Shown piece by piece: positions 1 to 64,000 of a stretch of 64,000 bases of DNA. The translations under genes and the position numbers were made by a program. Every line of letters begins with the position of its first letter. Position 1 is the stretch's first letter. The notes beneath the pieces were generated by a model, which saw only the letters and a program-made list of their open reading frames with translations, did no database searches and was not told the DNA's origin. This DNA is from a virus: positions 91,160 to 155,159 of the IMG/VR virus record IMGVR_UViG_3300032242_000550, one strand, 5' to 3'.

Positions 1-1
1 A

Positions 2-403
2 TTCCAATTACGATTTAACCCACCACAAAACTTTGCGGCTTATCGTCAAAGTGAATTGGATACAGCACGTATTAGTTCTTTTAGTGCTATTGAACAATAT
101 CCATATATAAGTAAGCGTTTTGCTTTAGAAAGATTCTTGGGATTAACTGAAGAAGAAATCAGTAAGAACGAGAAAATGTGGCGTGAAGAAAACGATAAAG
201 AGATTGAGGTTGAGCCACAAGGTAATGATTTACGTAGTATTGGTGTATCAGTGGGTGATATTGAAAGTGATACACAGACTGGTGAGGATATGAATGCCCC
301 TGAACCAGAAGAAGGTTTAGATAATATGGAAGTAGCCGGACCAGTTGGTACTGCTGGAAATACTCCTGGTGGAACGCCTGCCCCGGCTGGCAACGCAATG
401 TGA
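2..403 (+). CDS. 20: Portal vertex protein gp20, C-terminal part (5' end outside window)
   Basis: The reading frame is open from base 2 to a TGA at 401-403, so only the C-terminal ~133 residues of a portal protein are present. The segment RFNPPQNFAAYRQSELDTAR followed by YISKRFALERFLGLTEEEI resembles the C-terminal region of T4-like gp20 proteins as I remember them, and the next genes are those that follow gene 20 in T4-like phages (prohead core, protease, scaffold, capsid). The last ~70 residues are acidic and then rich in Gly, Pro and Ala, which looks like a flexible tail. In the family, gp20 forms the dodecameric portal that nucleates the prohead and acts as the DNA-packaging channel. A TTG at 56 is an internal codon, not a start. 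Confidence 0.85.
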   Translation, partial: FQLRFNPPQNFAAYRQSELDTARISSFSAIEQYPYISKRFALERFLGLTEEEISKNEKMWREENDKEIEVEPQGNDLRSIGVSVGDIESDTQTGEDMNAPEPEEGLDNMEVAGPVGTAGNTPGGTPAPAGNAM

Positions 404-427
404 TAAATAACATATAGGAAATAAAAA

Positions 428-652
428 ATGCGACTTATGGAAATGTTCACACCAGCTATTGAAGGTTATCAAGATGTAGAGTCTGATAACAGTAAACCAA
501 AGTGGCGTGAAAGTCGTAAAACTAAATTAACATTACGTCAAATTCGTAAATTACGTAAAATGAATGATGTTAGAAATTATGAAAAGGCTAGTTATCTTAA
601 AAAGATACATGCACAATATAGTCAGCCAAAAGCCGATCAACCACAACTATAA
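428..652 (+). CDS. Small basic protein between portal and prohead core genes
   Basis: This is a 74-residue protein with a lysine/arginine-rich middle (KWRESRKTKLTLRQIRKLRK) and no membrane segment. It starts 25 nt after the portal stop, with AGGAAATAAAA upstream of the ATG. T4 carries small head genes 67 and 68 between genes 20 and 21, and proteins like this one sit in the same place in aquatic T4-like phages. A role in prohead assembly is inferred from position only. A terminator lies just downstream, so it probably ends the unit that begins upstream of the portal gene. Confidence 0.7.
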   Translation: MRLMEMFTPAIEGYQDVESDNSKPKWRESRKTKLTLRQIRKLRKMNDVRNYEKASYLKKIHAQYSQPKADQPQL

Positions 653-685
653 AATAAAAATCTCTTATTCTAGGCAAAAGTGTAA

Positions 686-712
686 AAAAACAGCAGTTAA
701 TGTGCTGTTTTT
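686..712 (+). terminator. Rho-independent terminator after the portal / small-gene unit
   Basis: The stem AAAAACAGCA (686-695) pairs with TGCTGTTTTT (703-712) around a 7-nt loop, and the right arm ends in a T run. It separates the portal unit from the late promoter at 723. Confidence 0.75.
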
Positions 713-722
713 CCATATGTGC

Positions 723-730
723 TATAAATA
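723..730 (+). promoter_or_regulatory. T4-type late promoter box TATAAATA before the prohead core gene
   Basis: This is an exact match to the T4 late -10 consensus TATAAATA, placed right after a terminator and 35 nt before the prohead-core ATG at 766. In T4 this element is read by gp55-containing RNA polymerase. It likely drives genes 766-4599 as one head-morphogenesis unit. Confidence 0.75.
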
Positions 731-765
731 ACTCTACAAAGCCATTTACTTTAGGAGAATATTCA

Positions 766-1611
766 ATGGATAATAAAAAATTTGAACAACTTATTGATTT
801 GATTATCAATGAGAATGAAGAACAAGCACGTGCATTATTTCACGATATCGTAGTTGAGAAAAGCCGCGAAATCTATGAATCAATGATGGACGAAGATGAC
901 ATGATGAATCAGCCATCTGGTCAAGTAGAAGATTTATTAGATGAAATCGGCAGCGAAGAACAAGGCATGGCTGAAGGCGAAGATGAAGAATTTGATATTG
1001 CTGACATGGATGACGACGGTGAAGAATCTGTTGACATTGATATGGACAGTGAAGAAGGTGGCGAAGAAGGTTTAGAAGACCGTGTTGTTGACCTAGAAGA
1101 TAAATTAGACCAATTAATGGCTGAGTTTGAAGAAATCATGGGTGGTGAAGATCACATGGGCGGCGAAGAAGGCGACATGGATGACATGGACAGCGAAGAA
1201 GGCGACATGGATGACATGGACAGTGAAGATGATGACATGGAAGAAGCAATGATGGAAGCTATCAATTTGAAGCAAGTTCCAGGATTGTATGGTTCTAAAA
1301 TTGGCGGTGACAATGGCGCACAAGCAAAAAGCCCAACATTAGTAAACAGCGGTCAAGCTGGAATGGATTCAAAGCCAGTAAAATTTAGTGGTGCAAGTGA
1401 ATCAGTTCCAACAAGTCCAAAAGGACCAACTAATGCATATGCAAAAGGTGAAACACAAGTTAAAGGTGCAGGATCATTTAAAAATAGTCCAGCACAAACT
1501 AAGCAAGACTTAGAAAAGGCACCAGCCCCAACTAAGACACAAGCTAGTGGTGTAAACACAAAAAGCCCAGTAGCAGAGTCACGTAAGGCTCCTACTAAAA
1601 GACGTATTTAA
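766..1611 (+). CDS. Acidic prohead core protein (gp67/gp68 position)
   Basis: The start is ATG 766, preceded by TTTAGGAGAA at good spacing; an upstream in-frame ATG at 700 lies inside the terminator and is rejected. The protein has 281 residues. The N-terminus (FEQLIDLIINENEEQARALF, then HDIVVEKSREIYESMM) is helical. Residues ~45-165 are extremely acidic, with tandem GDMDDMDSEE repeats, and the C-terminal ~110 residues are a Lys/Pro/Ser-rich low-complexity tail. It lies between the portal and protease genes, where T4 has the prohead core genes 67 and 68, and an acidic helical protein fits a core component cleaved by gp21. Orthology to a particular T4 protein is uncertain. Confidence 0.7.
   Translation: MDNKKFEQLIDLIINENEEQARALFHDIVVEKSREIYESMMDEDDMMNQPSGQVEDLLDEIGSEEQGMAEGEDEEFDIADMDDDGEESVDIDMDSEEGGEEGLEDRVVDLEDKLDQLMAEFEEIMGGEDHMGGEEGDMDDMDSEEGDMDDMDSEDDDMEEAMMEAINLKQVPGLYGSKIGGDNGAQAKSPTLVNSGQAGMDSKPVKFSGASESVPTSPKGPTNAYAKGETQVKGAGSFKNSPAQTKQDLEKAPAPTKTQASGVNTKSPVAESRKAPTKRRI
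1171..1230 (+). repeat. Two tandem 30-nt copies in the acidic prohead core gene
   Basis: The 30-nt unit starting GGCGACATGGATGACATGGA occurs at 1171-1200 and again at 1201-1230, with slight change at the end of the second copy. It encodes GDMDDMDSEE twice. Such in-frame tandem copies can expand or contract by slippage. Confidence 0.8.
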
Positions 1612-1625
1612 GGAATCTGAGAGCA

Positions 1626-2270
1626 ATGGCTTTGTATCTCAAGGAGCATCTGACATTTGACCGAGCCGGTATGGTTGTTGAAAGTGTCAGTGAAGGCGAC
1701 AAGAAGAACCTTTATATGAAGGGTATCTTCATTCAGGGTGGGGTAAAAAACGCAAATGAGCGTGTTTACCCTGTTTCTGAAATTGAAACTGCCGTGCAAA
1801 CTCTAAATGAACAAATCACAGGTGGCTATTCAGTATTAGGTGAAGTAGATCACCCAGATGACTTAAAAATTAACTTAGACCGTGTATCACATATGATTAC
1901 TAGCATGTGGATGGATGGTGCTAATGGCTATGGCAAATTAAAGATTTTACCAACTCCAATGGGTGAATTAGTTAAGACTATGTTGGAGAGTGGTGTGAAA
2001 CTCGGCGTTTCAAGTCGTGGTAGCGGTAACGTGAATGACTTAGACGGTAAGGTCAGTGACTTTGAAATAGTCACTGTGGATATTGTCGCACAACCTAGTG
2101 CACCCAATGCTTATCCTAAAGCAATATATGAAGGCATGATGAATATGCGTCATGGTCATAAATTGTTGGATATCGCAAAAGATGCACAGAGCGACAAGAA
2201 GGTACAGAGATACCTGAAAGATGAAGTGGTTCGTCTTATCAAGGATCTCAAAATTAATAAAGGGGATTAA
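1626..2270 (+). CDS. 21: Prohead maturation protease gp21
   Basis: The protein has 214 residues, close to T4 gp21. Its core, KGIFIQGGVKNANERVYP (32-49) followed by GEVDHPDD (72-79) and GVKLGVSSRGSG (123-134), matches the T4 gp21 / herpes-assemblin-like serine protease fold. Likely catalytic residues are His76 and Ser129 or Ser130, with acidic residues around 146-152 (DFEIVTVD) as candidates for the third. In the family this enzyme degrades the scaffold and trims gp23 inside the prohead. It begins 14 nt after the acidic core gene, with GAATCTGAGAG upstream, and ends 2 nt before gene 22, consistent with translation as one head operon. Confidence 0.92.
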   Translation: MALYLKEHLTFDRAGMVVESVSEGDKKNLYMKGIFIQGGVKNANERVYPVSEIETAVQTLNEQITGGYSVLGEVDHPDDLKINLDRVSHMITSMWMDGANGYGKLKILPTPMGELVKTMLESGVKLGVSSRGSGNVNDLDGKVSDFEIVTVDIVAQPSAPNAYPKAIYEGMMNMRHGHKLLDIAKDAQSDKKVQRYLKDEVVRLIKDLKINKGD

Positions 2271-2272
2271 GC

Positions 2273-3373
2273 ATGTTAGATGCTATCAAACCATTACTTG
2301 AGAGTGGATTAATCAACGAAGAAACTGGTGTCGCTATAAACGAGGCATGGGAATCTAAATTGAATGAGGCTCGTGAGCAAGTACGTGCAGAATTACGTGA
2401 AGAATTCGCACAACGTTATGAACATGACAGATACGTGATGGTAGAAGCCCTTGATAAAATGGTCAGTGAAGGACTAAAGTCTGAAATTGAAGAATTTCAA
2501 TCTGAACGTCAGGCAATGAACGAAGACCGTGTAGTAGCGCAACAAAAATTGCGTGAAAGTGCTACAAAATTCAATGATTTCATGGTTACTAAACTAGCTG
2601 AAGAAATTAAAGAACTACGTAGTGAGCGTAAATTACAAATGGAAAGTCAGCAAAAACTAGAACAATTTATTGTTCATGCACTTGCACGTGAAATTAAAGA
2701 ATTCACACAAGACAAACAGGCTGTAGTTGAAGCAAAGGTTAAGTTAGTTGCAGAAGGTCGTAAACAACTTGAAGCATTGAAAGCACGTTTTGTTGCTGAA
2801 TCTGCTAAGAGATTGACTACGGTCGTTGCTAGCCAACTCAAAGGTGAATTAGGTCAATTAAAAGAAGATATCAAGATCGCTAGAGAAAATAGCTTTGGTC
2901 GTCGTATCTTTGAAAGCTTTGCAAGTGAATTCAGCGTCACTCACTTAAGTGAGAAAGCAGAAACTCGCAAACTAATGACTCAGCTAGATGAAAAAGATAA
3001 AAAACTAGCCGAATCCATCAATACAATCAATAACGCTAAGAAGTTGATTGAAAGTAAAGAACGTGAAGTTCGTATTATTAAAGAATCTAATCTACGTGAA
3101 AAAACAATGAGCGAATTACTCGCCACATTGAACGAAGAAAAGGCTGTAGTAATGCAGAACTTACTAGAAAGCGTCCAGACACCACGTCTACAAGCCGCTT
3201 TCGATAAGTATCTTCCAGCAGTTCTTAATAACGGTGTTGTTAAACCAGCTACTAAAGCTAAATTAACAGAATCCGTTATCGTAGAAGCAACTGGGGATAA
3301 AGCTGCCAAACAAGAAGTTGATATGGAACAACGTGATAACGTTATAGATATCAAGCGTCTGGCAGGGCTTTAA
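2273..3373 (+). CDS. 22: Prohead scaffold protein gp22
   Basis: The protein has 366 residues, almost all charged and helical, with long stretches of heptad-like pattern predicted as coiled coil from about 25 to 300. There is no enzymatic motif. It begins 2 nt after the protease, with AAAGGGGATTAAGC upstream of the ATG, and lies directly before the capsid gene, exactly as gene 22 in T4. In the family gp22 is the main internal scaffold that assembles on the portal and is cleaved by gp21. The final ~30 residues (MEQRDNVIDIKRLAGL) resemble scaffold C-termini in T4-like phages from memory. Confidence 0.88.
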   Translation: MLDAIKPLLESGLINEETGVAINEAWESKLNEAREQVRAELREEFAQRYEHDRYVMVEALDKMVSEGLKSEIEEFQSERQAMNEDRVVAQQKLRESATKFNDFMVTKLAEEIKELRSERKLQMESQQKLEQFIVHALAREIKEFTQDKQAVVEAKVKLVAEGRKQLEALKARFVAESAKRLTTVVASQLKGELGQLKEDIKIARENSFGRRIFESFASEFSVTHLSEKAETRKLMTQLDEKDKKLAESINTINNAKKLIESKEREVRIIKESNLREKTMSELLATLNEEKAVVMQNLLESVQTPRLQAAFDKYLPAVLNNGVVKPATKAKLTESVIVEATGDKAAKQEVDMEQRDNVIDIKRLAGL

Positions 3374-3402
3374 TTAAAGACATAATTTAGGAGAAATATA
3401 AA

Positions 3403-4599
3403 ATGTCAAAAGTACTCTTAGAAAGCCGTTGGGACGAGACCAAAGAAGCTCTGTTAGAAGGCTTAAAAGGAACTCGCCGTTCAACAATGGGTGTTATTTT
3501 AGAAAACACCAAAAAACAGTTACTAGCTGAAAGTTCAGCCGGTACTACAACAGCTGGTAATATCGCTACACTAAACCGTGTGATTCTTCCAGTTATCCGT
3601 CGTGTCATGCCAACAGTTATCGCTAACGAGTTGGTTGGTGTACAACCAATGACAGGACCAGTTGGTCAGATTCATACATTACGTGTGCGTTATGCTCAAT
3701 CATTAACAGACACAAGTGCTGCTCAAACTAGCGTTACAGCTGGTCAAGAAGCATTGAGTCCATTCTTGATTGCTCAGGCATATTCACGTACTCCATATGG
3801 TACTGATTCTTCAACAAGCTATACTGCTAACGATACTGCTGCCCTAGAAGGCAACGGTGGTAAGCAAATCAGCGTACAAATCTTGCGTCAGGCTGTTGAA
3901 GCTAAGTCACGTAAGTTGCAAGCACGTTGGACATTTGAGGCAGCACAAGATGCACAGTCTCAACATGGTATTGACGTTGAAGCAGAAATCATGGCAGCTC
4001 TTGCACAAGAGATTACTGCTGAGATTGACCAAGAGATTCTATTGTCATTACGTACATTAGCATCTACAGAGTATACATACAACCAAGCTACTGTATCTGG
4101 TACAGCTACTTATGTTGGTGACGAACACGCTGCTTTAGCTGTTCTTATCAACCGTGTCGCTAACTTGATCGCACAACGCACACGTCGTGGTGCTGGTAAC
4201 TGGGCTGTTGTATCTAGTGCTGCATTGACAGTATTGCAATCTGCAACTACTAGTGCTTTCGCACGTACTACAGAAGGTACATTTGAAGCTCCAACTAACA
4301 CTAAGTTCGTTGGTACATTGAATGGCGCTATGCGTGTTTTCGTTGACAGTTATGCTCCTGATACTACACCAGTATTGGTTGGCTATAAAGGTTCTAGTGA
4401 AACTGATGCAGCCGCATTCTATTGCCCATACATTCCATTGATGAGTAGTGGTGTTGTTCTAGATCCATCTAGTTTCGAACCAGTCGTATCATTTATGACA
4501 AGGTATGGCTACATCGAATTAACGAATACGGCCTCAAGTTTCGGGAATGCCGCGGACTACGTTGGGGAAATTGCAGTATCGAACCTTACGTTCCAATAA
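3403..4599 (+). CDS. 23: Major capsid protein gp23
   Basis: The 398-residue protein contains hallmark gp23 sequence: ATLNRVILPVIRRVMPTVIA (54-73) followed by the GVQPMTGPVGQ segment, and a C-terminal YIPLMSSGVVLDP block. A prohead-protease-type site Leu-Ala-Glu sits at 41-43, followed by SSAG, so a propeptide of about 43 residues is predicted to be removed. The start ATG follows TTTAGGAGAAATATAAA. At 398 residues it is shorter than T4 gp23 (521). A strong terminator follows, as expected for the most expressed late gene. No separate vertex protein gp24 is seen in the window. Confidence 0.95.
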   Translation: MSKVLLESRWDETKEALLEGLKGTRRSTMGVILENTKKQLLAESSAGTTTAGNIATLNRVILPVIRRVMPTVIANELVGVQPMTGPVGQIHTLRVRYAQSLTDTSAAQTSVTAGQEALSPFLIAQAYSRTPYGTDSSTSYTANDTAALEGNGGKQISVQILRQAVEAKSRKLQARWTFEAAQDAQSQHGIDVEAEIMAALAQEITAEIDQEILLSLRTLASTEYTYNQATVSGTATYVGDEHAALAVLINRVANLIAQRTRRGAGNWAVVSSAALTVLQSATTSAFARTTEGTFEAPTNTKFVGTLNGAMRVFVDSYAPDTTPVLVGYKGSSETDAAAFYCPYIPLMSSGVVLDPSSFEPVVSFMTRYGYIELTNTASSFGNAADYVGEIAVSNLTFQ

Positions 4600-4603
4600 A
4601 ATT

Positions 4604-4692
4604 TCACTTTTCAGTGATATATTGAATGTAATTCAAAATCAAAATTGGGCACCTAGGTGCCCTTTTTTGTATCTTAAATCACTGAAAAGTGA
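4604..4692. repeat. 15-nt inverted repeats flanking the gene 23 terminator
   Basis: TCACTTTTCAGTGAT at 4604-4618 has its exact reverse complement ATCACTGAAAAGTGA at 4678-4692. Each arm is itself close to palindromic. They bracket the gp23 terminator and end just before the HNH gene, so they could be a second hairpin, processing sites, or the edges of the inserted endonuclease unit. Confidence 0.7.
4647..4668 (+). terminator. Strong terminator after the major capsid gene
   Basis: GGGCACCTAGGTGCCC (4647-4662) is a perfect palindrome that folds into a GC-rich stem, followed by six T (4663-4668). Confidence 0.9.
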
Positions 4693-4699
4693 TATTCTG

Positions 4700-4707
4700 T
4701 ATAAATA
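4700..4707 (+). promoter_or_regulatory. Late promoter box TATAAATA abutting the HNH start codon
   Basis: This is an exact TATAAATA, separated by only 5 nt (CTATT) from ATG 4713. T4 late transcription starts a few bases beyond this box, so the HNH mRNA would be leaderless or nearly so. Confidence 0.6.
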
Positions 4708-4712
4708 CTATT

Positions 4713-5489
4713 ATGCTAACAAACAAATATTCTAAAACTTATTTTGCTATAACCTCTAATGCTAGACACCGCATTACTGAGGGCTATACAGAACTACATC
4801 ATATCATACCTCAATCAATGGGCGGCAGTAATGACAAAGAAAATCTAGTAGAACTAACAGCAAGAGAACATTTCATATGTCATTGGTTGTTAATTAAAAT
4901 GACAACAGGTGAAGATAGAAGTAAAATGTTATATGCACTCAATGGAATGAGAGCAGAGAATAGATATCAACAAAGATATCATACAAAAATCACAGCAAGA
5001 GTATATGAGAAGTATAGAATAGAACACGCAGAGAATCATAGTAAAAGAATGAAATCTAAAAACCTTGTGCCATGGAATAAAGGCGGTGGAAAATTAACAG
5101 AAGAACAACTAGAAAATGTTCGATATGCCGCTAGAAATAGAAAAATAGATCCAATCAAACAAGCTGAAGGGCAACAAAAAAGAATAGCAAAGATGGTAGG
5201 ACAAAAAAGAACTGATGAGACTAAAAGATTAATGTCATTGGCATCAAAAGGTAAACCTAAAGGTCCTATGAGTGAAGAACAAAAACAAATACGGTCAGAT
5301 AAACAAAAGGGTGTACCTAAACCGAAAGGCTTTGGGGATAAAGTTGCTGAAAGAATGAAGAAATCATTTTCTGAAAACAATCCTAACAAAAGACCTGACT
5401 TACAAAAGATATGTGAACACTGTGGTAAGACTGTAGGACCAAGTAACTATACAAGATGGCACGGAGACAATTGTAAGCAAAAAGCATAA
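4713..5489 (+). CDS. HNH homing-endonuclease-like protein with NUMOD-type repeats
   Basis: The start is taken as ATG 4713 (MLTNKYSKTYFAIT); an in-frame GTG at 4689 is possible but lies upstream of the promoter box. The 258-residue protein has an N-terminal HNH core, LHHIIPQSMGGSNDKENLV, with LTAREHFICHWLL following. The middle holds basic DNA-binding repeats of NUMOD3 type (SEEQKQIRSDKQKG and similar), and the C-terminus has a Cys pair in CEHCGKTVGPSNYTRWHGDNC-like zinc-knuckle form. Free-standing endonucleases of this type are common in T4-like phages and promote their own spread by cutting phages that lack them. Its position right after gene 23 suggests insertion into an otherwise conserved head region. 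Confidence 0.85.
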   Translation: MLTNKYSKTYFAITSNARHRITEGYTELHHIIPQSMGGSNDKENLVELTAREHFICHWLLIKMTTGEDRSKMLYALNGMRAENRYQQRYHTKITARVYEKYRIEHAENHSKRMKSKNLVPWNKGGGKLTEEQLENVRYAARNRKIDPIKQAEGQQKRIAKMVGQKRTDETKRLMSLASKGKPKGPMSEEQKQIRSDKQKGVPKPKGFGDKVAERMKKSFSENNPNKRPDLQKICEHCGKTVGPSNYTRWHGDNCKQKA

Positions 5490-5525
5490 ATACAATATCT
5501 CAATGGGATGGGAAGAATACAATCA

Positions 5526-5548
5526 AGCACTATTCGTAGTGCTTTTTT
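5526..5548 (+). terminator. Terminator with UUCG tetraloop
   Basis: AGCACTA (5526-5532) and TAGTGCT (5537-5543) pair around TTCG, followed by TTTTT. It ends the HNH transcript and isolates the fibre array. Confidence 0.85.
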
Positions 5549-5565
5549 GTTATATATACTATTTT

Positions 5566-5592
5566 GATAAATATATTAAAGGGTAATATATT
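5566..5592 (+). promoter_or_regulatory. Late promoter box overlapping a start-codon hairpin
   Basis: The box GATAAATA is at 5566-5573. AATATATTA (5570-5578) is the exact reverse complement of TAATATATT (5584-5592), giving a 9-bp stem with the Shine-Dalgarno AAGGG in the 5-nt loop and the ATG immediately after. A transcript starting from this box would begin near 5579 and lack the left arm, whereas read-through RNA would fold. Confidence 0.6.
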
Positions 5593-6510
5593 ATGGATTT
5601 TACTGGTGGTATAACAGTTAGTGGTGGATTGAGTGTAACTAGACAACCTCCTCCTACACAAAAAGCTATATTTGGATATGGCTTTGCCGGTGGTAATCAG
5701 TCATTGACCAATTTAGTAAGTGACACCGGTGTAGTTGCTACTGATACTGCAGGTGTGGGCACTGCTAGATACGATCTAGCAGCCACTGGTTATGGAACAG
5801 GTACTGCTATGTTTGGATACGGTCAAAATGTTAATGGTGGATCCAGTTATCTTTCACTGACCAATCTAGTATCAACTACAGGTGTTGTTGCTACTGATAC
5901 TACAGGTGTTGGTACTGCTAGATACTCATTAGCAGGTACAATGTATGGAACCGACAAAGGTATATTTGGATATGGGCGCAATTCAGGTAGTGTATCAATG
6001 ACCAACTTAGTAAGTAATACAGGTGTAGTAGCTACAGATACAACAGGTGTCGGTACTGCTAGAAATTACCTTGCGGCCGCAGGCTATGGTGTTGACAAAG
6101 CTATTTTTGGATATGGAAATGGCGGCAGCGGTGTGACTAATTTGGTATCAAACACCGGTGTAGTTGCTACTGATACAGCACCCGTTGGTACTAATAGATA
6201 TGCATTAGCAGCCGCTGGTTATGGCACTGATAAGGCTATATTTGGATATGGAAATAATTTTTCAAGCGATGTGTCAGTAACCAATAAAGTATCAAATACT
6301 GGTGTAGTTGCTAGTGATACCACAGGTGTAGGAACAGCAAGAAGTTATCTAGCGGCTGCAGGCTATGGATCCGATAAAGCGATTTTTAGCTATGGTAGTG
6401 GTGGAAATAAAACCAATCTAGTAAGTAATACCGGTGTAGTTGCTAGTGATACAACAGGTGTTGGTACTTTTAGGGCTCAGCTGGCAGCTGTAAGCTTTAC
6501 TGGACAATAA
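5593..6510 (+). CDS. Six-bladed Kelch-like propeller adhesin, type A, copy 1
   Basis: The protein has 305 residues. Residues 1-22 (MDFTGGITVSGGLSVTRQPP) are an N-terminal module shared with nine other genes in the window. Then come exactly six repeats of about 46 residues, each with [K/T]A[I/M]FGYG, a short variable stretch, TNLVSNTGVVATDT, GVGTAR and LAA.GYG. The order and spacing resemble Kelch repeats, so a closed six-bladed beta-propeller is inferred; the protein starts with one strand and ends with its neighbour, which would close the ring. Sequence differences between repeats concentrate in the 4-12 residues after FGYG. Its place in the fibre array suggests a receptor-binding tip. No enzyme motif is seen. 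Confidence 0.75.
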   Translation: MDFTGGITVSGGLSVTRQPPPTQKAIFGYGFAGGNQSLTNLVSDTGVVATDTAGVGTARYDLAATGYGTGTAMFGYGQNVNGGSSYLSLTNLVSTTGVVATDTTGVGTARYSLAGTMYGTDKGIFGYGRNSGSVSMTNLVSNTGVVATDTTGVGTARNYLAAAGYGVDKAIFGYGNGGSGVTNLVSNTGVVATDTAPVGTNRYALAAAGYGTDKAIFGYGNNFSSDVSVTNKVSNTGVVASDTTGVGTARSYLAAAGYGSDKAIFSYGSGGNKTNLVSNTGVVASDTTGVGTFRAQLAAVSFTGQ

Positions 6511-6523
6511 TTTCACTCAAAAC

Positions 6524-6547
6524 AAAAGGCTTTACTGAGCCTTTTTT
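6524..6547 (+). terminator. Terminator between propeller copies 1 and 2
   Basis: AAAAGGCT (6524-6531) pairs with AGCCTTTT (6538-6545) around a 6-nt loop, with a run of T following. Confidence 0.85.
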
Positions 6548-6554
6548 GTTATCT

Positions 6555-6582
6555 GATAAATATGTTATAGGAATAATATATT
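6555..6582 (+). promoter_or_regulatory. Late promoter box overlapping a start-codon hairpin
   Basis: GATAAATA is at 6555-6562. AATATGTTAT (6559-6568) pairs with ATAATATATT (6573-6582) over 10 bp with one G-U, leaving the Shine-Dalgarno AGGA as a tetraloop directly before ATG 6583. The layout is the same as at 5566-5592. Confidence 0.6.
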
Positions 6583-7521
6583 ATGGCAGACATGACATTT
6601 ACAGGTGGTATAACGTTTACTGGTGGGTTTAGTATAGTCAAACCTCCACCTTCGTATCTTGCATATGCTATTTTTGGATATGGAACCGGAGCATCTGACT
6701 ATTCAATAACCAACCTAGTAAGTAACACAGGTGTAGTTGCCGCAGATACTACAGGGGTTGGTACTGTTAGAAGTCAACTTGCAGCCGCAAATTACGGCAC
6801 AGATAAAGCTATATTTGGGTATGGATACACAACTACCTATGTATCAATGACCAACAAAGTATCAAATACAGGGGTTGTGTCTATAGATACTACAGGGGTA
6901 GGCACTGCTAGAGCAGTTTTAGCAGCCGCTGGGTATGGCACAGATAAAGGTATCTTTGGATATGGGTCCAATGGCGGAGGGCAAACAGCCGTAACCAATC
7001 TAGTATCTAACACAGGAGTAGTAGCCACCGATACTACAGGTGTTGGTACTGCCAGAGAACAACTAGCGGCATCAGGTTATGGAACTGATAAAGCTATTTT
7101 TGGATATGGATACAATGGATCCGCTGGAGTTTCAACGACCAACTTAGTATCAAACACGGGTGTAGTTGCAGCAGATACTACAGGTGTGGGTACTGCTAGA
7201 CTTGGTCTAGCAGCCGCCGGTTATGGTAATTCCGGTCAAGCTATTTTTGGATATGGAAATGGTAATAAATCAATGACCAATTTAGTAAGTAATACAGGAG
7301 TTGTTGCCACAGATACTACCGGAGTTGGTACCGGTAGAAATGGATTAGCAGCCGCAACTTATGGTACAAATAAAGCTATTTTTGGTTATGGATACAATAG
7401 TAGTCTAGGTGTAGTTTCAATAACTAATCTAGTAAGTAATACAGGTGTAGTAGCTACTGATACTACAGGTGTAGGTACTAGTAGATATCTTCTTGCAGCC
7501 GCAAGTTACGGATCCATATGA
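6583..7521 (+). CDS. Six-bladed Kelch-like propeller adhesin, type A, copy 2
   Basis: The 312-residue protein has N-terminal module MADMTFTGGITFTGGFSIV and a Pro-rich linker, then six AIFGYG repeats. Variable stretches after FGYG include TGASDY, YTTTYV, SNGGGQTA, YNGSAGVS, NGNK and YNSSLGVV, while the TNLVSNTGVVATDT and GVGTAR segments are nearly constant in protein and DNA. It has its own terminator upstream and its own late promoter, so it can be expressed independently of copy 1. The inferred role is a fibre-tip or decoration adhesin, by the same argument as for copy 1. Confidence 0.75.
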   Translation: MADMTFTGGITFTGGFSIVKPPPSYLAYAIFGYGTGASDYSITNLVSNTGVVAADTTGVGTVRSQLAAANYGTDKAIFGYGYTTTYVSMTNKVSNTGVVSIDTTGVGTARAVLAAAGYGTDKGIFGYGSNGGGQTAVTNLVSNTGVVATDTTGVGTAREQLAASGYGTDKAIFGYGYNGSAGVSTTNLVSNTGVVAADTTGVGTARLGLAAAGYGNSGQAIFGYGNGNKSMTNLVSNTGVVATDTTGVGTGRNGLAAATYGTNKAIFGYGYNSSLGVVSITNLVSNTGVVATDTTGVGTSRYLLAAASYGSI

Positions 7522-7536
7522 TTTAAAAGATTTAGA

Positions 7537-7544
7537 CATAAATA
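7537..7544 (+). promoter_or_regulatory. Late promoter box CATAAATA
   Basis: A one-mismatch match to TATAAATA, 23 nt before ATG 7568, with ATAAAGGAAAAT as Shine-Dalgarno region between. Confidence 0.5.
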
Positions 7545-7567
7545 CATTTACTATAAAGGAAAATATC

Positions 7568-7783
7568 ATGATAGATTTAGAGAACATGCCTGCTCCAACA
7601 GAAGAAGAAATTGCACAAGCAAGACTTAATGCATTGAATGCAGATCGTCCAGATTCATGGACATGGGATGAAGCATCAACCTCATATGTTGCGCCAGTAA
7701 GTGTACCAGATGATGGTTATCCATATTTATGGGATGAAGCATCAACTAGTTGGGTACCATTCCCAGATTTCCCTAGAGAATAA
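7568..7783 (+). CDS. Small protein with two W-D-E-A-S-T motifs
   Basis: The start is ATG 7568 after AAAGGAAAATATC; an in-frame ATG at 7493 lies inside the previous gene and is rejected. The 71-residue protein contains two copies of a WDEASTS motif (SWTWDEASTSYV and PYLWDEASTSWV). The same signature ends the two larger proteins at 12326 and 36182 (VWDEPTLSWIE, TWDEDTTSWVE). All three genes lie next to propeller genes, so a role with the fibres (virion part or assembly factor) is plausible but unproven. It ends 5 nt before the next propeller gene. Confidence 0.65.
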   Translation: MIDLENMPAPTEEEIAQARLNALNADRPDSWTWDEASTSYVAPVSVPDDGYPYLWDEASTSWVPFPDFPRE

Positions 7784-7788
7784 ATCTA

Positions 7789-8709
7789 ATGGATTTTATT
7801 GGTGGAATAACTGTTAGTGGTGGATTGAGTGTAACAGCGCAACCGCCACCCTCAAGCAAGGCTATATTTGGTTACGGAGGAGGTTATTTATCAATAACCA
7901 ATCTAGTAAGCACATCAGGTATAGTTGCTAATGATACCGCAGGTGTAGGTACTGCTAGAACTGAGTTAGCAGCTGCCGGATACGGTACAGATAAAGCTAT
8001 CTTTGGATATGGTGAAAATAACGGACCACAGTCAATGACAAATAAAGTATCAAATACTGGTGTTGTTGCCACTGATACAACAGGTGTTGGTACTGCTAGA
8101 TGGGCACTTGCAGCCGCAGGATACGGCACTGATAAGGCTATTTTTGGATATGGCTGGAACAATTATGCTACTCAGATGTATGCCTTAACCAACAAAGTAT
8201 CAAATACAGGTGTAGTTGCTACTGACACAGGTGGTGTAGGTACTATCAGAACTGCACTAGCAGCCGCAACTTATGGAACTGATAAAGCTATATTTGGATA
8301 TGGATACAATAACTATTCTTCTACTATATATTCTCTGACTAATTTAGTATCAAACACTGGTGTTGTTGCCACTGATACTAGTGGTGTCGGTACTGCTAGA
8401 TATCAAATTGCGGCGGCTGGTTACGGCAGTGATAAAGCTATATTTGGATATGGAACTACTGGCGCATCAACAGCAATAACCAACAAAGTATCAAATACAG
8501 GAGTTGTTGCGAGTGATACAACAGGTGTCGGTACTGCTAGGCCAGGACTAGCGGCTGCTGGCTATGGGGTTGATACTGCTATATTTGGATATGGTGGTAA
8601 TCCTGGTCCAACTAACTTAGTATCAAATACAGGTGTAGTTGCGACTGATACTACACGTGTTGGTACGTCAAGAACCGGTCTAGCAGCAGCAAGTTACGGG
8701 CTAGCATAA
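7789..8709 (+). CDS. Six-bladed Kelch-like propeller adhesin, type A, copy 3
   Basis: The 306-residue protein shares N-terminal module MDFIGGITVSGGLSVTAQPP with copy 1 almost residue for residue, followed by six AIFGYG repeats and the closing half-repeat GVGTSRTGLAAASYG. Variable stretches after FGYG (GGYL, ENNGPQ, WNNYATQMYA, YNNYSSTIYS, TTGASTA, GNPGP) differ from those of copy 1 although the framework is the same. There is no terminator or clear promoter between it and the preceding small gene, and no strong Shine-Dalgarno, so coupling to 7568-7783 is likely. Confidence 0.75.
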   Translation: MDFIGGITVSGGLSVTAQPPPSSKAIFGYGGGYLSITNLVSTSGIVANDTAGVGTARTELAAAGYGTDKAIFGYGENNGPQSMTNKVSNTGVVATDTTGVGTARWALAAAGYGTDKAIFGYGWNNYATQMYALTNKVSNTGVVATDTGGVGTIRTALAAATYGTDKAIFGYGYNNYSSTIYSLTNLVSNTGVVATDTSGVGTARYQIAAAGYGSDKAIFGYGTTGASTAITNKVSNTGVVASDTTGVGTARPGLAAAGYGVDTAIFGYGGNPGPTNLVSNTGVVATDTTRVGTSRTGLAAASYGLA

Positions 8710-8732
8710 ATTTTTACTAGTCCTATAAATCT

Positions 8733-8768
8733 ATTAAATATCTCTATACACAACCTATAGAGAGATAT
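8733..8768 (+). promoter_or_regulatory. Late promoter box inside a hairpin that hides the Shine-Dalgarno
   Basis: ATTAAATA (8733-8740) is a late-promoter-like box; TATAAATC is at 8724-8731. TCTCTATA (8741-8748) pairs with TATAGAGA (8756-8763) around CACAACC, extended by ATA/TAT after a 2-nt bulge. The right arm contains the GAGAGA Shine-Dalgarno of the gene at 8770. Transcripts starting near 8747 would lose most of the left arm and expose it. Confidence 0.55.
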
Positions 8769-8769
8769 T

Positions 8770-9435
8770 ATGGCATCAAATCTAAATTCAGAATTTAACT
8801 ATCGTTACCAAGTTATTGGTTCAACACCCTGGGAAAAAATCAAAACATTACAAGGCTTCTATGTCGGACGTAAACGTGCCGCTGTATTAGAAGAAGTAGC
8901 TGAACTAAAATATCAAGCTAAACTTGAAGAACTAAAACATTTAAAAACAGTTCCAGCATTACCACATATATTGCTTAATTTACAAGCAGAAATCATTGAG
9001 TTAGAATCACATTTAGATGACCAAAAACATGCATTTGAGCTTAATCGTAAAGAGATTAAGATATTAGAAAAACTTATGGCTGAACTATATGCTGAAGTTG
9101 AACCAACACGATTGAAACATCCAGATGGTACACCATATAGTGATGATGAGATGTTTGAAGCCAATGCTAATTATGAATTTACCGTAACAGTTGGTCGTGA
9201 GATACAATCTGAGATTATTGCTATGGGTAGACCTAGTCCAGCCAAGTTATTGAATGCTATGAGTAATCCAGAGACGTTACAATCATTAATGATGATTGGT
9301 CTTATACCACAAGGTACAGTGTTATTAGAGCAGAAAGACATTATGTTAGAGTTAACCAATCAGCAGCCTGTTGTTGAACCTGCAAAAGAGTTAGAAACTT
9401 CCACACCTAAGAAGAAGATAAAAAGAACAAAGTAA
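8770..9435 (+). CDS. Coiled-coil protein of unknown function in fibre array
   Basis: The 221-residue protein is largely helical. Residues ~35-120 are a likely coiled coil (KYQAKLEELKHLK, LNLQAEIIELESHL), residues 125-185 are mixed, and the C-terminus is a Lys-rich tail (TPKKKIKRTK). No signal peptide or catalytic motif is visible. It has its own promoter/hairpin and a terminator after it, so it is a single-gene unit between propeller genes, and its sequence is unlike the adhesins around it. It could be a structural or assembly protein; I do not recognise the family with certainty. Confidence 0.65.
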   Translation: MASNLNSEFNYRYQVIGSTPWEKIKTLQGFYVGRKRAAVLEEVAELKYQAKLEELKHLKTVPALPHILLNLQAEIIELESHLDDQKHAFELNRKEIKILEKLMAELYAEVEPTRLKHPDGTPYSDDEMFEANANYEFTVTVGREIQSEIIAMGRPSPAKLLNAMSNPETLQSLMMIGLIPQGTVLLEQKDIMLELTNQQPVVEPAKELETSTPKKKIKRTK

Positions 9436-9455
9436 TATCTATATACTTTACATAC

Positions 9456-9479
9456 AAAAGGCTCTACGGAGCCTTTTTT
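9456..9479 (+). terminator. Terminator after the coiled-coil gene
   Basis: AAAAGGCTC (9456-9464) pairs with GAGCCTTTT (9469-9477) around TACG, with a T run to 9479. Confidence 0.9.
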
Positions 9480-9487
9480 CATAAATA
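9480..9487 (+). promoter_or_regulatory. Late promoter box CATAAATA directly after a terminator
   Basis: CATAAATA begins at the base after the T run of the terminator and lies 19 nt before ATG 9507, with AAAGGA at 9492-9497 as Shine-Dalgarno. Confidence 0.55.
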
Positions 9488-9506
9488 GATTAAAGGATAA
9501 CATATT

Positions 9507-10430
9507 ATGGATATTGGTGCAGGAATAACATTTGGTGCTGGGGTTAATATTGTTTATATACCTCCACCAACAAGTAAAGCTATCTTTGGATATGGTGTAA
9601 CTAGTGTTTATGTATCAATGACCAATCTTGTAAGTAACGCAGGTGTAGTTGCTACTGATACAACCGGTGTAGGTACAATAAGATCCACTCTTGCAGCCGC
9701 AACTTATGGTACGGATAAGGCTATATTTGGATATGGGGATGCCGGATCACCGGTATCTGTATCTAACAAGGTATCAAACACGGGTGTAGTTGCTACAGAT
9801 ACTACTGGTGTAGGTACTGCTAGACAATTATTAGCGGCAGCAGGATACGGATCAGATAAGGCTATATTTGGATATGGAGTATTCTACATCCCTTCAACAA
9901 CATATGTATCAATAACTAACCTAGTAAGTAATACAGGCGTAGTTGCATCTGACACTACTGGGGTAGGAACTGCTAGACAAAATCTTGCAGCAGCCGGTTA
10001 CGGAACTGATAAAGCTATATTTGGATATGGAAGTAATGGTTCGGGTTATGTATCAATGACCAATCTAGTATCAAATACAGGAGTAGTTGCTACTGATACA
10101 ACAGGTGTAGGTACTGCTAGGAGCGCACTTGCAGCCGCAACTTATGGTATTGATAAAGCTATATTTGGATACGGAACTACAAAAGTTACTAATTTAGTAA
10201 GTAACACAGGCGTAGTTGCAACTGATACTATCGGTGTAGGTACTACTAGAAATTATATTGCAGCCGCAGGTTATGGAGTTGATACTGCTATATTTGGATA
10301 TGGAACATCTAGTGGAACGGATGTATCAATAACTAATAAAGTATCAAACACCGGTGTAGTTGCAAACGATACTACAGGTGTAGGTACTGCTAGAAATGGT
10401 TTATCAGCGGCAAGTTACGGACTAGCATAA
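9507..10430 (+). CDS. Six-bladed Kelch-like propeller adhesin, type A, copy 4
   Basis: The 307-residue protein starts MDIGAGITFGAGVNIVYIPP and then has six AIFGYG repeats with variable stretches such as VTSVYV, DAGSPVSV, VFYIPSTTYV and TTKV. Its leader and first ~30 codons are nearly the same DNA as those of the next gene, and share a long block with the glycine-rich gene at 11410. It probably heads an operon of three adhesin genes (9507, 10451, 11410), because no terminator separates them. Function as a receptor-binding propeller is inferred. Confidence 0.75.
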   Translation: MDIGAGITFGAGVNIVYIPPPTSKAIFGYGVTSVYVSMTNLVSNAGVVATDTTGVGTIRSTLAAATYGTDKAIFGYGDAGSPVSVSNKVSNTGVVATDTTGVGTARQLLAAAGYGSDKAIFGYGVFYIPSTTYVSITNLVSNTGVVASDTTGVGTARQNLAAAGYGTDKAIFGYGSNGSGYVSMTNLVSNTGVVATDTTGVGTARSALAAATYGIDKAIFGYGTTKVTNLVSNTGVVATDTIGVGTTRNYIAAAGYGVDTAIFGYGTSSGTDVSITNKVSNTGVVANDTTGVGTARNGLSAASYGLA

Positions 10431-10494
10431 AAATAAAAGGATAACATATTATGGATATTGGTGCAGGAATAACATTTGGTCAGGGTGTGAATAT
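10430..10494 (+). repeat. 65-nt exact direct repeat, copy 1 (leader plus N-terminal module)
   Basis: Bases 10430-10494 are identical to 11389-11453. The repeat spans the AT-rich leader, the Shine-Dalgarno AAAAGGA, the ATG and the first 14-15 codons (MDIGAGITFGQGVN). A diverged third copy surrounds ATG 9507. Confidence 0.9.
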
Positions 10495-11377
10495 TGTTTA
10501 TATACCTCCACCAACAAGTAAAGCTATATTTGGATTTGGATATAGTACTACTTTTACAAATATAACTAATTTAGTCTCAACCACAGGTGTAGTAGCTACT
10601 GATACCACAGGGGTAGGTACTGTTAGACAAGGACTTGCAGCGGCAGGTTACGGAACAGATAAAGCTATTTTTGGATTTGGTGACTACTACTCCTTTGGCA
10701 ACGATTATTTCTCAATAACCAATCTAGTATCAAATACCGGTGTAGTAGCCGCAGACAACGGAACGGTTGGTCTTGCAAGAGGCTGGCTCGCCGCTACAGG
10801 TTACGGTACTGATAAAGCTATTTTTGGATTTGGAGTTAATTACGGCGGTGGGCGTAGTGAAACTAATCTAGTATCAAACACCGGTGTAGTTGCAACTGAT
10901 ACCGCTGGTGTAGGGTTTGCTAGACGATATCTAGCAGCCGCAAGATATGGAACTGATAAAGCTATATTTGGATATGGCGGCGGTGCCTCTTGGTATTCAA
11001 TGACCAATTTAGTATCAAATACTGGTGTAGTTGCTAGTGATACCACTGGTGTAGGTACTGCTAGGATGTACTTAGCAGCCGCAGGGTATGGCAATGATAA
11101 AGCTATATTTGGTTATGGCTCATCTATATCCGGAGTACAATCATTAACAAATTTAGTAAGTAACACCGGTGTTGTTTCTACCGATACAACCGGAGTCGGT
11201 ACTGCTAGAAATGCATTAGCAGCCGCAAGTTATGGTGTTGATACTGCTATTTTTGGTTATGGATCCGGACCAACTGCAATAACCAATTTAGTTTCAAACA
11301 CCGGTGTTGTTTCTACCGATACAACCGGGGTTGGTACTGCTAGAACCGGATTAGCAGCCTCAAATTATTCAACATAA
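10451..11377 (+). CDS. Six-bladed Kelch-like propeller adhesin, type A, copy 5
   Basis: The 308-residue protein starts MDIGAGITFGQGVNIVYIPP, followed by six AIFG[YF]G repeats; the first three have FGFG in place of FGYG. Variable stretches (YSTTFTN, DYYSFGNDYF, VNYGGGRSE, GGASWY, SSISGVQS, SGPTA) are not shared with copy 4. It lies 20 nt after copy 4 with AAAAGGATAAC upstream. The framework of repeats 4-6 is closer to the consensus than that of repeats 1-3, suggesting the gene is a mosaic of blades with different histories. Confidence 0.75.
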   Translation: MDIGAGITFGQGVNIVYIPPPTSKAIFGFGYSTTFTNITNLVSTTGVVATDTTGVGTVRQGLAAAGYGTDKAIFGFGDYYSFGNDYFSITNLVSNTGVVAADNGTVGLARGWLAATGYGTDKAIFGFGVNYGGGRSETNLVSNTGVVATDTAGVGFARRYLAAARYGTDKAIFGYGGGASWYSMTNLVSNTGVVASDTTGVGTARMYLAAAGYGNDKAIFGYGSSISGVQSLTNLVSNTGVVSTDTTGVGTARNALAAASYGVDTAIFGYGSGPTAITNLVSNTGVVSTDTTGVGTARTGLAASNYST

Positions 11378-11388
11378 AATCGCAACAC

Positions 11389-11453
11389 AAAATAAAAGGA
11401 TAACATATTATGGATATTGGTGCAGGAATAACATTTGGTCAGGGTGTGAATAT
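11389..11453 (+). repeat. 65-nt exact direct repeat, copy 2 (leader plus N-terminal module)
   Basis: Identical to 10430-10494, but here it feeds a glycine-rich protein instead of a propeller. The change of downstream domain right after an identical 5' block is the signature of a domain swap. Confidence 0.9.
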
Positions 11454-12258
11454 AACACCGCAACCACCTTCAATTACATTTCTTATAATAGCAGGTGGAG
11501 GAGGCGGTGGTAGTTACGGCGGTAGCGGTGGCGGCGCAGGTGGTTATATCACTACCACTGCAGCCTATGCGCCAGGGACGGTTTATACGGTTACTGTTGG
11601 CGCAGGTGGGACAGGTGGTACAGCATTTGATAAAGGTACTAGCGGGGCAAATAGTTCCGTTACAGGCTTTACTACTGCAGTGGGAGGTGGTGCTGGATCT
11701 GGCGCATTTAGTGCTGCTTTAAGTGGTGGTTCAGGAGGCGGTGCCGGTTACCCATCAAGTCCAACTGGAGGTTCAGGCATAATAGGACAAGGATTTGCTG
11801 GTGGTTCAAGTGGAGGTCAACTTTACATTGGCTCTGGTGGCGGCGGCTCTAGTGGTGTTGGTATTGACAGTGGTACTTCACCAACATATATTGCAGGAAA
11901 TGGTGGGCCTGCTACTGCATCAATAATTACGGGTGCTTCCGTATATCGAGCCGGTGGCGGTGGCGGTGGCGTTGGCATCACAGCAGGCGGCACCGCCGGT
12001 AGTGGCGGTGGCGGTGGGGCAGGAAACGGTGGCAATCAAAGCGCCGCTCCTACTGCTGGAGCAGTAAACACCGGTAGTGGTGGAGGTGGCTCGGGTAGTG
12101 GTGCCGGTTATACTGGCGCTGCGGGTGGATCAGGTGTGGTTATAATATCAGTACCAAGTACTTCCTACAGCGGTACAACCACCGGTTCACCTACAGTAAT
12201 AACTTCTGGCAGTAATACTATTATGCAATTTAATTCATCGGGAAGTTATACATCGTGA
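11410..12258 (+). CDS. Glycine-rich adhesin with propeller-type N-terminal module
   Basis: The 282-residue protein begins with the same MDIGAGITFGQGVN module as the propeller at 10451, then switches at about residue 18 to a Gly-rich domain (FLIIAGGGGGGSYGG, then YTVTVGAGGTGG) with many GGGG and GSGGG runs up to ~245. A short beta-rich C-terminus contains VVIISVPSTSYSG. Gly-rich domains of this kind occur in phage fibre proteins; T2- and S16-type gp38 adhesins expose polyglycine-flanked loops. A receptor-binding role is inferred. It closes the operon begun at 9507. Confidence 0.75.
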   Translation: MDIGAGITFGQGVNITPQPPSITFLIIAGGGGGGSYGGSGGGAGGYITTTAAYAPGTVYTVTVGAGGTGGTAFDKGTSGANSSVTGFTTAVGGGAGSGAFSAALSGGSGGGAGYPSSPTGGSGIIGQGFAGGSSGGQLYIGSGGGGSSGVGIDSGTSPTYIAGNGGPATASIITGASVYRAGGGGGGVGITAGGTAGSGGGGGAGNGGNQSAAPTAGAVNTGSGGGGSGSGAGYTGAAGGSGVVIISVPSTSYSGTTTGSPTVITSGSNTIMQFNSSGSYTS

Positions 12259-12295
12259 GCTACTTTTTAAAAGATTAAAAGTCATTAGATAAACC

Positions 12296-12303
12296 AATAA
12301 ATA
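12296..12303 (+). promoter_or_regulatory. Late promoter box AATAAATA
   Basis: A one-mismatch match to TATAAATA in the 67-nt gap before ATG 12326, with TCAAGGATAAAG as Shine-Dalgarno region. Confidence 0.45.
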
Positions 12304-12325
12304 AATTAATATCAAGGATAAAGAA

Positions 12326-12688
12326 ATGGCACATTTTGCACAAATAGATGAAAACAACATCGTTACCCAAGTTATTGTAATAGAGCAATATGTATTGGAT
12401 ACCGGTCTATTTGGTGATCCAATTAATTGGATTCAAACAAGCTATAACACAATAGGTGGTGTACACAAATTAGGTGGTACACCATTACGTAAAAATTATG
12501 CTGGTATAGGTTATACTTATGATAGTACAAGAGATGCATTTATACCACCTAAACCTTTTAACAGTTGGGTATTAAATGAAACTAGTTGCATATATGAAGC
12601 TCCTACACCTAAACCAGCTGACTACCCGAATATACAGTATGTTTGGGATGAACCAACACTAAGTTGGATAGAATTCACTGATGTGTAA
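12326..12688 (+). CDS. Conserved small phage protein, W-D-E-P-T C-terminus, copy 1
   Basis: This 120-residue soluble protein (MAHFAQIDENNIVTQVIVIE..., GIGYTYDSTRDAFIPPKPF) resembles small proteins I remember from cyanophages and other aquatic T4-like phages, where no function is established. A close paralogue lies at 36182. Both end in a W-D-E motif also found twice in the 71-residue protein at 7568. All three lie beside propeller genes, so a virion or fibre-assembly role is a reasonable guess. Confidence 0.75.
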   Translation: MAHFAQIDENNIVTQVIVIEQYVLDTGLFGDPINWIQTSYNTIGGVHKLGGTPLRKNYAGIGYTYDSTRDAFIPPKPFNSWVLNETSCIYEAPTPKPADYPNIQYVWDEPTLSWIEFTDV

Positions 12689-12703
12689 TAAAGGTGTTTT
12701 TGC

Positions 12704-13069
12704 CTATAATGTATAATCTGTATCAACTGTAATATCTAAAATACTTTTACTTTTTTCTTTTAACTTCTTTTTATACAATCTACTACAGTTTGCACATAAC
12801 GTTTTTAAATTACTTTTTTCTTTGTTTTTTCTATTACTATCTTTGTAAATAACATCTAGTTGGCATTTATCTTCCGGAATAAATCCACACTTCTCACATC
12901 TGTTCTTTTTATGTAATAGATAGCCGTGTTTTGGATTATATGCGGCTTTACTACACTCAACACAATACTTGTGCCATTTTGTAAACCCATGCTTACTAAT
13001 ACCGTTCGGCTTTGATAACGATATATTACAGTTTTCACATAAAGGTCTTGGCGGTTGTCTGGTTAACAT
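12704..13069 (-). CDS. Degenerate HNH-type zinc-finger protein, only minus-strand gene
   Basis: The 121-residue protein on the minus strand has three CxxC pairs (CENC near 10, CVEC near 36, CEKC near 57) and a fourth in LCANC near 91. The region CQLDVIYKDSNRKNKEKSNL plus KTLCANCSRL follows the layout of small phage HNH nucleases, in which I would expect a DH pair and a final NCHR; here the usual histidines are replaced (IY, and S for H). It is probably catalytically impaired, or a DNA-binding derivative. It is the only gene opposite to all others in the window, and is convergent with 12326-12688. A late-promoter-like box lies 4 nt before its ATG. Confidence 0.65.
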   Translation of the reverse strand: MLTRQPPRPLCENCNISLSKPNGISKHGFTKWHKYCVECSKAAYNPKHGYLLHKKNRCEKCGFIPEDKCQLDVIYKDSNRKNKEKSNLKTLCANCSRLYKKKLKEKSKSILDITVDTDYTL

Positions 13070-13073
13070 AACT

Positions 13074-13081
13074 TATTTAGA
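13074..13081 (-). promoter_or_regulatory. Late-promoter-like box TCTAAATA on the minus strand
   Basis: Read on the minus strand, TCTAAATA is followed by AGTT and then ATG 13069. The 4-nt spacing would give a leaderless or nearly leaderless transcript, like the other HNH gene at 4713. Confidence 0.4.
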
Positions 13082-13130
13082 AAAAAGATTTATTGGATGC
13101 TTTTTTCCACGGGGCAAATTATATATATCT

Positions 13131-13138
13131 GATAAATA
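13131..13138 (+). promoter_or_regulatory. Late promoter box GATAAATA before giant fibre 1
   Basis: GATAAATA lies 32 nt before ATG 13171. It sits inside an AT-rich perfect inverted repeat (13117-13126 and 13136-13145, 10-bp arms). The leader then carries GGGACACAATATGG, similar to the GGACACAATA leader of giant fibre 2. Confidence 0.55.
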
Positions 13139-13170
13139 TATAATTAATATAATAATTTTCGGGACACAAT

Positions 13171-16100
13171 ATGGCAGCAGATGATTTCAATTCGTTAGGC
13201 GGGTACTCAATTGGTATACCGCCTGTTCCCGTAATTGATGCTAATGGTAATGTTGTTACAAACGTATTAGCTACAAGTGGAAATGTTGCCGCAGCCAACA
13301 TATATGGTGGTAATTATTTTTATGCAAATGGTAGACCCTTCACAGGAGGGGTAGATCCAGGTGGTCCAAATACTAGTATTCAATATAATAACAACACGTT
13401 TTTTGATGGTAGTACAAATTTTACATTTGACAATACTACAAACTTAGTAACAGTACCAAATTTAAATGTAACCGGCACAAGTAATTTAGGCCCTATAGGT
13501 AATATTACTATTGGTGGCGGTAATTCAGGATATGCATTAACTACAGACGGATCTGGCGGATTATATTGGACACCTCCAGGTAGTGGTACTAGTGGAATTA
13601 GTAAAGGTACTAGTAATTTATTAGTTGTTAGTACTAATGGAAATATTGTTGCCGGTATTGGTGGTGTTCCCAACATATTAACAATTTCTACTAATGGAAT
13701 TAATGTACTTGGTAATGTTGTTGCTAATAGATTCGTTGGAAATATATTTGGTAGTGCAAATACAGTAGTTAACAACGCACAGCCAAACATCACTAGTGTT
13801 GGTAATTTAATATCATTAGATGTTGTTGGAAACATTAATGCAGGTAACGTAATAGCAACAACATTTGTTGGTAATTTAATTGGTAGCGCAAATACAGTAA
13901 CTGATAATGCACAGCCAAATATCACAAGTGTTGGTACATTAATAACATTAGATGTTACTGGTAACGCTAATGTAGGTGCATTACTAACAGATAGTATATT
14001 ATATGCTAATGGCACACCTTATGTGTTTACAACTAATGCCGCAGGAAGTAATACACAAGTACAGTATAATAATAATAATGCGTTTAGTGGTATTGCAAAT
14101 TTCACATTTGATAATACTAGTAATACATTAACAGTTACTAATATCATTGCTAATGGAGCAGGATTAACATCATTAACTGGTGCAAACGTTACTGGTGAAG
14201 TAGCTTATGCTAATATAGCTAATAATGTAGCTGTGGCAAATGTTATAGGTATAGGTAATATTGCCACAACAAACTATGACGGAAATAGTAGTAATGTATT
14301 ACATGGTGACGGTACTTGGAGTGCTGACCAAACTAATTATAGCAATAGTAATGTAGTTTCATTATTAAATGCATTTGGATCAAATAATATAACAACAACT
14401 GGTAATATTTCAGCAGGTAATCTTGCTGGAAACGGTTCTGCTATATCATCAATAACTGGTGCAAATGTTACCGGTCAAGTAAATTATGCTAATATAGCTA
14501 ATAATGTAGCTGGCGCAAATGTCTCAGGTGCAGTAGCTTATGCAACCACAGCTAATAGTGTAGCCGGAGCAAACGTATCTGGTCAAGTAAATTATGCTAA
14601 TGTAGCTAATAATGTAGCTGGTTCTAATGTTTCTGGTCAAGTAAATTATGCCGCGGTTGCTAATTCAGTAGCAGGTGCTAATGTTTCTGGTACTGTTGCC
14701 AATGCAACACATGCAACTGTTTCTGACAGTGCAAATAGTGTAGCTGGTGCTAATGTGTCCGGTGCTGTTGCATTTGCGACAACAGCTAATAGTGTCGCTG
14801 GTTCTAATGTTTCTGGCGCTGTTGCATTTGCGACAACTGCTAATAGTGTTGCTGGTTCTAATGTTTCCGGTCAAGTAGGTAACAGTTTAGTTGCTGGTAC
14901 CGTATATACAAATAGCCAGCCAAATATTACAAGTGTAGGTACATTAACTAGCTTAACAGTATCTGGTAATGCTAATACAGGTAACTTGGGTACAAACAAT
15001 TTTATTGCTACAGGCACAGGTAGTTTTGGTGCTAACATCAACATGAACAATAAGTGGATAAACAATGTTGGTTATCCTAATCTAAACACTGATGTTGCTA
15101 CAAAAGCATATGTTGATACGATGATATCTAGTGGTATCAGCTATCATCAACCAGTACAAGTTGCAACTACAACTACACTAGCAATCGCTACAGGTGGCAC
15201 AACTGCTTATATACAACCAAATGGTGCGGGTAATGGTATAGGTGCATATATCAGTACTACAGGTACTTATTTAAATATTGACGGTGCAAATGTACAAACT
15301 GTTGGCACACGTATTTTAGTTAAAAATGAAGCTAATCAAGCATGGAATGGTGTTTACACATATGCTAATACAACCGCTATTGTACGTTCTACTGATACAG
15401 ATGAATATGGCCCGGATAGTGTACAACAATTAAGTATTAATGACTATTTCTTTGTTCAAGGCGGTATTGTTAATGAAGGTGTTGCTTTCATTGTTAATGC
15501 ACCAAGCGGTACAATTATTTTTGGTACTTCAAACATTACATTTAGTCAGTTTAGTACAAGTCAGGTTTATAATGCTGGTACAGGATTAACATTAGATGGT
15601 ACTATATTTAATATCAGTAATACTACAGTTACTTCAGGAAGTTATGGAAACGGTGATCGTGTTGCAACGTTTACAGTCAATAGTCAGGGTCAATTAACAG
15701 CCGCAAGTAATACAGCAATAACAGCAAATGCCGCTAACTTAACTGGCACAACTCTTGCTAGTTCAGTAGTAAACAGTTCACTAACAAGTGTTGGTACATT
15801 AACTATTCTAACAGTATCAGGTAACATTACCGGTGCTAACATATATGCTAACAGTGGTACAATTGGTGCAAATCTATTAACTGGTACATTAACAACCAAT
15901 GCTCAACCAAATATTACAAGTACTGGCACATTAACTAATTTAGTTGTAACTGGTAATATAATTAGCGGCAATGTATATGCTAATAGTGGTACAATTGGGG
16001 CAAATCTATTAACTGGCACATTAACAACATCAGCACAACCAAATGTAACAAGTGTTGGTACATTAACTAATTTGGTTGTTACCGGTAATACAATTAGTGG

Positions 16101-17892
16101 TAATGTATATGCTAATAGTGGTACGATTGGTGCAAATCTATTAACAGGTACACTAACAACTAATGCTCAACCAAATGTAACAAGTGTAGGATCATTGACT
16201 ACCTTAACTGTTATTGGTAATGCTAATGTAGGTAATTTAGGCACAGCTGGATTAATTACTGCTACTGGGAACGTTTCTGGTGGTAATTTGACTACCGGTG
16301 GTGCAGTTGTAGCTACAGGAAATGGTACGTTTGGTAATATCACTACGACTGGTACTGGTGGCAATATATATGGTGCTAATAATATCAGTGCTAATACGTT
16401 TACCGGAGTACTTACAACTAATGCACAGCCGAATATAACAAGTATTGGTACATTAACTAGTTTAATAGTTTCAGGTAATATTACGAGTGGTAATGTATAT
16501 GCCAATAGTGGTACAATTGGTGCAAGTCTATTAACTGGTACACTAACTACATCAGCTCAACCAAACATAACAAGTACAGGTACACTAACTAGCTTAAGTG
16601 TTACTGGTAATGTTACTAGTGGTAATGTATATGCCAATAGTGGTACGATTGGTGCAAATCTATTAACCGGTACACTAACAACTAATGCTCAGCCAAACAT
16701 AACAAGTACAGGTACGTTAACTAATTTAGTTGTTACCGGTAATGTTACTAGTGGCAATGTATATGCCAATAGTGGTACGATTGGTGCAAGTTTATTGAAT
16801 GGAGTATTGACCACTAGTGCCCAACCAAATATTACCAGTGTTGGTACATTAACTAGTATAACTGTATCCGGTACAAGTAATTTAGGTAGTGTGGGTAATG
16901 TAATAATTACGGGCGGTACTAGTGGTTATTATTTACAGACAAATGGATCAGGTGGGTTAAGTTGGTCATCAGTACCAACTGGTACCGGTATCAGTAATGG
17001 TAATAGTAATGTAAATATCCCGGTTATAAATGGCAATGTTACTATATCTAGTGCAGGTAATGCTAATATTGTAGTAATTACTGGTACAGGTGCAAACATT
17101 AGTGGCACATTAAATGTAACTAGCAATATATATGCTAGTAATTTTATTGCAAGCTCAAGTGGTAGTATTACTGGTGCTAATTTAGTATCAGCAAATTACT
17201 TTACAGGTACATTAACAACAGCGGCACAACCTAATATTACCAGTGTTGGCACATTAACTAGTTTAAGTGTTACTGGTAATATCAGTAGTGGAAATGCTAA
17301 TTTAGGCAATAATGTTAGTGCTAATTATTTTACCGGTGACCTTTACGGAACAGCTAATCTAGCTACATATGCAACAACTGCAAATAGTGTAGCAGGGGCT
17401 AATGTATCTGGACAGGTAAGTAATAGTTTAGTAGCAGGTACAGTATATACAAATAGCCAACCAAACATAACAAGTACTGGTACATTAACTAGTTTAAATG
17501 TATCTGGACCATTAGTAGCAAACACATTCCAAATGGGATATGGTGTATATGCGTTTTATTCAACATCTGTATATTTTGCTACTACAGCAAGTACATCTCC
17601 TAATCAAGTTTTATGGAATTATCCGGCTGCAGACTTGACAGCCATTGATTTTACGATTATTGCAACAAATAGTTCTGGTTTAACTAGACAAAGTTGCAAA
17701 ATTTCAGCCGCTATACTAGGAACTACCGTAGCATATAATGAATATGGTGGTTTACATATAAATGGTGGCGTGGGCAGTTTTAGTGTGGTATATAACGGAA
17801 GTGGACCGACTCCAACATTGGATCTAATAGTCACCCCAGACTCGTCGGACGTAACGGAATATAACATGTTAATTTCAAAATATCTGGTTTGA
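13171..17892 (+). CDS. Giant repeat tail fibre 1 (1573 residues)
   Basis: Residues 1-30 (MAADDFNSLGGYSIGIPP) are an N-terminal module shared with the genes at 17946 and 23630. The bulk is Asn/Gly/Thr/Ser/Val-rich repeats of the form QPNITSVGTL, LTVSGN and ANVSGQVNYA, compatible with a long trimeric beta-structured shaft. At ~630-810 lies a non-repetitive insert (DVATKAYVDTM, GTRILVKNEAN, NDYFFVQ) shared with the fibres at 17946 and 25237, followed by GDRVATFTVNSQGQLTAAS. Residues ~1455-1573 are a distinct non-repetitive domain likely to be the tip. The role is inferred from repeat type, size and context: a tail-fibre or baseplate appendage. Confidence 0.8.
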   Translation: MAADDFNSLGGYSIGIPPVPVIDANGNVVTNVLATSGNVAAANIYGGNYFYANGRPFTGGVDPGGPNTSIQYNNNTFFDGSTNFTFDNTTNLVTVPNLNVTGTSNLGPIGNITIGGGNSGYALTTDGSGGLYWTPPGSGTSGISKGTSNLLVVSTNGNIVAGIGGVPNILTISTNGINVLGNVVANRFVGNIFGSANTVVNNAQPNITSVGNLISLDVVGNINAGNVIATTFVGNLIGSANTVTDNAQPNITSVGTLITLDVTGNANVGALLTDSILYANGTPYVFTTNAAGSNTQVQYNNNNAFSGIANFTFDNTSNTLTVTNIIANGAGLTSLTGANVTGEVAYANIANNVAVANVIGIGNIATTNYDGNSSNVLHGDGTWSADQTNYSNSNVVSLLNAFGSNNITTTGNISAGNLAGNGSAISSITGANVTGQVNYANIANNVAGANVSGAVAYATTANSVAGANVSGQVNYANVANNVAGSNVSGQVNYAAVANSVAGANVSGTVANATHATVSDSANSVAGANVSGAVAFATTANSVAGSNVSGAVAFATTANSVAGSNVSGQVGNSLVAGTVYTNSQPNITSVGTLTSLTVSGNANTGNLGTNNFIATGTGSFGANINMNNKWINNVGYPNLNTDVATKAYVDTMISSGISYHQPVQVATTTTLAIATGGTTAYIQPNGAGNGIGAYISTTGTYLNIDGANVQTVGTRILVKNEANQAWNGVYTYANTTAIVRSTDTDEYGPDSVQQLSINDYFFVQGGIVNEGVAFIVNAPSGTIIFGTSNITFSQFSTSQVYNAGTGLTLDGTIFNISNTTVTSGSYGNGDRVATFTVNSQGQLTAASNTAITANAANLTGTTLASSVVNSSLTSVGTLTILTVSGNITGANIYANSGTIGANLLTGTLTTNAQPNITSTGTLTNLVVTGNIISGNVYANSGTIGANLLTGTLTTSAQPNVTSVGTLTNLVVTGNTISGNVYANSGTIGANLLTGTLTTNAQPNVTSVGSLTTLTVIGNANVGNLGTAGLITATGNVSGGNLTTGGAVVATGNGTFGNITTTGTGGNIYGANNISANTFTGVLTTNAQPNITSIGTLTSLIVSGNITSGNVYANSGTIGASLLTGTLTTSAQPNITSTGTLTSLSVTGNVTSGNVYANSGTIGANLLTGTLTTNAQPNITSTGTLTNLVVTGNVTSGNVYANSGTIGASLLNGVLTTSAQPNITSVGTLTSITVSGTSNLGSVGNVIITGGTSGYYLQTNGSGGLSWSSVPTGTGISNGNSNVNIPVINGNVTISSAGNANIVVITGTGANISGTLNVTSNIYASNFIASSSGSITGANLVSANYFTGTLTTAAQPNITSVGTLTSLSVTGNISSGNANLGNNVSANYFTGDLYGTANLATYATTANSVAGANVSGQVSNSLVAGTVYTNSQPNITSTGTLTSLNVSGPLVANTFQMGYGVYAFYSTSVYFATTASTSPNQVLWNYPAADLTAIDFTIIATNSSGLTRQSCKISAAILGTTVAYNEYGGLHINGGVGSFSVVYNGSGPTPTLDLIVTPDSSDVTEYNMLISKYLV

Positions 17893-17916
17893 TTACCGGT
17901 ACATAATTAAGAAAAA

Positions 17917-17924
17917 GATAAATA
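17917..17924 (+). promoter_or_regulatory. Late promoter box GATAAATA before giant fibre 2
   Basis: GATAAATA lies 21 nt before ATG 17946; the leader continues CATAAGGACACAATAAAATGG, sharing GGACACAATA with the leader of giant fibre 1. Confidence 0.55.
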
Positions 17925-17945
17925 CAAGCATAAGGACACAATAAA

Positions 17946-20900
17946 ATGGCAATTAAAGCATTCAACTCAGTAGCTGGTTTTTCCGTAGGTGAAATACCCG
18001 CAAATATTATTCTAGCAAACGGCGATATAACGTCCGGTAATGGCACTTTTACTGCAAATATTACTGCAGGTAATGTCAAAACTGATAATCTGTTATATGC
18101 TAACGGAACACCCTGGGATTTTCAATTACCCGGTGGGTCAAATACATATGTTCAGTTTAATGATAACGGTGATTTTGGCGGTAGTGCTAACTTTATCTTT
18201 AATAAGTCAACTAGTATCCTGACTGTTACTGGTAATATTGCAGCTACGAATATCAATGCTGGAAACTTATTAACTGCTAACTATACAAATGCTGTATTAA
18301 CAACTGCCGCTCAACCAAATATTACTAGTGTTGGTACACTAACTGGTTTAGTTGTAGGTAATAGTACAGCTAATGTAACATTTAATACCAGTGGTAATGG
18401 TAGTTTAACTGCTACAGGTAATATCAGTGCTTCAAACTTCATTGGTAACGTTGTTGGTAATATTTCAGGTAATATTGTTATCCCTGGTTCTAATACAGGT
18501 GTTGTGTTTAATGACCAAGGTAATGCTAATACAAGTACAGCATTCACTTTTGATAAAGTAAGTAATGTAGTCAACATTACAGGTAATGCTAATGTTGGTA
18601 ATTTAACAACTACAGGTACTGTATTTGCCCCAGCAGTAGTTCAAAACGCAAGTACATATGATACACGTGTTACATTAACTAGTAGTTCTGGTATAATTGA
18701 AGCAAATACTAATGGTAATGCTACCCAATTCTTACCAACTGGGGCAATACGTTTACCAGCATCCGGTACGATTCAGGCTAACACATCTGATGGTAGTCAA
18801 ATTGTATTACAGGGTGATGCTTCTATCAAGCAATTACGTGGTGGTAATGTAACAATCCAAACAGGTACAGGTGGTACAACTGCTAATACTTGGACATTTG
18901 CACAGAGTGGTGCATTTATTGCCCCGGGTAATATCACTACAACAGCTAATGCTAACGTTGGTAATTTAAACACAAGTGGCACAGCTAATATTGGTGCTTT
19001 AGTAATTTCAGGAACTACTCAAGGTAATTTAATACCTTCAGTAAGTAATACATATAGTTTGGGTAACTCAACAAACTATTGGAAAGATTTATTCTTGTCT
19101 GGTACAACTATTACTATTGGTAGTCAGACAATTTCTTCAAATGCATCTGGTATAGTTATTTCTAATATACTATACACTTCAACTCTTAATACATCAGCTA
19201 ATGCAAACGTTGGTAATTTAGGTACAAGTGGTTTAATTGTTGCTACTGGTAATATTACCGGCGGTAATTTAATAGGACCGCATGCAAATGGTAATAGTAA
19301 TGTTAATATTGCAACTGCAAATGGTAATATCACATTAACTGCTGTTGGTAATACAACGATGACAGTATCTGGTACAGGTGCAAATATCACAGGTACTGCA
19401 AATGTTACAGGTAATGCTAACGTTGGTAACTTAGGTACAACTAATTTAGTTGCATCAGGTACAGGTAGTTTTGGTGCTAATGTAAACATGAACAATTATT
19501 GGATAAACAACGTTGGTTATCCAAGTCTATCAACTGATGCGGCAACTAAAGCATATGTTGATAATATGGTATCAAGTGGTATTAATTATCACGCTCCAGT
19601 TAATGTCGCAACTACAACTACACTAGCAACAGCTACAGGCGGTACAATATCATACACACAACCAAATGGCGCAGCCAATGGTATTGGTGCATATATTAGC
19701 ACAACTGGTACATTTACAAATATTGACGGTGTTAATATTGCTTCAGCAGGTACACGTATCTTAGTTAAAAATGAAGCTAATTCTGTGTTTAACGGTGTAT
19801 ACAACTACACAAACGCAACTGCTATTACAAGAACTACTGATACTGACGAATACGGCCCAGATAGTGTAGAACAGTTTAGTGTTAACGATTACTTCTTCAC
19901 ACAATCAGGTACAATTAATAAAGGTACATCCTTTGTAGTAAGTGCGCCAACTGGAGTAATTACATTTGGTACTTCAAACATTGAATTTAGTATTTTCAGT
20001 ACTAGCCAAGTTTATAGTGCAGGTACTGGTATTGATATTACCGGTACTACTATCAGCATAGCTAATACTGCAATAACTGCTGGTTCATATGGTAATGGTG
20101 ATCGTGTAGCAACATTCACAGTTAACAATCAAGGTCAACTAACTGCCGCAAGTAACACAGCTATAACAGCAAATGCGGCTAACTTGACAGGCACAACTCT
20201 TGCTGGTACTATCGTTAATAGCTCATTAACAAGTGTTGGCAGTTTAACAGGACTAACTGTAAGCAATGCAACTGGTGTAGTTAACTTTACAACTACATCT
20301 AATGTTACATTGGGTGCAGTAGCTAATTTACATATCTCTGGTGGTACTAGTGGTTATGTATTACAAACAGATGGTTCAGGTAATTTAAGTTGGGTTGGTA
20401 TCAACTCAGCAGGTGTCAGTAATGGTAACAGTAATGTAAGTATCCCAGTAGCAAATGGTAACGTTAATATTAGCGCAGCCGGTAATGCTAATGTATTGGT
20501 AGTTACAGGTACTGGCGCAAACGTTACTGGTAATGCAAACATTACAGGTAACTTAAGTTTAGGTAGTGGGTCAGGTGGTAACTTAACAGGCGCTAATAAC
20601 ATTAGTGCTAACACATTCACTGGTACACTAACAACTAATGCACAACCAAATATTACAAGTGTTGGTACACTAACAAGTTTAGCTGTTACAGGTAATATCA
20701 CTGGTGGTAATGCTAACGTTACTGGTCAATTAATTTCTACAGTCGCTACAGGTACAGCTCCATTAGTAGTTACATCAACTACAACAGTTGCTAACTTGGC
20801 AGCAGCCACAGCAACAACAGCTGGTACAGTTACAACGGCAGCACAGCCAAATATTACAAGTGTTGGTAGTTTAACAGGACTAACAGTAAGCAACGCAACT

Positions 20901-23630
20901 GGTGTAGTTAACTTTACAACTACTGCTAACGTAACATTAGGTGCAGTTGCTAACTTACATATCTCTGGTGGTTCAAGTGGTTATGTACTACAAACAGATG
21001 GTTCTGGTAATCTAAGTTGGGTTGGTATTAGTTCATCTAGTATCAGTAACGGAAATAGTAATGTAAGTATTCCAAGTAGTAATGGTAATGTTAATATTAG
21101 TGCTGTAGGTAATGCAAACGTTGTTGTAGTTACAGGAACTGGTGCAAATATCACTGGTACATTGAATGTTACTGGTAACTTAACAGCAGGTAACGTTGTT
21201 GCAGGTAGCGGTGGTGGTGGTAACATTACTGGTGCTAACTTAGTATCAGCAAACTACTTCACCGGTACATTAACAACTGCGGCACAGCCAAACATTACAA
21301 GTGTTGGTACATTAACAAGTTTAGCTGTAACAGGCAACATTACAGCAGGTAATGCTAATGTAACTGGTCAATTAATTTCTACAGTTGCTACAGGTACTGC
21401 TCCATTCGTAGTTACATCAACTAGCCAAGTTGCTAACTTGAATGTAGCGAATGCAGGTACTGCAGTTGTTGCAGGTACTGTAACTACAGCGGCACAACCA
21501 AATATCACTAGTGTTGGATCATTAACTGGATTGACAGTAAGTAATGCAACTGGTGTGGTTAACTTTACAACTACAGCTAACGTCACATTGGGCGCTGTAG
21601 CTAATTTACATATTTCAGGTGGTACAAGTGGTTACTATCTACAAACAGACGGATCTGGCACATTAACTTGGGCAGCTGTTCCAGTTGGCTCAGGCATTAG
21701 TAACGGTAACAGTAATGTAAATATTCCGGTTGCTAATGGTAATGTTAATATTACTGCAACAGGTAATACTACATTAGTTGTAACAGGAACTGGTGCAAAT
21801 ATCGCTGGTACATTAAACGTTACTGGTAATGCTACAGTTGGTAATCTTACAACTGCTGGTGGTTCAGGTGGTAACATTAGCAATGCTAACGTTATTAGTG
21901 CAAACACATTCACAGCAAGTGGTAACATCACAGCTGGTAATGCTAACGTAACTGGTCAATTAATTTCTACTGTATCAACAGGTACTGCTCCATTAGTAGT
22001 TACATCAACTACACAAGTTGCTAACTTAAACGTAGCAACAGCAGGTACTGCAGGAACAGTAACAACAGCGGCTCAACCAAATATTACAAGTGTTGGTACA
22101 TTAACAAGTTTAGCTGTTACAGGTAACGTTACAGCTGGTAACTTAATAGGTGTATTTGCTAATGGTAATAGTAACGTAAATATACCGGCAGCTAATGGTA
22201 ACGTTAATATCAGTGCTGTTGGTAATGCAAACGTTGTTGTAGTTACAGGTACTGGTGCAAACGTTACTGGTACATTGAATGTTTCAGGTAACGCTACTGT
22301 TGCTAATTTGATATCAAGCGGTGGTTCAGGTGGTACTATCTCTGGTGCTAACTTAGTATCAGCAAATTACTTCACCGGTACATTAACAACTGCGGCTCAG
22401 CCAAATATTACAAGTGTTGGTACATTAACTAGCTTAACAGTATCTGGTACAACTAATTTAGGTGCTGTAGGTAATGTTACAATTACAGGCGGTTCAAGTG
22501 GTTATGTATTAAGTACAAATGGCGCAGGTGGACTAAGTTGGGTTGGTATTAGTTCATCTAGTATCAGCAATGGTAACAGTAATGTAAATATACCAAGTGC
22601 TAACGGTAATGTTAATATCAGTGCAGTTGGTAATGCAAACGTTGTTGTTGTAACTGGTACAGGTGCAAACATCACTGGTACATTGAATGTTACTGGTAAT
22701 GCTACAGTTGGTAACTTAACAACAGGTGGTTCTGGTGGTAACATCTCTGGTGCTAATAACATCAGTGCTAATACATTCACTGGAGTACTAACAACTAATG
22801 CTCAACCAAACATCACAAGTGTTGGTACACTAACAAGTTTAGCTGTAACAGGTAATGTTACTGCAGGTAATGCTAATGTAACAGGTCAATTAATTTCTAC
22901 TGTATCAACAGGTACTGCACCGTTCGTAGTTACATCAACTACAACAGTTGCTAACTTGTCAGTAGCTAGTGCAACAAGTGCTGGATCAGCAACAACTGCT
23001 GGTACTGTAACGACTGCGGCACAGCCAAATATTACAAGTGTTGGTACACTAACTAGTTTAGCTGTAACGGGTAATATTACAACTGGTAACATAATAGGTG
23101 TACATGCAAATGGTAACAGTAATGTAAATATTCCAAGTAGTAATGGTAACGTTACTATTAGTGCTGTAGGTAACGCTAATATAGTAGTTGTTACTGGTAC
23201 AGGTGCAAACATTAATGGTTATGCAAATGTTTCGGGTAATATTAATGTTGGTAATTTAGTTACAACAGGTGTTGCAGTTGCTAATTCGGGCGTACTGATT
23301 GGTAACAGTGCAATTTACTATGGCAATTTAACAACAACAGCGACAACAGCAAATCAAACAATAGCAACAATGACAGTTTCTGGATCATATGTAACAGGAG
23401 TAGAATATTTAGTTAAAGGGGTGGATGCTACCGGTACTAAATACAGTGTAGCTACAGTAGTAGCAGTTACGAATGGAACGACCGCAGATTATTCTACTTT
23501 TGCGACAGTTAATTTAGGAGGATCAACAGGTACCCTATCAGTTAACATTTCGGGAAGTAATATTGCATTGCAAGTAACTCCTGCAAGTAGTAACTCAACT
23601 GTGTGGACTACGCAATATAGGATGATTTAA
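17946..23630 (+). CDS. Giant repeat tail fibre 2 (1894 residues)
   Basis: This is the largest protein in the window. It has N-terminal module MAIKAFNSVAGFSVGEIPAN, repeats to ~510, the conserved insert at ~518-700 (STDAATKAYVDNM, GTRILVKNEAN, NDYFFTQ), then GDRVATFTVNNQGQLTAAS at ~715. A long tandem array follows (~745-1780) in which a unit of very roughly 180-200 residues recurs: QPNITSVG..., GNANVTGQLISTV, NGNSNVSIPSSNGNVNISA, VVVVTGTGANITGTL. Residues ~1785-1894 form a separate C-terminal domain (VEYLVKGVDATGTKYSVATV). It overlaps the next gene's ATG by one base. The inferred role is a long trimeric fibre. Confidence 0.8.
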   Translation: MAIKAFNSVAGFSVGEIPANIILANGDITSGNGTFTANITAGNVKTDNLLYANGTPWDFQLPGGSNTYVQFNDNGDFGGSANFIFNKSTSILTVTGNIAATNINAGNLLTANYTNAVLTTAAQPNITSVGTLTGLVVGNSTANVTFNTSGNGSLTATGNISASNFIGNVVGNISGNIVIPGSNTGVVFNDQGNANTSTAFTFDKVSNVVNITGNANVGNLTTTGTVFAPAVVQNASTYDTRVTLTSSSGIIEANTNGNATQFLPTGAIRLPASGTIQANTSDGSQIVLQGDASIKQLRGGNVTIQTGTGGTTANTWTFAQSGAFIAPGNITTTANANVGNLNTSGTANIGALVISGTTQGNLIPSVSNTYSLGNSTNYWKDLFLSGTTITIGSQTISSNASGIVISNILYTSTLNTSANANVGNLGTSGLIVATGNITGGNLIGPHANGNSNVNIATANGNITLTAVGNTTMTVSGTGANITGTANVTGNANVGNLGTTNLVASGTGSFGANVNMNNYWINNVGYPSLSTDAATKAYVDNMVSSGINYHAPVNVATTTTLATATGGTISYTQPNGAANGIGAYISTTGTFTNIDGVNIASAGTRILVKNEANSVFNGVYNYTNATAITRTTDTDEYGPDSVEQFSVNDYFFTQSGTINKGTSFVVSAPTGVITFGTSNIEFSIFSTSQVYSAGTGIDITGTTISIANTAITAGSYGNGDRVATFTVNNQGQLTAASNTAITANAANLTGTTLAGTIVNSSLTSVGSLTGLTVSNATGVVNFTTTSNVTLGAVANLHISGGTSGYVLQTDGSGNLSWVGINSAGVSNGNSNVSIPVANGNVNISAAGNANVLVVTGTGANVTGNANITGNLSLGSGSGGNLTGANNISANTFTGTLTTNAQPNITSVGTLTSLAVTGNITGGNANVTGQLISTVATGTAPLVVTSTTTVANLAAATATTAGTVTTAAQPNITSVGSLTGLTVSNATGVVNFTTTANVTLGAVANLHISGGSSGYVLQTDGSGNLSWVGISSSSISNGNSNVSIPSSNGNVNISAVGNANVVVVTGTGANITGTLNVTGNLTAGNVVAGSGGGGNITGANLVSANYFTGTLTTAAQPNITSVGTLTSLAVTGNITAGNANVTGQLISTVATGTAPFVVTSTSQVANLNVANAGTAVVAGTVTTAAQPNITSVGSLTGLTVSNATGVVNFTTTANVTLGAVANLHISGGTSGYYLQTDGSGTLTWAAVPVGSGISNGNSNVNIPVANGNVNITATGNTTLVVTGTGANIAGTLNVTGNATVGNLTTAGGSGGNISNANVISANTFTASGNITAGNANVTGQLISTVSTGTAPLVVTSTTQVANLNVATAGTAGTVTTAAQPNITSVGTLTSLAVTGNVTAGNLIGVFANGNSNVNIPAANGNVNISAVGNANVVVVTGTGANVTGTLNVSGNATVANLISSGGSGGTISGANLVSANYFTGTLTTAAQPNITSVGTLTSLTVSGTTNLGAVGNVTITGGSSGYVLSTNGAGGLSWVGISSSSISNGNSNVNIPSANGNVNISAVGNANVVVVTGTGANITGTLNVTGNATVGNLTTGGSGGNISGANNISANTFTGVLTTNAQPNITSVGTLTSLAVTGNVTAGNANVTGQLISTVSTGTAPFVVTSTTTVANLSVASATSAGSATTAGTVTTAAQPNITSVGTLTSLAVTGNITTGNIIGVHANGNSNVNIPSSNGNVTISAVGNANIVVVTGTGANINGYANVSGNINVGNLVTTGVAVANSGVLIGNSAIYYGNLTTTATTANQTIATMTVSGSYVTGVEYLVKGVDATGTKYSVATVVAVTNGTTADYSTFATVNLGGSTGTLSVNISGSNIALQVTPASSNSTVWTTQYRMI

Positions 23631-24880
23631 TGACATTAAAGGCACTCAATTCGGTATACGGATATAGCGTTGGTACGCCCGGTGGCGTGTCCAGCGTTAT
23701 TGATGCTAGCGGAAATCTTTTAAATACTTCTGCCAATACATTGTATGTAGGTAAGAACGGTAATGATAGTAATAACGGTAGTATTAACAATCCATTTTTA
23801 ACTATTAAAGCCGCATTGGCTGCAGCCTCAGCCGGTGGTTATTCAGTACATGTAGCACCCGGTACCTACACCGAAGCAAATCCCATTACGATACCATCAA
23901 ACGTATCATTAATGGGTGATAATTTAAGAAACGTAACAGTAATACCACAAACTCCAGCAAGTGATTTGTTTTATGTAACTAGTGGTTGTTATGTTTGGGG
24001 AATTACAATTAAAAACTATACAGCTAATGGATTTAGTTTTAACCCATCAACTCCTACACAAAACGTATATGTAAGCCCATATATACAGAATTTAACATCT
24101 AGCACTACTACAGGTACCGCAGTATATATTGATGGTAATAATGTAAGTAGTACCAGTACTAAGGCAATGATTGTTGGATTCTTTACCATTATTAATCAAG
24201 GTGGACAAGGTATACATGTTTTAAATTCAGGATACACTCAATTAGTTAACATATATACCATTGCATGTGATATTGGTATACATGTAGAGTCCGGTGGATT
24301 TTGTACATTAAATGGTAGTGATTGTTCAATTGGTAATTATGGTTTAGTAGCTGAAGGTTATGGACCACTACAAACATCTGGTTCATTAGTATCACAAACA
24401 AATGGTGTATTTATAATAGATACTTTAACTAATGGTCAACCACATGTAAATACTATTATGATTATTGATGGGGATTCTACGTATTATACGATTGATACTA
24501 TACTACCTAATCAGCCTAGTGCTGGAAAATCAACAGTTGTGATACAACAGATATATACTAAAACACCTTCTGCCGGAACAACAGTTTCATTTTATACTAG
24601 AAGTTCAATTATAGCCAGTGCTCATACGTTTGAATATGTTGGTGCAGGAACTAATCCAGCTACTGCATTACCGCAATATGGCGGTATACCAATTGAAGCT
24701 AATGAAGTTACAGCTACTGGTGGCGGGGTAATAACATTTACAAGCACAGATCAAAAGGGAAATTTTAAAGTTGGCCAAGGGTTTACTATCAATCAAGCTA
24801 CAGGAACTATTACCGGTAATGACTTTTATGAAAGTTTATTTGCCCAAATGACTCCGTTTATATTAGCACTGGGTTATTAA
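23630..24880 (+). CDS. Beta-helix (pectate-lyase-like) fibre protein
   Basis: The 416-residue protein begins MTLKALNSVYGYSVGTPGG, the N-terminal module of giant fibres 1 and 2. It continues with LYVGKNGNDSNNGSINNPFL, TIKAALAAASAGG, VHVAPGTYTEANPITIPSNV and SLMGDN, a classic opening of right-handed parallel beta-helix proteins of the pectin-lyase / DUF1565 type, with helix rungs to ~270. No polysaccharide-lyase active site can be assigned. Such domains in phage tails bind or depolymerise surface glycans. It overlaps the stop of giant fibre 2 (TAATG), so it is probably translationally coupled to it. Confidence 0.8.
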   Translation: MTLKALNSVYGYSVGTPGGVSSVIDASGNLLNTSANTLYVGKNGNDSNNGSINNPFLTIKAALAAASAGGYSVHVAPGTYTEANPITIPSNVSLMGDNLRNVTVIPQTPASDLFYVTSGCYVWGITIKNYTANGFSFNPSTPTQNVYVSPYIQNLTSSTTTGTAVYIDGNNVSSTSTKAMIVGFFTIINQGGQGIHVLNSGYTQLVNIYTIACDIGIHVESGGFCTLNGSDCSIGNYGLVAEGYGPLQTSGSLVSQTNGVFIIDTLTNGQPHVNTIMIIDGDSTYYTIDTILPNQPSAGKSTVVIQQIYTKTPSAGTTVSFYTRSSIIASAHTFEYVGAGTNPATALPQYGGIPIEANEVTATGGGVITFTSTDQKGNFKVGQGFTINQATGTITGNDFYESLFAQMTPFILALGY

Positions 24881-24899
24881 GAAGAAATAAAGGAAAATC

Positions 24900-25235
24900 A
24901 TGCCAGCAGCATTAAATAATTTTAAAACAACATTAGCAAATATAACAACTACAACTGCTAATGTTTATACTCCACCTGTGGGATATGCCACAGTAGTTTT
25001 AATGGCGCAGGTAAGTAACAAAGGTTCGGGCACTATTCAAATAACTGCCAACGTGTATAGAAGTGGAGCTACCACATCATTAATTAATCAAGCGAGTATA
25101 CCGGTTAATGATGCTATTAGTGTATTGACAGGGAGATTGATTTTAAATTACGGAGATACGCTACAATTTGTTAGTAGTGATAATACTAGCGCACAACTAG
25201 TTTTAAGTTATTTAGAAACATTGATAACAGGATAA
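24900..25235 (+). CDS. Small beta-rich virion-type protein
   Basis: The 111-residue protein (MPAALNNFKTTLANITTTTA, then YTPPVGYATVVLMAQVSNKG) is built of alternating hydrophobic strands with no catalytic residues. It resembles small structural proteins that accompany fibre genes in aquatic T4-like phages, and has a general likeness in pattern to the 109-residue protein at 30037 (both begin with a short loop, then a strand motif V[YT]xxPxG/PSA..., and end in paired strands). It ends 1 nt before the next giant fibre. Function unknown; possibly a fibre connector or decoration protein. Confidence 0.65.
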   Translation: MPAALNNFKTTLANITTTTANVYTPPVGYATVVLMAQVSNKGSGTIQITANVYRSGATTSLINQASIPVNDAISVLTGRLILNYGDTLQFVSSDNTSAQLVLSYLETLITG

Positions 25236-25236
25236 T

Positions 25237-28200
25237 ATGGCAAATCCACCTAAATTACTAAGTGGTCGTGTACCGGTTACGCCATACAGTAATCTATCAA
25301 GCGACCGATATCAATTCTTAAATCTCTCAGATGCAGAGCCAAGTCTTAGTTCCGGCACAGCTAATTCAGTACTAACATTAGGCACTAGCAATGCTAGGGT
25401 ATGGAGTAGTTCGGTTAATCTAACTTCAGCTAATATATCTGGTAATATAACATCTGGTAACGCTAATCTAGGTAACGTAGTAATTGCTAATTATTTTTCT
25501 GGTAATGGTAGTTTACTAACAGGAATTACAGTAAGTGCTGGTAATAGCATTGTAAATGGCAATAGTAATGTTTCAGTTGTTGCTAATAGTAATGTTAACA
25601 TCAGTGCTGTAGGCAATGCTAACGTAGTTGTAATTACTGGTACTGGGTTAGTAGTTAATGGAACAGCCAATATAAGTGGTAACTTATCTTCTGGTAATGC
25701 TAATTTAGGTAATGTTGCTAGAGCCAATTATTTTATTGGTAGTGGCAATAATTTAAGTAACATTCAAGGAGCTAATGTCTCTGGTGCAGTTAGTTATGCA
25801 ACAACTGCTAATAGTGTAGCTGGTGCTAATGTAAGTGGTACTGTAGCTAATGCAACATATGCAACTACATCAGGATATGCTACATCTGCAGGTAGTGCAA
25901 CAAATGCAACTACAGCAGGATATGCTACAACTGCAGGTAGTGCGTCATCAGCAGACACCGCATTGACGGCAGCAACAGTTACTACTAATGCACAACCCAA
26001 TATCACTAGTACCGGTACACTAACATCATTAAGTGTATCCGGTAATGCTAATACAGGTAATCTAGGTACAAATAACTTTATCGCTACTGGTACAGGTAGT
26101 TTTGGTGCTAATGTTAACATGAACAGTAACTGGATAAACAATGTTGGTTATCCAAGTTCAAACACAGATGTAGCAACAAAACTATATGTTGATACAATGA
26201 TATCAAGCGGTATTAGTTATCATCAACCAGTATTAGCCGCTACTACAACTACATTGGCAACTGCTACAGGTGGTACAACAGCATATAACTCACCAAATGG
26301 TGCAGCAAATGGTATTGGTGCTTACATTAGTACAACCGGTACATTCAACTTAATTGACACAGCAAATGTACAAACTGTGGGTACACGTATCTTAGTTAAG
26401 GATGAAGCTAATGCAGCTTGGAACGGTATCTATACATATGCTAATACAACTGCTATTGTTCGTTCTACTGATACAGACGAATATGGACCAGACAGTGTAG
26501 AACAACTAAGTATCAATGATTATTTCTTTGTTCAAAGTGGTGTGGTTAATAAAGGTGTGGCATATGTTGTTAGCTCACCGGCAGGTATTATCACATTTGG
26601 TACTAGTAATATTGTATTTGCTCAATTTAGTACAAGTCAAGTTTATAGTGCTGGTACTGGATTAACATTAACAGGAACCACATTTAGTGTAAATGCAAGT
26701 CAAACACAAATTACAAGTGTTGGTACATTAGGTAGTTTAGCCGTAACTGGAAATATAACATCAGGTAATGCTAACTTAGGTAATAATGTAACTGCTAATT
26801 ACTTTACTGGTAACGGTGTATACTTAACTGGTATCACTACATCCGGTATATCAAATGGTAATAGTAACGTAAACATTCCAAGTAGTAACGGAAATGTTAA
26901 TATTAGTAGTGCAGGTAACGCTAATATTGTAGTTGTTACTGGAACTGGCGCAAACATCAACGGTACATTGAATGTTACCGGTACAGCTACTGTTGGTAAC
27001 TTAGTTGCCGGTGGCTCTGGTGGTAATATCAGTAATGCAAACGTTATTAGTGCAAATACATTTATAGCTACTGGCAATATTACAGCCGGTAATGCTAATT
27101 TGGGTAATAGTGTAACAGCAAATTATTTCATTGGTAATTTTTATGGTACAGCTAATATTGCTACCACTGCAGGAACAGTAACAACGGCAGCTCAGCCAAA
27201 TATAACAAGTGTTGGTACATTAACTGGATTAACAAGTACGGGTACTATTAACTTAACTAGTGCAAGTAATGTAGCATTAGGACCAGTAGCCAATGTACAT
27301 ATTACAGGTGGTAGTTTAGGACAATATTTACAAACAGATGGTTCTGGTACACTAAGTTGGGTAAGCATAAGTTCAAGTTCTACACTAGCTAATGGTAATA
27401 GTAATGTAAATATTCCAGCAGCAAATGGCAATGTTAATATATCTAGTGCAGGTAATGCTAATATTGTAGTAGTTACTGGTACAGGTGCGAACATCACTGG
27501 TACATTAAATGTTACGGGCAATGCTACAGTTGGTAATATTATTACAGGTGCAGGATCAGGTGGTAACATCACTGGTGCTAATGTTATATCAGCTAATACA
27601 TTGAGTATTAGTGGTAACATAACATCCGGCAATGCTAATTTAGGTAATGCAGCCATAGCTAACTATTTCATTGGTAGCGGTGCTAATTTAACAAATATAC
27701 CTGGTGGAAATGTTGCTGGTCAAGTATCTAATTCATTAATTGCAAGCACTGTATATACTAACGCACAACCAAATATAACAAGTACTGGAACATTAGTTAA
27801 TCTAATTGTTTCTGGTAATGTTGCCTTTAGTGGCGCTAACGTAAGTTTAGGTAGTGTTTCTAATCTACATATTACTGGTGGTAGTGCTAATTATATTTTA
27901 CAAACAGATGGCGCCGGTACTCTATCTTGGGCAGCTGCCGCTAGTGGTAGTAACATCAGTAATGGTAATAGTAACGTAAACATTCCATCAGCTAACGGCA
28001 ATGTTAATATATCTAGTGCAGGTAACGCTAATATTGTAGTAGTTACTGGTACAGGTGCAAATATCAGTGGTACATTAAATGTTTCAGGTAACGCTACTGT
28101 TGGTAATATTATTACAGGTGCAGGATCAGGTGGTAACATTAGTGGAGCCAATAACGTTAGTGCTAATACGTTCACCGGTACACTAACAACAGCCGCACAA

Positions 28201-30027
28201 CCAAATATAACAAGTGTTGGTACACTAACTAGTTTAAGTGTAACAGGTAATATTACTAGTGGTAATGCTAATTTAGGTAACAATGTAAGTGCTAACTTCT
28301 TTACTGGTAATGGTGTATACTTAACCGGTATTACAACATCAGGCTTATCAAATGGCAATAGTAATGTAAATATACCGGCTGCAAATGGCAATATAAACTT
28401 AACCGCAGTGGGTAATACTACATTAGTTGTTACTGGCACTGGTATAAATGTAGCCGGTACACTAAATGTTACCGGTACTGCTACAGTTGGTAATTTGGTA
28501 ACAAGTGGATCAGGTGGCACACTATCTAACATTAATGTAGTATCGGCAAATACATTTACTGCAAGTGGTAATATTACAGCTGGTAATGCTAATTTGGGTA
28601 ATAGTGTAACTGCTAATTACTTTACTGGTAATTTTTATGGAACAGCCAATACAGCTACAACGGCAGGCACTGTAACAACAGCGGCTCAACCAAACATAAC
28701 AAGTGTTGGTACACTAACAAGTTTAGGTGTTAATGGTACAGTAACAGCAGTAGCATTTACAGCCAACACTGGTGTATTTACAGGTAATGGTAACGGATTA
28801 AGTTCAATAGTTGGTGCTAACGTAACAGGTCAAGTAGGCAACGCATTGGTTGCTGGTACAGTATATACTAATGCTCAACCAAACATAACCTCAGTTGGTA
28901 CATTAACTGGATTGACTGCAACAGGTAATATCACTGGTGGCAACTTAGTTGTTTCTGGAAATGGATATTTAGATGTAACCGGTCCAACTGCACAAGCTTA
29001 TACAGTAAGAATTAGAGGTAATACAGGCGGAGCACAATTTGCTATTGCTACTTCTAATACTGCTAGTTTTGGTATTGCTAATGATTCATTAACTGCCGCA
29101 GGAACAGATTATGCTAATTTAACTTATAGTGCTAATACTATTGTTTTTAAAACAGGAAACACTTCTACTTTAGCAAACAGAGTCACAATTGATTCTGTTG
29201 GTGCTGTTACAGTTGTAGGTAATTTAACTACTGGAAATTTAATTGGGCCACATGCAAATGGTAATAGTAACGTAAATATACCAAGTAGTAACGGTAATGT
29301 TAATATAAGTGCAGTAGGTGTTGCTAATGTATTAGTTATAACTGGTACAGGGGCAAACATTGCAGGTACATTACAGGTAAGTGGTCAAAGTAATTTAGGT
29401 GCTGTGGGCAACGTAGTTATTACCGGCGGTACAAATGGTTATGTACTAAGCACAAATGGATCTGGTGTATTAAGTTGGGTAGCACAATCAGGTGGCGGTG
29501 GTTCATCTATTAGTAATGGTAATAGTAATGTAAGTATTGCTACTGCAAATGGTAATATCACAATGAGTGCTGTTGGTAATGCTAATATTGTTACTGTTAC
29601 TGGTACTGGAGTTAACGTAGCAGGTACATTAAATGTCACTGGTCAAAGTAATTTGGGTGCAGTTGGTAATGTTAAAATAACCGGTGGTTCAAACACTTAT
29701 GTGTTGAGTACGGACGGTACGGGTAATTTAAGTTGGGCAGCACCGACAGCGGCAAACGTAGTAGTAGATAATTTTACTGGTAATGGAGTACAAACAGTAT
29801 TTACTTTAAGCACCACTCCAATTGGCATAAATCAAACTAGTATTAACTATAACGGTGCAACAGTACTACGTTCAGATTATACATTAGCCAATGCTAATAT
29901 TACATTTAGTAGTGCTCCGGCAAATGGAAGTTTGATAGAAGTAACAACTATAAATCTCACATCTGGTGGTAGCGGTGGCATAACGGCACAAGATTTATTA
30001 AGCCCGTTCTTGTTAATGGGAGCATAA
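25237..30027 (+). CDS. Giant repeat tail fibre 3 (1596 residues)
   Basis: The N-terminus (MANPPKLLSGRVPVTPYSNL) differs from the other fibres. Repeats of NGNSNVNIPSSNGNVNIS, VVVTGTGANI and QPNITSVGTLTSL dominate. The conserved insert (DVATKLYVDTM, GTRILVKDEAN, NDYFFVQ) is at ~298-470. A second non-repetitive insert (TVRIRGNTGGAQFAIATSNT) lies at ~1250-1325, and the C-terminus (VDNFTGNGVQTVFTLSTTP, then SSAPANGSLIEVTTI) resembles a domain common in phage tail proteins. It starts directly after 24900-25235 and is followed 9 nt later by 30037. The inferred role is a tail fibre or appendage shaft. Confidence 0.8.
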   Translation: MANPPKLLSGRVPVTPYSNLSSDRYQFLNLSDAEPSLSSGTANSVLTLGTSNARVWSSSVNLTSANISGNITSGNANLGNVVIANYFSGNGSLLTGITVSAGNSIVNGNSNVSVVANSNVNISAVGNANVVVITGTGLVVNGTANISGNLSSGNANLGNVARANYFIGSGNNLSNIQGANVSGAVSYATTANSVAGANVSGTVANATYATTSGYATSAGSATNATTAGYATTAGSASSADTALTAATVTTNAQPNITSTGTLTSLSVSGNANTGNLGTNNFIATGTGSFGANVNMNSNWINNVGYPSSNTDVATKLYVDTMISSGISYHQPVLAATTTTLATATGGTTAYNSPNGAANGIGAYISTTGTFNLIDTANVQTVGTRILVKDEANAAWNGIYTYANTTAIVRSTDTDEYGPDSVEQLSINDYFFVQSGVVNKGVAYVVSSPAGIITFGTSNIVFAQFSTSQVYSAGTGLTLTGTTFSVNASQTQITSVGTLGSLAVTGNITSGNANLGNNVTANYFTGNGVYLTGITTSGISNGNSNVNIPSSNGNVNISSAGNANIVVVTGTGANINGTLNVTGTATVGNLVAGGSGGNISNANVISANTFIATGNITAGNANLGNSVTANYFIGNFYGTANIATTAGTVTTAAQPNITSVGTLTGLTSTGTINLTSASNVALGPVANVHITGGSLGQYLQTDGSGTLSWVSISSSSTLANGNSNVNIPAANGNVNISSAGNANIVVVTGTGANITGTLNVTGNATVGNIITGAGSGGNITGANVISANTLSISGNITSGNANLGNAAIANYFIGSGANLTNIPGGNVAGQVSNSLIASTVYTNAQPNITSTGTLVNLIVSGNVAFSGANVSLGSVSNLHITGGSANYILQTDGAGTLSWAAAASGSNISNGNSNVNIPSANGNVNISSAGNANIVVVTGTGANISGTLNVSGNATVGNIITGAGSGGNISGANNVSANTFTGTLTTAAQPNITSVGTLTSLSVTGNITSGNANLGNNVSANFFTGNGVYLTGITTSGLSNGNSNVNIPAANGNINLTAVGNTTLVVTGTGINVAGTLNVTGTATVGNLVTSGSGGTLSNINVVSANTFTASGNITAGNANLGNSVTANYFTGNFYGTANTATTAGTVTTAAQPNITSVGTLTSLGVNGTVTAVAFTANTGVFTGNGNGLSSIVGANVTGQVGNALVAGTVYTNAQPNITSVGTLTGLTATGNITGGNLVVSGNGYLDVTGPTAQAYTVRIRGNTGGAQFAIATSNTASFGIANDSLTAAGTDYANLTYSANTIVFKTGNTSTLANRVTIDSVGAVTVVGNLTTGNLIGPHANGNSNVNIPSSNGNVNISAVGVANVLVITGTGANIAGTLQVSGQSNLGAVGNVVITGGTNGYVLSTNGSGVLSWVAQSGGGGSSISNGNSNVSIATANGNITMSAVGNANIVTVTGTGVNVAGTLNVTGQSNLGAVGNVKITGGSNTYVLSTDGTGNLSWAAPTAANVVVDNFTGNGVQTVFTLSTTPIGINQTSINYNGATVLRSDYTLANANITFSSAPANGSLIEVTTINLTSGGSGGITAQDLLSPFLLMGA

Positions 30028-30036
30028 GGAAATAAC

Positions 30037-30366
30037 ATGGCAATCACATATAAAGTTTTAGGACAAAGTAATCCAGCAGCAAATACAAATACAACATTGT
30101 ATACGGTACCATCAGCAACATCTGCAGTTTGTAGTACACTGGTAATATGTAACCAGGCAGCGAGTGCGGCAACATTTCGTGTTGCGATACGCCCAGCTGG
30201 TGCAGCAATAGCAACACAACATTATACTTCATATGATACTAATATAAATGCTAATGACAGTATTACATTAACAATAGGTATAACACTAGCTACAACTGAT
30301 GTAGTTACAGTAAGAGCTAACACAACAACAGTTAGTTTTAATTTATTTGGATCAGAACTAACATGA
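30037..30366 (+). CDS. Small beta-rich virion-type protein
   Basis: The 109-residue protein (MAITYKVLGQSNPAANTNTT, then LYTVPSATSAVCSTLVICNQ) is of a type found among phage structural genes, with strands typical of a small beta-sandwich. AAGGAAATAAC precedes the ATG. The stop overlaps the start of the 1594-residue LamG protein (ATGA), implying coupled translation and probably related function, for example as a partner or connector of that protein. No enzyme motif. Confidence 0.65.
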   Translation: MAITYKVLGQSNPAANTNTTLYTVPSATSAVCSTLVICNQAASAATFRVAIRPAGAAIATQHYTSYDTNINANDSITLTIGITLATTDVVTVRANTTTVSFNLFGSELT

Positions 30367-33300
30367 GTATAAGCTCAGTAACTAATGACCTTACAACTAG
30401 AGTAAGTGTTATCAATGCATTAAAACCTTTACCTCCAACTATATCAGGTTATAGTGTGGCTGGTAAAGATGACTTAGCATTAGATCCTGCAGGTGGACAG
30501 ACAGTACAAATTAATGGCACTGGATTTTTAGTAGGAGCAACAATTACATTTGATGGTAGTGCAGTAGCGATAGTTACATTTGTCAATGCAAATCAGTTGA
30601 CATTTACCAGCCCTGCAAAAAGTGCAGGCACATATACAATATATGTAGTAAATCCAGATGGCGGTACTGCGATTTATGTACCTGGCATTGTCTATAGTTT
30701 ATTACCAACTTGGTCAACAAGTGCAGGAAGTTTGGGTAGTTATTATGAGACAACAAGTATCTCTAATACTGTTGTAGCAACCGGTGATGCACCAATAACT
30801 TATTCATTATTTTCTGGTAGTTTACCAACTGGCGCTACATTATCTTCGGGCGGTGTAATTTCAGGTACAGCTCCAGTTGATAGCGGTAGTACAACATATT
30901 CATTTACGATACAAGCAAGTGATGCTCAATTGCAAGATAGTACAAGAAGTTTTAGTTTAACGATTAATACTGATGTTGTTACTTGGGTTAGTCCAGCAAA
31001 TAATACAACATATAGTAGTGCCGCAAATGCTGCTATAGCTAATGTAACATTAAGTGCGACTGATGCCGCTGGTTATAGTGTTAGTTATAGTGCAAATGCA
31101 TTGCCAACTGGGTTAAGCTTAAGTGGTGCAAACATATCAGGTACACCAACTGTGGTTGCTGATAGTAGTACATTATTAACTGCTACGGCTGCAACAACAA
31201 ATCGTACTAGTACAAGAACTATCAATTGGAGTATTACTGTAGCTAATGATACTTATTGGAAATATAATACATTATTGATACCCGGTGCAAGTACAACTTT
31301 TGTAGATGATGCTAGTACAAACAACTTTGGGTTGACCATTAACGGTGACACAAGACCTTACAATTTCAATCCTTACACACCAGGTTATTATAGCAATTAC
31401 TTCAACGGATCCAGTGCTATATCTATACCAACCACACAAATTACCACAGGATCATTTACTACTGAATGTTGGTTTTATCGTACAACGGATCCTGCAAATT
31501 ATAATATTATATTCGGCGGTGAGAATGTTGGTGCAGGCGGGACTATCAACACACAACTCTATGTCAAACCCACAGGTGCAGTTGGTTTTGTAATAAATGC
31601 GGCTAACGCAACTTCCGAGAGTTCTGCTGGTGTAGTTCCTACTGGGCAATGGTCACATGTTGTATGGGTAAGATCAGGCACAACTTGTGCAATATTTGTA
31701 AATGGTACCAGAGTAACGGCTGGCACTAGTAGCGGCACACTTAATATTAAAATGATAGGAGCCGGCGGCGATGGCGCCGGCGGCGCATTTGGAGCAGGAT
31801 ATAATAGTATTGGGTATATTTCTAATGCTAGAATAACAACTACTGCGGTGTATGATCCTACACTGACAACGCTTGCTGTACCTACTGCACCATTAACTGC
31901 AATCACAGGCACAACAATTCTCACTTGTCAAAGTAATCGTTTTGTTGATAACAGTACAAATGCATATGCATTGACAATAATTGGTTCACCTCAGGTACAA
32001 TCATTCCAACCCTTCACGCCAAACAATAGTTATAGTACTTATGGTAGTGGATACTTTGATGGTAGTGGGGATAGTCTGTCGTTGAGTCAGCAAACTGCAT
32101 TATCTTTTGGAACAGGAGATTTTACAGTTGAATCATGGGTATATCCTACTGCTAATCCAGTGTCTTATTGGTCAATTATAGATGCAAGAGGATCAGCCAC
32201 TGCTGTTCCGTGGGCAGCCGGCCTACGATTAATATCTAGCAATTTGAAATTAGAGTTTTATAATGGCACACAAATACAAGGTTCTATTACTGTTCCCTTA
32301 AACACTTGGACGCATATTGCATACACACGATCTGGTACTACATTTAAGGGGTTTGTAAATGGGGTCGTAGATATTAACACTACAATGTCTACAAATCTTA
32401 ATATTGCCGCAGGAACACAATATATTGGTGCAATAGTAGACCCAACCTACAATACAGGTTACATATCCGATGTACGAATAGTCAAAGGCACAGCAGTCTA
32501 TACCTCAGCATTTACCCCACCTACAGCACCACTAACCGCAATCACTAACACTCAATTATTAACATTACAAAACAATCAATCAGTAAACAATAACATATTC
32601 TTAGATAACAGTAGTAATAACTTTTTAGTAACAAGATATGGTAATACTACTCAAGGTACATTTAGTCCTTATGGTGGTAACTGGAGTAACTACTTTAATG
32701 GTAGCAGTTACTTAAGTGCAGGAACAACTGCTTCTAATTTTCTTTGTACTGGATCAGCTACCGGAATCACTGCAACATTTGAAGCGTGGGTATATCCAAC
32801 AGCATATAGCACAGGTGCATCTGCTTGGATGTTTTCCCCAATACATGCCAAAGGAGCAACATACTTTAATTTTGGTGTTCGTAATGGTGCGGTGCGCTTT
32901 TATTGGTATGACGGAACCTATAAAAATGTAGACTCTACCTCTACTAGTGATGTTCCACTTAATACGTGGACTCATATTGCACTAACAATTAGTGCTAGCA
33001 CAATTAAAATTTATGTTAACGGCGTATTGAATGTAACTTCTGCAACTTATACTGGTGTAGCTGCTGCTGGTGCCAACCAAACAGAACAAATTGGTTTTGA
33101 AGGTAACCAACCAACATATTTTTCTGGATATATTTCTAACTATCGTTTAAATAGTACAGTAGTTTATTCAGCGGCATTCACCCCGAGTACTACACCGTTA
33201 ACTGCCATATCAGGTACAAGCTTATTAACTTGTCAATCAAATAGTTTCATATATAATAACACAATTCCTTTAACTGTGACAGGCACGCCGACAGTACAGC

Positions 33301-35147
33301 GTTTTAGTCCATTCCATCCATCATCAGTAACATCCACAAGTTATAGTGGTTATTTTGATGGCAGTGGGGATTATTTAACTCTACCTGATAATACGGCTTT
33401 AGAACCGAGTTCAAGTAATTTAACTTGGGAAATGTGGATTAATACTATTAACTCAACTCAATATGCTACTTTATACAGTAGAACACCGGCTGCGTTTGCC
33501 ACAGGTATGTGGTCTTTCATGATGAATTGGTCTTCATCTACTGCCGGCGATGTTGCGGTATACTTTGCTGATTATAGTCTGTCATCACCTCTTGTGACTA
33601 CCACCGGTGTAAGTATTCGTGATGGCGCATGGCACCATATTGCACTTGTTAGAAATGGCAGTGCTTGGACTATTTATATAGACGGTACCTCTAGAGGAAC
33701 CGGAACTTGGGCAGGTACAATAGCAGATATAGCGTATGGTCCATATATAGGTGCAGATCAAAATTACGGAAGAGCATACCTAGGTTACATATCAAATTTA
33801 CGTATAGTAAAAGGAACTGCAGTATATACAAGTAACTTTACACCAAGTACTACACCATTAACCGCGATTGCAAATACAAGTTTGTTAACATTACAATCAA
33901 CTACATTTATTGATAACAGCACAAACAACTTTACGATTACTGCTGTTGGTGATAGTAAACCGTCAATACAAAATCCGTTTGGTTACACTAGTGCTCTAAC
34001 AACTGGTTATAGTACTAGTACAATAGGTGGCAGTGGATACTTTGATGGCTCTGGGGATTATTTAACTGTACCTAGTAGTTCTATATTTCAAATAACTGGT
34101 AACGTTACGATAGAAGCGTATGTTTATGCAACAGCTATCAATACATATCAAAACATATTATCACAATATCTAAATAGTACAAATGCATTTGCTTGTGGTT
34201 ATAACTCCGCATCTGGTTGGTATTTTAACTATCGTAACAACGCCGCAGAAGTTACCAATTACCGAGCTGGCACCTCTCCGTTAAATGCCTGGACTCATGT
34301 TGCATTTGTAAAATCTAGCACAACAATGACAGTATATATCAACGGAACAGCACTAGCTTCTACTATCACAGTTCCTGATTTACCACAATTTGCGGCTTCA
34401 CTGTATGTTGGCTTGTGGGCTGGTGCAAGTGACTCACCTTGGGTTGGTTATATATCTGATTTACGAATGATTAAAGGTGCAGTCTACACTAGTAACTTTG
34501 TACCACCCTCAGCTCCACTAACCGCAATACAAAATAGTAGTCTGTTACTCAATATGGTTGGAGCTGGCGTCTACGATGCCGCAATGATGAATAACATGGA
34601 AACTGTTGGTGATGCAAAACTAAGTACAGCAGTAAGTAAGTTTGGCGGAAGTAGTATGGCGTTTGATGGTACTGGCGATTGGTTATTACTACCTGCTAGT
34701 ACAACGCTAGCATTGGGTTCTGGTGATTTCACTGTAGAAATGTGGATGTATCCAAATCTAACATATGGTTCAACCTATGCTGGTTTATTAGATTCCAGAA
34801 CAAGCGGAGATGGCGCCGGATTAGTTTATTTTGGCTATACGGGAACTGCAAACCAAATTGGTTGGAAAGACAATACAACAAATGTGGTTACCGGAACTGT
34901 TACTCAAAGTACTTGGAATCACGTAGCAGTTGTAAGGTCAAGTGGTACAATGAAATTGTATATAAACGGGACATCAGTTAGTACTGGATCTAATTCTACA
35001 AATTATACAGTTTCTTTCAAATATATTGCTACTTCTTTTGATCCATTCTCATTCAACGGTTACATAGACGACCTAAGAATAACAAAAGGTTATGCACGAT
35101 ACACGGCTAACTTCACACCACCAACAAGTGCATTTCTGATATATTAA
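30363..35147 (+). CDS. IPT/TIG, Ig-like and six-LamG-domain adhesin (1594 residues)
   Basis: Residues ~20-115 look like an IPT/TIG fold (QTVQINGTGFLVGATITFDG, then AGTYTIYVVNPDGGTA). Residues ~118-205 and ~206-295 are two Ig-like domains of putative-cadherin type (LPTGATLSSGGVISGTAP and LPTGLSLSGANISGTP). Six concanavalin-A/LamG-like domains follow, each opening with YFDGSGD[YS]L or similar (~350, 560, 775, 1000, 1225, 1440), containing W.Y/W[HTS]H[VI]A and closing with Y[IS]S[DN][LVY]R. LamG domains bind glycans or proteins, so a multivalent surface-binding virion protein is inferred. It starts inside the preceding stop (ATGA). Confidence 0.8.
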   Translation: MSISSVTNDLTTRVSVINALKPLPPTISGYSVAGKDDLALDPAGGQTVQINGTGFLVGATITFDGSAVAIVTFVNANQLTFTSPAKSAGTYTIYVVNPDGGTAIYVPGIVYSLLPTWSTSAGSLGSYYETTSISNTVVATGDAPITYSLFSGSLPTGATLSSGGVISGTAPVDSGSTTYSFTIQASDAQLQDSTRSFSLTINTDVVTWVSPANNTTYSSAANAAIANVTLSATDAAGYSVSYSANALPTGLSLSGANISGTPTVVADSSTLLTATAATTNRTSTRTINWSITVANDTYWKYNTLLIPGASTTFVDDASTNNFGLTINGDTRPYNFNPYTPGYYSNYFNGSSAISIPTTQITTGSFTTECWFYRTTDPANYNIIFGGENVGAGGTINTQLYVKPTGAVGFVINAANATSESSAGVVPTGQWSHVVWVRSGTTCAIFVNGTRVTAGTSSGTLNIKMIGAGGDGAGGAFGAGYNSIGYISNARITTTAVYDPTLTTLAVPTAPLTAITGTTILTCQSNRFVDNSTNAYALTIIGSPQVQSFQPFTPNNSYSTYGSGYFDGSGDSLSLSQQTALSFGTGDFTVESWVYPTANPVSYWSIIDARGSATAVPWAAGLRLISSNLKLEFYNGTQIQGSITVPLNTWTHIAYTRSGTTFKGFVNGVVDINTTMSTNLNIAAGTQYIGAIVDPTYNTGYISDVRIVKGTAVYTSAFTPPTAPLTAITNTQLLTLQNNQSVNNNIFLDNSSNNFLVTRYGNTTQGTFSPYGGNWSNYFNGSSYLSAGTTASNFLCTGSATGITATFEAWVYPTAYSTGASAWMFSPIHAKGATYFNFGVRNGAVRFYWYDGTYKNVDSTSTSDVPLNTWTHIALTISASTIKIYVNGVLNVTSATYTGVAAAGANQTEQIGFEGNQPTYFSGYISNYRLNSTVVYSAAFTPSTTPLTAISGTSLLTCQSNSFIYNNTIPLTVTGTPTVQRFSPFHPSSVTSTSYSGYFDGSGDYLTLPDNTALEPSSSNLTWEMWINTINSTQYATLYSRTPAAFATGMWSFMMNWSSSTAGDVAVYFADYSLSSPLVTTTGVSIRDGAWHHIALVRNGSAWTIYIDGTSRGTGTWAGTIADIAYGPYIGADQNYGRAYLGYISNLRIVKGTAVYTSNFTPSTTPLTAIANTSLLTLQSTTFIDNSTNNFTITAVGDSKPSIQNPFGYTSALTTGYSTSTIGGSGYFDGSGDYLTVPSSSIFQITGNVTIEAYVYATAINTYQNILSQYLNSTNAFACGYNSASGWYFNYRNNAAEVTNYRAGTSPLNAWTHVAFVKSSTTMTVYINGTALASTITVPDLPQFAASLYVGLWAGASDSPWVGYISDLRMIKGAVYTSNFVPPSAPLTAIQNSSLLLNMVGAGVYDAAMMNNMETVGDAKLSTAVSKFGGSSMAFDGTGDWLLLPASTTLALGSGDFTVEMWMYPNLTYGSTYAGLLDSRTSGDGAGLVYFGYTGTANQIGWKDNTTNVVTGTVTQSTWNHVAVVRSSGTMKLYINGTSVSTGSNSTNYTVSFKYIATSFDPFSFNGYIDDLRITKGYARYTANFTPPTSAFLIY

Positions 35148-35171
35148 TGTAATATGTGTTATGGTTACGCT

Positions 35172-35221
35172 ACTAAATAGAATACAGGATTACAAATGGC
35201 ATTAACATTTTAAGGAAAATT
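35172..35221 (+). promoter_or_regulatory. Late-promoter-like box, 5-codon mini-ORF and small hairpin
   Basis: ACTAAATA is at 35172-35179. ATG at 35196 opens a five-codon ORF ending TAA at 35211-35213 (MALTF), preceded by ACAGGATTAC. Then ATTTT (35207-35211) pairs with AAAAT (35216-35220) leaving AAGG, the Shine-Dalgarno of the gene at 35222, in the loop. The mini-ORF resembles the first codons of the N-terminal modules (compare MALVIEGGW at 52535), so it may be a relic or a leader peptide. Confidence 0.4.
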
Positions 35222-36163
35222 ATGGCAATATTAAGTGGATTAACAATATCAGGCGGTGGGATAACTATTCAAGGCGCCAGTGGCGGTGGAGGAGGTGGTA
35301 CACAAAAAGCTATCTTTGGATATGGATCTACTGCTGGAGGATATCAATCCATAACCAATCTAGTGAGCAACACTGGTGTTGTTGCCGCAGATACCACAGG
35401 TGTTGGCACTATCAGATCCTCTTTGGCAGCCGCCGGCTATGGCGGTGACAAAGCTATATTTGGTTATGGCACCGGTGCCGGAGGTTCAAAATCAGTGACC
35501 AATTTGGTATCAAACACTGGTGTAGTGGCCACAGATACCGCCGGTGTTGGCACGGCTAGACCTTATCTAGCAGCCGCCGGATACGGCACTGATAAAGCCA
35601 TATTTGGTTATGGATTGGCAGCAGGCGCGTCAGCATTAACCAACTTAGCATCAAATACAGGTGTAGTTGCCACAGATACAGCAGGTGTGGGTACTGCGAG
35701 ATATGGATTAGCAGCCGCTGGTTATGGCACAGACAAAGCCATATTTGGATATGGAACTAGTAGTAGTGATACATCAATAACCAATCTAGTAAGTAACACA
35801 GGGGTCGTAGCCACAGATACAACTGGTGTTGGCACCGCTAGGTCCTTTCTAGCAGCCACAGGCTATGGAGGTGACAAAGCCATATTTGGTTATGGAGTTA
35901 CTACTCCGATACTTTCAATGACCAATCTAGTATCAAACACAGGTGTAGTAGCCACAAATACCACCGGTGTAGGAACTGCTAGATATAATCTTGCAGCCGC
36001 TGTTTATGGAGGTGATAAAGCCATATTTGGATATGGAAATGATGGTTCACCGTATTCAGCAGTAACTAACTTAGTGAGTAATACAGGTGTTGTAGCCACA
36101 GATACCGCCGGTGTTGGCACTGCTAGACAGGCAGTAGCAGCCGCAGGGTATTCACTAAATTAA
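35222..36163 (+). CDS. Six-bladed Kelch-like propeller adhesin, type A, copy 6
   Basis: The 313-residue protein has N-terminal module MAILSGLTISGGGITIQGA and a six-glycine linker instead of the Pro linker, then six KAIFGYG repeats. Variable stretches after FGYG include STAGGYQ, TGAGGSK, LAAGAS, TSSSDT, VTTPIL and NDGSPYSA. It lies ~24 kb from the cluster of type A copies 1-5 yet keeps the same framework, and is again followed by a W-D-E family gene, so propeller plus partner may move as a cassette. Function inferred as for copy 1. Confidence 0.75.
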   Translation: MAILSGLTISGGGITIQGASGGGGGGTQKAIFGYGSTAGGYQSITNLVSNTGVVAADTTGVGTIRSSLAAAGYGGDKAIFGYGTGAGGSKSVTNLVSNTGVVATDTAGVGTARPYLAAAGYGTDKAIFGYGLAAGASALTNLASNTGVVATDTAGVGTARYGLAAAGYGTDKAIFGYGTSSSDTSITNLVSNTGVVATDTTGVGTARSFLAATGYGGDKAIFGYGVTTPILSMTNLVSNTGVVATNTTGVGTARYNLAAAVYGGDKAIFGYGNDGSPYSAVTNLVSNTGVVATDTAGVGTARQAVAAAGYSLN

Positions 36164-36181
36164 ATTAAAGGAAAATAAACA

Positions 36182-36538
36182 ATGAGTCATTTTGCACAAA
36201 TAGATGAAAATAACATAGTAACACAAGTTATTGTGGTAGAACAAGATGTATTAGATACAGGATTGTTTGGTGATCCAAATTCATGGATTCAAACTAGCTA
36301 TAATACAAGCGGAGGTGTACATCGCTTAGGTGGCACACCATTACGTAAAAACTATGCTGGTATTGGCTATACTTATGATAGTACTAAAGATGCATTTATA
36401 CCACCAAAACCATATAATTCATGGATATTAAATGAAGATACTTGCTTGTATGAAGCACCTACAGTAATGCCAGATGATGGTAAACAATATACATGGGATG
36501 AAGATACAACATCTTGGGTAGAAATAGTATTACCATAG
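36182..36538 (+). CDS. Conserved small phage protein, W-D-E-D-T C-terminus, copy 2
   Basis: The 118-residue protein is a close paralogue of the gene at 12326 (shared blocks include HFAQIDENNIVTQVIV and RKNYAGIGYTYDST). They differ mostly at the C-terminus, which ends QYTWDEDTTSWVE here. Two copies in one window, each beside fibre genes, argue for a fibre-linked job that comes in specific pairs. AAAGGAAAATAAACA precedes the ATG; it lies 18 nt after the propeller gene, so the two are probably cotranscribed. Confidence 0.75.
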   Translation: MSHFAQIDENNIVTQVIVVEQDVLDTGLFGDPNSWIQTSYNTSGGVHRLGGTPLRKNYAGIGYTYDSTKDAFIPPKPYNSWILNEDTCLYEAPTVMPDDGKQYTWDEDTTSWVEIVLP

Positions 36539-36560
36539 TAACTCATAGCGTTCAAATTGG

Positions 36561-36593
36561 ATTAAATACATATGTGTGATTAAAAATTTAATC
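36561..36593 (+). promoter_or_regulatory. Late-promoter-like box ATTAAATA followed by a hairpin
   Basis: ATTAAATA is at 36561-36568. GATTAAA (36578-36584) pairs with TTTAATC (36587-36593). The leader continues to GGGCACAATAATAAGAG before ATG 36621, again containing a CACAATA string like the leaders of giant fibres 1 and 2. Confidence 0.4.
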
Positions 36594-36620
36594 TGGGCAC
36601 AATAATAAGAGAATCAATAC

Positions 36621-39600
36621 ATGGCAATTACAAAGTTACAACCGTTCAATTTAGATGCAACCGCTAATTATACCTTTGCCAATGTAACCGCAGGTAATGT
36701 TAATGGTGCTAATTTGGTCAGTGCCAACTATGTTACAGGTACATTAACAACAGCTACACAGCCTAATATTACTAGCACAGGTACATTAGTCAATCTAACT
36801 GTTTCTGGCAATACAGCCTTTAGTGGAGCTAATGTAACTTTAGGTAGTGTTTCTAATCTACATATTACAGGCGGATCTAGCGGATATGTACTACAAACAG
36901 ATGGTACGGGAAATCTAACTTGGGCAGCATCAACCGGTGGTGGTAGTAATATCAGTAACGGAAATAGTAATGTTAGTATTCCTGCAGCCAATGGAAATAT
37001 AAATTTAACCAGTACGGGTAATACTACAATGATAGTAACTGGTACTGGTGTTAATGTATCTGGTACAATGAATGTTACAGGTACTGCTACAGTTGGTAAT
37101 TTGGTTACTAGTGGTTCTGGTGGCACACTATCTAATATCAACGTTGTTTCTGCCAATACATTCACCGCAAGTGGTAACATAACTGCAGGTAATGCTAATT
37201 TAGGTAACAGTGTAACTGCTAATTACTTTACTGGTAACTTCTATGGAACTGCTAACTTGGCTACATATGCAACTACAGCTAATAGTGTTGCTGGTGCTAA
37301 TGTTTCTGGACAAGTAAGTAATAGTTTAATTGCAGGTACTGTATATACTGCGGCACAGCCAAACATAACTAGTGTAGGTACATTAAGTTCACTTGCAGTA
37401 ACAGCTAATATTACAGCTGGTAATGCTAATTTAGGTAATAATGTAACTGCTAATTACTTTACTGGTAATGGTGTATATTTAACTGGTATTACAACATCGG
37501 GATTATCAAATGGCAATAGTAATGTAAGTATCCCAAGTGCTAATGGAAACGTAAACATCAGCGCAGTGGGTAATGCTAATATATTAGTAGTTACTGGTAC
37601 AGGTGCAAATATTACGGGTACATTAAATGTTTCAGGTACAGCTACTGTTGGTAATTTAGTTGCAGGTGGTTCTGGTGGTAATATCAGTAATGCAAACGTT
37701 ATAAGTGCAAATACATTTATAGCTACTGGCAATATCACAGCTGGTAACTTTGTAACAAGTGGTTCAGGCGGTAATATTAGCGGCGGTAATGTTATTAGTG
37801 CTAATACATTTACTGCAACAGGTAACATCACTGCAGGTAATGCTAATTTGGGTAATAGCGTAACTGCTAATTACTTTACTGGCAACTTCTATGGAACGGC
37901 TAATACAGCTACAACTGCAGGTACAGTAACAACAGCCGCACAGCCTAATATTACAAGTGTTGGTACATTAACTGGATTAACAAGTACAGGTATTGCTAAT
38001 TTAATTGGTGCAAGTAATGTAGCATTAGGTCCTGTTGCTAACGTACATATTACAGGTGGTACTAGTGGTCAATATCTATCTACTGATGGATCAGGAACTC
38101 TATCATGGTCTACTGTAGCCGGTGGTGGCGGAAGTAATATTAGTAATGGAAATAGTAACGTAAATATACCAAGTGCTAATGGTAATGTTAACATCAGCGC
38201 AGTTGGTAATGCTAATGTATTGGTTGTTACTGGTACTGGAGCTAATATTACCGGTACTGCTAATATCACTGGTAATGTTATTGCTAATAACTTTATTGCA
38301 GGTTCAGGATCTGGTGGTAACATCAGTAATGCAAACGTTATAAGTGCAAATACATTTACTGCCAGTGGTAATATCACAGCTGGCAACTTATTGGGTCCAT
38401 TAGCTAATGGTAATAGTAACGTAAATATTCCATCAGCTAATGGTAATATTAATTTAACAAGTGTTGGAAATACAACATTAGTTGTAACTGGAACAGGTAT
38501 AAATGTGTCCGGTACATTAAATGCTACTGGTAATGCTAATGCAGGTAATATAGGTGCTACGGGTGGCTATTTCACAACAATAGCCGGCACATTAACTACT
38601 AATGCTCAACCAAATATAACTAGTACAGGTACATTAACAAGTATAACAGTGTCTGGTACAAGTAATTTAGGTGCAGTGGGTAATATTACAATAACCGGCG
38701 GATCTAGTGGTCAATATCTATCTACAAACGGTGCAGGTGGACTAAGTTGGGCTACATCAGCTGGTGGTGGTAGTAATATTAGTAATGGTAATAGTAATGT
38801 AAATATACCGGCTGCGAACGGTAACGTAAACATTAGTGCAGTGGGTAATGCAAACGTTGTTGTGGTAACTGGTACAGGTGTTAACATTGCAGGTACATTA
38901 AATGCTACAGGTAACGCAGTTGTAGGTAACTTAGTAAGTACTGGATCTGGTGGTAATATTACCAACGTTAACGTAGTATCAGCTAATACATTTACCGCAT
39001 CCGGTAACATCACTGCAAATAATATTGCTACAACTGGATCTGGTGGTAATATCAGTAATGCAAACGTTATAAGTGCAAATACATTTATTGCTAGTGCTAA
39101 CATTACTGCAGCCAATTTAATTGGACCTCTAGCAAATGGTAATAGTAATGTTAACATCGCTACAGCTAATGGAAATGTAACTATAACTAGTGTTGGTAAT
39201 ACTACAATGACAATCACTGGTACTGGTGCAAACATCAGTGGTACAGCTAACATCACTGGAAACCTAATAGCAGCCAATCTAATTGGACCACACGCAAATG
39301 GTAATAGTAACGTAAATATTCCATCAGCTAATGGTAACATAAACTTAACCGCTGTTGGCAATACAACATTAGTAATTACAGGTACTGGTGCAAACATCAC
39401 AGGTACTGCAAATATTACAGGTAATTTGGTTGCCGCTAATGCTAATTTAGGTAATTTAGTTACTGCAAACTTCTTTAGTGGTAACGGCAGTTTATTAACC
39501 GGACTATCTACATCCGGACTAGCAAATGGTAATAGTAATATCAGTATTCCGAGTAGTAACGGTAATGTTAATATATCTAGTGCAGGTAATGCCAATATTA

Positions 39601-41084
39601 TAGTTGTTACTGGAACTGGTGCAAATATCACTGGTACATTAAATGTATCAGGTAATGCTACTGTTGGTAACTTAATCACTTCTGGTTCAGGTGGTAATGT
39701 AAGTAACGTTAACGTTATATCAGCTAATACATTTATAGCCAGTGGTAACATAACTGCTGTAAACGTTAATACAACTGGTTCTGGTGGTAATATTGGTAAT
39801 GCCAACGTTATATCAGCAAATACATTTATAGCTACTGGTAATATCACTGGTGGTAACTTAATTGGACCGCATGCAAATGGTAATAGTAATGTTAACATAC
39901 CAACTGCTAATGGCAATATCAATTTAACAAGTGCTGGTAATACAACATTAGTTATTACAGGTACTGGTGCAAATATCACCGGTACTGCAAATATATCCGG
40001 AAACGCAAACGTAGGTAACATTGGTGCAGCCGCAGGTGTATTTACTACAGTAGCCGGTTCATTAACAACTGCATCACAGCCAAACATCACAAGTACAGGT
40101 ACATTAACAAGTATTACTACTTCAGGAAATTTAACATTTACAGGAAGTGCTACTAAAATTCGCGGAGATTTTGGTAATGCCAATACTGCAGCAAGAACTG
40201 TTTTCCAAACAACTGGCACTAATGAAAATACAGCAATAATTGCTCTACCTAATGGCACAGCAGTTTCTTCGGCTTTAAGGGCTTATAACAGTAGTGATAT
40301 TGGAAATGCTGCTATTAGCGATCTTACAATTGATGGTGCTAACACTTACCTTAGATCATTTACGAGTGGTACTGGAACTTATTTACCAATCGCCATACAA
40401 ACTGGAGGTGCTACCCGTGTGTTTGCAGATATTAACGGTAATGTAGGAATAGCAAATACTTCTCCAACACATACTCTATCTGTTACTGGTACAACTAATA
40501 TTAGCGGTAATATAACAGCCGGTAATGCCAACTTAGGTAATTTAGTTACTGCAAACTTCTTTAGTGGTAATGGTAGTTTATTAACTGGAATAGCTACATC
40601 CGGTGTATCAAATGGAAATAGTAATGTAAGTATACCAAGTGCCAATGGTAATGTTAATATTACTGCAACAGGTAATACTACATTAGTTGTTACTGGCACA
40701 GGTGCAAATATCACTGGTACATTGAATGTTACAGGTACTACTACAGTTGGCAATTTAGTTGCAGCTGGTTCGGGTGGTAACATTAGTAATGCTAATGTTA
40801 TTAGTGCAAATACAATAATAGCGATTGGTAATATCACAGCTGGCAACTTTGTAACAAGCGGTTCAGGTGGTAATATTAGTGGTGGTAATGTTATTAGTGC
40901 TAATACGTTTACCGCAACTGGCAATATCACTGGTGGTAACTTAATTACTACTGGTGTAGCTAATATAACAGGCAATGTTAATATAGGTAATGCAAATGCA
41001 GTAACTTGGGCCAATGCATCAGGTGTAAGAGCATATGTTTATTATAACAACTCTGCTAGCAGTTTAGATACGGTGTTCATATAA
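36621..41084 (+). CDS. Giant repeat tail fibre 4 (1487 residues)
   Basis: The N-terminus is MAITKLQPFNLDATANYTFA, followed at once by repeats. NGNSNVNIPSANGNVNIS, VVTGTGANITGTLNV and SGSGGNISNANVISANTF recur many times through most of the protein; the DVATKAYVD insert of the other three giant fibres is absent. A non-repetitive stretch at ~1177-1290 (KIRGDFGNANTAA, then GATRVFADINGNVGIANTSP) resembles the second insert of fibre 3. The last ~20 residues (SGVRAYVYYNNSASSLDTVF) are unique. It ends 1 nt before the LamG gene. The inferred role is a fibre shaft. Confidence 0.78.
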   Translation: MAITKLQPFNLDATANYTFANVTAGNVNGANLVSANYVTGTLTTATQPNITSTGTLVNLTVSGNTAFSGANVTLGSVSNLHITGGSSGYVLQTDGTGNLTWAASTGGGSNISNGNSNVSIPAANGNINLTSTGNTTMIVTGTGVNVSGTMNVTGTATVGNLVTSGSGGTLSNINVVSANTFTASGNITAGNANLGNSVTANYFTGNFYGTANLATYATTANSVAGANVSGQVSNSLIAGTVYTAAQPNITSVGTLSSLAVTANITAGNANLGNNVTANYFTGNGVYLTGITTSGLSNGNSNVSIPSANGNVNISAVGNANILVVTGTGANITGTLNVSGTATVGNLVAGGSGGNISNANVISANTFIATGNITAGNFVTSGSGGNISGGNVISANTFTATGNITAGNANLGNSVTANYFTGNFYGTANTATTAGTVTTAAQPNITSVGTLTGLTSTGIANLIGASNVALGPVANVHITGGTSGQYLSTDGSGTLSWSTVAGGGGSNISNGNSNVNIPSANGNVNISAVGNANVLVVTGTGANITGTANITGNVIANNFIAGSGSGGNISNANVISANTFTASGNITAGNLLGPLANGNSNVNIPSANGNINLTSVGNTTLVVTGTGINVSGTLNATGNANAGNIGATGGYFTTIAGTLTTNAQPNITSTGTLTSITVSGTSNLGAVGNITITGGSSGQYLSTNGAGGLSWATSAGGGSNISNGNSNVNIPAANGNVNISAVGNANVVVVTGTGVNIAGTLNATGNAVVGNLVSTGSGGNITNVNVVSANTFTASGNITANNIATTGSGGNISNANVISANTFIASANITAANLIGPLANGNSNVNIATANGNVTITSVGNTTMTITGTGANISGTANITGNLIAANLIGPHANGNSNVNIPSANGNINLTAVGNTTLVITGTGANITGTANITGNLVAANANLGNLVTANFFSGNGSLLTGLSTSGLANGNSNISIPSSNGNVNISSAGNANIIVVTGTGANITGTLNVSGNATVGNLITSGSGGNVSNVNVISANTFIASGNITAVNVNTTGSGGNIGNANVISANTFIATGNITGGNLIGPHANGNSNVNIPTANGNINLTSAGNTTLVITGTGANITGTANISGNANVGNIGAAAGVFTTVAGSLTTASQPNITSTGTLTSITTSGNLTFTGSATKIRGDFGNANTAARTVFQTTGTNENTAIIALPNGTAVSSALRAYNSSDIGNAAISDLTIDGANTYLRSFTSGTGTYLPIAIQTGGATRVFADINGNVGIANTSPTHTLSVTGTTNISGNITAGNANLGNLVTANFFSGNGSLLTGIATSGVSNGNSNVSIPSANGNVNITATGNTTLVVTGTGANITGTLNVTGTTTVGNLVAAGSGGNISNANVISANTIIAIGNITAGNFVTSGSGGNISGGNVISANTFTATGNITGGNLITTGVANITGNVNIGNANAVTWANASGVRAYVYYNNSASSLDTVFI

Positions 41085-41085
41085 A

Positions 41086-41964
41086 ATGCCAATAGCAACT
41101 AGACTCACCAATTCTGGAACATTATTGGTCAACGGTACGTTTGATGAAAATACCAGTATTTCCCCGTCTAAATTTCGCACAACATCAACTACAGTTTATG
41201 CTGGATCACTTGATGAAGTTACAATTAGTGGTGGTAGTGTAGCAAAACGTGAAGTTAGTGATGGTACATTACAAGTTAAAAATATATTTGATGAGTTTAC
41301 TGGCGCACCTGTTGTAGATTCAAGTTTACAACTTTGGTTAGATGCTGGGCAAAGTGCAAGTTATAGTGGTTCAGGATCAACTTGGACCGATTTAAGTGGT
41401 AATGGTAAAAATGGTACATTATCAAATAGTCCAACTTACAGTAGTGTAACTGGTGGCGGAGTATTGACATTTAACGGTTCTAATCAATATGTCACAATGG
41501 CAGGATTAGCATCTTCTGCTTTTACCAGTGTAACATTAAATATATGGGTAAAAGCTAGTAGTATTGCTAGTGCTGGTAGTTTAATAAGCAAAGATTTATG
41601 TTACAAATATAGAATAAACAGTGATGGAACTATTGGATTATTACTTAGTAGTAATGGAACATCTTATACTATTAATACTACCTTTACTAGTTATACCTAT
41701 ACAGTTGGAACTTGGGTTAATATTGCATTATCTGTTAGTAGTACAAATGTGCTCGGTTATATAAATGGAGTACAAAAATTCTCAAATGGTAGTGGAATAA
41801 CATTAGGTTCAAATAGTAATGCATTTATGATTGCCTCATACGGTTCTGCAACTAGTGAATTTTTAACAGGTGTTGTAGGTGCTGCAATGGTATATAATCG
41901 TGCATTAACTGCTGATGAGATTACCACTAATTTTAATGCCTTGCGTGGAAGATATGGCGTTTAA
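41086..41964 (+). CDS. Fibre protein with one LamG/ConA-like domain
   Basis: The 292-residue protein has an N-terminal ~85 residues (MPIATRLTNSGTLLVNGTFD, then VYAGSLDEVTI) of a type seen at the start of structural proteins in aquatic T4-like phages. Residues ~88-292 are a LamG-type domain: LQLWLDAGQSASYSGSG, WTDLSGNGKNGTL, VLTFNGSNQYV, WVNIALSVSS and the ending YNRALTADEI, typical of Laminin_G_3 domains. Binding to carbohydrate or protein on the host surface is inferred. It is coupled to giant fibre 4, which ends 1 nt upstream. Confidence 0.8.
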   Translation: MPIATRLTNSGTLLVNGTFDENTSISPSKFRTTSTTVYAGSLDEVTISGGSVAKREVSDGTLQVKNIFDEFTGAPVVDSSLQLWLDAGQSASYSGSGSTWTDLSGNGKNGTLSNSPTYSSVTGGGVLTFNGSNQYVTMAGLASSAFTSVTLNIWVKASSIASAGSLISKDLCYKYRINSDGTIGLLLSSNGTSYTINTTFTSYTYTVGTWVNIALSVSSTNVLGYINGVQKFSNGSGITLGSNSNAFMIASYGSATSEFLTGVVGAAMVYNRALTADEITTNFNALRGRYGV

Positions 41965-41969
41965 AGAAA

Positions 41970-41977
41970 GATAAATA
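41970..41977 (+). promoter_or_regulatory. Late promoter box GATAAATA abutting a start codon
   Basis: GATAAATA is followed after 7 nt (CAATACT) by ATG 41985, so a transcript from this box would have almost no leader. No Shine-Dalgarno lies within that spacer. Confidence 0.5.
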
Positions 41978-41984
41978 CAATACT

Positions 41985-44900
41985 ATGGCAAAACTAAATT
42001 CAGGAACACGAATATACGGCACAGCAACGATTGACTCTGCCTTATCACTTGGAGGAACACTTAATACCTTGACCATAGGTTTAGGTGGTGGTAGTGCTTC
42101 AACAAATACTGCACTTGGTGTTAGTGCTTTAAATGCTAATACAACAGGAATACAAAATACTGGTATTGGCTATCAAGCATTGATTCTTGGTACAGGTGAT
42201 GCTAATACAGGTGTAGGTTCGTCTGCACTAGCCGCTACTACATCCGGTTCTAATAACACGGCACTTGGAGCAAGGGCACTGTACACAAATTCAACCGGCG
42301 CTCAGAACACTGCAGTTGGTCGTTTGTCAATGTATCTAAGTACTACAGGTCAAGACAACACAGCTATTGGTTACTACTCGTTGGGCGCAAACACAACTGG
42401 TTCATACAACACTGCATTAGGTGACTCTGCTCTTTACAGCAACACTACCGCCTCTAACAATACGGCAGTAGGCTATCAAGCAGGTTACAGCAACACCACA
42501 TCATCAAGCATTACAGCAATCGGCTACAGCGCACTGTATAACAATACAACAGCAAATAATACTGCGGTTGGACATCAAGCTCTGTACACAAATGCAGGTG
42601 GTCAAAGCAATGTGGGTATGGGTGTTAATACCCTTTACGCCAATACTTCCGGCTCTTACAACACCGCAATTGGCGATACTGCATTACGATTTAATACTAC
42701 AGCATCAAACAACACTGCAGTTGGCTATCAGGCTGGATACACAAATACAACCGGTGCGTCTAGCGTGTTTGTTGGCACCGGTGCAGGTTATACGTTTAAT
42801 AACGCATTAACAAACTACGGTGATTTGTATATTGGTTTTCATGCTGGATACAACACATCTACTGGTCACGACAATGCATTTGTTGGGGGAAACTCAGGTG
42901 CGGCAAATACAACTGGTTCTTACAACGCTTCAGTAGGTGCCGGTTCACTCTTTAGTAATACAACCGGCTCATACCTTGTTGCTATGGGTTACTTAGCGGC
43001 TTCCGGTAATACTACTGGAACAGACAACATTGCAATTGGCCGTCAAACATTACAAAGTGTTGGTTCAGGAAGTAGCAACGTAGGTATTGGTACTTATGCA
43101 CTTCAAGCTAATACAGCATCCAACAACACTGCTGTAGGTTATCAGGCGGGGTATAGCAACACGACTGGCGGCATTGTTGCTTTAGGCTACCAAGCTCTGT
43201 ACAGCAATACAACTGGTGCAAACAACGTTGGTTTGGGCTATGCGCCTTTGTATAACAATTCAACAGGTGGCAATAATACTGCTATTGGCTTTTACGCCCT
43301 ATTAAACAACACCACAGCATCTAACAACACGGCTGTAGGATATCAAACGCTTTATACAAATACTGGCGGCAATTCCACAGCCGTTGGTTACCAAGCATTA
43401 AAAGCAAACACTTCGGGTGGTTCAGACGCTTTTGGTTATCAAGCACTTACTGCTAACACAACAGGTGTATCCAACAATGCTTTTGGATTGTTAACTTTGG
43501 CATCCAACACAACAGGTTCGTACAACACTGCTTTTGGTCAACAGGCGCTTATCAATAACACCACAGCATCTAACAACACCGCTGTAGGTTATCAGGCGGG
43601 GTATAGCAACACTACTGGTGCAAGCGGTACATTTATTGGTTATCAGGCCGGATACCAAACAACTGGAGGTGGCAATACTTTCTTTGGTGTTTCCTCTGGT
43701 TACAACGTAACATCAGGCGGCTCAAATACATATATTGGAAATTCTGCTGGCCCAAATAGTGGCAACGCATCAACAGGAAATTACAACACTGGGATTGGGA
43801 CTGGCGCTCTGACCTCTAACACTACAGCATCAGGAAATACTGCCGTAGGTAGAGAGGCGGCATACAGCAACACAACTGGCGTTTATTTGGTTGCAATGGG
43901 CTATCAGGCGGCTCGTTCAAACACTACAGGTAACGGAACAACCGCATTTGGTTATGGCGCTTTGTATGCCAACACAACTGCTAACGACAACAGTGCTTTT
44001 GGTATTAATGCTTTAACAGCCAGTACAGGCGCTCAAAACACTGGTATTGGAAGCAGTGCTTTAACTTCAAACACCACAGGTTCTAATAACACTGCATTAG
44101 GTCGTTCGGCTGGATCAGGAATTACTACTGGTGATAGAAACACCACTCTCGGTACAAGAACTGCACTTGGAACTCTTACAGGTGTTGACAACGTAGCGGT
44201 TGGATTTGAGGCATTGTCAAACGACACTAGTGGTAGTTGGAACGTAGCTGTTGGTTCTGGTATATCAGGATCAACAGCTTCCGCTCTTGGTAACAATACA
44301 TCTGGTTCATATAACACTGCGCTTGGAACATCGGCACTTGCAAATAACTCAACATCCTCATACAGCACAGCGGTTGGTCACAGGGCTTTGAATTCTAGTA
44401 ATGCTCGCAACACGTCTTATGGCGCATTTTCTGGATACCAAACCACATCTGGTTCAAACAATACGTTTATTGGTGATTCAACAGCCACAGACAATACGAC
44501 TGGTTCATACAACACGGCTGTTGGCGACTCTGCTTTAAACAAAAACACCACAGCATCTAACAACACTGCTGTAGGTTATCAGGCACTTTATAGCCAAACA
44601 ACGGGTGCTTCATATTCGCGAAATGTTGCTGTTGGTTATAAAGCAGGATATTCAAATAACGCTGATTTTGGAACATTTGTTGGTTTTGGTGCGGGCCAAA
44701 ACACAACTGGTAGTGCAAATACGCTTGTTGGTTATGCCGCAGGAATTTCATTAACAACTGGGTACAACAATACATTTATTGGAGCAAGAGCAGACTCTAC
44801 TGGGGCGGGTGATGTTGTAACTACTGGTTCAAAAAACACTATCATTGGCCCATTCAATGGCAACTCAGGTGGCCTAGACATTCGCACAGCAAGCAATTAC

Positions 44901-45236
44901 ACCGTATTGAGTGACGGTGATGGTCAAATAAATGTTGCGTATCAAACTGTTTACAACTCAAACGTTGGTCCAACTACACTGACAATTACTATCCCATCCG
45001 GAACAGCGGGAGTACTACACATTACTGCTGTTCAAGGCGGTGTCGGAACTTCATATACACAAGTTCCTTTTGCAAAATCTTCTGGTGGTACAATTACTAT
45101 TGGCACCGCAATAAGCACCGTAGTGACTGCTAACCCAATTGGAGCAATTTCAACTTCTAGTGGAAATATCACAATAGTTATAACTTATGCAAACACAAAT
45201 GCGGATACATATTTGCAATTCTTCCCAGTATATTAA
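41985..45236 (+). CDS. YadA-head-like repeat fibre protein (1083 residues)
   Basis: After ~40 residues the protein is an array of short repeats of the form N[NT]TA[VIL]GY[QS]AL/G, YSNTTG and SGSYNTA, close to the 14-15-residue units of trimeric YadA/Hia-type head domains. A left-handed beta-roll is likely (residues ~40-950). Residues ~960-1083 form a beta-rich C-terminal domain (TVLSDGDGQINVAYQTVYNS). The codon choice (frequent AAC, GGC, ACA/ACC; recurring strings such as AACACCACAGCATCTAACAA) looks less AT-biased than the neighbours, suggesting separate origin. The inferred role is adhesion. The promoter sits 7 nt upstream. Confidence 0.8.
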   Translation: MAKLNSGTRIYGTATIDSALSLGGTLNTLTIGLGGGSASTNTALGVSALNANTTGIQNTGIGYQALILGTGDANTGVGSSALAATTSGSNNTALGARALYTNSTGAQNTAVGRLSMYLSTTGQDNTAIGYYSLGANTTGSYNTALGDSALYSNTTASNNTAVGYQAGYSNTTSSSITAIGYSALYNNTTANNTAVGHQALYTNAGGQSNVGMGVNTLYANTSGSYNTAIGDTALRFNTTASNNTAVGYQAGYTNTTGASSVFVGTGAGYTFNNALTNYGDLYIGFHAGYNTSTGHDNAFVGGNSGAANTTGSYNASVGAGSLFSNTTGSYLVAMGYLAASGNTTGTDNIAIGRQTLQSVGSGSSNVGIGTYALQANTASNNTAVGYQAGYSNTTGGIVALGYQALYSNTTGANNVGLGYAPLYNNSTGGNNTAIGFYALLNNTTASNNTAVGYQTLYTNTGGNSTAVGYQALKANTSGGSDAFGYQALTANTTGVSNNAFGLLTLASNTTGSYNTAFGQQALINNTTASNNTAVGYQAGYSNTTGASGTFIGYQAGYQTTGGGNTFFGVSSGYNVTSGGSNTYIGNSAGPNSGNASTGNYNTGIGTGALTSNTTASGNTAVGREAAYSNTTGVYLVAMGYQAARSNTTGNGTTAFGYGALYANTTANDNSAFGINALTASTGAQNTGIGSSALTSNTTGSNNTALGRSAGSGITTGDRNTTLGTRTALGTLTGVDNVAVGFEALSNDTSGSWNVAVGSGISGSTASALGNNTSGSYNTALGTSALANNSTSSYSTAVGHRALNSSNARNTSYGAFSGYQTTSGSNNTFIGDSTATDNTTGSYNTAVGDSALNKNTTASNNTAVGYQALYSQTTGASYSRNVAVGYKAGYSNNADFGTFVGFGAGQNTTGSANTLVGYAAGISLTTGYNNTFIGARADSTGAGDVVTTGSKNTIIGPFNGNSGGLDIRTASNYTVLSDGDGQINVAYQTVYNSNVGPTTLTITIPSGTAGVLHITAVQGGVGTSYTQVPFAKSSGGTITIGTAISTVVTANPIGAISTSSGNITIVITYANTNADTYLQFFPVY

Positions 45237-45238
45237 TC

Positions 45239-45331
45239 ATGACAACCAAACAAATCTACTCTATTATTGCTATACTTTTTATAACATTTTGGGGTAGCAT
45301 TTTTCACTCACTTTATAAAGGAAAATTATGA
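45239..45331 (+). CDS. 30-residue single-pass membrane microprotein
   Basis: ATG 45239 lies 2 nt after the stop of the YadA-like gene, and the TGA at 45329-45331 overlaps the ATG of the next gene (ATGA). The peptide is a short basic start (MTTKQ), one hydrophobic stretch (IYSIIAILFITFWGSIF) and a basic end (HSLYKGKL). Position between two genes with tight coupling at both ends and a clear membrane segment with positive flanks support a real gene. No Shine-Dalgarno is visible, so it would be read by re-initiation. The function is unknown; small membrane proteins in phages can act as holin-like or superinfection factors. Confidence 0.5.
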   Translation: MTTKQIYSIIAILFITFWGSIFHSLYKGKL

Positions 45332-45642
45332 CAACTTTTACAACAACTATCACACGAATGTACACAGTCCCAAACCCAACCGGTTACGTGGTTAACGTAA
45401 TCTATAAGGTAATAGGAGTTGATGGTACTTATACTGCAGAAATTGACGGTAATACTCAATTCACCCCAACTGAAGGTGAAACTGGATATACACCATACGA
45501 TGAATTGCAACCTGAACAGGTTATCTCTTGGATCCCTGAATCACAAATTGCAAGCGCACAGGCCTGTGTACAAGGACAAATTGACAGCATGATTACACCA
45601 CCGGTCAGTCCACAAAATACACCACTACCTTGGAATAACTAA
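45328..45642 (+). CDS. Conserved small phage protein
   Basis: The 104-residue soluble protein (MTTFTTTITRMYTVPNPTGY, then VVNVIYKVIGVDGTYTAEID) has a C-terminal part with Pro/Gln-rich tail (PPVSPQNTPLPWNN). Proteins with the same opening occur in many aquatic phages near fibre genes, with no assigned function. TAAAGGAAAATT gives a good Shine-Dalgarno for ATG 45328. Confidence 0.75.
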   Translation: MTTFTTTITRMYTVPNPTGYVVNVIYKVIGVDGTYTAEIDGNTQFTPTEGETGYTPYDELQPEQVISWIPESQIASAQACVQGQIDSMITPPVSPQNTPLPWNN

Positions 45643-45673
45643 AATAACATTTTTTTGAACAATACTATTGTAC

Positions 45674-45681
45674 AATAAATA
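45674..45681 (+). promoter_or_regulatory. Late promoter box AATAAATA
   Basis: A one-mismatch match to TATAAATA, 24 nt before ATG 45706, with ATAAAGGAAAAAT as Shine-Dalgarno region. Confidence 0.45.
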
Positions 45682-45705
45682 TTGACTATATAAAGGAAAA
45701 ATCTT

Positions 45706-45873
45706 ATGGAAATTACATTAAAACTATCTATTGATGAAGTTAACTTCATTACTGGTGTATTGGGCGATCTGCCTTCTAAAAGTGGTTCTTGGCCTTTAAT
45801 CGTTAAGATTAAAGAACAAGGCGATCCACAATTTTTAGCAAATCAACAATCAAATCAACCACCAGCAAATTAA
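45706..45873 (+). CDS. 55-residue conserved phage protein
   Basis: MEITLKLSIDEVNFITGVLG and then DLPSKSGSWPLIVKIKEQGD give a compact amphipathic protein with a short Gln/Asn/Pro tail. The pattern of one strand, a helix and a second strand, and the wording E[VI]N.I..VLG.[LM]P.KSG, is familiar from small T4-like phage proteins of unknown function. It has a good Shine-Dalgarno and its own late-promoter-like box. Confidence 0.7.
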   Translation: MEITLKLSIDEVNFITGVLGDLPSKSGSWPLIVKIKEQGDPQFLANQQSNQPPAN

Positions 45874-45878
45874 TATTT

Positions 45879-45918
45879 TTGACATAGAGGTATCTATCAC
45901 TAAATATCTCTATGTCAA
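45879..45918 (+). promoter_or_regulatory. Long hairpin burying a start codon, late-promoter-like box within
   Basis: TTGACATAGAG (45879-45889) is the exact reverse complement of CTCTATGTCAA (45908-45918). The stem extends inward by four more pairs (one G-U) to about 15 bp with a 10-nt loop. ATG 45912 of the glycosyltransferase lies in the right arm. ACTAAATA (45899-45906) lies in the loop and upper right arm. A transcript starting near 45911 would lack the left arm and begin at the ATG. Confidence 0.6.
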
Positions 45919-46568
45919 TATTAATAGGAATGCCATGCTATGGCGGAATAGTCTCAGATAAAACAACTAACAGCCTATTTAAACTAGGTAAACAGTTCGT
46001 TAGAAACAATATAGATCACGGTATACTTACATTATCAAACGAAAGTTTAATAAGTCGTGGACGTAGCCGTATCGCTAACTTCTTCATCAACAATACCGAT
46101 TTTGAATATCTATTCTTCTTAGATAGCGATGTTGGATTTGAAGCCGATGATGTACTAAAACTTCTCACTTACAACAAAGAAATGGTATGTGGTGCATACC
46201 CAATGAAAACAATCCCACTAAAATGGAACTTCACAATCACCGAACCAAAACAACGTGAAGGTGATTTGATTGCTATAGATAAAATTGGTATTGGATTCAG
46301 TCTTATACATCGTAACGTGTTTATGCGTATAGCAAAACAATACCCAGAACTTAAATATATACCAACAAACGAAAGCACAACACATAACCCAACTGAAGCT
46401 GAATATAATAACAGCTATCACTACTTCCATGAAATGCGTCAAGGTGAGATATATCTACCAGAAGATTTAAGCTTCTTCACTAGGGCACGTAGTATTGGAA
46501 TGCAAGCTTGGATGGATACTAGTATTAATCTATGTCACGTTGGTAGTCATGTCTTTCAGGAACTATAA
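45912..46568 (+). CDS. GT-A type glycosyltransferase
   Basis: The 218-residue protein opens with a beta-alpha unit (SILIGMPCYGGIVSDKTTNS) and has SRGRSRIANFF at ~49-59 and a DxD motif in FFLDSDVGFEADDV (Asp71, Asp73), the metal/nucleotide-sugar site of GT-A enzymes. MVCGAYPMKTIP follows, as in related phage and bacterial enzymes of this small family. It is soluble and has no signal peptide. The ATG is fixed by the first strand; no Shine-Dalgarno precedes it, and it lies in a hairpin. It starts a chain of four overlapping or abutting genes (46568, 47179, 47675). The sugar and acceptor are unknown. Confidence 0.75.
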   Translation: MSILIGMPCYGGIVSDKTTNSLFKLGKQFVRNNIDHGILTLSNESLISRGRSRIANFFINNTDFEYLFFLDSDVGFEADDVLKLLTYNKEMVCGAYPMKTIPLKWNFTITEPKQREGDLIAIDKIGIGFSLIHRNVFMRIAKQYPELKYIPTNESTTHNPTEAEYNNSYHYFHEMRQGEIYLPEDLSFFTRARSIGMQAWMDTSINLCHVGSHVFQEL

Positions 46569-47182
46569 TGAAAACTAATATAGTAATTATTGATGACTTC
46601 TTAGAAGATCCATATCAAATGCGATTAAATGGATTAAATGCTAATTATCCAGAACCAAAAGAACATACCTATCCTGGTAAAAACTCTGATAAATCTTACT
46701 TCACAGAAGAAATGCTAGAAAAGGTTCAAAATCGTTGGGGTGAATATTTAATACCAGCATCTGGTAGCAGTTGCGGATACTTTAGAATCAGTCTAGCTAC
46801 CGATACATTTGAACAAAATATACATATTGATCCAGGTTGGGATGTTGGCGGTGTACTATATCTCAATACACCAAATCAATGTCGTCCAGAATCTGGTACA
46901 CACTTTTACTATCACAACAGATTAGGTATAGAACGTGCACCGGCTACGCCAGAAGAAGGTAAGTTCTTAGGATTTACACAATATGAAGAAATACGTAAAA
47001 ATATAATTTATGGTGATGGTCTTGATAAAAGTTTGTGGACACGTTATGCTTCTAGCCCAATGAAATATAATCGTTTAGTATTATTTGACCCACTATTATG
47101 GCACAGTCACGGTGATAACTTTGGTAACTGTTTAGATAATGGTAGATTGGTTATGTTATTCTTTTTTAATAAAGCAAAATGA
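46568..47182 (+). CDS. Fe(II)/2-oxoglutarate-oxygenase-like protein (DUF6445-type)
   Basis: The 204-residue protein shows the double-stranded beta-helix pattern of this superfamily: HIDPGWDVGGVLYLN with His86-x-Asp88, GTHFYYHN at ~110, and LVLFDPLLWHSHGDNFG with His179/His181, then NGRLVMLFFF with Arg193. HxD...H and a distal Arg are the expected iron and 2-oxoglutarate ligands. The substrate is not known; possible ones are a sugar nucleotide, a protein side chain or a nucleobase. The ATG overlaps the previous stop (TAATG) and its end overlaps the next gene (ATGA). Confidence 0.65.
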   Translation: MKTNIVIIDDFLEDPYQMRLNGLNANYPEPKEHTYPGKNSDKSYFTEEMLEKVQNRWGEYLIPASGSSCGYFRISLATDTFEQNIHIDPGWDVGGVLYLNTPNQCRPESGTHFYYHNRLGIERAPATPEEGKFLGFTQYEEIRKNIIYGDGLDKSLWTRYASSPMKYNRLVLFDPLLWHSHGDNFGNCLDNGRLVMLFFFNKAK

Positions 47183-47673
47183 AACAGGCTTATTTTGTAC
47201 CAAACTTCCCTATAAATCGTATCACACAACCAGGTGAAGATGGTTGGTGTCATATGCCAAATCACCCAAGAATGCGTTATGATTATTTGGGCGCAATACT
47301 GGAACATATGGATAATAGTAAACGCATTGATCCAATACAAATCACCATACATGATGAAAATCAAATACATGCAGGACCAAGTGGTGTATCCAGATTGTTT
47401 GCATTAACATACAAAAGGAACTATACTCATATACCATGTATTGTTAATAGTAATATACAATATGAATGGTTTGGTGAAGATGTAGTTAGTATTGTATCAA
47501 TACCACAACTATTAAGTTATTTTGATCCTAATTATCTACCTAAAACTTATAGTTTAGATAACGGTGCATACTGGCATAATGGTACTTGGAGCTATGAAGA
47601 ATTAGAACGTACTATGAATGTATCAATGGAAACAAAACTACGCATGAAACAAATGATGACAGAAACAAACTAA
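47179..47673 (+). CDS. Unknown protein with weak ParB-like motif
   Basis: The 164-residue soluble protein has a central section (IDPIQITIHDENQIHAGPSG, then VSRLFAL) that loosely recalls the ParB N-terminal pattern (PI.V...I.dG..R..A). The motif is incomplete, so the assignment is only a hint. It overlaps the preceding oxygenase gene by ATGA and ends 1 nt before the sulfotransferase, so it belongs to the same translational unit and probably to the same modification pathway. Confidence 0.55.
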   Translation: MKQAYFVPNFPINRITQPGEDGWCHMPNHPRMRYDYLGAILEHMDNSKRIDPIQITIHDENQIHAGPSGVSRLFALTYKRNYTHIPCIVNSNIQYEWFGEDVVSIVSIPQLLSYFDPNYLPKTYSLDNGAYWHNGTWSYEELERTMNVSMETKLRMKQMMTETN

Positions 47674-47674
47674 A

Positions 47675-48520
47675 ATGAAACAAGAATTCTTTTTTTATAG
47701 TGGATTACCAAGAGCTGGCGGAACAATGTTAGCTTCAGTAATGAACCAACATACAGATTTATATGTTAGTCCATTAAGCCCTACAGTAGAATTATTATAT
47801 TATACAGAAAGATATTTTGATGAAAGTAGTGAGGCATATAGTGCAAATCCACAACCAGTGGCTAAACAAAGTGTACTAGAATCATTACCAAGAGAATATT
47901 ATAAAAATATACCTAAAAAGTATATTATGGATAACAATCGTGCATGGCCTAATAATACTGATAGAATTATTAAATTTATCACTAACAAACCAAAGATTGT
48001 ATGTATAGTTAGAGATGTACCATCTATATTAGCTAGTTTTATTGATTTAGTGAATCGTAGTAATAATCCAGGAAATAACTTTATTGACCGTTGGTTATTA
48101 GATAATCGTATGGAATTGAATACTAGAAATAGATGTTATTATTTGATGCAGCCAATTGGTATTGTAAATCAAAGTTTATGGAGTATGTATCAGGGTTACA
48201 GTAATCCAAGTGTAAAAGCTTGTATGCATATGGTAGAGTATGATGATTTGATTAGTAATCCTGAAGAAACAATGAGTGATATTGTTGATTTCTTAGATAT
48301 ACCAAAATATAAGTTTATGTTTAACGATATTAAGAATGTAACACCCGTAGATGATGTAACATATAATTTAGAAGGTATGCATAGTGTAAGACCTAAGTTA
48401 GCCAGTAGAAATTTAGATCCAGTAGAAATATTAGGATCTGATTTAGTTAGTCAGTATTCTGGTTTAGAGTACTGGAGAGAAGTTAGTAAACCAAGTAAAA
48501 TCAAGTTGTTTAGTATATAA
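47675..48520 (+). CDS. Sulfotransferase
   Basis: The 281-residue protein carries the PAPS-binding loop FFFYSGLPRAGGTML (residues 5-19; family pattern [KR][ST]G[TS]T) and the 3'-phosphate-binding segment IVCIVRDVPSILASF with Arg113 and Ser117. MVEYDDLISNPEETM and FLDIP fit the C-terminal half of sulfotransferase family 1/3 proteins. In this family a sulfuryl group is moved from PAPS to a sugar, Tyr or other acceptor. It is the last gene of the unit starting at 45912 and lies directly before a propeller gene. The APS-kinase-like gene 6 kb downstream could supply PAPS. Confidence 0.8.
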   Translation: MKQEFFFYSGLPRAGGTMLASVMNQHTDLYVSPLSPTVELLYYTERYFDESSEAYSANPQPVAKQSVLESLPREYYKNIPKKYIMDNNRAWPNNTDRIIKFITNKPKIVCIVRDVPSILASFIDLVNRSNNPGNNFIDRWLLDNRMELNTRNRCYYLMQPIGIVNQSLWSMYQGYSNPSVKACMHMVEYDDLISNPEETMSDIVDFLDIPKYKFMFNDIKNVTPVDDVTYNLEGMHSVRPKLASRNLDPVEILGSDLVSQYSGLEYWREVSKPSKIKLFSI

Positions 48521-48525
48521 TATTT

Positions 48526-48533
48526 GATAAATA
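48526..48533 (+). promoter_or_regulatory. Late promoter box GATAAATA before type B propeller 1
   Basis: GATAAATA lies 19 nt before ATG 48553; the Shine-Dalgarno region is AAAGAGAGAGATTTT. Confidence 0.55.
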
Positions 48534-48552
48534 TACTAAAGAGAGAGATTTT

Positions 48553-49542
48553 ATGCCAGTAACAATAACAGGTGGAGTATCATTTTCAGGGGGAGGTGTC
48601 TCAATGGTAGGGGCTCCTCCTACAGTAGCCACAGCAGGATGGTATGGTGGTGGTAACGGACCAGTATCTACTATAGATCGCATAACATTTGCTACAGATA
48701 CTGCAACTGCGACTGCACGTGGACCATTAAGTTCTGCAACTTATAATTTAGGAGCAAGTGGTAATCTTACATACGGATGGTGGGCAGGTGGTGTCAATCC
48801 CGGTGTTGCTCCATTTTATTCACTTTCCACTGTACAACGAATCACATATGCTACAGATACTGCTACTGCTTCAGTAAGAGGCTCTTTAGCTGCCACTAAT
48901 AGGACTGGTGCAGGTTCCGGTAATACATCAGATGGGTGGTTCGGTGGGGGGTATAATGGACCGGGCGCCGCTGTTAATATATTATCACTTGTTAGTAGAA
49001 TAACATATGCCACAGACACTAATACTGCATCACAACGAGGTCCGTTAAGTTTAGCAAGAACAAAAATTGCTTCAGCTTCAGATAATAGTGCTTATAGCTG
49101 GTTTGCAGGTGGTAATTTACTTCCTGGTCCCCTTTCTACCGTAGATCGCATAACATATGCAACCGATACAGCAACAGCAAGTGTACGCGGTCCATTAACT
49201 GCTGCAAAATATAATTTATCTGCAATGGGTAATTCAGCATATGGTTGGTTTTGTAGTGGGTATGTATTTGGAGTGTCGGCATACAGTTCGTCTGTAATCA
49301 GAATAGATTATGCAAATGATACAACAACTCCGAGTATACGCGGTCCATTAAGTTCAGCAAGACGTTTAGTAGGCGCAGCCGGTAATGACACTGATGGTTG
49401 GGTAAGCGCCGGCGGAAGCTCACCTGGTCCCCTCTCTACCGTAGATCGCATAACATATGCAACCGATACTAATACTGCAAGTGTACGCGGACCGTTGACT
49501 TCTGCTAGATATGGATTAGCTGGCGCAGCCGGACTACAATAA
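48553..49542 (+). CDS. Six-bladed Kelch-like propeller adhesin, type B, copy 1
   Basis: The 329-residue protein has the shared N-terminal module (MPVTITGGVSFSGGGVSMVG) and a Pro linker, then exactly six repeats of [YD]GW[FWYV]..G followed by a variable loop, RITYATDTATASVRGPL and an S.AR..L segment. In type A the matching positions are AIFGYG, TNLVSNTGVVATDT and GVGTAR, so the two types appear homologous but strongly diverged. Repeats 3 and 6 share longer DNA blocks with repeats 1 and 4. A closed six-bladed propeller with a variable loop face is inferred, acting as an adhesin. Confidence 0.75.
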   Translation: MPVTITGGVSFSGGGVSMVGAPPTVATAGWYGGGNGPVSTIDRITFATDTATATARGPLSSATYNLGASGNLTYGWWAGGVNPGVAPFYSLSTVQRITYATDTATASVRGSLAATNRTGAGSGNTSDGWFGGGYNGPGAAVNILSLVSRITYATDTNTASQRGPLSLARTKIASASDNSAYSWFAGGNLLPGPLSTVDRITYATDTATASVRGPLTAAKYNLSAMGNSAYGWFCSGYVFGVSAYSSSVIRIDYANDTTTPSIRGPLSSARRLVGAAGNDTDGWVSAGGSSPGPLSTVDRITYATDTNTASVRGPLTSARYGLAGAAGLQ

Positions 49543-49549
49543 ACAACAA

Positions 49550-51370
49550 ATGATCTCCGGCGCTACCCAATCTGGGTTTCACTTTCTACAAGAACATATC
49601 AACTTCCCAAGTGATACCTCAGTAGATTATGACCCACATAAACTAATCAATAGCAATAAACAAATAAAGATACTGTGGGCACACTATGCACATGATCAAC
49701 CAATCTTCTTAAACGTAGATTGGACTAAAATAACACATATTGTATGTGTAAGCAATTGGCAAAAATCTCAGTTTATCAAATATCTCAACATACCAAAAGA
49801 TAAAATAAGTGTAATACGTAATGGTGGTGCAGACTATTTTACATATAAACAAAAAACAAACAAAACTCTTATATACGCTAGTACACCATTTCGTGGATTA
49901 AAATATCTACCCTATATCTTTAAACAGGTACTAAAACGTCATCCTGACGCTATATTAAAAGTATTCTCTGGTATGAAGTTATATGGTGCTAGTGATACAC
50001 AAGAGTTCAAAAAAATATACGAAGAATTAAAAAACACACCAAACACAATTTATAGTGAACCAATCAATCATCAAGAACTTGCAGTAGAGTTTAGCAATGC
50101 GTCATTATTGGTTTATCCAAATATCTGGGAAGAAACAAGTTGTGTTACATTGATTGAAGCGATGCGTTCAGGTTGTTATCCAATATGTAGTGATATAGGT
50201 GCATTGCCCGAAACAAGCAATGGATATGGAACTATTGTACCATTAGAAGCGAAATATCATGCAAGTGGTTGGATACCAAGTAAAAGGTTTTTAGATGATT
50301 TTGCTGATAATATTTGCCAAGCATTATCACTTACTAAATATACTCATACTAAAGAGCAGGCTGATTGGGCTTGTGAATACTATAGCTGGAACACTATTGC
50401 TAGTGAATGGCAAACCTTACTAAACAAACTATCAACAAAAGGATCACAAATGAAAAAGAAAATGGAAATATCTAATCTTGCCGCACATACAGGTGATAAG
50501 ATTGTACATGATGAAAAAGTACTATCACAAGTATTTGATGAAATATTCCGTTGGGAAGAAGCAGATAAAGAACATGCTCAAGGGCGTAGTAATTTTCAAA
50601 TTGAAAAGTTTATTGCATTAGATAACTATACAATTCCAAGTGCTTTTAATGCCATGTTAAAGAATCGTAGAATTATGGCAGAAGGTTTATTTAGTAAGAT
50701 TACCGAGATGAAAGAACATCAACGTGAGTTTGATTACAAATGGAATAAGAAAGATAAAGAACAACCAATTCAATGGCCAACTAAAGATGGTGGCACTAAG
50801 TTATGTTGGTATGATTTGGATTATTTAAATCTACAGAATTTCTTAAAAAGTAGTGAGTTAGAGATACGTGATCGTGTACAGCAGATTGCTACGTTTGATA
50901 AGATTTTAGATAGATTAGTTGAACAGAATGGTGGTCCAATCACACGTGAACAGTTTGAAAATGAGGATCATGTATATTGGGAACGTCGCCTAGCTAACCA
51001 AGCTATGGATGAAATGATTAGTCGTAATACTGGTATTGGTGTTGGTAACATTCACAGTATGCGTAGAGCCAGTGCACCTACATTGATTTCTGATGATGTA
51101 AATCGTGTTAAGAATGATTTCCCTGATTTAGGTAAAGCATTAAGCGGTGGAGAAAATAGTATAGAATTTTTATTAGAATTACAGAAAAAAGTTGTTGCTG
51201 GTATTGAAGAAGTTACCAGTAGTGATATCTTAGAATTAGCTAACGAAAAGGTTACTGAACGTATTGGTATTACCGAGCGTTTAGATAGGATGCATGAAAA
51301 ACCACGTACACAAGCTAGACCAGAAGTATCACCAAAGAGTTTATTTAATGACAAATGGAACACTAAATGA
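49550..51370 (+). CDS. GT4-type glycosyltransferase fused to an uncharacterised domain
   Basis: Residues 1-300 are a GT-B/GT4 glycosyltransferase. HIVCVSNWQKSQFIKYLNIP and ISVIRNGGADYF are typical of the N-lobe/linker, and the C-lobe has YPNIWEETSCVTLIEAMRSG and PICSDIGALPE, with Glu195 and Glu203 placed as in the E-x7-E motif. Residues 301-606 are a mostly helical domain without a known motif (FRWEEADKEHAQGRSNFQIE, SALSGGENS-like loop). The junction holds an internal AAAAGGATCACAAATG at 50437-50452, a good Shine-Dalgarno and start for the second domain alone. The 3' end overlaps the next gene (ATGA). Confidence 0.7.
   Translation: MISGATQSGFHFLQEHINFPSDTSVDYDPHKLINSNKQIKILWAHYAHDQPIFLNVDWTKITHIVCVSNWQKSQFIKYLNIPKDKISVIRNGGADYFTYKQKTNKTLIYASTPFRGLKYLPYIFKQVLKRHPDAILKVFSGMKLYGASDTQEFKKIYEELKNTPNTIYSEPINHQELAVEFSNASLLVYPNIWEETSCVTLIEAMRSGCYPICSDIGALPETSNGYGTIVPLEAKYHASGWIPSKRFLDDFADNICQALSLTKYTHTKEQADWACEYYSWNTIASEWQTLLNKLSTKGSQMKKKMEISNLAAHTGDKIVHDEKVLSQVFDEIFRWEEADKEHAQGRSNFQIEKFIALDNYTIPSAFNAMLKNRRIMAEGLFSKITEMKEHQREFDYKWNKKDKEQPIQWPTKDGGTKLCWYDLDYLNLQNFLKSSELEIRDRVQQIATFDKILDRLVEQNGGPITREQFENEDHVYWERRLANQAMDEMISRNTGIGVGNIHSMRRASAPTLISDDVNRVKNDFPDLGKALSGGENSIEFLLELQKKVVAGIEEVTSSDILELANEKVTERIGITERLDRMHEKPRTQARPEVSPKSLFNDKWNTK
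50437..50452 (+). promoter_or_regulatory. Internal Shine-Dalgarno and in-frame ATG at a domain junction
   Basis: AAAAGGA (50437-50443) is followed after 6 nt by ATG 50450, codon 301 of the fused gene, exactly where the glycosyltransferase domain ends. Separate translation of 50450-51370 (306 residues) is likely. Confidence 0.55.
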
Positions 51371-52071
51371 AAAACAATCTATTAACTAACATATTGATTG
51401 TTCCTAATGTAATTTCTAAAGAGGGAATAGCTTTCATTATGGATCATGCTAAAAAACAGAAACATGAAGATTTATCTGTGTTTGATCCAGAACAAAGTAA
51501 TAAGACTAGTAGTACTAAGTTTAGTGTAGACAAAAGTGTTAGAGATACACAGATGCTTGATTTAGAAGGTATTGCTAATGAGATAATTATGTTATATAAA
51601 AATACTGTAACTAATGTTATCAATCCATTTTATGAGTTTGAGATTAAAGATTCTGAGTTACCACAATTGTTACATTATGGCATTGATGGGCATTATATGC
51701 CACATTGTGATGGAGAATCGTTATGGAAACCACCAGGAAATGAGCCATTGATTTGGCGTAAAAGTACTGATAGAGATTTAAGTACGGTATTTTTTTTGAA
51801 TGATGATTTTGAAGGTGGTGATTTTGTATTCCCTGAATTAAAAATTAGAGTTCGTCCAGAGCCAGGCATGTTAGTTTGTTTCCCTTCCACACATGAATAT
51901 TTACATGGTGTTGAACCAGTAACTAGTGGTACTAGATACAGTATGGTTAATTGGATGACAGTTAAAGGATTTCCTAGTATGGAAGAAGAAACTGCTATGA
52001 TTAATCATAAATACAATATAGGTAACAAGAATGTTGCTGATAAAAAGGAAAAAACATGGCTAAGTACATAA
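51367..52071 (+). CDS. Prolyl-4-hydroxylase-like Fe(II)/2-oxoglutarate oxygenase
   Basis: The 234-residue protein has HYMPHCDGE with His113-x-Asp115, then STVFFLNDDFEGGDFVFPEL (138-157), PGMLVCFPSTHEYLHGVEPV with His180 and SGTRYSMVNWM with Arg190. These are the iron and 2-oxoglutarate ligands of the P4H/2OG-FeII family. Phages of this group often carry such enzymes; targets may be proline or other residues in proteins. It overlaps the preceding gene by ATGA and the next gene by 16 nt, so the three are one translational unit. Confidence 0.85.
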   Translation: MKNNLLTNILIVPNVISKEGIAFIMDHAKKQKHEDLSVFDPEQSNKTSSTKFSVDKSVRDTQMLDLEGIANEIIMLYKNTVTNVINPFYEFEIKDSELPQLLHYGIDGHYMPHCDGESLWKPPGNEPLIWRKSTDRDLSTVFFLNDDFEGGDFVFPELKIRVRPEPGMLVCFPSTHEYLHGVEPVTSGTRYSMVNWMTVKGFPSMEEETAMINHKYNIGNKNVADKKEKTWLST

Positions 52072-52469
52072 AGCATTATTACGTAGATGGTGAGAATTTA
52101 GTAGAGTTCTTTACAGATAAGAACATGGGACCTAACGGTAAGACACATCCAAGAATTGACGGTTTAGATGTTAAGTTTTGGTTTGTAGACGATAATGGTA
52201 TTGATTATTGTATGAGTGTAGTTCCAGATGAGACAGAGATTGTTCCAGTAAATGGCATGGGTGAAGGCACATATGAACAGTGGTCCAATGAAATATCTGG
52301 TCAATTTGATATACAGAAAGCAAGTGTAGCTAATAATAGTGATTTATTGACTAGATTGGGTAAAACTGAAGCTGAAGTATTAGCTATGAGTTTTGACAAT
52401 ACCAGTGTTGAGTCAATGTTAGCTAGTTTTGCTCAATTTGCACCTATTCCGGAAGTTTTAGGTAGTTAA
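52056..52469 (+). CDS. Conserved small protein downstream of the hydroxylase
   Basis: The 137-residue soluble protein (MAKYIKHYYVDGENLVEFFT) has a beta-rich first half, with DVKFWFVDDNGIDYCMSVVP, and a helical end. The start ATG 52056 lies inside the previous gene, with AAAAAGGAAAAAAC upstream as Shine-Dalgarno. I know no assigned family; its coupling to the hydroxylase points to a shared process. Confidence 0.65.
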   Translation: MAKYIKHYYVDGENLVEFFTDKNMGPNGKTHPRIDGLDVKFWFVDDNGIDYCMSVVPDETEIVPVNGMGEGTYEQWSNEISGQFDIQKASVANNSDLLTRLGKTEAEVLAMSFDNTSVESMLASFAQFAPIPEVLGS

Positions 52470-52505
52470 TATATAGTAAGCCATAACAGTAGATGTAAAT
52501 AGTGT

Positions 52506-52534
52506 GATAAATACACTATATTAAAGGGAAATAT
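52506..52534 (+). promoter_or_regulatory. Late promoter box GATAAATA with small start-site hairpin
   Basis: GATAAATA is at 52506-52513. TATATT (52517-52522) pairs with AATATA (52530-52535) leaving AAAGGGA in the loop; the last pair includes the A of ATG 52535. The layout is a weaker version of 5566-5592. Confidence 0.5.
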
Positions 52535-53509
52535 ATGGCACTAGTAATAGAAGGTGGTTGGACATTTGGTGGTGGAATATCAATAACTCCACCGCCGCCG
52601 TCTACTGCAACAGCAGGATGGGTTAGCGGAGGACAAACAACTCCTAGTCCGGCAGTATCTGTTGTAGATCGTATAACATTTGCAACAGATACTGCCACAG
52701 CAAGCGTTCGCGGTCCACTAAGTTTAGTAAGGCATTCTGGGTCAGCAGCCGGCACACTCAATTACGGATGGGTAATTGCTGGTTATTCACCTAACTCAGC
52801 ACAATCATTAGTAGATAGAATAACATATGTTACGGATACTGCTACTGCAAGTGTACGTGGCCCAACAAGTATTGCTGCATATTCTATTAGTGCAACAAGC
52901 GACAGTACTACTTATGGTTGGTTTGGCGGAGGAATCTCAGCCAGTGTTCTAAGTACAATTCAACGTATTACATTTGCAACCGATACTGACACAGCAAGTA
53001 TACGTGGCCCGTTAAGTTTAGCACGATCTCAAATGGCTGCTACTGGGTCTAGTAGTTATGGTTGGTATATGGGCGGACTGGGCCCGGGATCAACCGTAGA
53101 TCGTATCACTTATGCTTCAGATACTGCTACTGCAACTGCTAGAGGTCCCCTAGCTTTAATAGTTTATGCTTCAGCGGGAGCAGTAACTGATAATACAACA
53201 TACGGATGGTATGCCGGCGGTAATGTACCTGCTCCTGATTATACCACATCTACTGTGCAACGTATTACATATGCAACAGATACTGCAACAGCTGGTGTTC
53301 GCGGACCATTAGTAGCTAACAGAGTTTCAAGTACGGCAGCTGTTAGTGATACTACATACGGTTGGTTTGGTGGAGGATATGTTAGCGGTGTACCTACTTC
53401 ATTAATTACTCGCATTACATTTGCAACAGATACAGCAACGTCAGTTAATCGTGGACTTTTGAGTGTAGGACGAATAAATTTACTCGGCGGATCATCCGGA
53501 CTACAATAA
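52535..53509 (+). CDS. Six-bladed Kelch-like propeller adhesin, type B, copy 2
   Basis: The 324-residue protein has the N-terminal module MALVIEGGWTFGGGISITPP with a Pro run, then exactly six GW[FVY]..G repeats, each with a RIT[FY]ATDTATA.VRGPL segment. Variable stretches after the GW motif (QTTPSPAVS, YSPNSAQ, ISASV, LGPG, NVPAPDYTTS, YVSGVPTS) differ in length as well as sequence. It is followed 11 nt later by another type B gene, so the two are probably cotranscribed. Function inferred as for copy 1. Confidence 0.75.
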   Translation: MALVIEGGWTFGGGISITPPPPSTATAGWVSGGQTTPSPAVSVVDRITFATDTATASVRGPLSLVRHSGSAAGTLNYGWVIAGYSPNSAQSLVDRITYVTDTATASVRGPTSIAAYSISATSDSTTYGWFGGGISASVLSTIQRITFATDTDTASIRGPLSLARSQMAATGSSSYGWYMGGLGPGSTVDRITYASDTATATARGPLALIVYASAGAVTDNTTYGWYAGGNVPAPDYTTSTVQRITYATDTATAGVRGPLVANRVSSTAAVSDTTYGWFGGGYVSGVPTSLITRITFATDTATSVNRGLLSVGRINLLGGSSGLQ

Positions 53510-53520
53510 AAGGATAAGTA

Positions 53521-54438
53521 ATGTCAATAACAATAACTGGTGGATTTTCAATGGCAGGCGGCGGCTTCACTGTTATACCTCCACCACCAGCAACACAAAC
53601 TGCGGGTTGGTGGGCAGGTGGACGAGCAAATGCAAGCGTAGTGTCTATTGTTGATCGCCTTACATATGCAACAGATACTGCAACTACAAGTGTTCGTGGT
53701 CCACTAAGTGGAAGCTACTATTATATTGCGTCAGCAGGAACGTTCACTGCTGGTTGGTTTACAACTGGTGAGGGTAGCCGTACTATAACTCGTATTACAT
53801 ATGCAACAGATACTGATATTTCAAGCAATCGTGGGTTGTTTTTTGCGGCAACAGCACGAGGGGTGTCTGCGTCATCAAATGGTACTACGTATGGATGGTT
53901 CACTCCAATTGGTAACTATTTTAACCGTCTTTCATATGCAAGCGATACTACAGAGCCAGTACTACGTGCAACTCCAGCTAGTACTTTCTTTATGGCTGCA
54001 ACAGGAACCAGTAGTTATGGTTGGTTTGGTGGAGGTTATGTATCATCAACAATCGTATCTACTGTACAACGTCTTGATTATAGCAATGATGGTTCTACCC
54101 CTACTATACGAGGACCATTAAGTGCAGCCGTAAGATATCACGCAGGAACCGGGGATGGCACTACTTACGGATATTATGTTGCTGGTAACTCAAGTTCAAC
54201 GGTACAACGTATCACCTATGCAACAGATACTAATACTGCAAGTATACGTGGTCCGTTTACTTTGTCAATTAATAAATTAGCGGGGGCCGGAAACGATACA
54301 TATAGCTGGCTTAGTGGGGCATATAATAATACTAGTATAGGACGTATAACCTATTCAACAGATACTAATACTGCAAGCACTAGAGGATCATTAAGTGCTG
54401 GTAGATATGCATTGGGAGCTACTTCAGGCATACAATAA
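53521..54438 (+). CDS. Six-bladed Kelch-like propeller adhesin, type B, copy 3
   Basis: The 305-residue protein has N-terminal module MSITITGGFSMAGGGFTVIP, then six repeats that are the most diverged of the type B set: GWWAGG, GWFTTG, GWFTPI, GWFGGG, GYYVAG and SWLSGA. R[IL][TS]YA[TS]DT persists in most repeats. The AAAGGATAAGTA leader matches those of the type A genes at 10451 and 11410 (AAAAGGATAAC), a leader resemblance across propeller types. Ring closure by N- and C-terminal strands is expected. A receptor-binding role is inferred. Confidence 0.72.
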   Translation: MSITITGGFSMAGGGFTVIPPPPATQTAGWWAGGRANASVVSIVDRLTYATDTATTSVRGPLSGSYYYIASAGTFTAGWFTTGEGSRTITRITYATDTDISSNRGLFFAATARGVSASSNGTTYGWFTPIGNYFNRLSYASDTTEPVLRATPASTFFMAATGTSSYGWFGGGYVSSTIVSTVQRLDYSNDGSTPTIRGPLSAAVRYHAGTGDGTTYGYYVAGNSSSTVQRITYATDTNTASIRGPFTLSINKLAGAGNDTYSWLSGAYNNTSIGRITYSTDTNTASTRGSLSAGRYALGATSGIQ

Positions 54439-54451
54439 AATAAACGGGTAA

Positions 54452-54491
54452 GATATCTCTACTATAAATATTTTTATATCAGGAGATTATC
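54452..54491 (+). promoter_or_regulatory. Perfect late promoter TATAAATA in the loop of a start-site hairpin
   Basis: GATATCTC (54452-54459) pairs with GAGATTATC (54483-54491) over 8 bp with one bulged T. TATAAATA (54463-54470) lies in the loop, and the Shine-Dalgarno AGGAG (54481-54485) overlaps the right arm next to ATG 54492. RNA started from the box lacks the left arm, so only late transcripts would expose the start. Confidence 0.6.
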
Positions 54492-55283
54492 ATGGCACAA
54501 CGTATTCTTATTATGGGCTTACCAGGCTCAGGCAAAACATATCTGGCACAACACTTATTAGGACATCTACAAACAGCAAACAAACGTGTAGCTTGGCTTA
54601 ACGCTGACGATGTTCGTAAACAATATAACGACTGGGACTTCAGCAAAGAAGGTCGCATTCGTCAAAGTCTACGTATGCGTGAACTAGCAGATAATATGAC
54701 AGATATGGACTATGTTATCTGTGACTTTGTTGCACCATTAGTTGAAATGCGTAATAACTTTAAAGCTGATTGGACTATCTGGGTAGATACAATCAGTGAA
54801 GGTAGATATGAAGATACTAATAAAGCATTCATACCACCAGAAGTATATGATTTCCGTATCACAGAACAAAATAGTGAAAAATGGAGTGAGTTCATCTTTG
54901 CACATATACATGATAATAAACGTAGACCAACATTCAATTGGCAAAAAGAAACGGTACAATTATTAGGAAGGTGGCAACCATGGCATGATGGTCATCGTGC
55001 ATTGTTTGAACGTGCTATCGCTAAAACAGGACAAGTAGTTATTCAAATACGTGATTGTCAGGGCTGGCAAGGTAGTAACCCATTTGAAATAGAAAAAGTC
55101 AAATCATTCATTAAACGTGATTTGGATATGATATATCAAGGTCAATATGAAATACAAGTTGTACCTAATATCACAAATATAACATATGGTCGTGATGTTG
55201 GTTATAAGATTGAACAAGAAACTTTTGACGAAAAAACTCATGCTATTAGTGCTACAAGTATACGTAAAATGCTAGGTCTATAA
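54492..55283 (+). CDS. APS kinase-like / HxGH nucleotidyltransferase fusion
   Basis: Residues 1-145 match adenylylsulfate kinase: Walker A GLPGSGKT (9-16), WLNADDVRKQYNDWDFS (35-51), YVICDFVAPLVEMRNNF (74-90) and WTIWVDT (94-100). Residues ~150-263 are a nucleotidyltransferase of the NMNAT/cytidylyltransferase type with LLGRWQPWHDGH (HxGH at 165-168) and the signature ISATSIR (252-258). APS kinase makes PAPS, the sulfotransferase donor. The second domain belongs to the same broad fold as ATP sulfurylase, but its motifs fit small NMN/CTP enzymes better, so PAPS-synthase action is only a possibility. Confidence 0.75.
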   Translation: MAQRILIMGLPGSGKTYLAQHLLGHLQTANKRVAWLNADDVRKQYNDWDFSKEGRIRQSLRMRELADNMTDMDYVICDFVAPLVEMRNNFKADWTIWVDTISEGRYEDTNKAFIPPEVYDFRITEQNSEKWSEFIFAHIHDNKRRPTFNWQKETVQLLGRWQPWHDGHRALFERAIAKTGQVVIQIRDCQGWQGSNPFEIEKVKSFIKRDLDMIYQGQYEIQVVPNITNITYGRDVGYKIEQETFDEKTHAISATSIRKMLGL

Positions 55284-55291
55284 GTACTACC

Positions 55292-55516
55292 ATGAACAAA
55301 TATCATATTAGATTTAATACTAAGCACAATGGCAGTGAATTAGTATGGCGTATATTTGAAAATGGTGTTGAACATCTAGCCAAAGATGTTCGTCTTATGG
55401 GAGAAACTTTTACCGAATGTACACATGAACATGGTGAAACAAAATGGAACATTGCATGTTATGGCAGATTAGTATGGCATGATAAGGTAGCAGTTATTGT
55501 TACAAACAAAGATTAA
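55292..55516 (+). CDS. Small conserved phage protein
   Basis: The 74-residue protein (MNKYHIRFNTKHNGSELVWR, then GRLVWHDKVAVIV) has three or four strands and no membrane segment. It lies 8 nt after the kinase fusion. I recognise it only as a type of small T4-like phage protein of unknown function. No clear Shine-Dalgarno is seen (TAAGTACTACC), suggesting coupling to the upstream gene. Confidence 0.6.
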   Translation: MNKYHIRFNTKHNGSELVWRIFENGVEHLAKDVRLMGETFTECTHEHGETKWNIACYGRLVWHDKVAVIVTNKD

Positions 55517-55550
55517 TTGAAATAGAACTAACTTTTAATTACTTTTTAAA

Positions 55551-55570
55551 TTAGATAAGTAGTTATCTAA
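55551..55570 (+). promoter_or_regulatory. Perfect hairpin abutting the start codon at 55570
   Basis: TTAGATAA (55551-55558) and TTATCTAA (55563-55570) form an 8-bp stem with loop GTAG; the last A is the first base of ATG. GATAAGTA (55554-55561), a weak late-box match, overlaps the left arm. No Shine-Dalgarno is present. Confidence 0.45.
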
Positions 55571-56007
55571 TGAATACATTTCAATCATCTTATGACAACA
55601 GATTACAATCTTGGTATAACTTACGCAACCAAATCAAAAATCTTGATTTATCTCAAAAATGTGTAGAAATTGACAAATGGTGGCAACGTGCGCCATTAGT
55701 CAACCACTATCTACACCCAATTGATTTACCCACTTGGCCTGGTCCTTGGGAGCTTTTGGTAGAAAACACCTACTGTACGCTTGCAAGAGGCTTAGGAATG
55801 TGCTATACTCTACTATTAATGAATATTACTGATATAGAGTTTGTGTTAGCAACTGATGTTCAAGGAAATGATACATCATTAGTCTTGGTTGACAACGCAA
55901 AATATCTGCTTAATTACTGGCCAAACACCGTGATAAGTAATAATCTACAAGATTTTAAAATCGTACAAAAATTAGATATAACAATAATTAATAATAAGAT
56001 AGGGTAA
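55570..56007 (+). CDS. Conserved protein upstream of nrdA
   Basis: The 145-residue protein (MNTFQSSYDNRLQSWYNLRN, then WWQRAPLVNHYLHPIDLPTW) is mixed alpha/beta with an aromatic-rich first half. It ends 2 nt before nrdA and is probably cotranscribed with it. I do not recognise a function, though similar proteins appear in aquatic T4-like phages. AAAACACC...TGC in the middle gives a single Cys pair (Cys78, Cys87) not spaced like a metal site. Confidence 0.6.
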   Translation: MNTFQSSYDNRLQSWYNLRNQIKNLDLSQKCVEIDKWWQRAPLVNHYLHPIDLPTWPGPWELLVENTYCTLARGLGMCYTLLLMNITDIEFVLATDVQGNDTSLVLVDNAKYLLNYWPNTVISNNLQDFKIVQKLDITIINNKIG

Positions 56008-56009
56008 AA

Positions 56010-58328
56010 ATGAAAATATACGTCACTAAAAGAAATGGGACAAAAGAGCCATTAATGTTAGAAAAATGGCAAGCGCAGGTGGCAAAAATATGTGTAGGGA
56101 TAGCAGATGTTAGCCCTTCAATGGTAGAAATAAAAAGTCAACTACACTTTTATGATGGTATTACAACACAACAAATTGATGAAATTACATTACGTGCAGT
56201 GGTTGATCTAATTGACGTAGAAAATAATCCTGATGTAGGACATACAAACTATCAATATGTAGCAGGTAAACAACGTATATCAATGTTGCGTAAAGATGTA
56301 TATGGCTCATATAGTGTTCCACATCTCTACGAAATTGTAAAGAAAAATGTAGCAACAGGTCTTTATACTAGTGAACTATTAGAATGGTATACTGAAGAAG
56401 ATTGGAACAAAATGAATGATATGCTAGATCATTCTAAGGATGAGCAATATAGTTATGCCGCCATTGAACAATTAATTGAAAAGTACTTGGTTAAGAACCG
56501 TAGTACTAAACAAACATATGAAACACCACAAATTAGATACATGGTTGCAGCCGCTACAGTCTTTCATAAGGAAGAACCTAATTCAGCGAGGATGCGATAT
56601 ATTAAAGAATACTACAATGCCGCAAGTGATGGCTTATTTACTCTTGCTACTCCTGTATTGGCTGGTCTCGGCACTCCTACTAAACAGTTTAGTAGTTGCG
56701 TCCTTATTCGCAGCGACGATGATCTTGATAGTATTTTTGCCAGCGGAGAAATGATGGCAAAGTATGCTAGCAAACGTGCTGGCATTGGCTTAGAGATTGG
56801 TAGATTACGCCCGCTTGGATCACCTATTCGTGGTGGCGAAATCATGCATACCGGTATGATTCCTTTCTTAAAGAAATGGTTTGGTGATCTACGTAGTTGT
56901 AGTCAAGGTGGCATTCGTAATGCAAGTGCTACTGTATTCTACCCAATCTGGCATCATCAGTTTGACGACCTAATTGTATTAAAGAACAATCAAGGTACAG
57001 ATGAAACACGTGTTCGCTTTATGGACTATGGTGTTGTACTAAGTGCTTTCTTCTGGAGACGTTTTAAGAACAAAGAAAATATTACATTCTTTGATCCCAA
57101 TGAAGTACCTGATTTATATGAAGCATTTTATTCAAACACAGAATTGTTTGAAGAACTATATGTGAAATATGAAAAGCGTAAAGACTTACGCAAGAAGTCA
57201 ATGAATGCCGAAGATGTATTTAAAGGTGGCATTCTTAAAGAACGTACAGATACAGGTCGTATCTATTTAGTTTTTGTTGACAACGTTATGAAACAAGGAC
57301 CATTTGATCCTGAATATCATACAATTTACCAGAGTAACTTATGCTGTGAGATTCTACTTCCTACTAAATCTTTTAAGCGCCTTGATGATGATAACGGTCG
57401 TATCGCACTATGTACGCTCGGATCTATTAACTTGGGTGCGTTCCGTAATCCTGAAGATATGCGCCGCGCTTGTCGTATTCTACATCGTAGCCTCAATAAT
57501 ATATTGGACTATCAAGACTTTTTGAGTATCCAATCTAAGTTGTCTAATGATGAGATTCGCCCATTGGGTATTGGTGTAACTAACTTAGCATACTGGCATG
57601 CAAAGCGTGGACTTAAGTATGGTGAGAAAGACGCACTACAAGAAGTTAAATCATGGATGGAACATCTATCATACTATCTTACTGAAGCAAGTGTAGAACT
57701 AGCACAAGAACGTGGTCGTTGCGCCCATAGTGATAAGACACGTTATGGTCAAGGTATATTCCCTTGGGAACTACGTGCTAAGGGTGTTAATGAATTAGCT
57801 AACTTTGAACCAGAACTAAACTGGGAAGGATTACGTGCTATGATGCGTAGTTATGGTGTACGTAATGCTACACAAATGGCTGTAGCTCCTGTAGAATCAA
57901 GTAGTGTAGTAATTAATTCTACAAATGGTATTGAAATGCCAATGAGTTTGATTAGTGTAAAAGAAAGTAAAGCAGGAAGTTTCGTACAAGTTGTTCCGGA
58001 ATATCATAAATTGAAAAACAAATATCAGTTGATGTGGGAACAAAAAGACTGTGATGGCTATTTAAAGACAGCGGCAGTGATTGCGGCTTATGTTGACCAA
58101 AGCATAAGTACTAATACATTCTACAATCCTGCACATTTCCCTGAACGTAAAGTACCAACAACATTGATTGCTAAGAACTTGATGCAAGCACATTATTATG
58201 GTCTTAAGACTTTCTATTACTCACTTATAAATAAAGCAGGTAGTAAAAGCCAAGATGAAACTGTATTAGATTTGCCAAGTGGCTTTAATGATATGGATGA
58301 AGAAGATTGCGAAAATTGTAAATTATAA
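56010..58328 (+). CDS. nrdA: Class I ribonucleotide reductase large subunit NrdA
   Basis: The 772-residue protein has an N-terminal ATP cone (MKIYVTKRNGTKEPLMLEKW, ~1-90) for allosteric control, and the catalytic barrel with the redox Cys in FSSCVLI, the radical Cys in NLCCEILLP, and the second redox Cys in IALCTLGSINLGAF. A C-terminal CENCKL carries the CxxC that relays electrons from glutaredoxin. All residues needed for activity are present. It reduces NDPs to dNDPs for phage DNA synthesis, with NrdB at 58980 and glutaredoxin at 60094. Shine-Dalgarno AGATAGGGTAAAA. It overlaps the aldolase gene by one base. Confidence 0.96.
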   Translation: MKIYVTKRNGTKEPLMLEKWQAQVAKICVGIADVSPSMVEIKSQLHFYDGITTQQIDEITLRAVVDLIDVENNPDVGHTNYQYVAGKQRISMLRKDVYGSYSVPHLYEIVKKNVATGLYTSELLEWYTEEDWNKMNDMLDHSKDEQYSYAAIEQLIEKYLVKNRSTKQTYETPQIRYMVAAATVFHKEEPNSARMRYIKEYYNAASDGLFTLATPVLAGLGTPTKQFSSCVLIRSDDDLDSIFASGEMMAKYASKRAGIGLEIGRLRPLGSPIRGGEIMHTGMIPFLKKWFGDLRSCSQGGIRNASATVFYPIWHHQFDDLIVLKNNQGTDETRVRFMDYGVVLSAFFWRRFKNKENITFFDPNEVPDLYEAFYSNTELFEELYVKYEKRKDLRKKSMNAEDVFKGGILKERTDTGRIYLVFVDNVMKQGPFDPEYHTIYQSNLCCEILLPTKSFKRLDDDNGRIALCTLGSINLGAFRNPEDMRRACRILHRSLNNILDYQDFLSIQSKLSNDEIRPLGIGVTNLAYWHAKRGLKYGEKDALQEVKSWMEHLSYYLTEASVELAQERGRCAHSDKTRYGQGIFPWELRAKGVNELANFEPELNWEGLRAMMRSYGVRNATQMAVAPVESSSVVINSTNGIEMPMSLISVKESKAGSFVQVVPEYHKLKNKYQLMWEQKDCDGYLKTAAVIAAYVDQSISTNTFYNPAHFPERKVPTTLIAKNLMQAHYYGLKTFYYSLINKAGSKSQDETVLDLPSGFNDMDEEDCENCKL

Positions 58329-58978
58329 TGTTAGAAACAATATGTGATATTATGGTTGACGCTTATAAGCGTAATTGGATTACCAGTCGTGATGGCAATG
58401 TAAGTATTCGTCACCACGACCGTGACCACTTTTACATTACACCTTCAGGTGTACGTAAGCAAACATTACAACCCGATCAGTTCAAAAAAATTAAACTAAT
58501 AGATAAAATTAATACAGTTCCGCCGTTTTTAACAAAATCCTGGTGTGAAGAATTTTATACAGACATTAGTGCTAATTTAAAACCAAGTGGTGAGATCCCA
58601 CTACATTTTGGATTACAAAAGAATATGGGACAGCATAGCGGTGATGTTCGTGTAGTTGTACATGTACACCCTACATATTGTATTGCTGCCATGCATGCCG
58701 GTATTGATCTAAGTAACATTAGTAATGCCTTCCCAGAACTTAATCGTTATACAAAGGTAGCACCTAACGTAGGAGATGTCCCTCCTATTAGTCAAGAACT
58801 TGCAGACCGTTGCCATGAGAATCTACAATTAGATGATTACGGAAATATTGCCTATGATATTGTAGGCATCAAAGGACATGGAGTAGTAGCTATTGATACT
58901 AGTCCATGGCGAGCCTATGAACATATAGAACGCCTCGAACATATTTGCAAGATAGTACTTGCTTCAGGAAATTATTAA
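58328..58978 (+). CDS. Class II aldolase/adducin family protein
   Basis: The 216-residue protein matches the class II aldolase/adducin fold: DGNVSIR (22-28), FYITPSGV (35-42), PSGEIPLHF (86-94), the zinc-binding HVHPTY (112-117), GHGVVA (183-188) and ERLEHICK (201-208). The family includes fuculose- and ribulose-phosphate aldolases/epimerases; the zinc histidines and the phosphate-binding Ser/Gly loop look intact, so an enzyme acting on a phosphorylated sugar is likely. It sits between nrdA and nrdB with a 1-base overlap (TAATG) upstream and 1 nt before nrdB. Confidence 0.85.
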   Translation: MLETICDIMVDAYKRNWITSRDGNVSIRHHDRDHFYITPSGVRKQTLQPDQFKKIKLIDKINTVPPFLTKSWCEEFYTDISANLKPSGEIPLHFGLQKNMGQHSGDVRVVVHVHPTYCIAAMHAGIDLSNISNAFPELNRYTKVAPNVGDVPPISQELADRCHENLQLDDYGNIAYDIVGIKGHGVVAIDTSPWRAYEHIERLEHICKIVLASGNY

Positions 58979-58979
58979 A

Positions 58980-60080
58980 ATGTCAAAACAACAATACAAC
59001 CTACACACTAAGACAGATTATTTGAATAGAAAAATGTTTTTGGACCCGGAAGGTCCCGTAACCATTCAAAGATTTGAAGAAGTAAAATACAAAAAGATTG
59101 CAGACTTTGAAACAACAGCACGTGGATTCTTTTGGGTACCAGAAGAAGTATCATTAACTAAAGATGCTAATGATTTTAAAGAAGCCAGCGATGCAGTAAA
59201 ACATATCTTTACTAGTAACCTATTACGACAAACAGCATTAGATAGTCTACAAGGTCGCGGCCCTAGTCAAGTGTTTGCTCCTGTTATTAGTTTACCTGAA
59301 CTAGAAGCATTAGTATATAACTGGACATTCTTTGAAACAAATATTCATAGTCGTAGTTACAGTCACATCATTCGTAACATCTATAATGTACCTAAAGAGG
59401 TATTCAATACTATACATGATACAAAAGAAATTGTAGACATGGCAAGTAGTGTTGGAAGATATTATGATGAACTACATAAAGTTAATTGTCGTAAAGAGTT
59501 AGGTGAAACTATTAATGAAAAAGAACATATCAAAGCTATCTACATGGCTTTACATGCTAGTTATGCATTAGAAGCGTTTAGATTTATGGTAAGTTTTGCT
59601 ACAAGTTTAGCAATGGTTGAGAACAAAATCTTTATTGGTAATGGAAACATTATCAGTTTGATTTTACAAGATGAGTTATTACATAAAGGCTGGACTGGTT
59701 ATATTATTAATCAAGTAGTAAAAGAAGATAGCCGTTTTGCACAAGTTAAATCTGAGTGTGAGGCTGAAGTCTATCAGCTTTATATGGATGTTATCCGTGA
59801 AGAAAAAGAATGGGCAGACTATCTTTTTAAGATGGGTCCAGTCATTGGATTAAATGCCACAGTATTAAAAGACTTTGTAGATTACACAGCTAATGATGCA
59901 TTGAAAGCTATTGGAATCAGATATAATAATCCTGCACCAAAGACTACACCTATTCCGTGGTTTAACAAGCATAGCGATACAAGTAAGAAGCAAACGGCCT
60001 TGCAGGAAAATGAATCAACTAATTATGTTATCGGTGTTATGTCTGATAATATTGATTACGAAGAACTACCAAACATTTAA
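58980..60080 (+). CDS. nrdB: Class I ribonucleotide reductase small subunit NrdB
   Basis: The start is ATG 58980 (MSKQQYNLHTKTDYLNRKMF) after AGGAAATTATTAAA; an upstream in-frame start at 58959 lies inside the aldolase gene and is rejected. The 366-residue protein has ligands in FFETNIHSRSYSHI (Glu119, His123, radical Tyr127) and LILQDELLHKGWTGY (Glu and His), so it is a diiron-tyrosyl-radical type. The Glu-His spacing is E-x3-H rather than the E-x2-H I expect from E. coli NrdB. It forms the radical needed by NrdA. Confidence 0.95.
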   Translation: MSKQQYNLHTKTDYLNRKMFLDPEGPVTIQRFEEVKYKKIADFETTARGFFWVPEEVSLTKDANDFKEASDAVKHIFTSNLLRQTALDSLQGRGPSQVFAPVISLPELEALVYNWTFFETNIHSRSYSHIIRNIYNVPKEVFNTIHDTKEIVDMASSVGRYYDELHKVNCRKELGETINEKEHIKAIYMALHASYALEAFRFMVSFATSLAMVENKIFIGNGNIISLILQDELLHKGWTGYIINQVVKEDSRFAQVKSECEAEVYQLYMDVIREEKEWADYLFKMGPVIGLNATVLKDFVDYTANDALKAIGIRYNNPAPKTTPIPWFNKHSDTSKKQTALQENESTNYVIGVMSDNIDYEELPNI

Positions 60081-60093
60081 AAGGAGAATAAAA

Positions 60094-60324
60094 ATGAAAG
60101 CAACCGTATGGAGTAAATATCATTGCCCTTATTGCGATCAAGCAAAATCATTACTAACACAAAAGGGTATAGAGTTTGAAGAAAAGAAAATCGGAGATGG
60201 GTATACAAGGGAAGACTTATTAGAAGCTATACCCACAGCACGTACAGTACCACAAATCTTTTTAGATGATGAATTGATTGGTGGATTTACAGAATTAAAA
60301 GCAAAACTAACAGAAAGTAACTAA
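60094..60324 (+). CDS. Glutaredoxin
   Basis: The start is ATG 60094 after AAAAGGAGAATAAAA; a longer upstream frame is rejected because it lies in nrdB and lacks this Shine-Dalgarno. The 76-residue protein has the active-site CPYC (Cys11, Cys14), the cis-Pro segment TVPQIF and GGFTEL near the end: a complete small glutaredoxin. Placed 13 nt after nrdB, it most likely passes electrons to NrdA. It overlaps the next gene's ATG by one base (TAATG). Confidence 0.95.
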   Translation: MKATVWSKYHCPYCDQAKSLLTQKGIEFEEKKIGDGYTREDLLEAIPTARTVPQIFLDDELIGGFTELKAKLTESN

Positions 60325-60629
60325 TGCAACTAGTATTAACAAAAAACACAGTATATACATTTAAGCTTAATTCCGGAGAGGAATTAATTGCTAAAGTAAT
60401 TCAATCGGGCGGGGAGTTTATTGAAATTGAAGAACCGGTATCTATTGCCCCTTCACAACAGGGTATGCAAATGATCCCAAGTATCTTTACCGCAAATCCT
60501 AAGGGTGAATTTAGACTAAATAGTAATAGTGTTGTAATGTATGCAGAAACTGATGACAACATTAAAGACAAGTACCTAGAAGCAACAACTGGCATTAAGG
60601 TACCTAGTAAGAAAATCGTATTGGGATAA
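60324..60629 (+). CDS. Small beta-barrel-like conserved protein
   Basis: The 101-residue protein starts MQLVLTKNTVYTFKLNSGEE followed by LIAKVIQ and FIEIEEPVSI, a strand pattern like an Sm/LSm-type small barrel. The central part (MQMIPSIFTAN) and the end (YLEATTGIKVPSKKIVLG) match a protein type found in aquatic T4-like phages next to nrd or baseplate genes. Function is unknown; RNA binding is only a guess from the fold pattern. It overlaps the glutaredoxin stop by one base and ends 1 nt before the PAAR gene. Confidence 0.65.
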   Translation: MQLVLTKNTVYTFKLNSGEELIAKVIQSGGEFIEIEEPVSIAPSQQGMQMIPSIFTANPKGEFRLNSNSVVMYAETDDNIKDKYLEATTGIKVPSKKIVLG

Positions 60630-60630
60630 A

Positions 60631-60918
60631 ATGGCAAAACTAAGTCGTGTGGGTGATACTAATCAAGAGGGCGGTGCTATTATGCACGGAGCCAATACAG
60701 TATTTGCCAATGGTATAAAAGTTGGACTACATGTTAGTCAGATTACACCACACGCGCCATGGAGAAAACATAGAACACATGCCCCACATCAGGCGGCAAC
60801 AACTACAGATGGTAGTCCTACTGTTTTTTGTGAAGGTGTACCAGTACTTAGAGTAGGATCAGGAAACACTTGCGGTCATAGTATTGTTCAAGGTAGTCCT
60901 GATATATTTGTACCATGA
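60631..60918 (+). CDS. PAAR-domain tail-spike tip protein
   Basis: The 95-residue protein has the typical small PAAR layout: RVGDTNQEGGAIMHGANTVF near the start, TTDGSPTVFCEGVPVLRVGS in the middle and CGHSIVQGSPDIFV at the end, with metal-ligand His/Cys candidates (His19, His65/His69, Cys78, Cys90/His92). PAAR proteins cap the central spike of contractile tails and sharpen it for host piercing. It overlaps the next gene by ATGA, so spike tip and a large structural protein are coproduced. Confidence 0.9.
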   Translation: MAKLSRVGDTNQEGGAIMHGANTVFANGIKVGLHVSQITPHAPWRKHRTHAPHQAATTTDGSPTVFCEGVPVLRVGSGNTCGHSIVQGSPDIFVP

Positions 60919-62000
60919 GTAGCACGGGAAAACAAAGTCCATTAGGTGTTAACGCATTAAGTTCATTATTGCAAAATATTGGATTTAATATTAACCCTAC
61001 TATGGTTAATTATTTTGGTAGTAGTACAAGCAATACGTCATATACATTGGGCACTATTGTTAGTAGTAATAGTTTATTTTGGCTGACATATGCTATCAAT
61101 GATGCATATACTAGAGGACATGTTGATAGTACAACTTATAACAATTTAATAAAAATTGGTTCTACAACTATTCCTGCATTAGGTAATAGTCCTCCATCAA
61201 CATATAATTATAGTGGATATCCTAATTGGGCTAGTAACTATACATATACTAATCCAGTAACACAATGGGGATATATTAGATTATTTGCATTACAGGGATA
61301 CAACGAATTTAATTATAATAGTGGTCTATCAGCCGATAGTGGTGCTTATAAAGATTTCTTAACTAGTTTTATGACAGCATACAGTTTCATTGAATATAGT
61401 AATGAAAATATTTTGTCGGTAAAGAATTCAGAAACTTTCTTAGATGGTACATATAGTAATATGGATGATCTAATTACAGCCGATGTTACTGGTGTAAGTG
61501 TAGCAACTAATATATTTGGACAAGATTTAATTACTAGTGGTAAGGCAGTAAATTTACAAAATATTGCAACGTTTGGTTTACCTAGTAATTTATTATCAAC
61601 ATTACAGAAAAATAATGCAATTACTAAATCAGTAAGTTTAGCATTGATCGCTAGTGGTATATCAGTATCAGAATTAAATGATATATTAGGTAGTACAGTA
61701 GCAGTAACTAAAGAACAAGAACGTAAGATATACGGAGCTTTTGGTATTATCTTAGGACAAGACTTAAAAGATATATTAATATCACTTAACTGTAAAACAG
61801 TGGGATTAGAATCATTAGCTGATTTATTAAATCCAATCAAACTATTCCCTAACAGTTATCAATCATTGACAGTACCAATATATAATACAGTGGGTGGAAA
61901 TGCTAATAGTAAAATATATTATCCTATATATAGTAATGATGGACTGAATAGTCAATTAAGAACTCCTACTGTAGTACAACAAACCGGGGTAGTATCATAA
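60915..62000 (+). CDS. Structural (baseplate-region) protein
   Basis: The 361-residue protein (MSSTGKQSPLGVNALSSLLQ, then NIGFNINPTMVNYFG) has no enzyme motif. The opening, with SPLGVNALSSLLQ..GF.INP, resembles a family of large structural proteins that sit behind the PAAR gene in cyanophages and related phages. It is rich in Ser, Asn and Thr with helical segments at ~150-330. It overlaps both neighbours (ATGA at 60915; TAATG at 62000), which implies fixed co-translation with the spike tip. A baseplate or hub-associated role is inferred. Confidence 0.65.
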   Translation: MSSTGKQSPLGVNALSSLLQNIGFNINPTMVNYFGSSTSNTSYTLGTIVSSNSLFWLTYAINDAYTRGHVDSTTYNNLIKIGSTTIPALGNSPPSTYNYSGYPNWASNYTYTNPVTQWGYIRLFALQGYNEFNYNSGLSADSGAYKDFLTSFMTAYSFIEYSNENILSVKNSETFLDGTYSNMDDLITADVTGVSVATNIFGQDLITSGKAVNLQNIATFGLPSNLLSTLQKNNAITKSVSLALIASGISVSELNDILGSTVAVTKEQERKIYGAFGIILGQDLKDILISLNCKTVGLESLADLLNPIKLFPNSYQSLTVPIYNTVGGNANSKIYYPIYSNDGLNSQLRTPTVVQQTGVVS

Positions 62001-63550
62001 TGGCAGGCTTCTTTGACAATTTTAGATTAAGTTCTGTTGAACAAAACACATCTGACGATAATGGTTCTGCACCAAGTGCGGCATATGCAACTGCTAATAA
62101 TAGTATACCTAATGTAACACCTAGTACTGAACCAATACCAGCTCAAGGTGCTCAAACAAATACAGTTACAATACAAGCTATACCTGAAGGATTTGGTTCA
62201 TATTTAGATGGTATATTACCTCCTGATATTGCTAAAGCAGCCGGCGCATTTAGTGTAGCAATGCAACAGATTAAAAACATTTCAAATATACCTGTTGAAA
62301 AGTTTGCACAAGTAGCTACTAATTTAGAAACAACTAAAGGATTAAACGTTAACGGTTCTAGTGTTCCTACAGATACATCATTAGCAAGTCAAGGATTAGC
62401 ACTAATTGCATTGGGTAATGGACCATATGGTACATATACAATGAGTAACTTTTTAGGATGTATGAGCGGATTACCTTATGTTGGTATAAATCTTGCATCA
62501 CTTATTCAACAAGTAGAGACTACTACATTATCTGATATTTACAAAAATTTATATCTAGCAGTAACTTGGGAACAAGCAACCGCTACATTTGATGGTTCAA
62601 CATTCACTTATACTAATAGAGGTGGTGGTTATGGTAGAGGGTCAACATTACCTACAGTAACTGTAGATGGAAATCCAGCAGTTGTTTCAATAGGAACGGA
62701 TCCTACTAATATAACTACTTTTGGAAGAATTATAGCTATAATCTATACTGGTTCAGCAGGTAGTGTTGTAATAGATAGTCCACCTGGCGCAGGATGGCTC
62801 GGCATGAATACAGTTATACAAAGTTATATAGATGCAGCCAATATAGAAATACTATCAATACAAAATTCTAAACCTGAATTAGTGCAACAATTGAATACCA
62901 ATTGGAATGATACAGGTGTATTTCTAGCAACAGAACAACGTGCAATAGGTTTAGGGTTAACCGTTGGCGTACCTACTAGTTCTCCGGATCATGAAAGAGA
63001 ACCTGCTATTGCGTCATACCCTACAACACAGTATTCATTTATTGATAGTATTCCTCGCTATGCAATGTTTACTCAACCACACATGTATTCACAAACACTA
63101 GAAGCAATTGCAAACTATGATACTGTTGGTGGTAGAAGTATTGTAGCAATGTTACGTCAAGAACGTAATCAAAATAGATTGCAAGAAGCAGGTATCCCAT
63201 TAGATAACAATATAGATAGTACATTAACTAAACAACAAGAAACAGAATTAATTGCTAACGGTGTATTGGGTGGTAGTGTGCCAGCAACACTAGTAACAGC
63301 TATAGGATCACCTAACTCAGCTGGATATTATAATCCAACAGATGATCGTTACTATAGTAATGGTGTAGCAATAGATAATGGTCAAGCAGATGAGCCAGGC
63401 AGTTTTGCTGGTTCAAGATATCAGAATTTAATAAGCCCTCAACTTTCAGTAGTATATACAAGTGATGTGTTACTACCAGCAACATATTCTATACCAGAAG
63501 CAATTAACGAAGTAATTCGTTGTAATTGTGACTGTTGGGCTAATATTTAG
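62000..63550 (+). CDS. Structural (baseplate-region) protein
   Basis: The 516-residue protein follows by one-base overlap. N-terminal ~60 residues are low-complexity; ~70-170 is a helical section (LPPDIAKAAGAFSVAMQQIK); ~190-260 is beta-rich with a GGGYGRGSTLPTVTVDGNPA stretch, and ~270-400 is helical again (ANIEILSIQNSKPELVQQLN, MLRQERNQNRLQEAGIPLD). It ends with a Cys-rich tail (CNCDCW). It probably forms a structural pair with the preceding protein. No T4 homologue can be named from the sequence alone. Confidence 0.6.
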   Translation: MAGFFDNFRLSSVEQNTSDDNGSAPSAAYATANNSIPNVTPSTEPIPAQGAQTNTVTIQAIPEGFGSYLDGILPPDIAKAAGAFSVAMQQIKNISNIPVEKFAQVATNLETTKGLNVNGSSVPTDTSLASQGLALIALGNGPYGTYTMSNFLGCMSGLPYVGINLASLIQQVETTTLSDIYKNLYLAVTWEQATATFDGSTFTYTNRGGGYGRGSTLPTVTVDGNPAVVSIGTDPTNITTFGRIIAIIYTGSAGSVVIDSPPGAGWLGMNTVIQSYIDAANIEILSIQNSKPELVQQLNTNWNDTGVFLATEQRAIGLGLTVGVPTSSPDHEREPAIASYPTTQYSFIDSIPRYAMFTQPHMYSQTLEAIANYDTVGGRSIVAMLRQERNQNRLQEAGIPLDNNIDSTLTKQQETELIANGVLGGSVPATLVTAIGSPNSAGYYNPTDDRYYSNGVAIDNGQADEPGSFAGSRYQNLISPQLSVVYTSDVLLPATYSIPEAINEVIRCNCDCWANI

Positions 63551-63562
63551 TATTCACATACT

Positions 63563-64000
63563 ATGAATATAATCCAACCTATTAAAGTTATTACCTCATT
63601 TGTATTTTTGTTATTGGTTATGTTTATATCAGATACATCTATAATAGAAACAAAAAATGATGTACCTGAACAGAAAGTTGCAAAAACTGTAGATCCTAAA
63701 CAACTAAAATGTTTAGCAATGAATATATTTTATGAAGCGGGTAATGAATCATTAAATGGACAAGCGGCAGTGGCACGTGTAGTAATGAATCGTATTGCAT
63801 ATGGGTTTGGTAATAATCCCTGTGCTGTAGTATATCAAACAACACAGGTAGATAAAATAGTAGATGATGAGTTACAGAAAGTAAAACAATGTCAGTTTAG
63901 TTGGGTTTGTGAGGGTAAGGGTGATCCTAACAAAAACAATATAAAATATAAACAAGCTGAACAAATAGCATATGATGTGTTAGCATATGACTCATATAAT
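63563..64000 (+). CDS. SleB-type cell-wall hydrolase, N-terminal part (runs off window)
   Basis: ATG 63563 opens a frame that stays open to the last base (146 codons). Residues 8-24 are hydrophobic (KVITSFVFLLLVMFIS), a membrane anchor or signal. The domain from ~50 shows the hydrolase-2/SleB pattern: CLAMNIFYEAGNE with the catalytic Glu, NGQAAVARVVMNR, NPCAVVYQTTQ and CQFSWVCEGKG. In the family these enzymes cleave peptidoglycan glycan strands; here a role in lysis or entry is inferred. Start chosen because it is the first ATG after the previous stop, though no clear Shine-Dalgarno is seen. Confidence 0.88.
   Translation, partial: MNIIQPIKVITSFVFLLLVMFISDTSIIETKNDVPEQKVAKTVDPKQLKCLAMNIFYEAGNESLNGQAAVARVVMNRIAYGFGNNPCAVVYQTTQVDKIVDDELQKVKQCQFSWVCEGKGDPNKNNIKYKQAEQIAYDVLAYDSYN

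Follow-up and report, generated by a model that had tools for sequence, protein, structure and literature searches.

Multi-copy six-bladed propeller genes with two variable sites per blade as putative exchangeable binding heads of an uncultured phage

We analyzed the final 64 kb (hereafter, the window) of a 155,159-bp IMG/VR virus record, derived from an uncultured virus that infects bacteria, and found nine genes, or ten in the whole record, that we interpret as putative exchangeable binding heads of the virion, encoded in a host-recognition island. We assign this interpretation a probability of about 0.6. According to it, each protein would consist of a short N-terminal anchor and a closed six-bladed Kelch-type propeller, and in every blade the loop after strand 2 (post-FGYG or post-GGG) and the two residues after a conserved arginine would vary. 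Two sites in each of six blades would add up to twelve variable patches, located on the face with which KEAP1 holds its ligand, while purifying selection would keep the framework rigid.

Results

The window opens on T4-type head genes, which are followed by five type A propeller genes with a partner gene, P, among them, and then by a glycine-rich protein (Table 1). Large fibre-like genes, with matches to tail-fibre and baseplate PHROGs, fill positions 13171-45236, and the sixth type A gene lies among them. One of these genes (41985-45236) encodes a 1083-aa protein with short GN-rich repeats (NTAVGYQAGYSNTTG...) that resembles trimeric adhesin head repeats. In addition, a 118-120 aa protein (PHROG 7759, unknown) occurs in two close copies, at 12326-12688 and 36182-36538, one behind each type A group. 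The second propeller group comprises the three type B genes together with sulfotransferase, glycosyltransferase and 2OG oxygenase genes. Ribonucleotide reductase genes come next, and a class II aldolase domain protein is encoded between their large and small subunit genes (58328-58978).

The region between the capsid gene and the first large fibre-like gene can be regarded as a plastic island, because its contents are replaced or absent among phages whose capsid proteins are 94-97% identical: the gap contains propellers, a LamG head, desaturase-like genes, or nothing. Homologues of the fibre-like gene on the right border adjoin the 3' end of the capsid gene in some relatives that have no array.

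Table 1. Coordinates of the main features, numbered from the first base of the window.
Feature	Position	Strand	Basis or remark
Maturation protease, T4-type head gene	1626-2270		PHROG scan
T4-type major capsid protein, left border of the island	3403..4599	+	PHROG 138, E 9e-99
HNH homing endonuclease, at the edge of the plastic island, immediately 3' of the capsid gene	4689-5489		
Type A propeller gene 1, 24-aa anchor and six blades	5593..6510	+	Segmentation, alignment
Type A propeller gene 2	6583..7521	+	Segmentation, alignment
Type A propeller gene 3	7789..8709	+	Segmentation, alignment
Partner gene P, 221 aa, MASNLNSEFNYR...	8770..9435	+	
Type A propeller gene 4 (AlphaFold query)	9507..10430	+	Segmentation, AlphaFold, fold search
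Type A propeller gene 5	10451..11377	+	Segmentation, alignment
Unrelated glycine-rich head with the same anchor (MDIGAGITFGQGVNI) as type A gene 5	11410..12258	+	PF21722, E 3e-19
Large fibre-like gene (MAADDFNSLGGYSIGIPP...), right border of the island	13171..17892	+	
Type A propeller gene 6	35222..36163	+	Segmentation, alignment
Sulfotransferase and 2OG-Fe(II) oxygenase adjoining type B genes	47675-48520, 51367-52071		
Type B propeller gene 1, Kelch fold predicted	48553..49542	+	Segmentation, model, PHROG 19111
Type B propeller gene 2	52535..53509	+	Segmentation
Type B propeller gene 3, most diverged, blades 2-3 weak	53521..54438	+	Segmentation, PHROG 19111

An earlier, sequence-only reading of the window had proposed nine paralogous ORFs, each with exactly six Kelch-like repeats. 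All nine ORFs were confirmed, and segmentation gave six repeats in every one of them, 43-51 aa long in type A and 42-54 aa long in type B, so that both types show the pattern by which Kelch domains are recognized (six repeats of about 44-56 residues each). The description as paralogues holds in part: there are two gene types with six blades each, but they form distant families rather than nine close paralogues, and the profile-profile match between them (probability 84%, E 7e-6) has a poor residue register. The tenth copy in the record, which is the seventh of type A, lies outside the window (C1:24735-25658, minus strand).

The number of blades was similarly constant elsewhere. Six repeats were present in 162 of 174 type A ORFs from a first IMG/VR collection, in 131 of 155 distinct type A ORFs after the addition of loci fetched via gene P, and in 39 of 45 type B ORFs from IMG/VR; among the exceptions, at least 11 type A ORFs run into contig ends, and five of the six type B ORFs reach one. 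Relatives are encoded in 494 IMG/VR stretches, which places the propeller pattern far beyond chance, and a phage genome may carry up to 17 type A copies (17 in one 524-kb record). The C-terminus of the protein lies only 0-2 residues past the last blade, which fits closure of the first blade by the last strand. At one phage locus, a three-blade and a four-blade piece (L029:6493-7672) replace the single six-blade gene found in several contigs (L022:6728-7672), a split that may reflect recombination or misassembly, and these odd blade counts were left out of the analysis. Type A received no usable name from scans of Pfam and PHROG, and neither type matched a Kelch family in Pfam. Type A also had zero matches across 50,697 phage records and is therefore invisible to culture-based work.

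The expectation of a closed six-bladed propeller was supported by structure prediction for type B, whereas the model of type A was poor. The predicted type B model (pLDDT 84.6, pTM 0.85) had a Plasmodium Kelch domain, the designed protein SAKe6 and KEAP1/KLHL as its best Foldseek matches in the PDB (E 2e-18 to 3e-16), with an rmsd of 2.1-3.0 Å to the best Kelch matches and a TMt of about 0.9 against KEAP1. The type B profile also found the designed Kelch protein SAKe6FR by sequence (E 8e-8), and this alignment is in register, with the GG-loop on the GG-loop and the post-R pair on the "RSG/RSA" pair. For type A, an AlphaFold run with gene 4 as the query and 58 type A sequences gave a low-confidence model (pLDDT 52.8), probably because the framework is too uniform, and its best fold matches were KLHL17, KLHL20 and KEAP1 (TM about 0.5). 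We infer a closed propeller for type A as well, from the six repeats, the two-site pattern and the Kelch domains among the top matches of this model.

Next, we considered where the variation lies. The type A framework (TNLVSNTGVVATDT, GVGTAR, LAAAGYG) is near constant in the window alignment, as the sequence-only reading had stated, and the post-FGYG segments, which are 4-12 residues long, are all distinct (36 of 36). That reading had confined the variation to this loop. The loop is indeed strongly variable, but a second site exists, namely the two residues following the R of GTAR, for which 33 of 36 pairs in the window are distinct, with entropies of 3.6 and 3.5 bits. We then computed the entropy of each column over 462, and later 768, type A blades from IMG/VR, and found the variability concentrated at the two sites rather than spread evenly. 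In the set of 768 blades, the mean column entropy was 0.53 bits in the framework and 2.97 bits in the variable sites, and the high-entropy match columns were 7-15, in the loop behind FGYG, and 37-38, the pair behind R. These blades contained 697 distinct loops and 177 distinct R-xx pairs, and 349 inserted residues in the loops as opposed to 26 elsewhere. The R-xx residues were mostly Y (19%), G (15%) and S (12%). In type B, variation occupies the same two positions, but the framework is looser. The contrast between framework and variable sites strongly supports the idea of a variable surface on a fixed scaffold.

Both sites would match the ligand face of KEAP1. We take Ser363, Asn414, Arg415, Ser508, Ser555, Ala556 and Ser602 of KEAP1 to be the residues directly after "PR/RR" in successive blades, and Arg380 and Asn382 to be residues of the post-GG loop. 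All of these residues are ligand contacts (PMC6891428), so that by analogy the two variable sites correspond to ligand-contact positions, both of which face the ligand in KEAP1.

The propeller is always C-terminal, and the part preceding it differs: many proteins have short anchors, such as MDIGAGITFG..PPP, MSITITGGIT.. or NHYNQRASGLWPTSVY (consensus M..ITGGIT..GG..I..PPP), and some have long domains. Identical anchors precede type A, type B or unrelated heads. In the window, type A gene 5 and the glycine-rich gene downstream of it share a 20-nt leader, and 44 of their first 45 coding bases are identical, which we regard as a direct DNA trace of head exchange.

Gene P could be assigned to neither a Pfam nor a PHROG family, and cultured phages gave no match to it. 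In a search seeded with P, 43 of 51 distinct P loci had a propeller at a distance of at most 600 bp, in most cases immediately upstream and sometimes overlapping, and the other loci adjoin glycine-rich, LamG or FN3 heads that bear the same kind of anchor. P probably assists the assembly of the propeller array or serves as its adaptor. The only bacterial copy among 84,980 species genomes is likewise a pair of propeller and P, in a MAG of Oligoflexia bacterium BroJett040 (L182:5749-7555), where it is flanked by ABC transporter genes, metK, lepA and lepB. Its six-blade type A propeller lies behind an apparent twin-arginine signal (SRRKFF) and on this basis seems to be exported. Given that such a pair is present in one of 369 genomes of this phylum, it was probably acquired horizontally, the alternative being a MAG artefact.

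We also investigated how the diversity arises. The absence of a reverse transcriptase from the window, which had been noted from the sequence, extends to the whole record in a search with PF00078 that was positive in control genomes; the record itself is possibly only part of a genome. Up to 11 contigs share an identical allele, so that diversification cannot be seen over the time scale sampled, and there have been few recent changes. Rapid fixed-length residue replacement of the DGR type was not seen between near-identical genomes, since the alleles are identical and the loop lengths differ. Nonsynonymous to synonymous changes were 8:3 in the variable sites and 11:30 in the framework (Fisher p 0.008), a contrast that owes most to a single allele pair, since p rises to 0.40 when this pair is removed. 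One allele pair (L103 and L106), from the position that follows the capsid gene, has 88% DNA identity in the 5' flank and 92% in the last blade, whose loop is also the same, whereas blades 1-5 resemble each other no more than unrelated blades do (63-82%). This pattern, seen in one such pair, suggests mosaic replacement inside the gene. Given the recurrence of identical alleles and this mosaic pair, the diversity appears to arise slowly via recombination and selection.

Two other ideas were rejected. For recent gene conversion between the window genes, no exact match was longer than 38 nt, and the mean DNA identity of blades is hardly higher within the same gene (0.746) than between genes (0.735). 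Complete synonymous saturation was unsupported, as codon preferences persist in some framework columns.

Discussion

In these otherwise near-identical proteins, strong variation is confined to the positions by which human relatives of the fold hold their partners, and the phage therefore probably carries an inbuilt library of binding heads with which to recognize hosts. That the variable surface binds host receptors is suggested by the genomic context and by relatives: the exchangeable heads on shared anchors lie in a tail-fibre and host-recognition island, relatives in Synechococcus phage S-SKS1 adjoin a baseplate wedge gene and a tail-fibre gene, and the Kelch protein CBB_552 of Pectobacterium phage CBB was detected in the virion by mass spectrometry (PMC5259590). 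In such a library, different heads would show different faces, so that a single phage could be specific for several host surface structures. Novel faces would probably emerge slowly, through shuffling of blades and genes by homologous recombination and through point changes under selection, with no retroelement; whole heads would be swapped via recombination at the shared leader and anchor, and gene P would probably aid their folding or attachment. A stronger form of this proposal, which we put forward only tentatively, is an antibody-like repertoire, with a fixed Kelch scaffold, twelve patches, up to 17 copies, blade shuffling and anchor-head swaps in place of a retroelement, captured once with P by a bacterium that apparently exports the propeller.

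Among the other explanations, the one that survives best, unlikely as it is, is that the propellers are decoration heads of the virion that bind non-receptor targets, such as particles, polymers or multicellular surfaces, and keep the phage near its hosts, as has been assumed for Hoc- or tentaclin-like proteins. The array lies directly behind the capsid gene, the anchors are short, the copies are many (as in the 524-kb record), and for tentaclins the doubt between RBP and other roles has been discussed (PMC10743442). However, the island also holds large fibre-like genes, and the neighbours of the S-SKS1 relatives are genes of the baseplate wedge and tail fibre.

We find it improbable that the proteins are intracellular binders of host proteins, for defence or takeover, whose variation tracks diverse host targets. 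Kelch domains are protein-binding modules, poxvirus Kelch adaptors act on host proteins inside the cell, and 2OG oxygenase, sulfotransferase and glycosyltransferase genes lie nearby. Nevertheless, glycine-rich, LamG and FN3 heads, which are typical of virion adhesins, have the same anchors, the single bacterial copy seems to bear an export signal, and CBB_552 is located in the virion.

It is quite improbable that the loops are merely unconstrained and that their variability reflects drift instead of binding. Solvent-exposed loops that tolerate length change, together with the scarcity of recent changes, would fit this explanation, but the post-R pair sits in an almost invariant strand without any length change and still reaches 3.5 bits with enrichment of Y, G and S. 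Other turn positions (columns 30-31 and 46) are far less variable, both sites coincide with known ligand positions, and the nonsynonymous excess in the variable sites also argues against drift. Lastly, glycan-binding propeller lectins of the PLL/PHL type are a very improbable identity, since these are seven-bladed and longer (369-381 aa), the matches of the type A profile to PLL2 (E 1e-7) and PHL (E 3e-7) slide by whole repeats and are a link of sequence match only, and the fold search favours Kelch domains; we therefore rejected membership of this family.

If the reading as exchangeable binding heads is true, evolution in uncultured phages has produced an extensive public library of binding proteins that share a single rigid scaffold and can be compared with designed Kelch scaffolds. 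From the framework one could then predict the residues that set specificity, so that twelve short patches could serve both to infer the host range of uncultured phages and to test it, and the conserved gene P would provide a handle on head assembly.

Like the Kelch domains of KEAP1 and KLHL proteins, the propellers have six blades of about 46-50 aa, four-stranded in those proteins, and the type B model superposes on them at about 2.2 Å (TM 0.75-0.80). Unlike them, the phage proteins have no BTB/BACK parts and no Pfam Kelch match, their framework is near identical from blade to blade, and both contact sites are variable in all six blades. Another related system is PHROG 19111, with proteins of the cultured cyanophage S-SKS1, to which type B is homologous (E 5e-29). 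There, the same two sites vary (15 different pairs in 18 blades) and sulfotransferase and 2OG oxygenase genes are neighbours, as they are beside the type B genes of the window, but the number of blades varies instead of being fixed at six, and the function is unnamed.

At the level of gene order, the host recognition cluster of T4-like pelagi- and cyanomyophages, which sits between VrlC and gp14 (PMC7029224), is also a plastic island of fibre and glycosyltransferase genes in the structural region, whereas the island described here lies behind the capsid gene and carries propeller arrays. DGR targets such as tentaclins (PMC10743442) resemble the present proteins in being phage adhesins with variable binding residues on a fixed scaffold; here, in contrast, the record has no reverse transcriptase, the alleles are stable and the loop lengths change. 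The fold search also listed several Kelch proteins annotated as virion structural proteins, and known cases include PhiPA3/Noxifer structural proteins and BcepSaruman. Together with CBB_552, these are Kelch propellers of large tailed phages, but the literature we found on them is without large two-site-variable arrays on a constant framework. In the incompletely covered literature, we found no paper on two-site variable Kelch arrays, the six-blade rule, anchor-head exchange or gene P. Thus, Kelch proteins of phage virions are already known, and it is their two-site variable, multi-copy, anchor-swapped form that is new.
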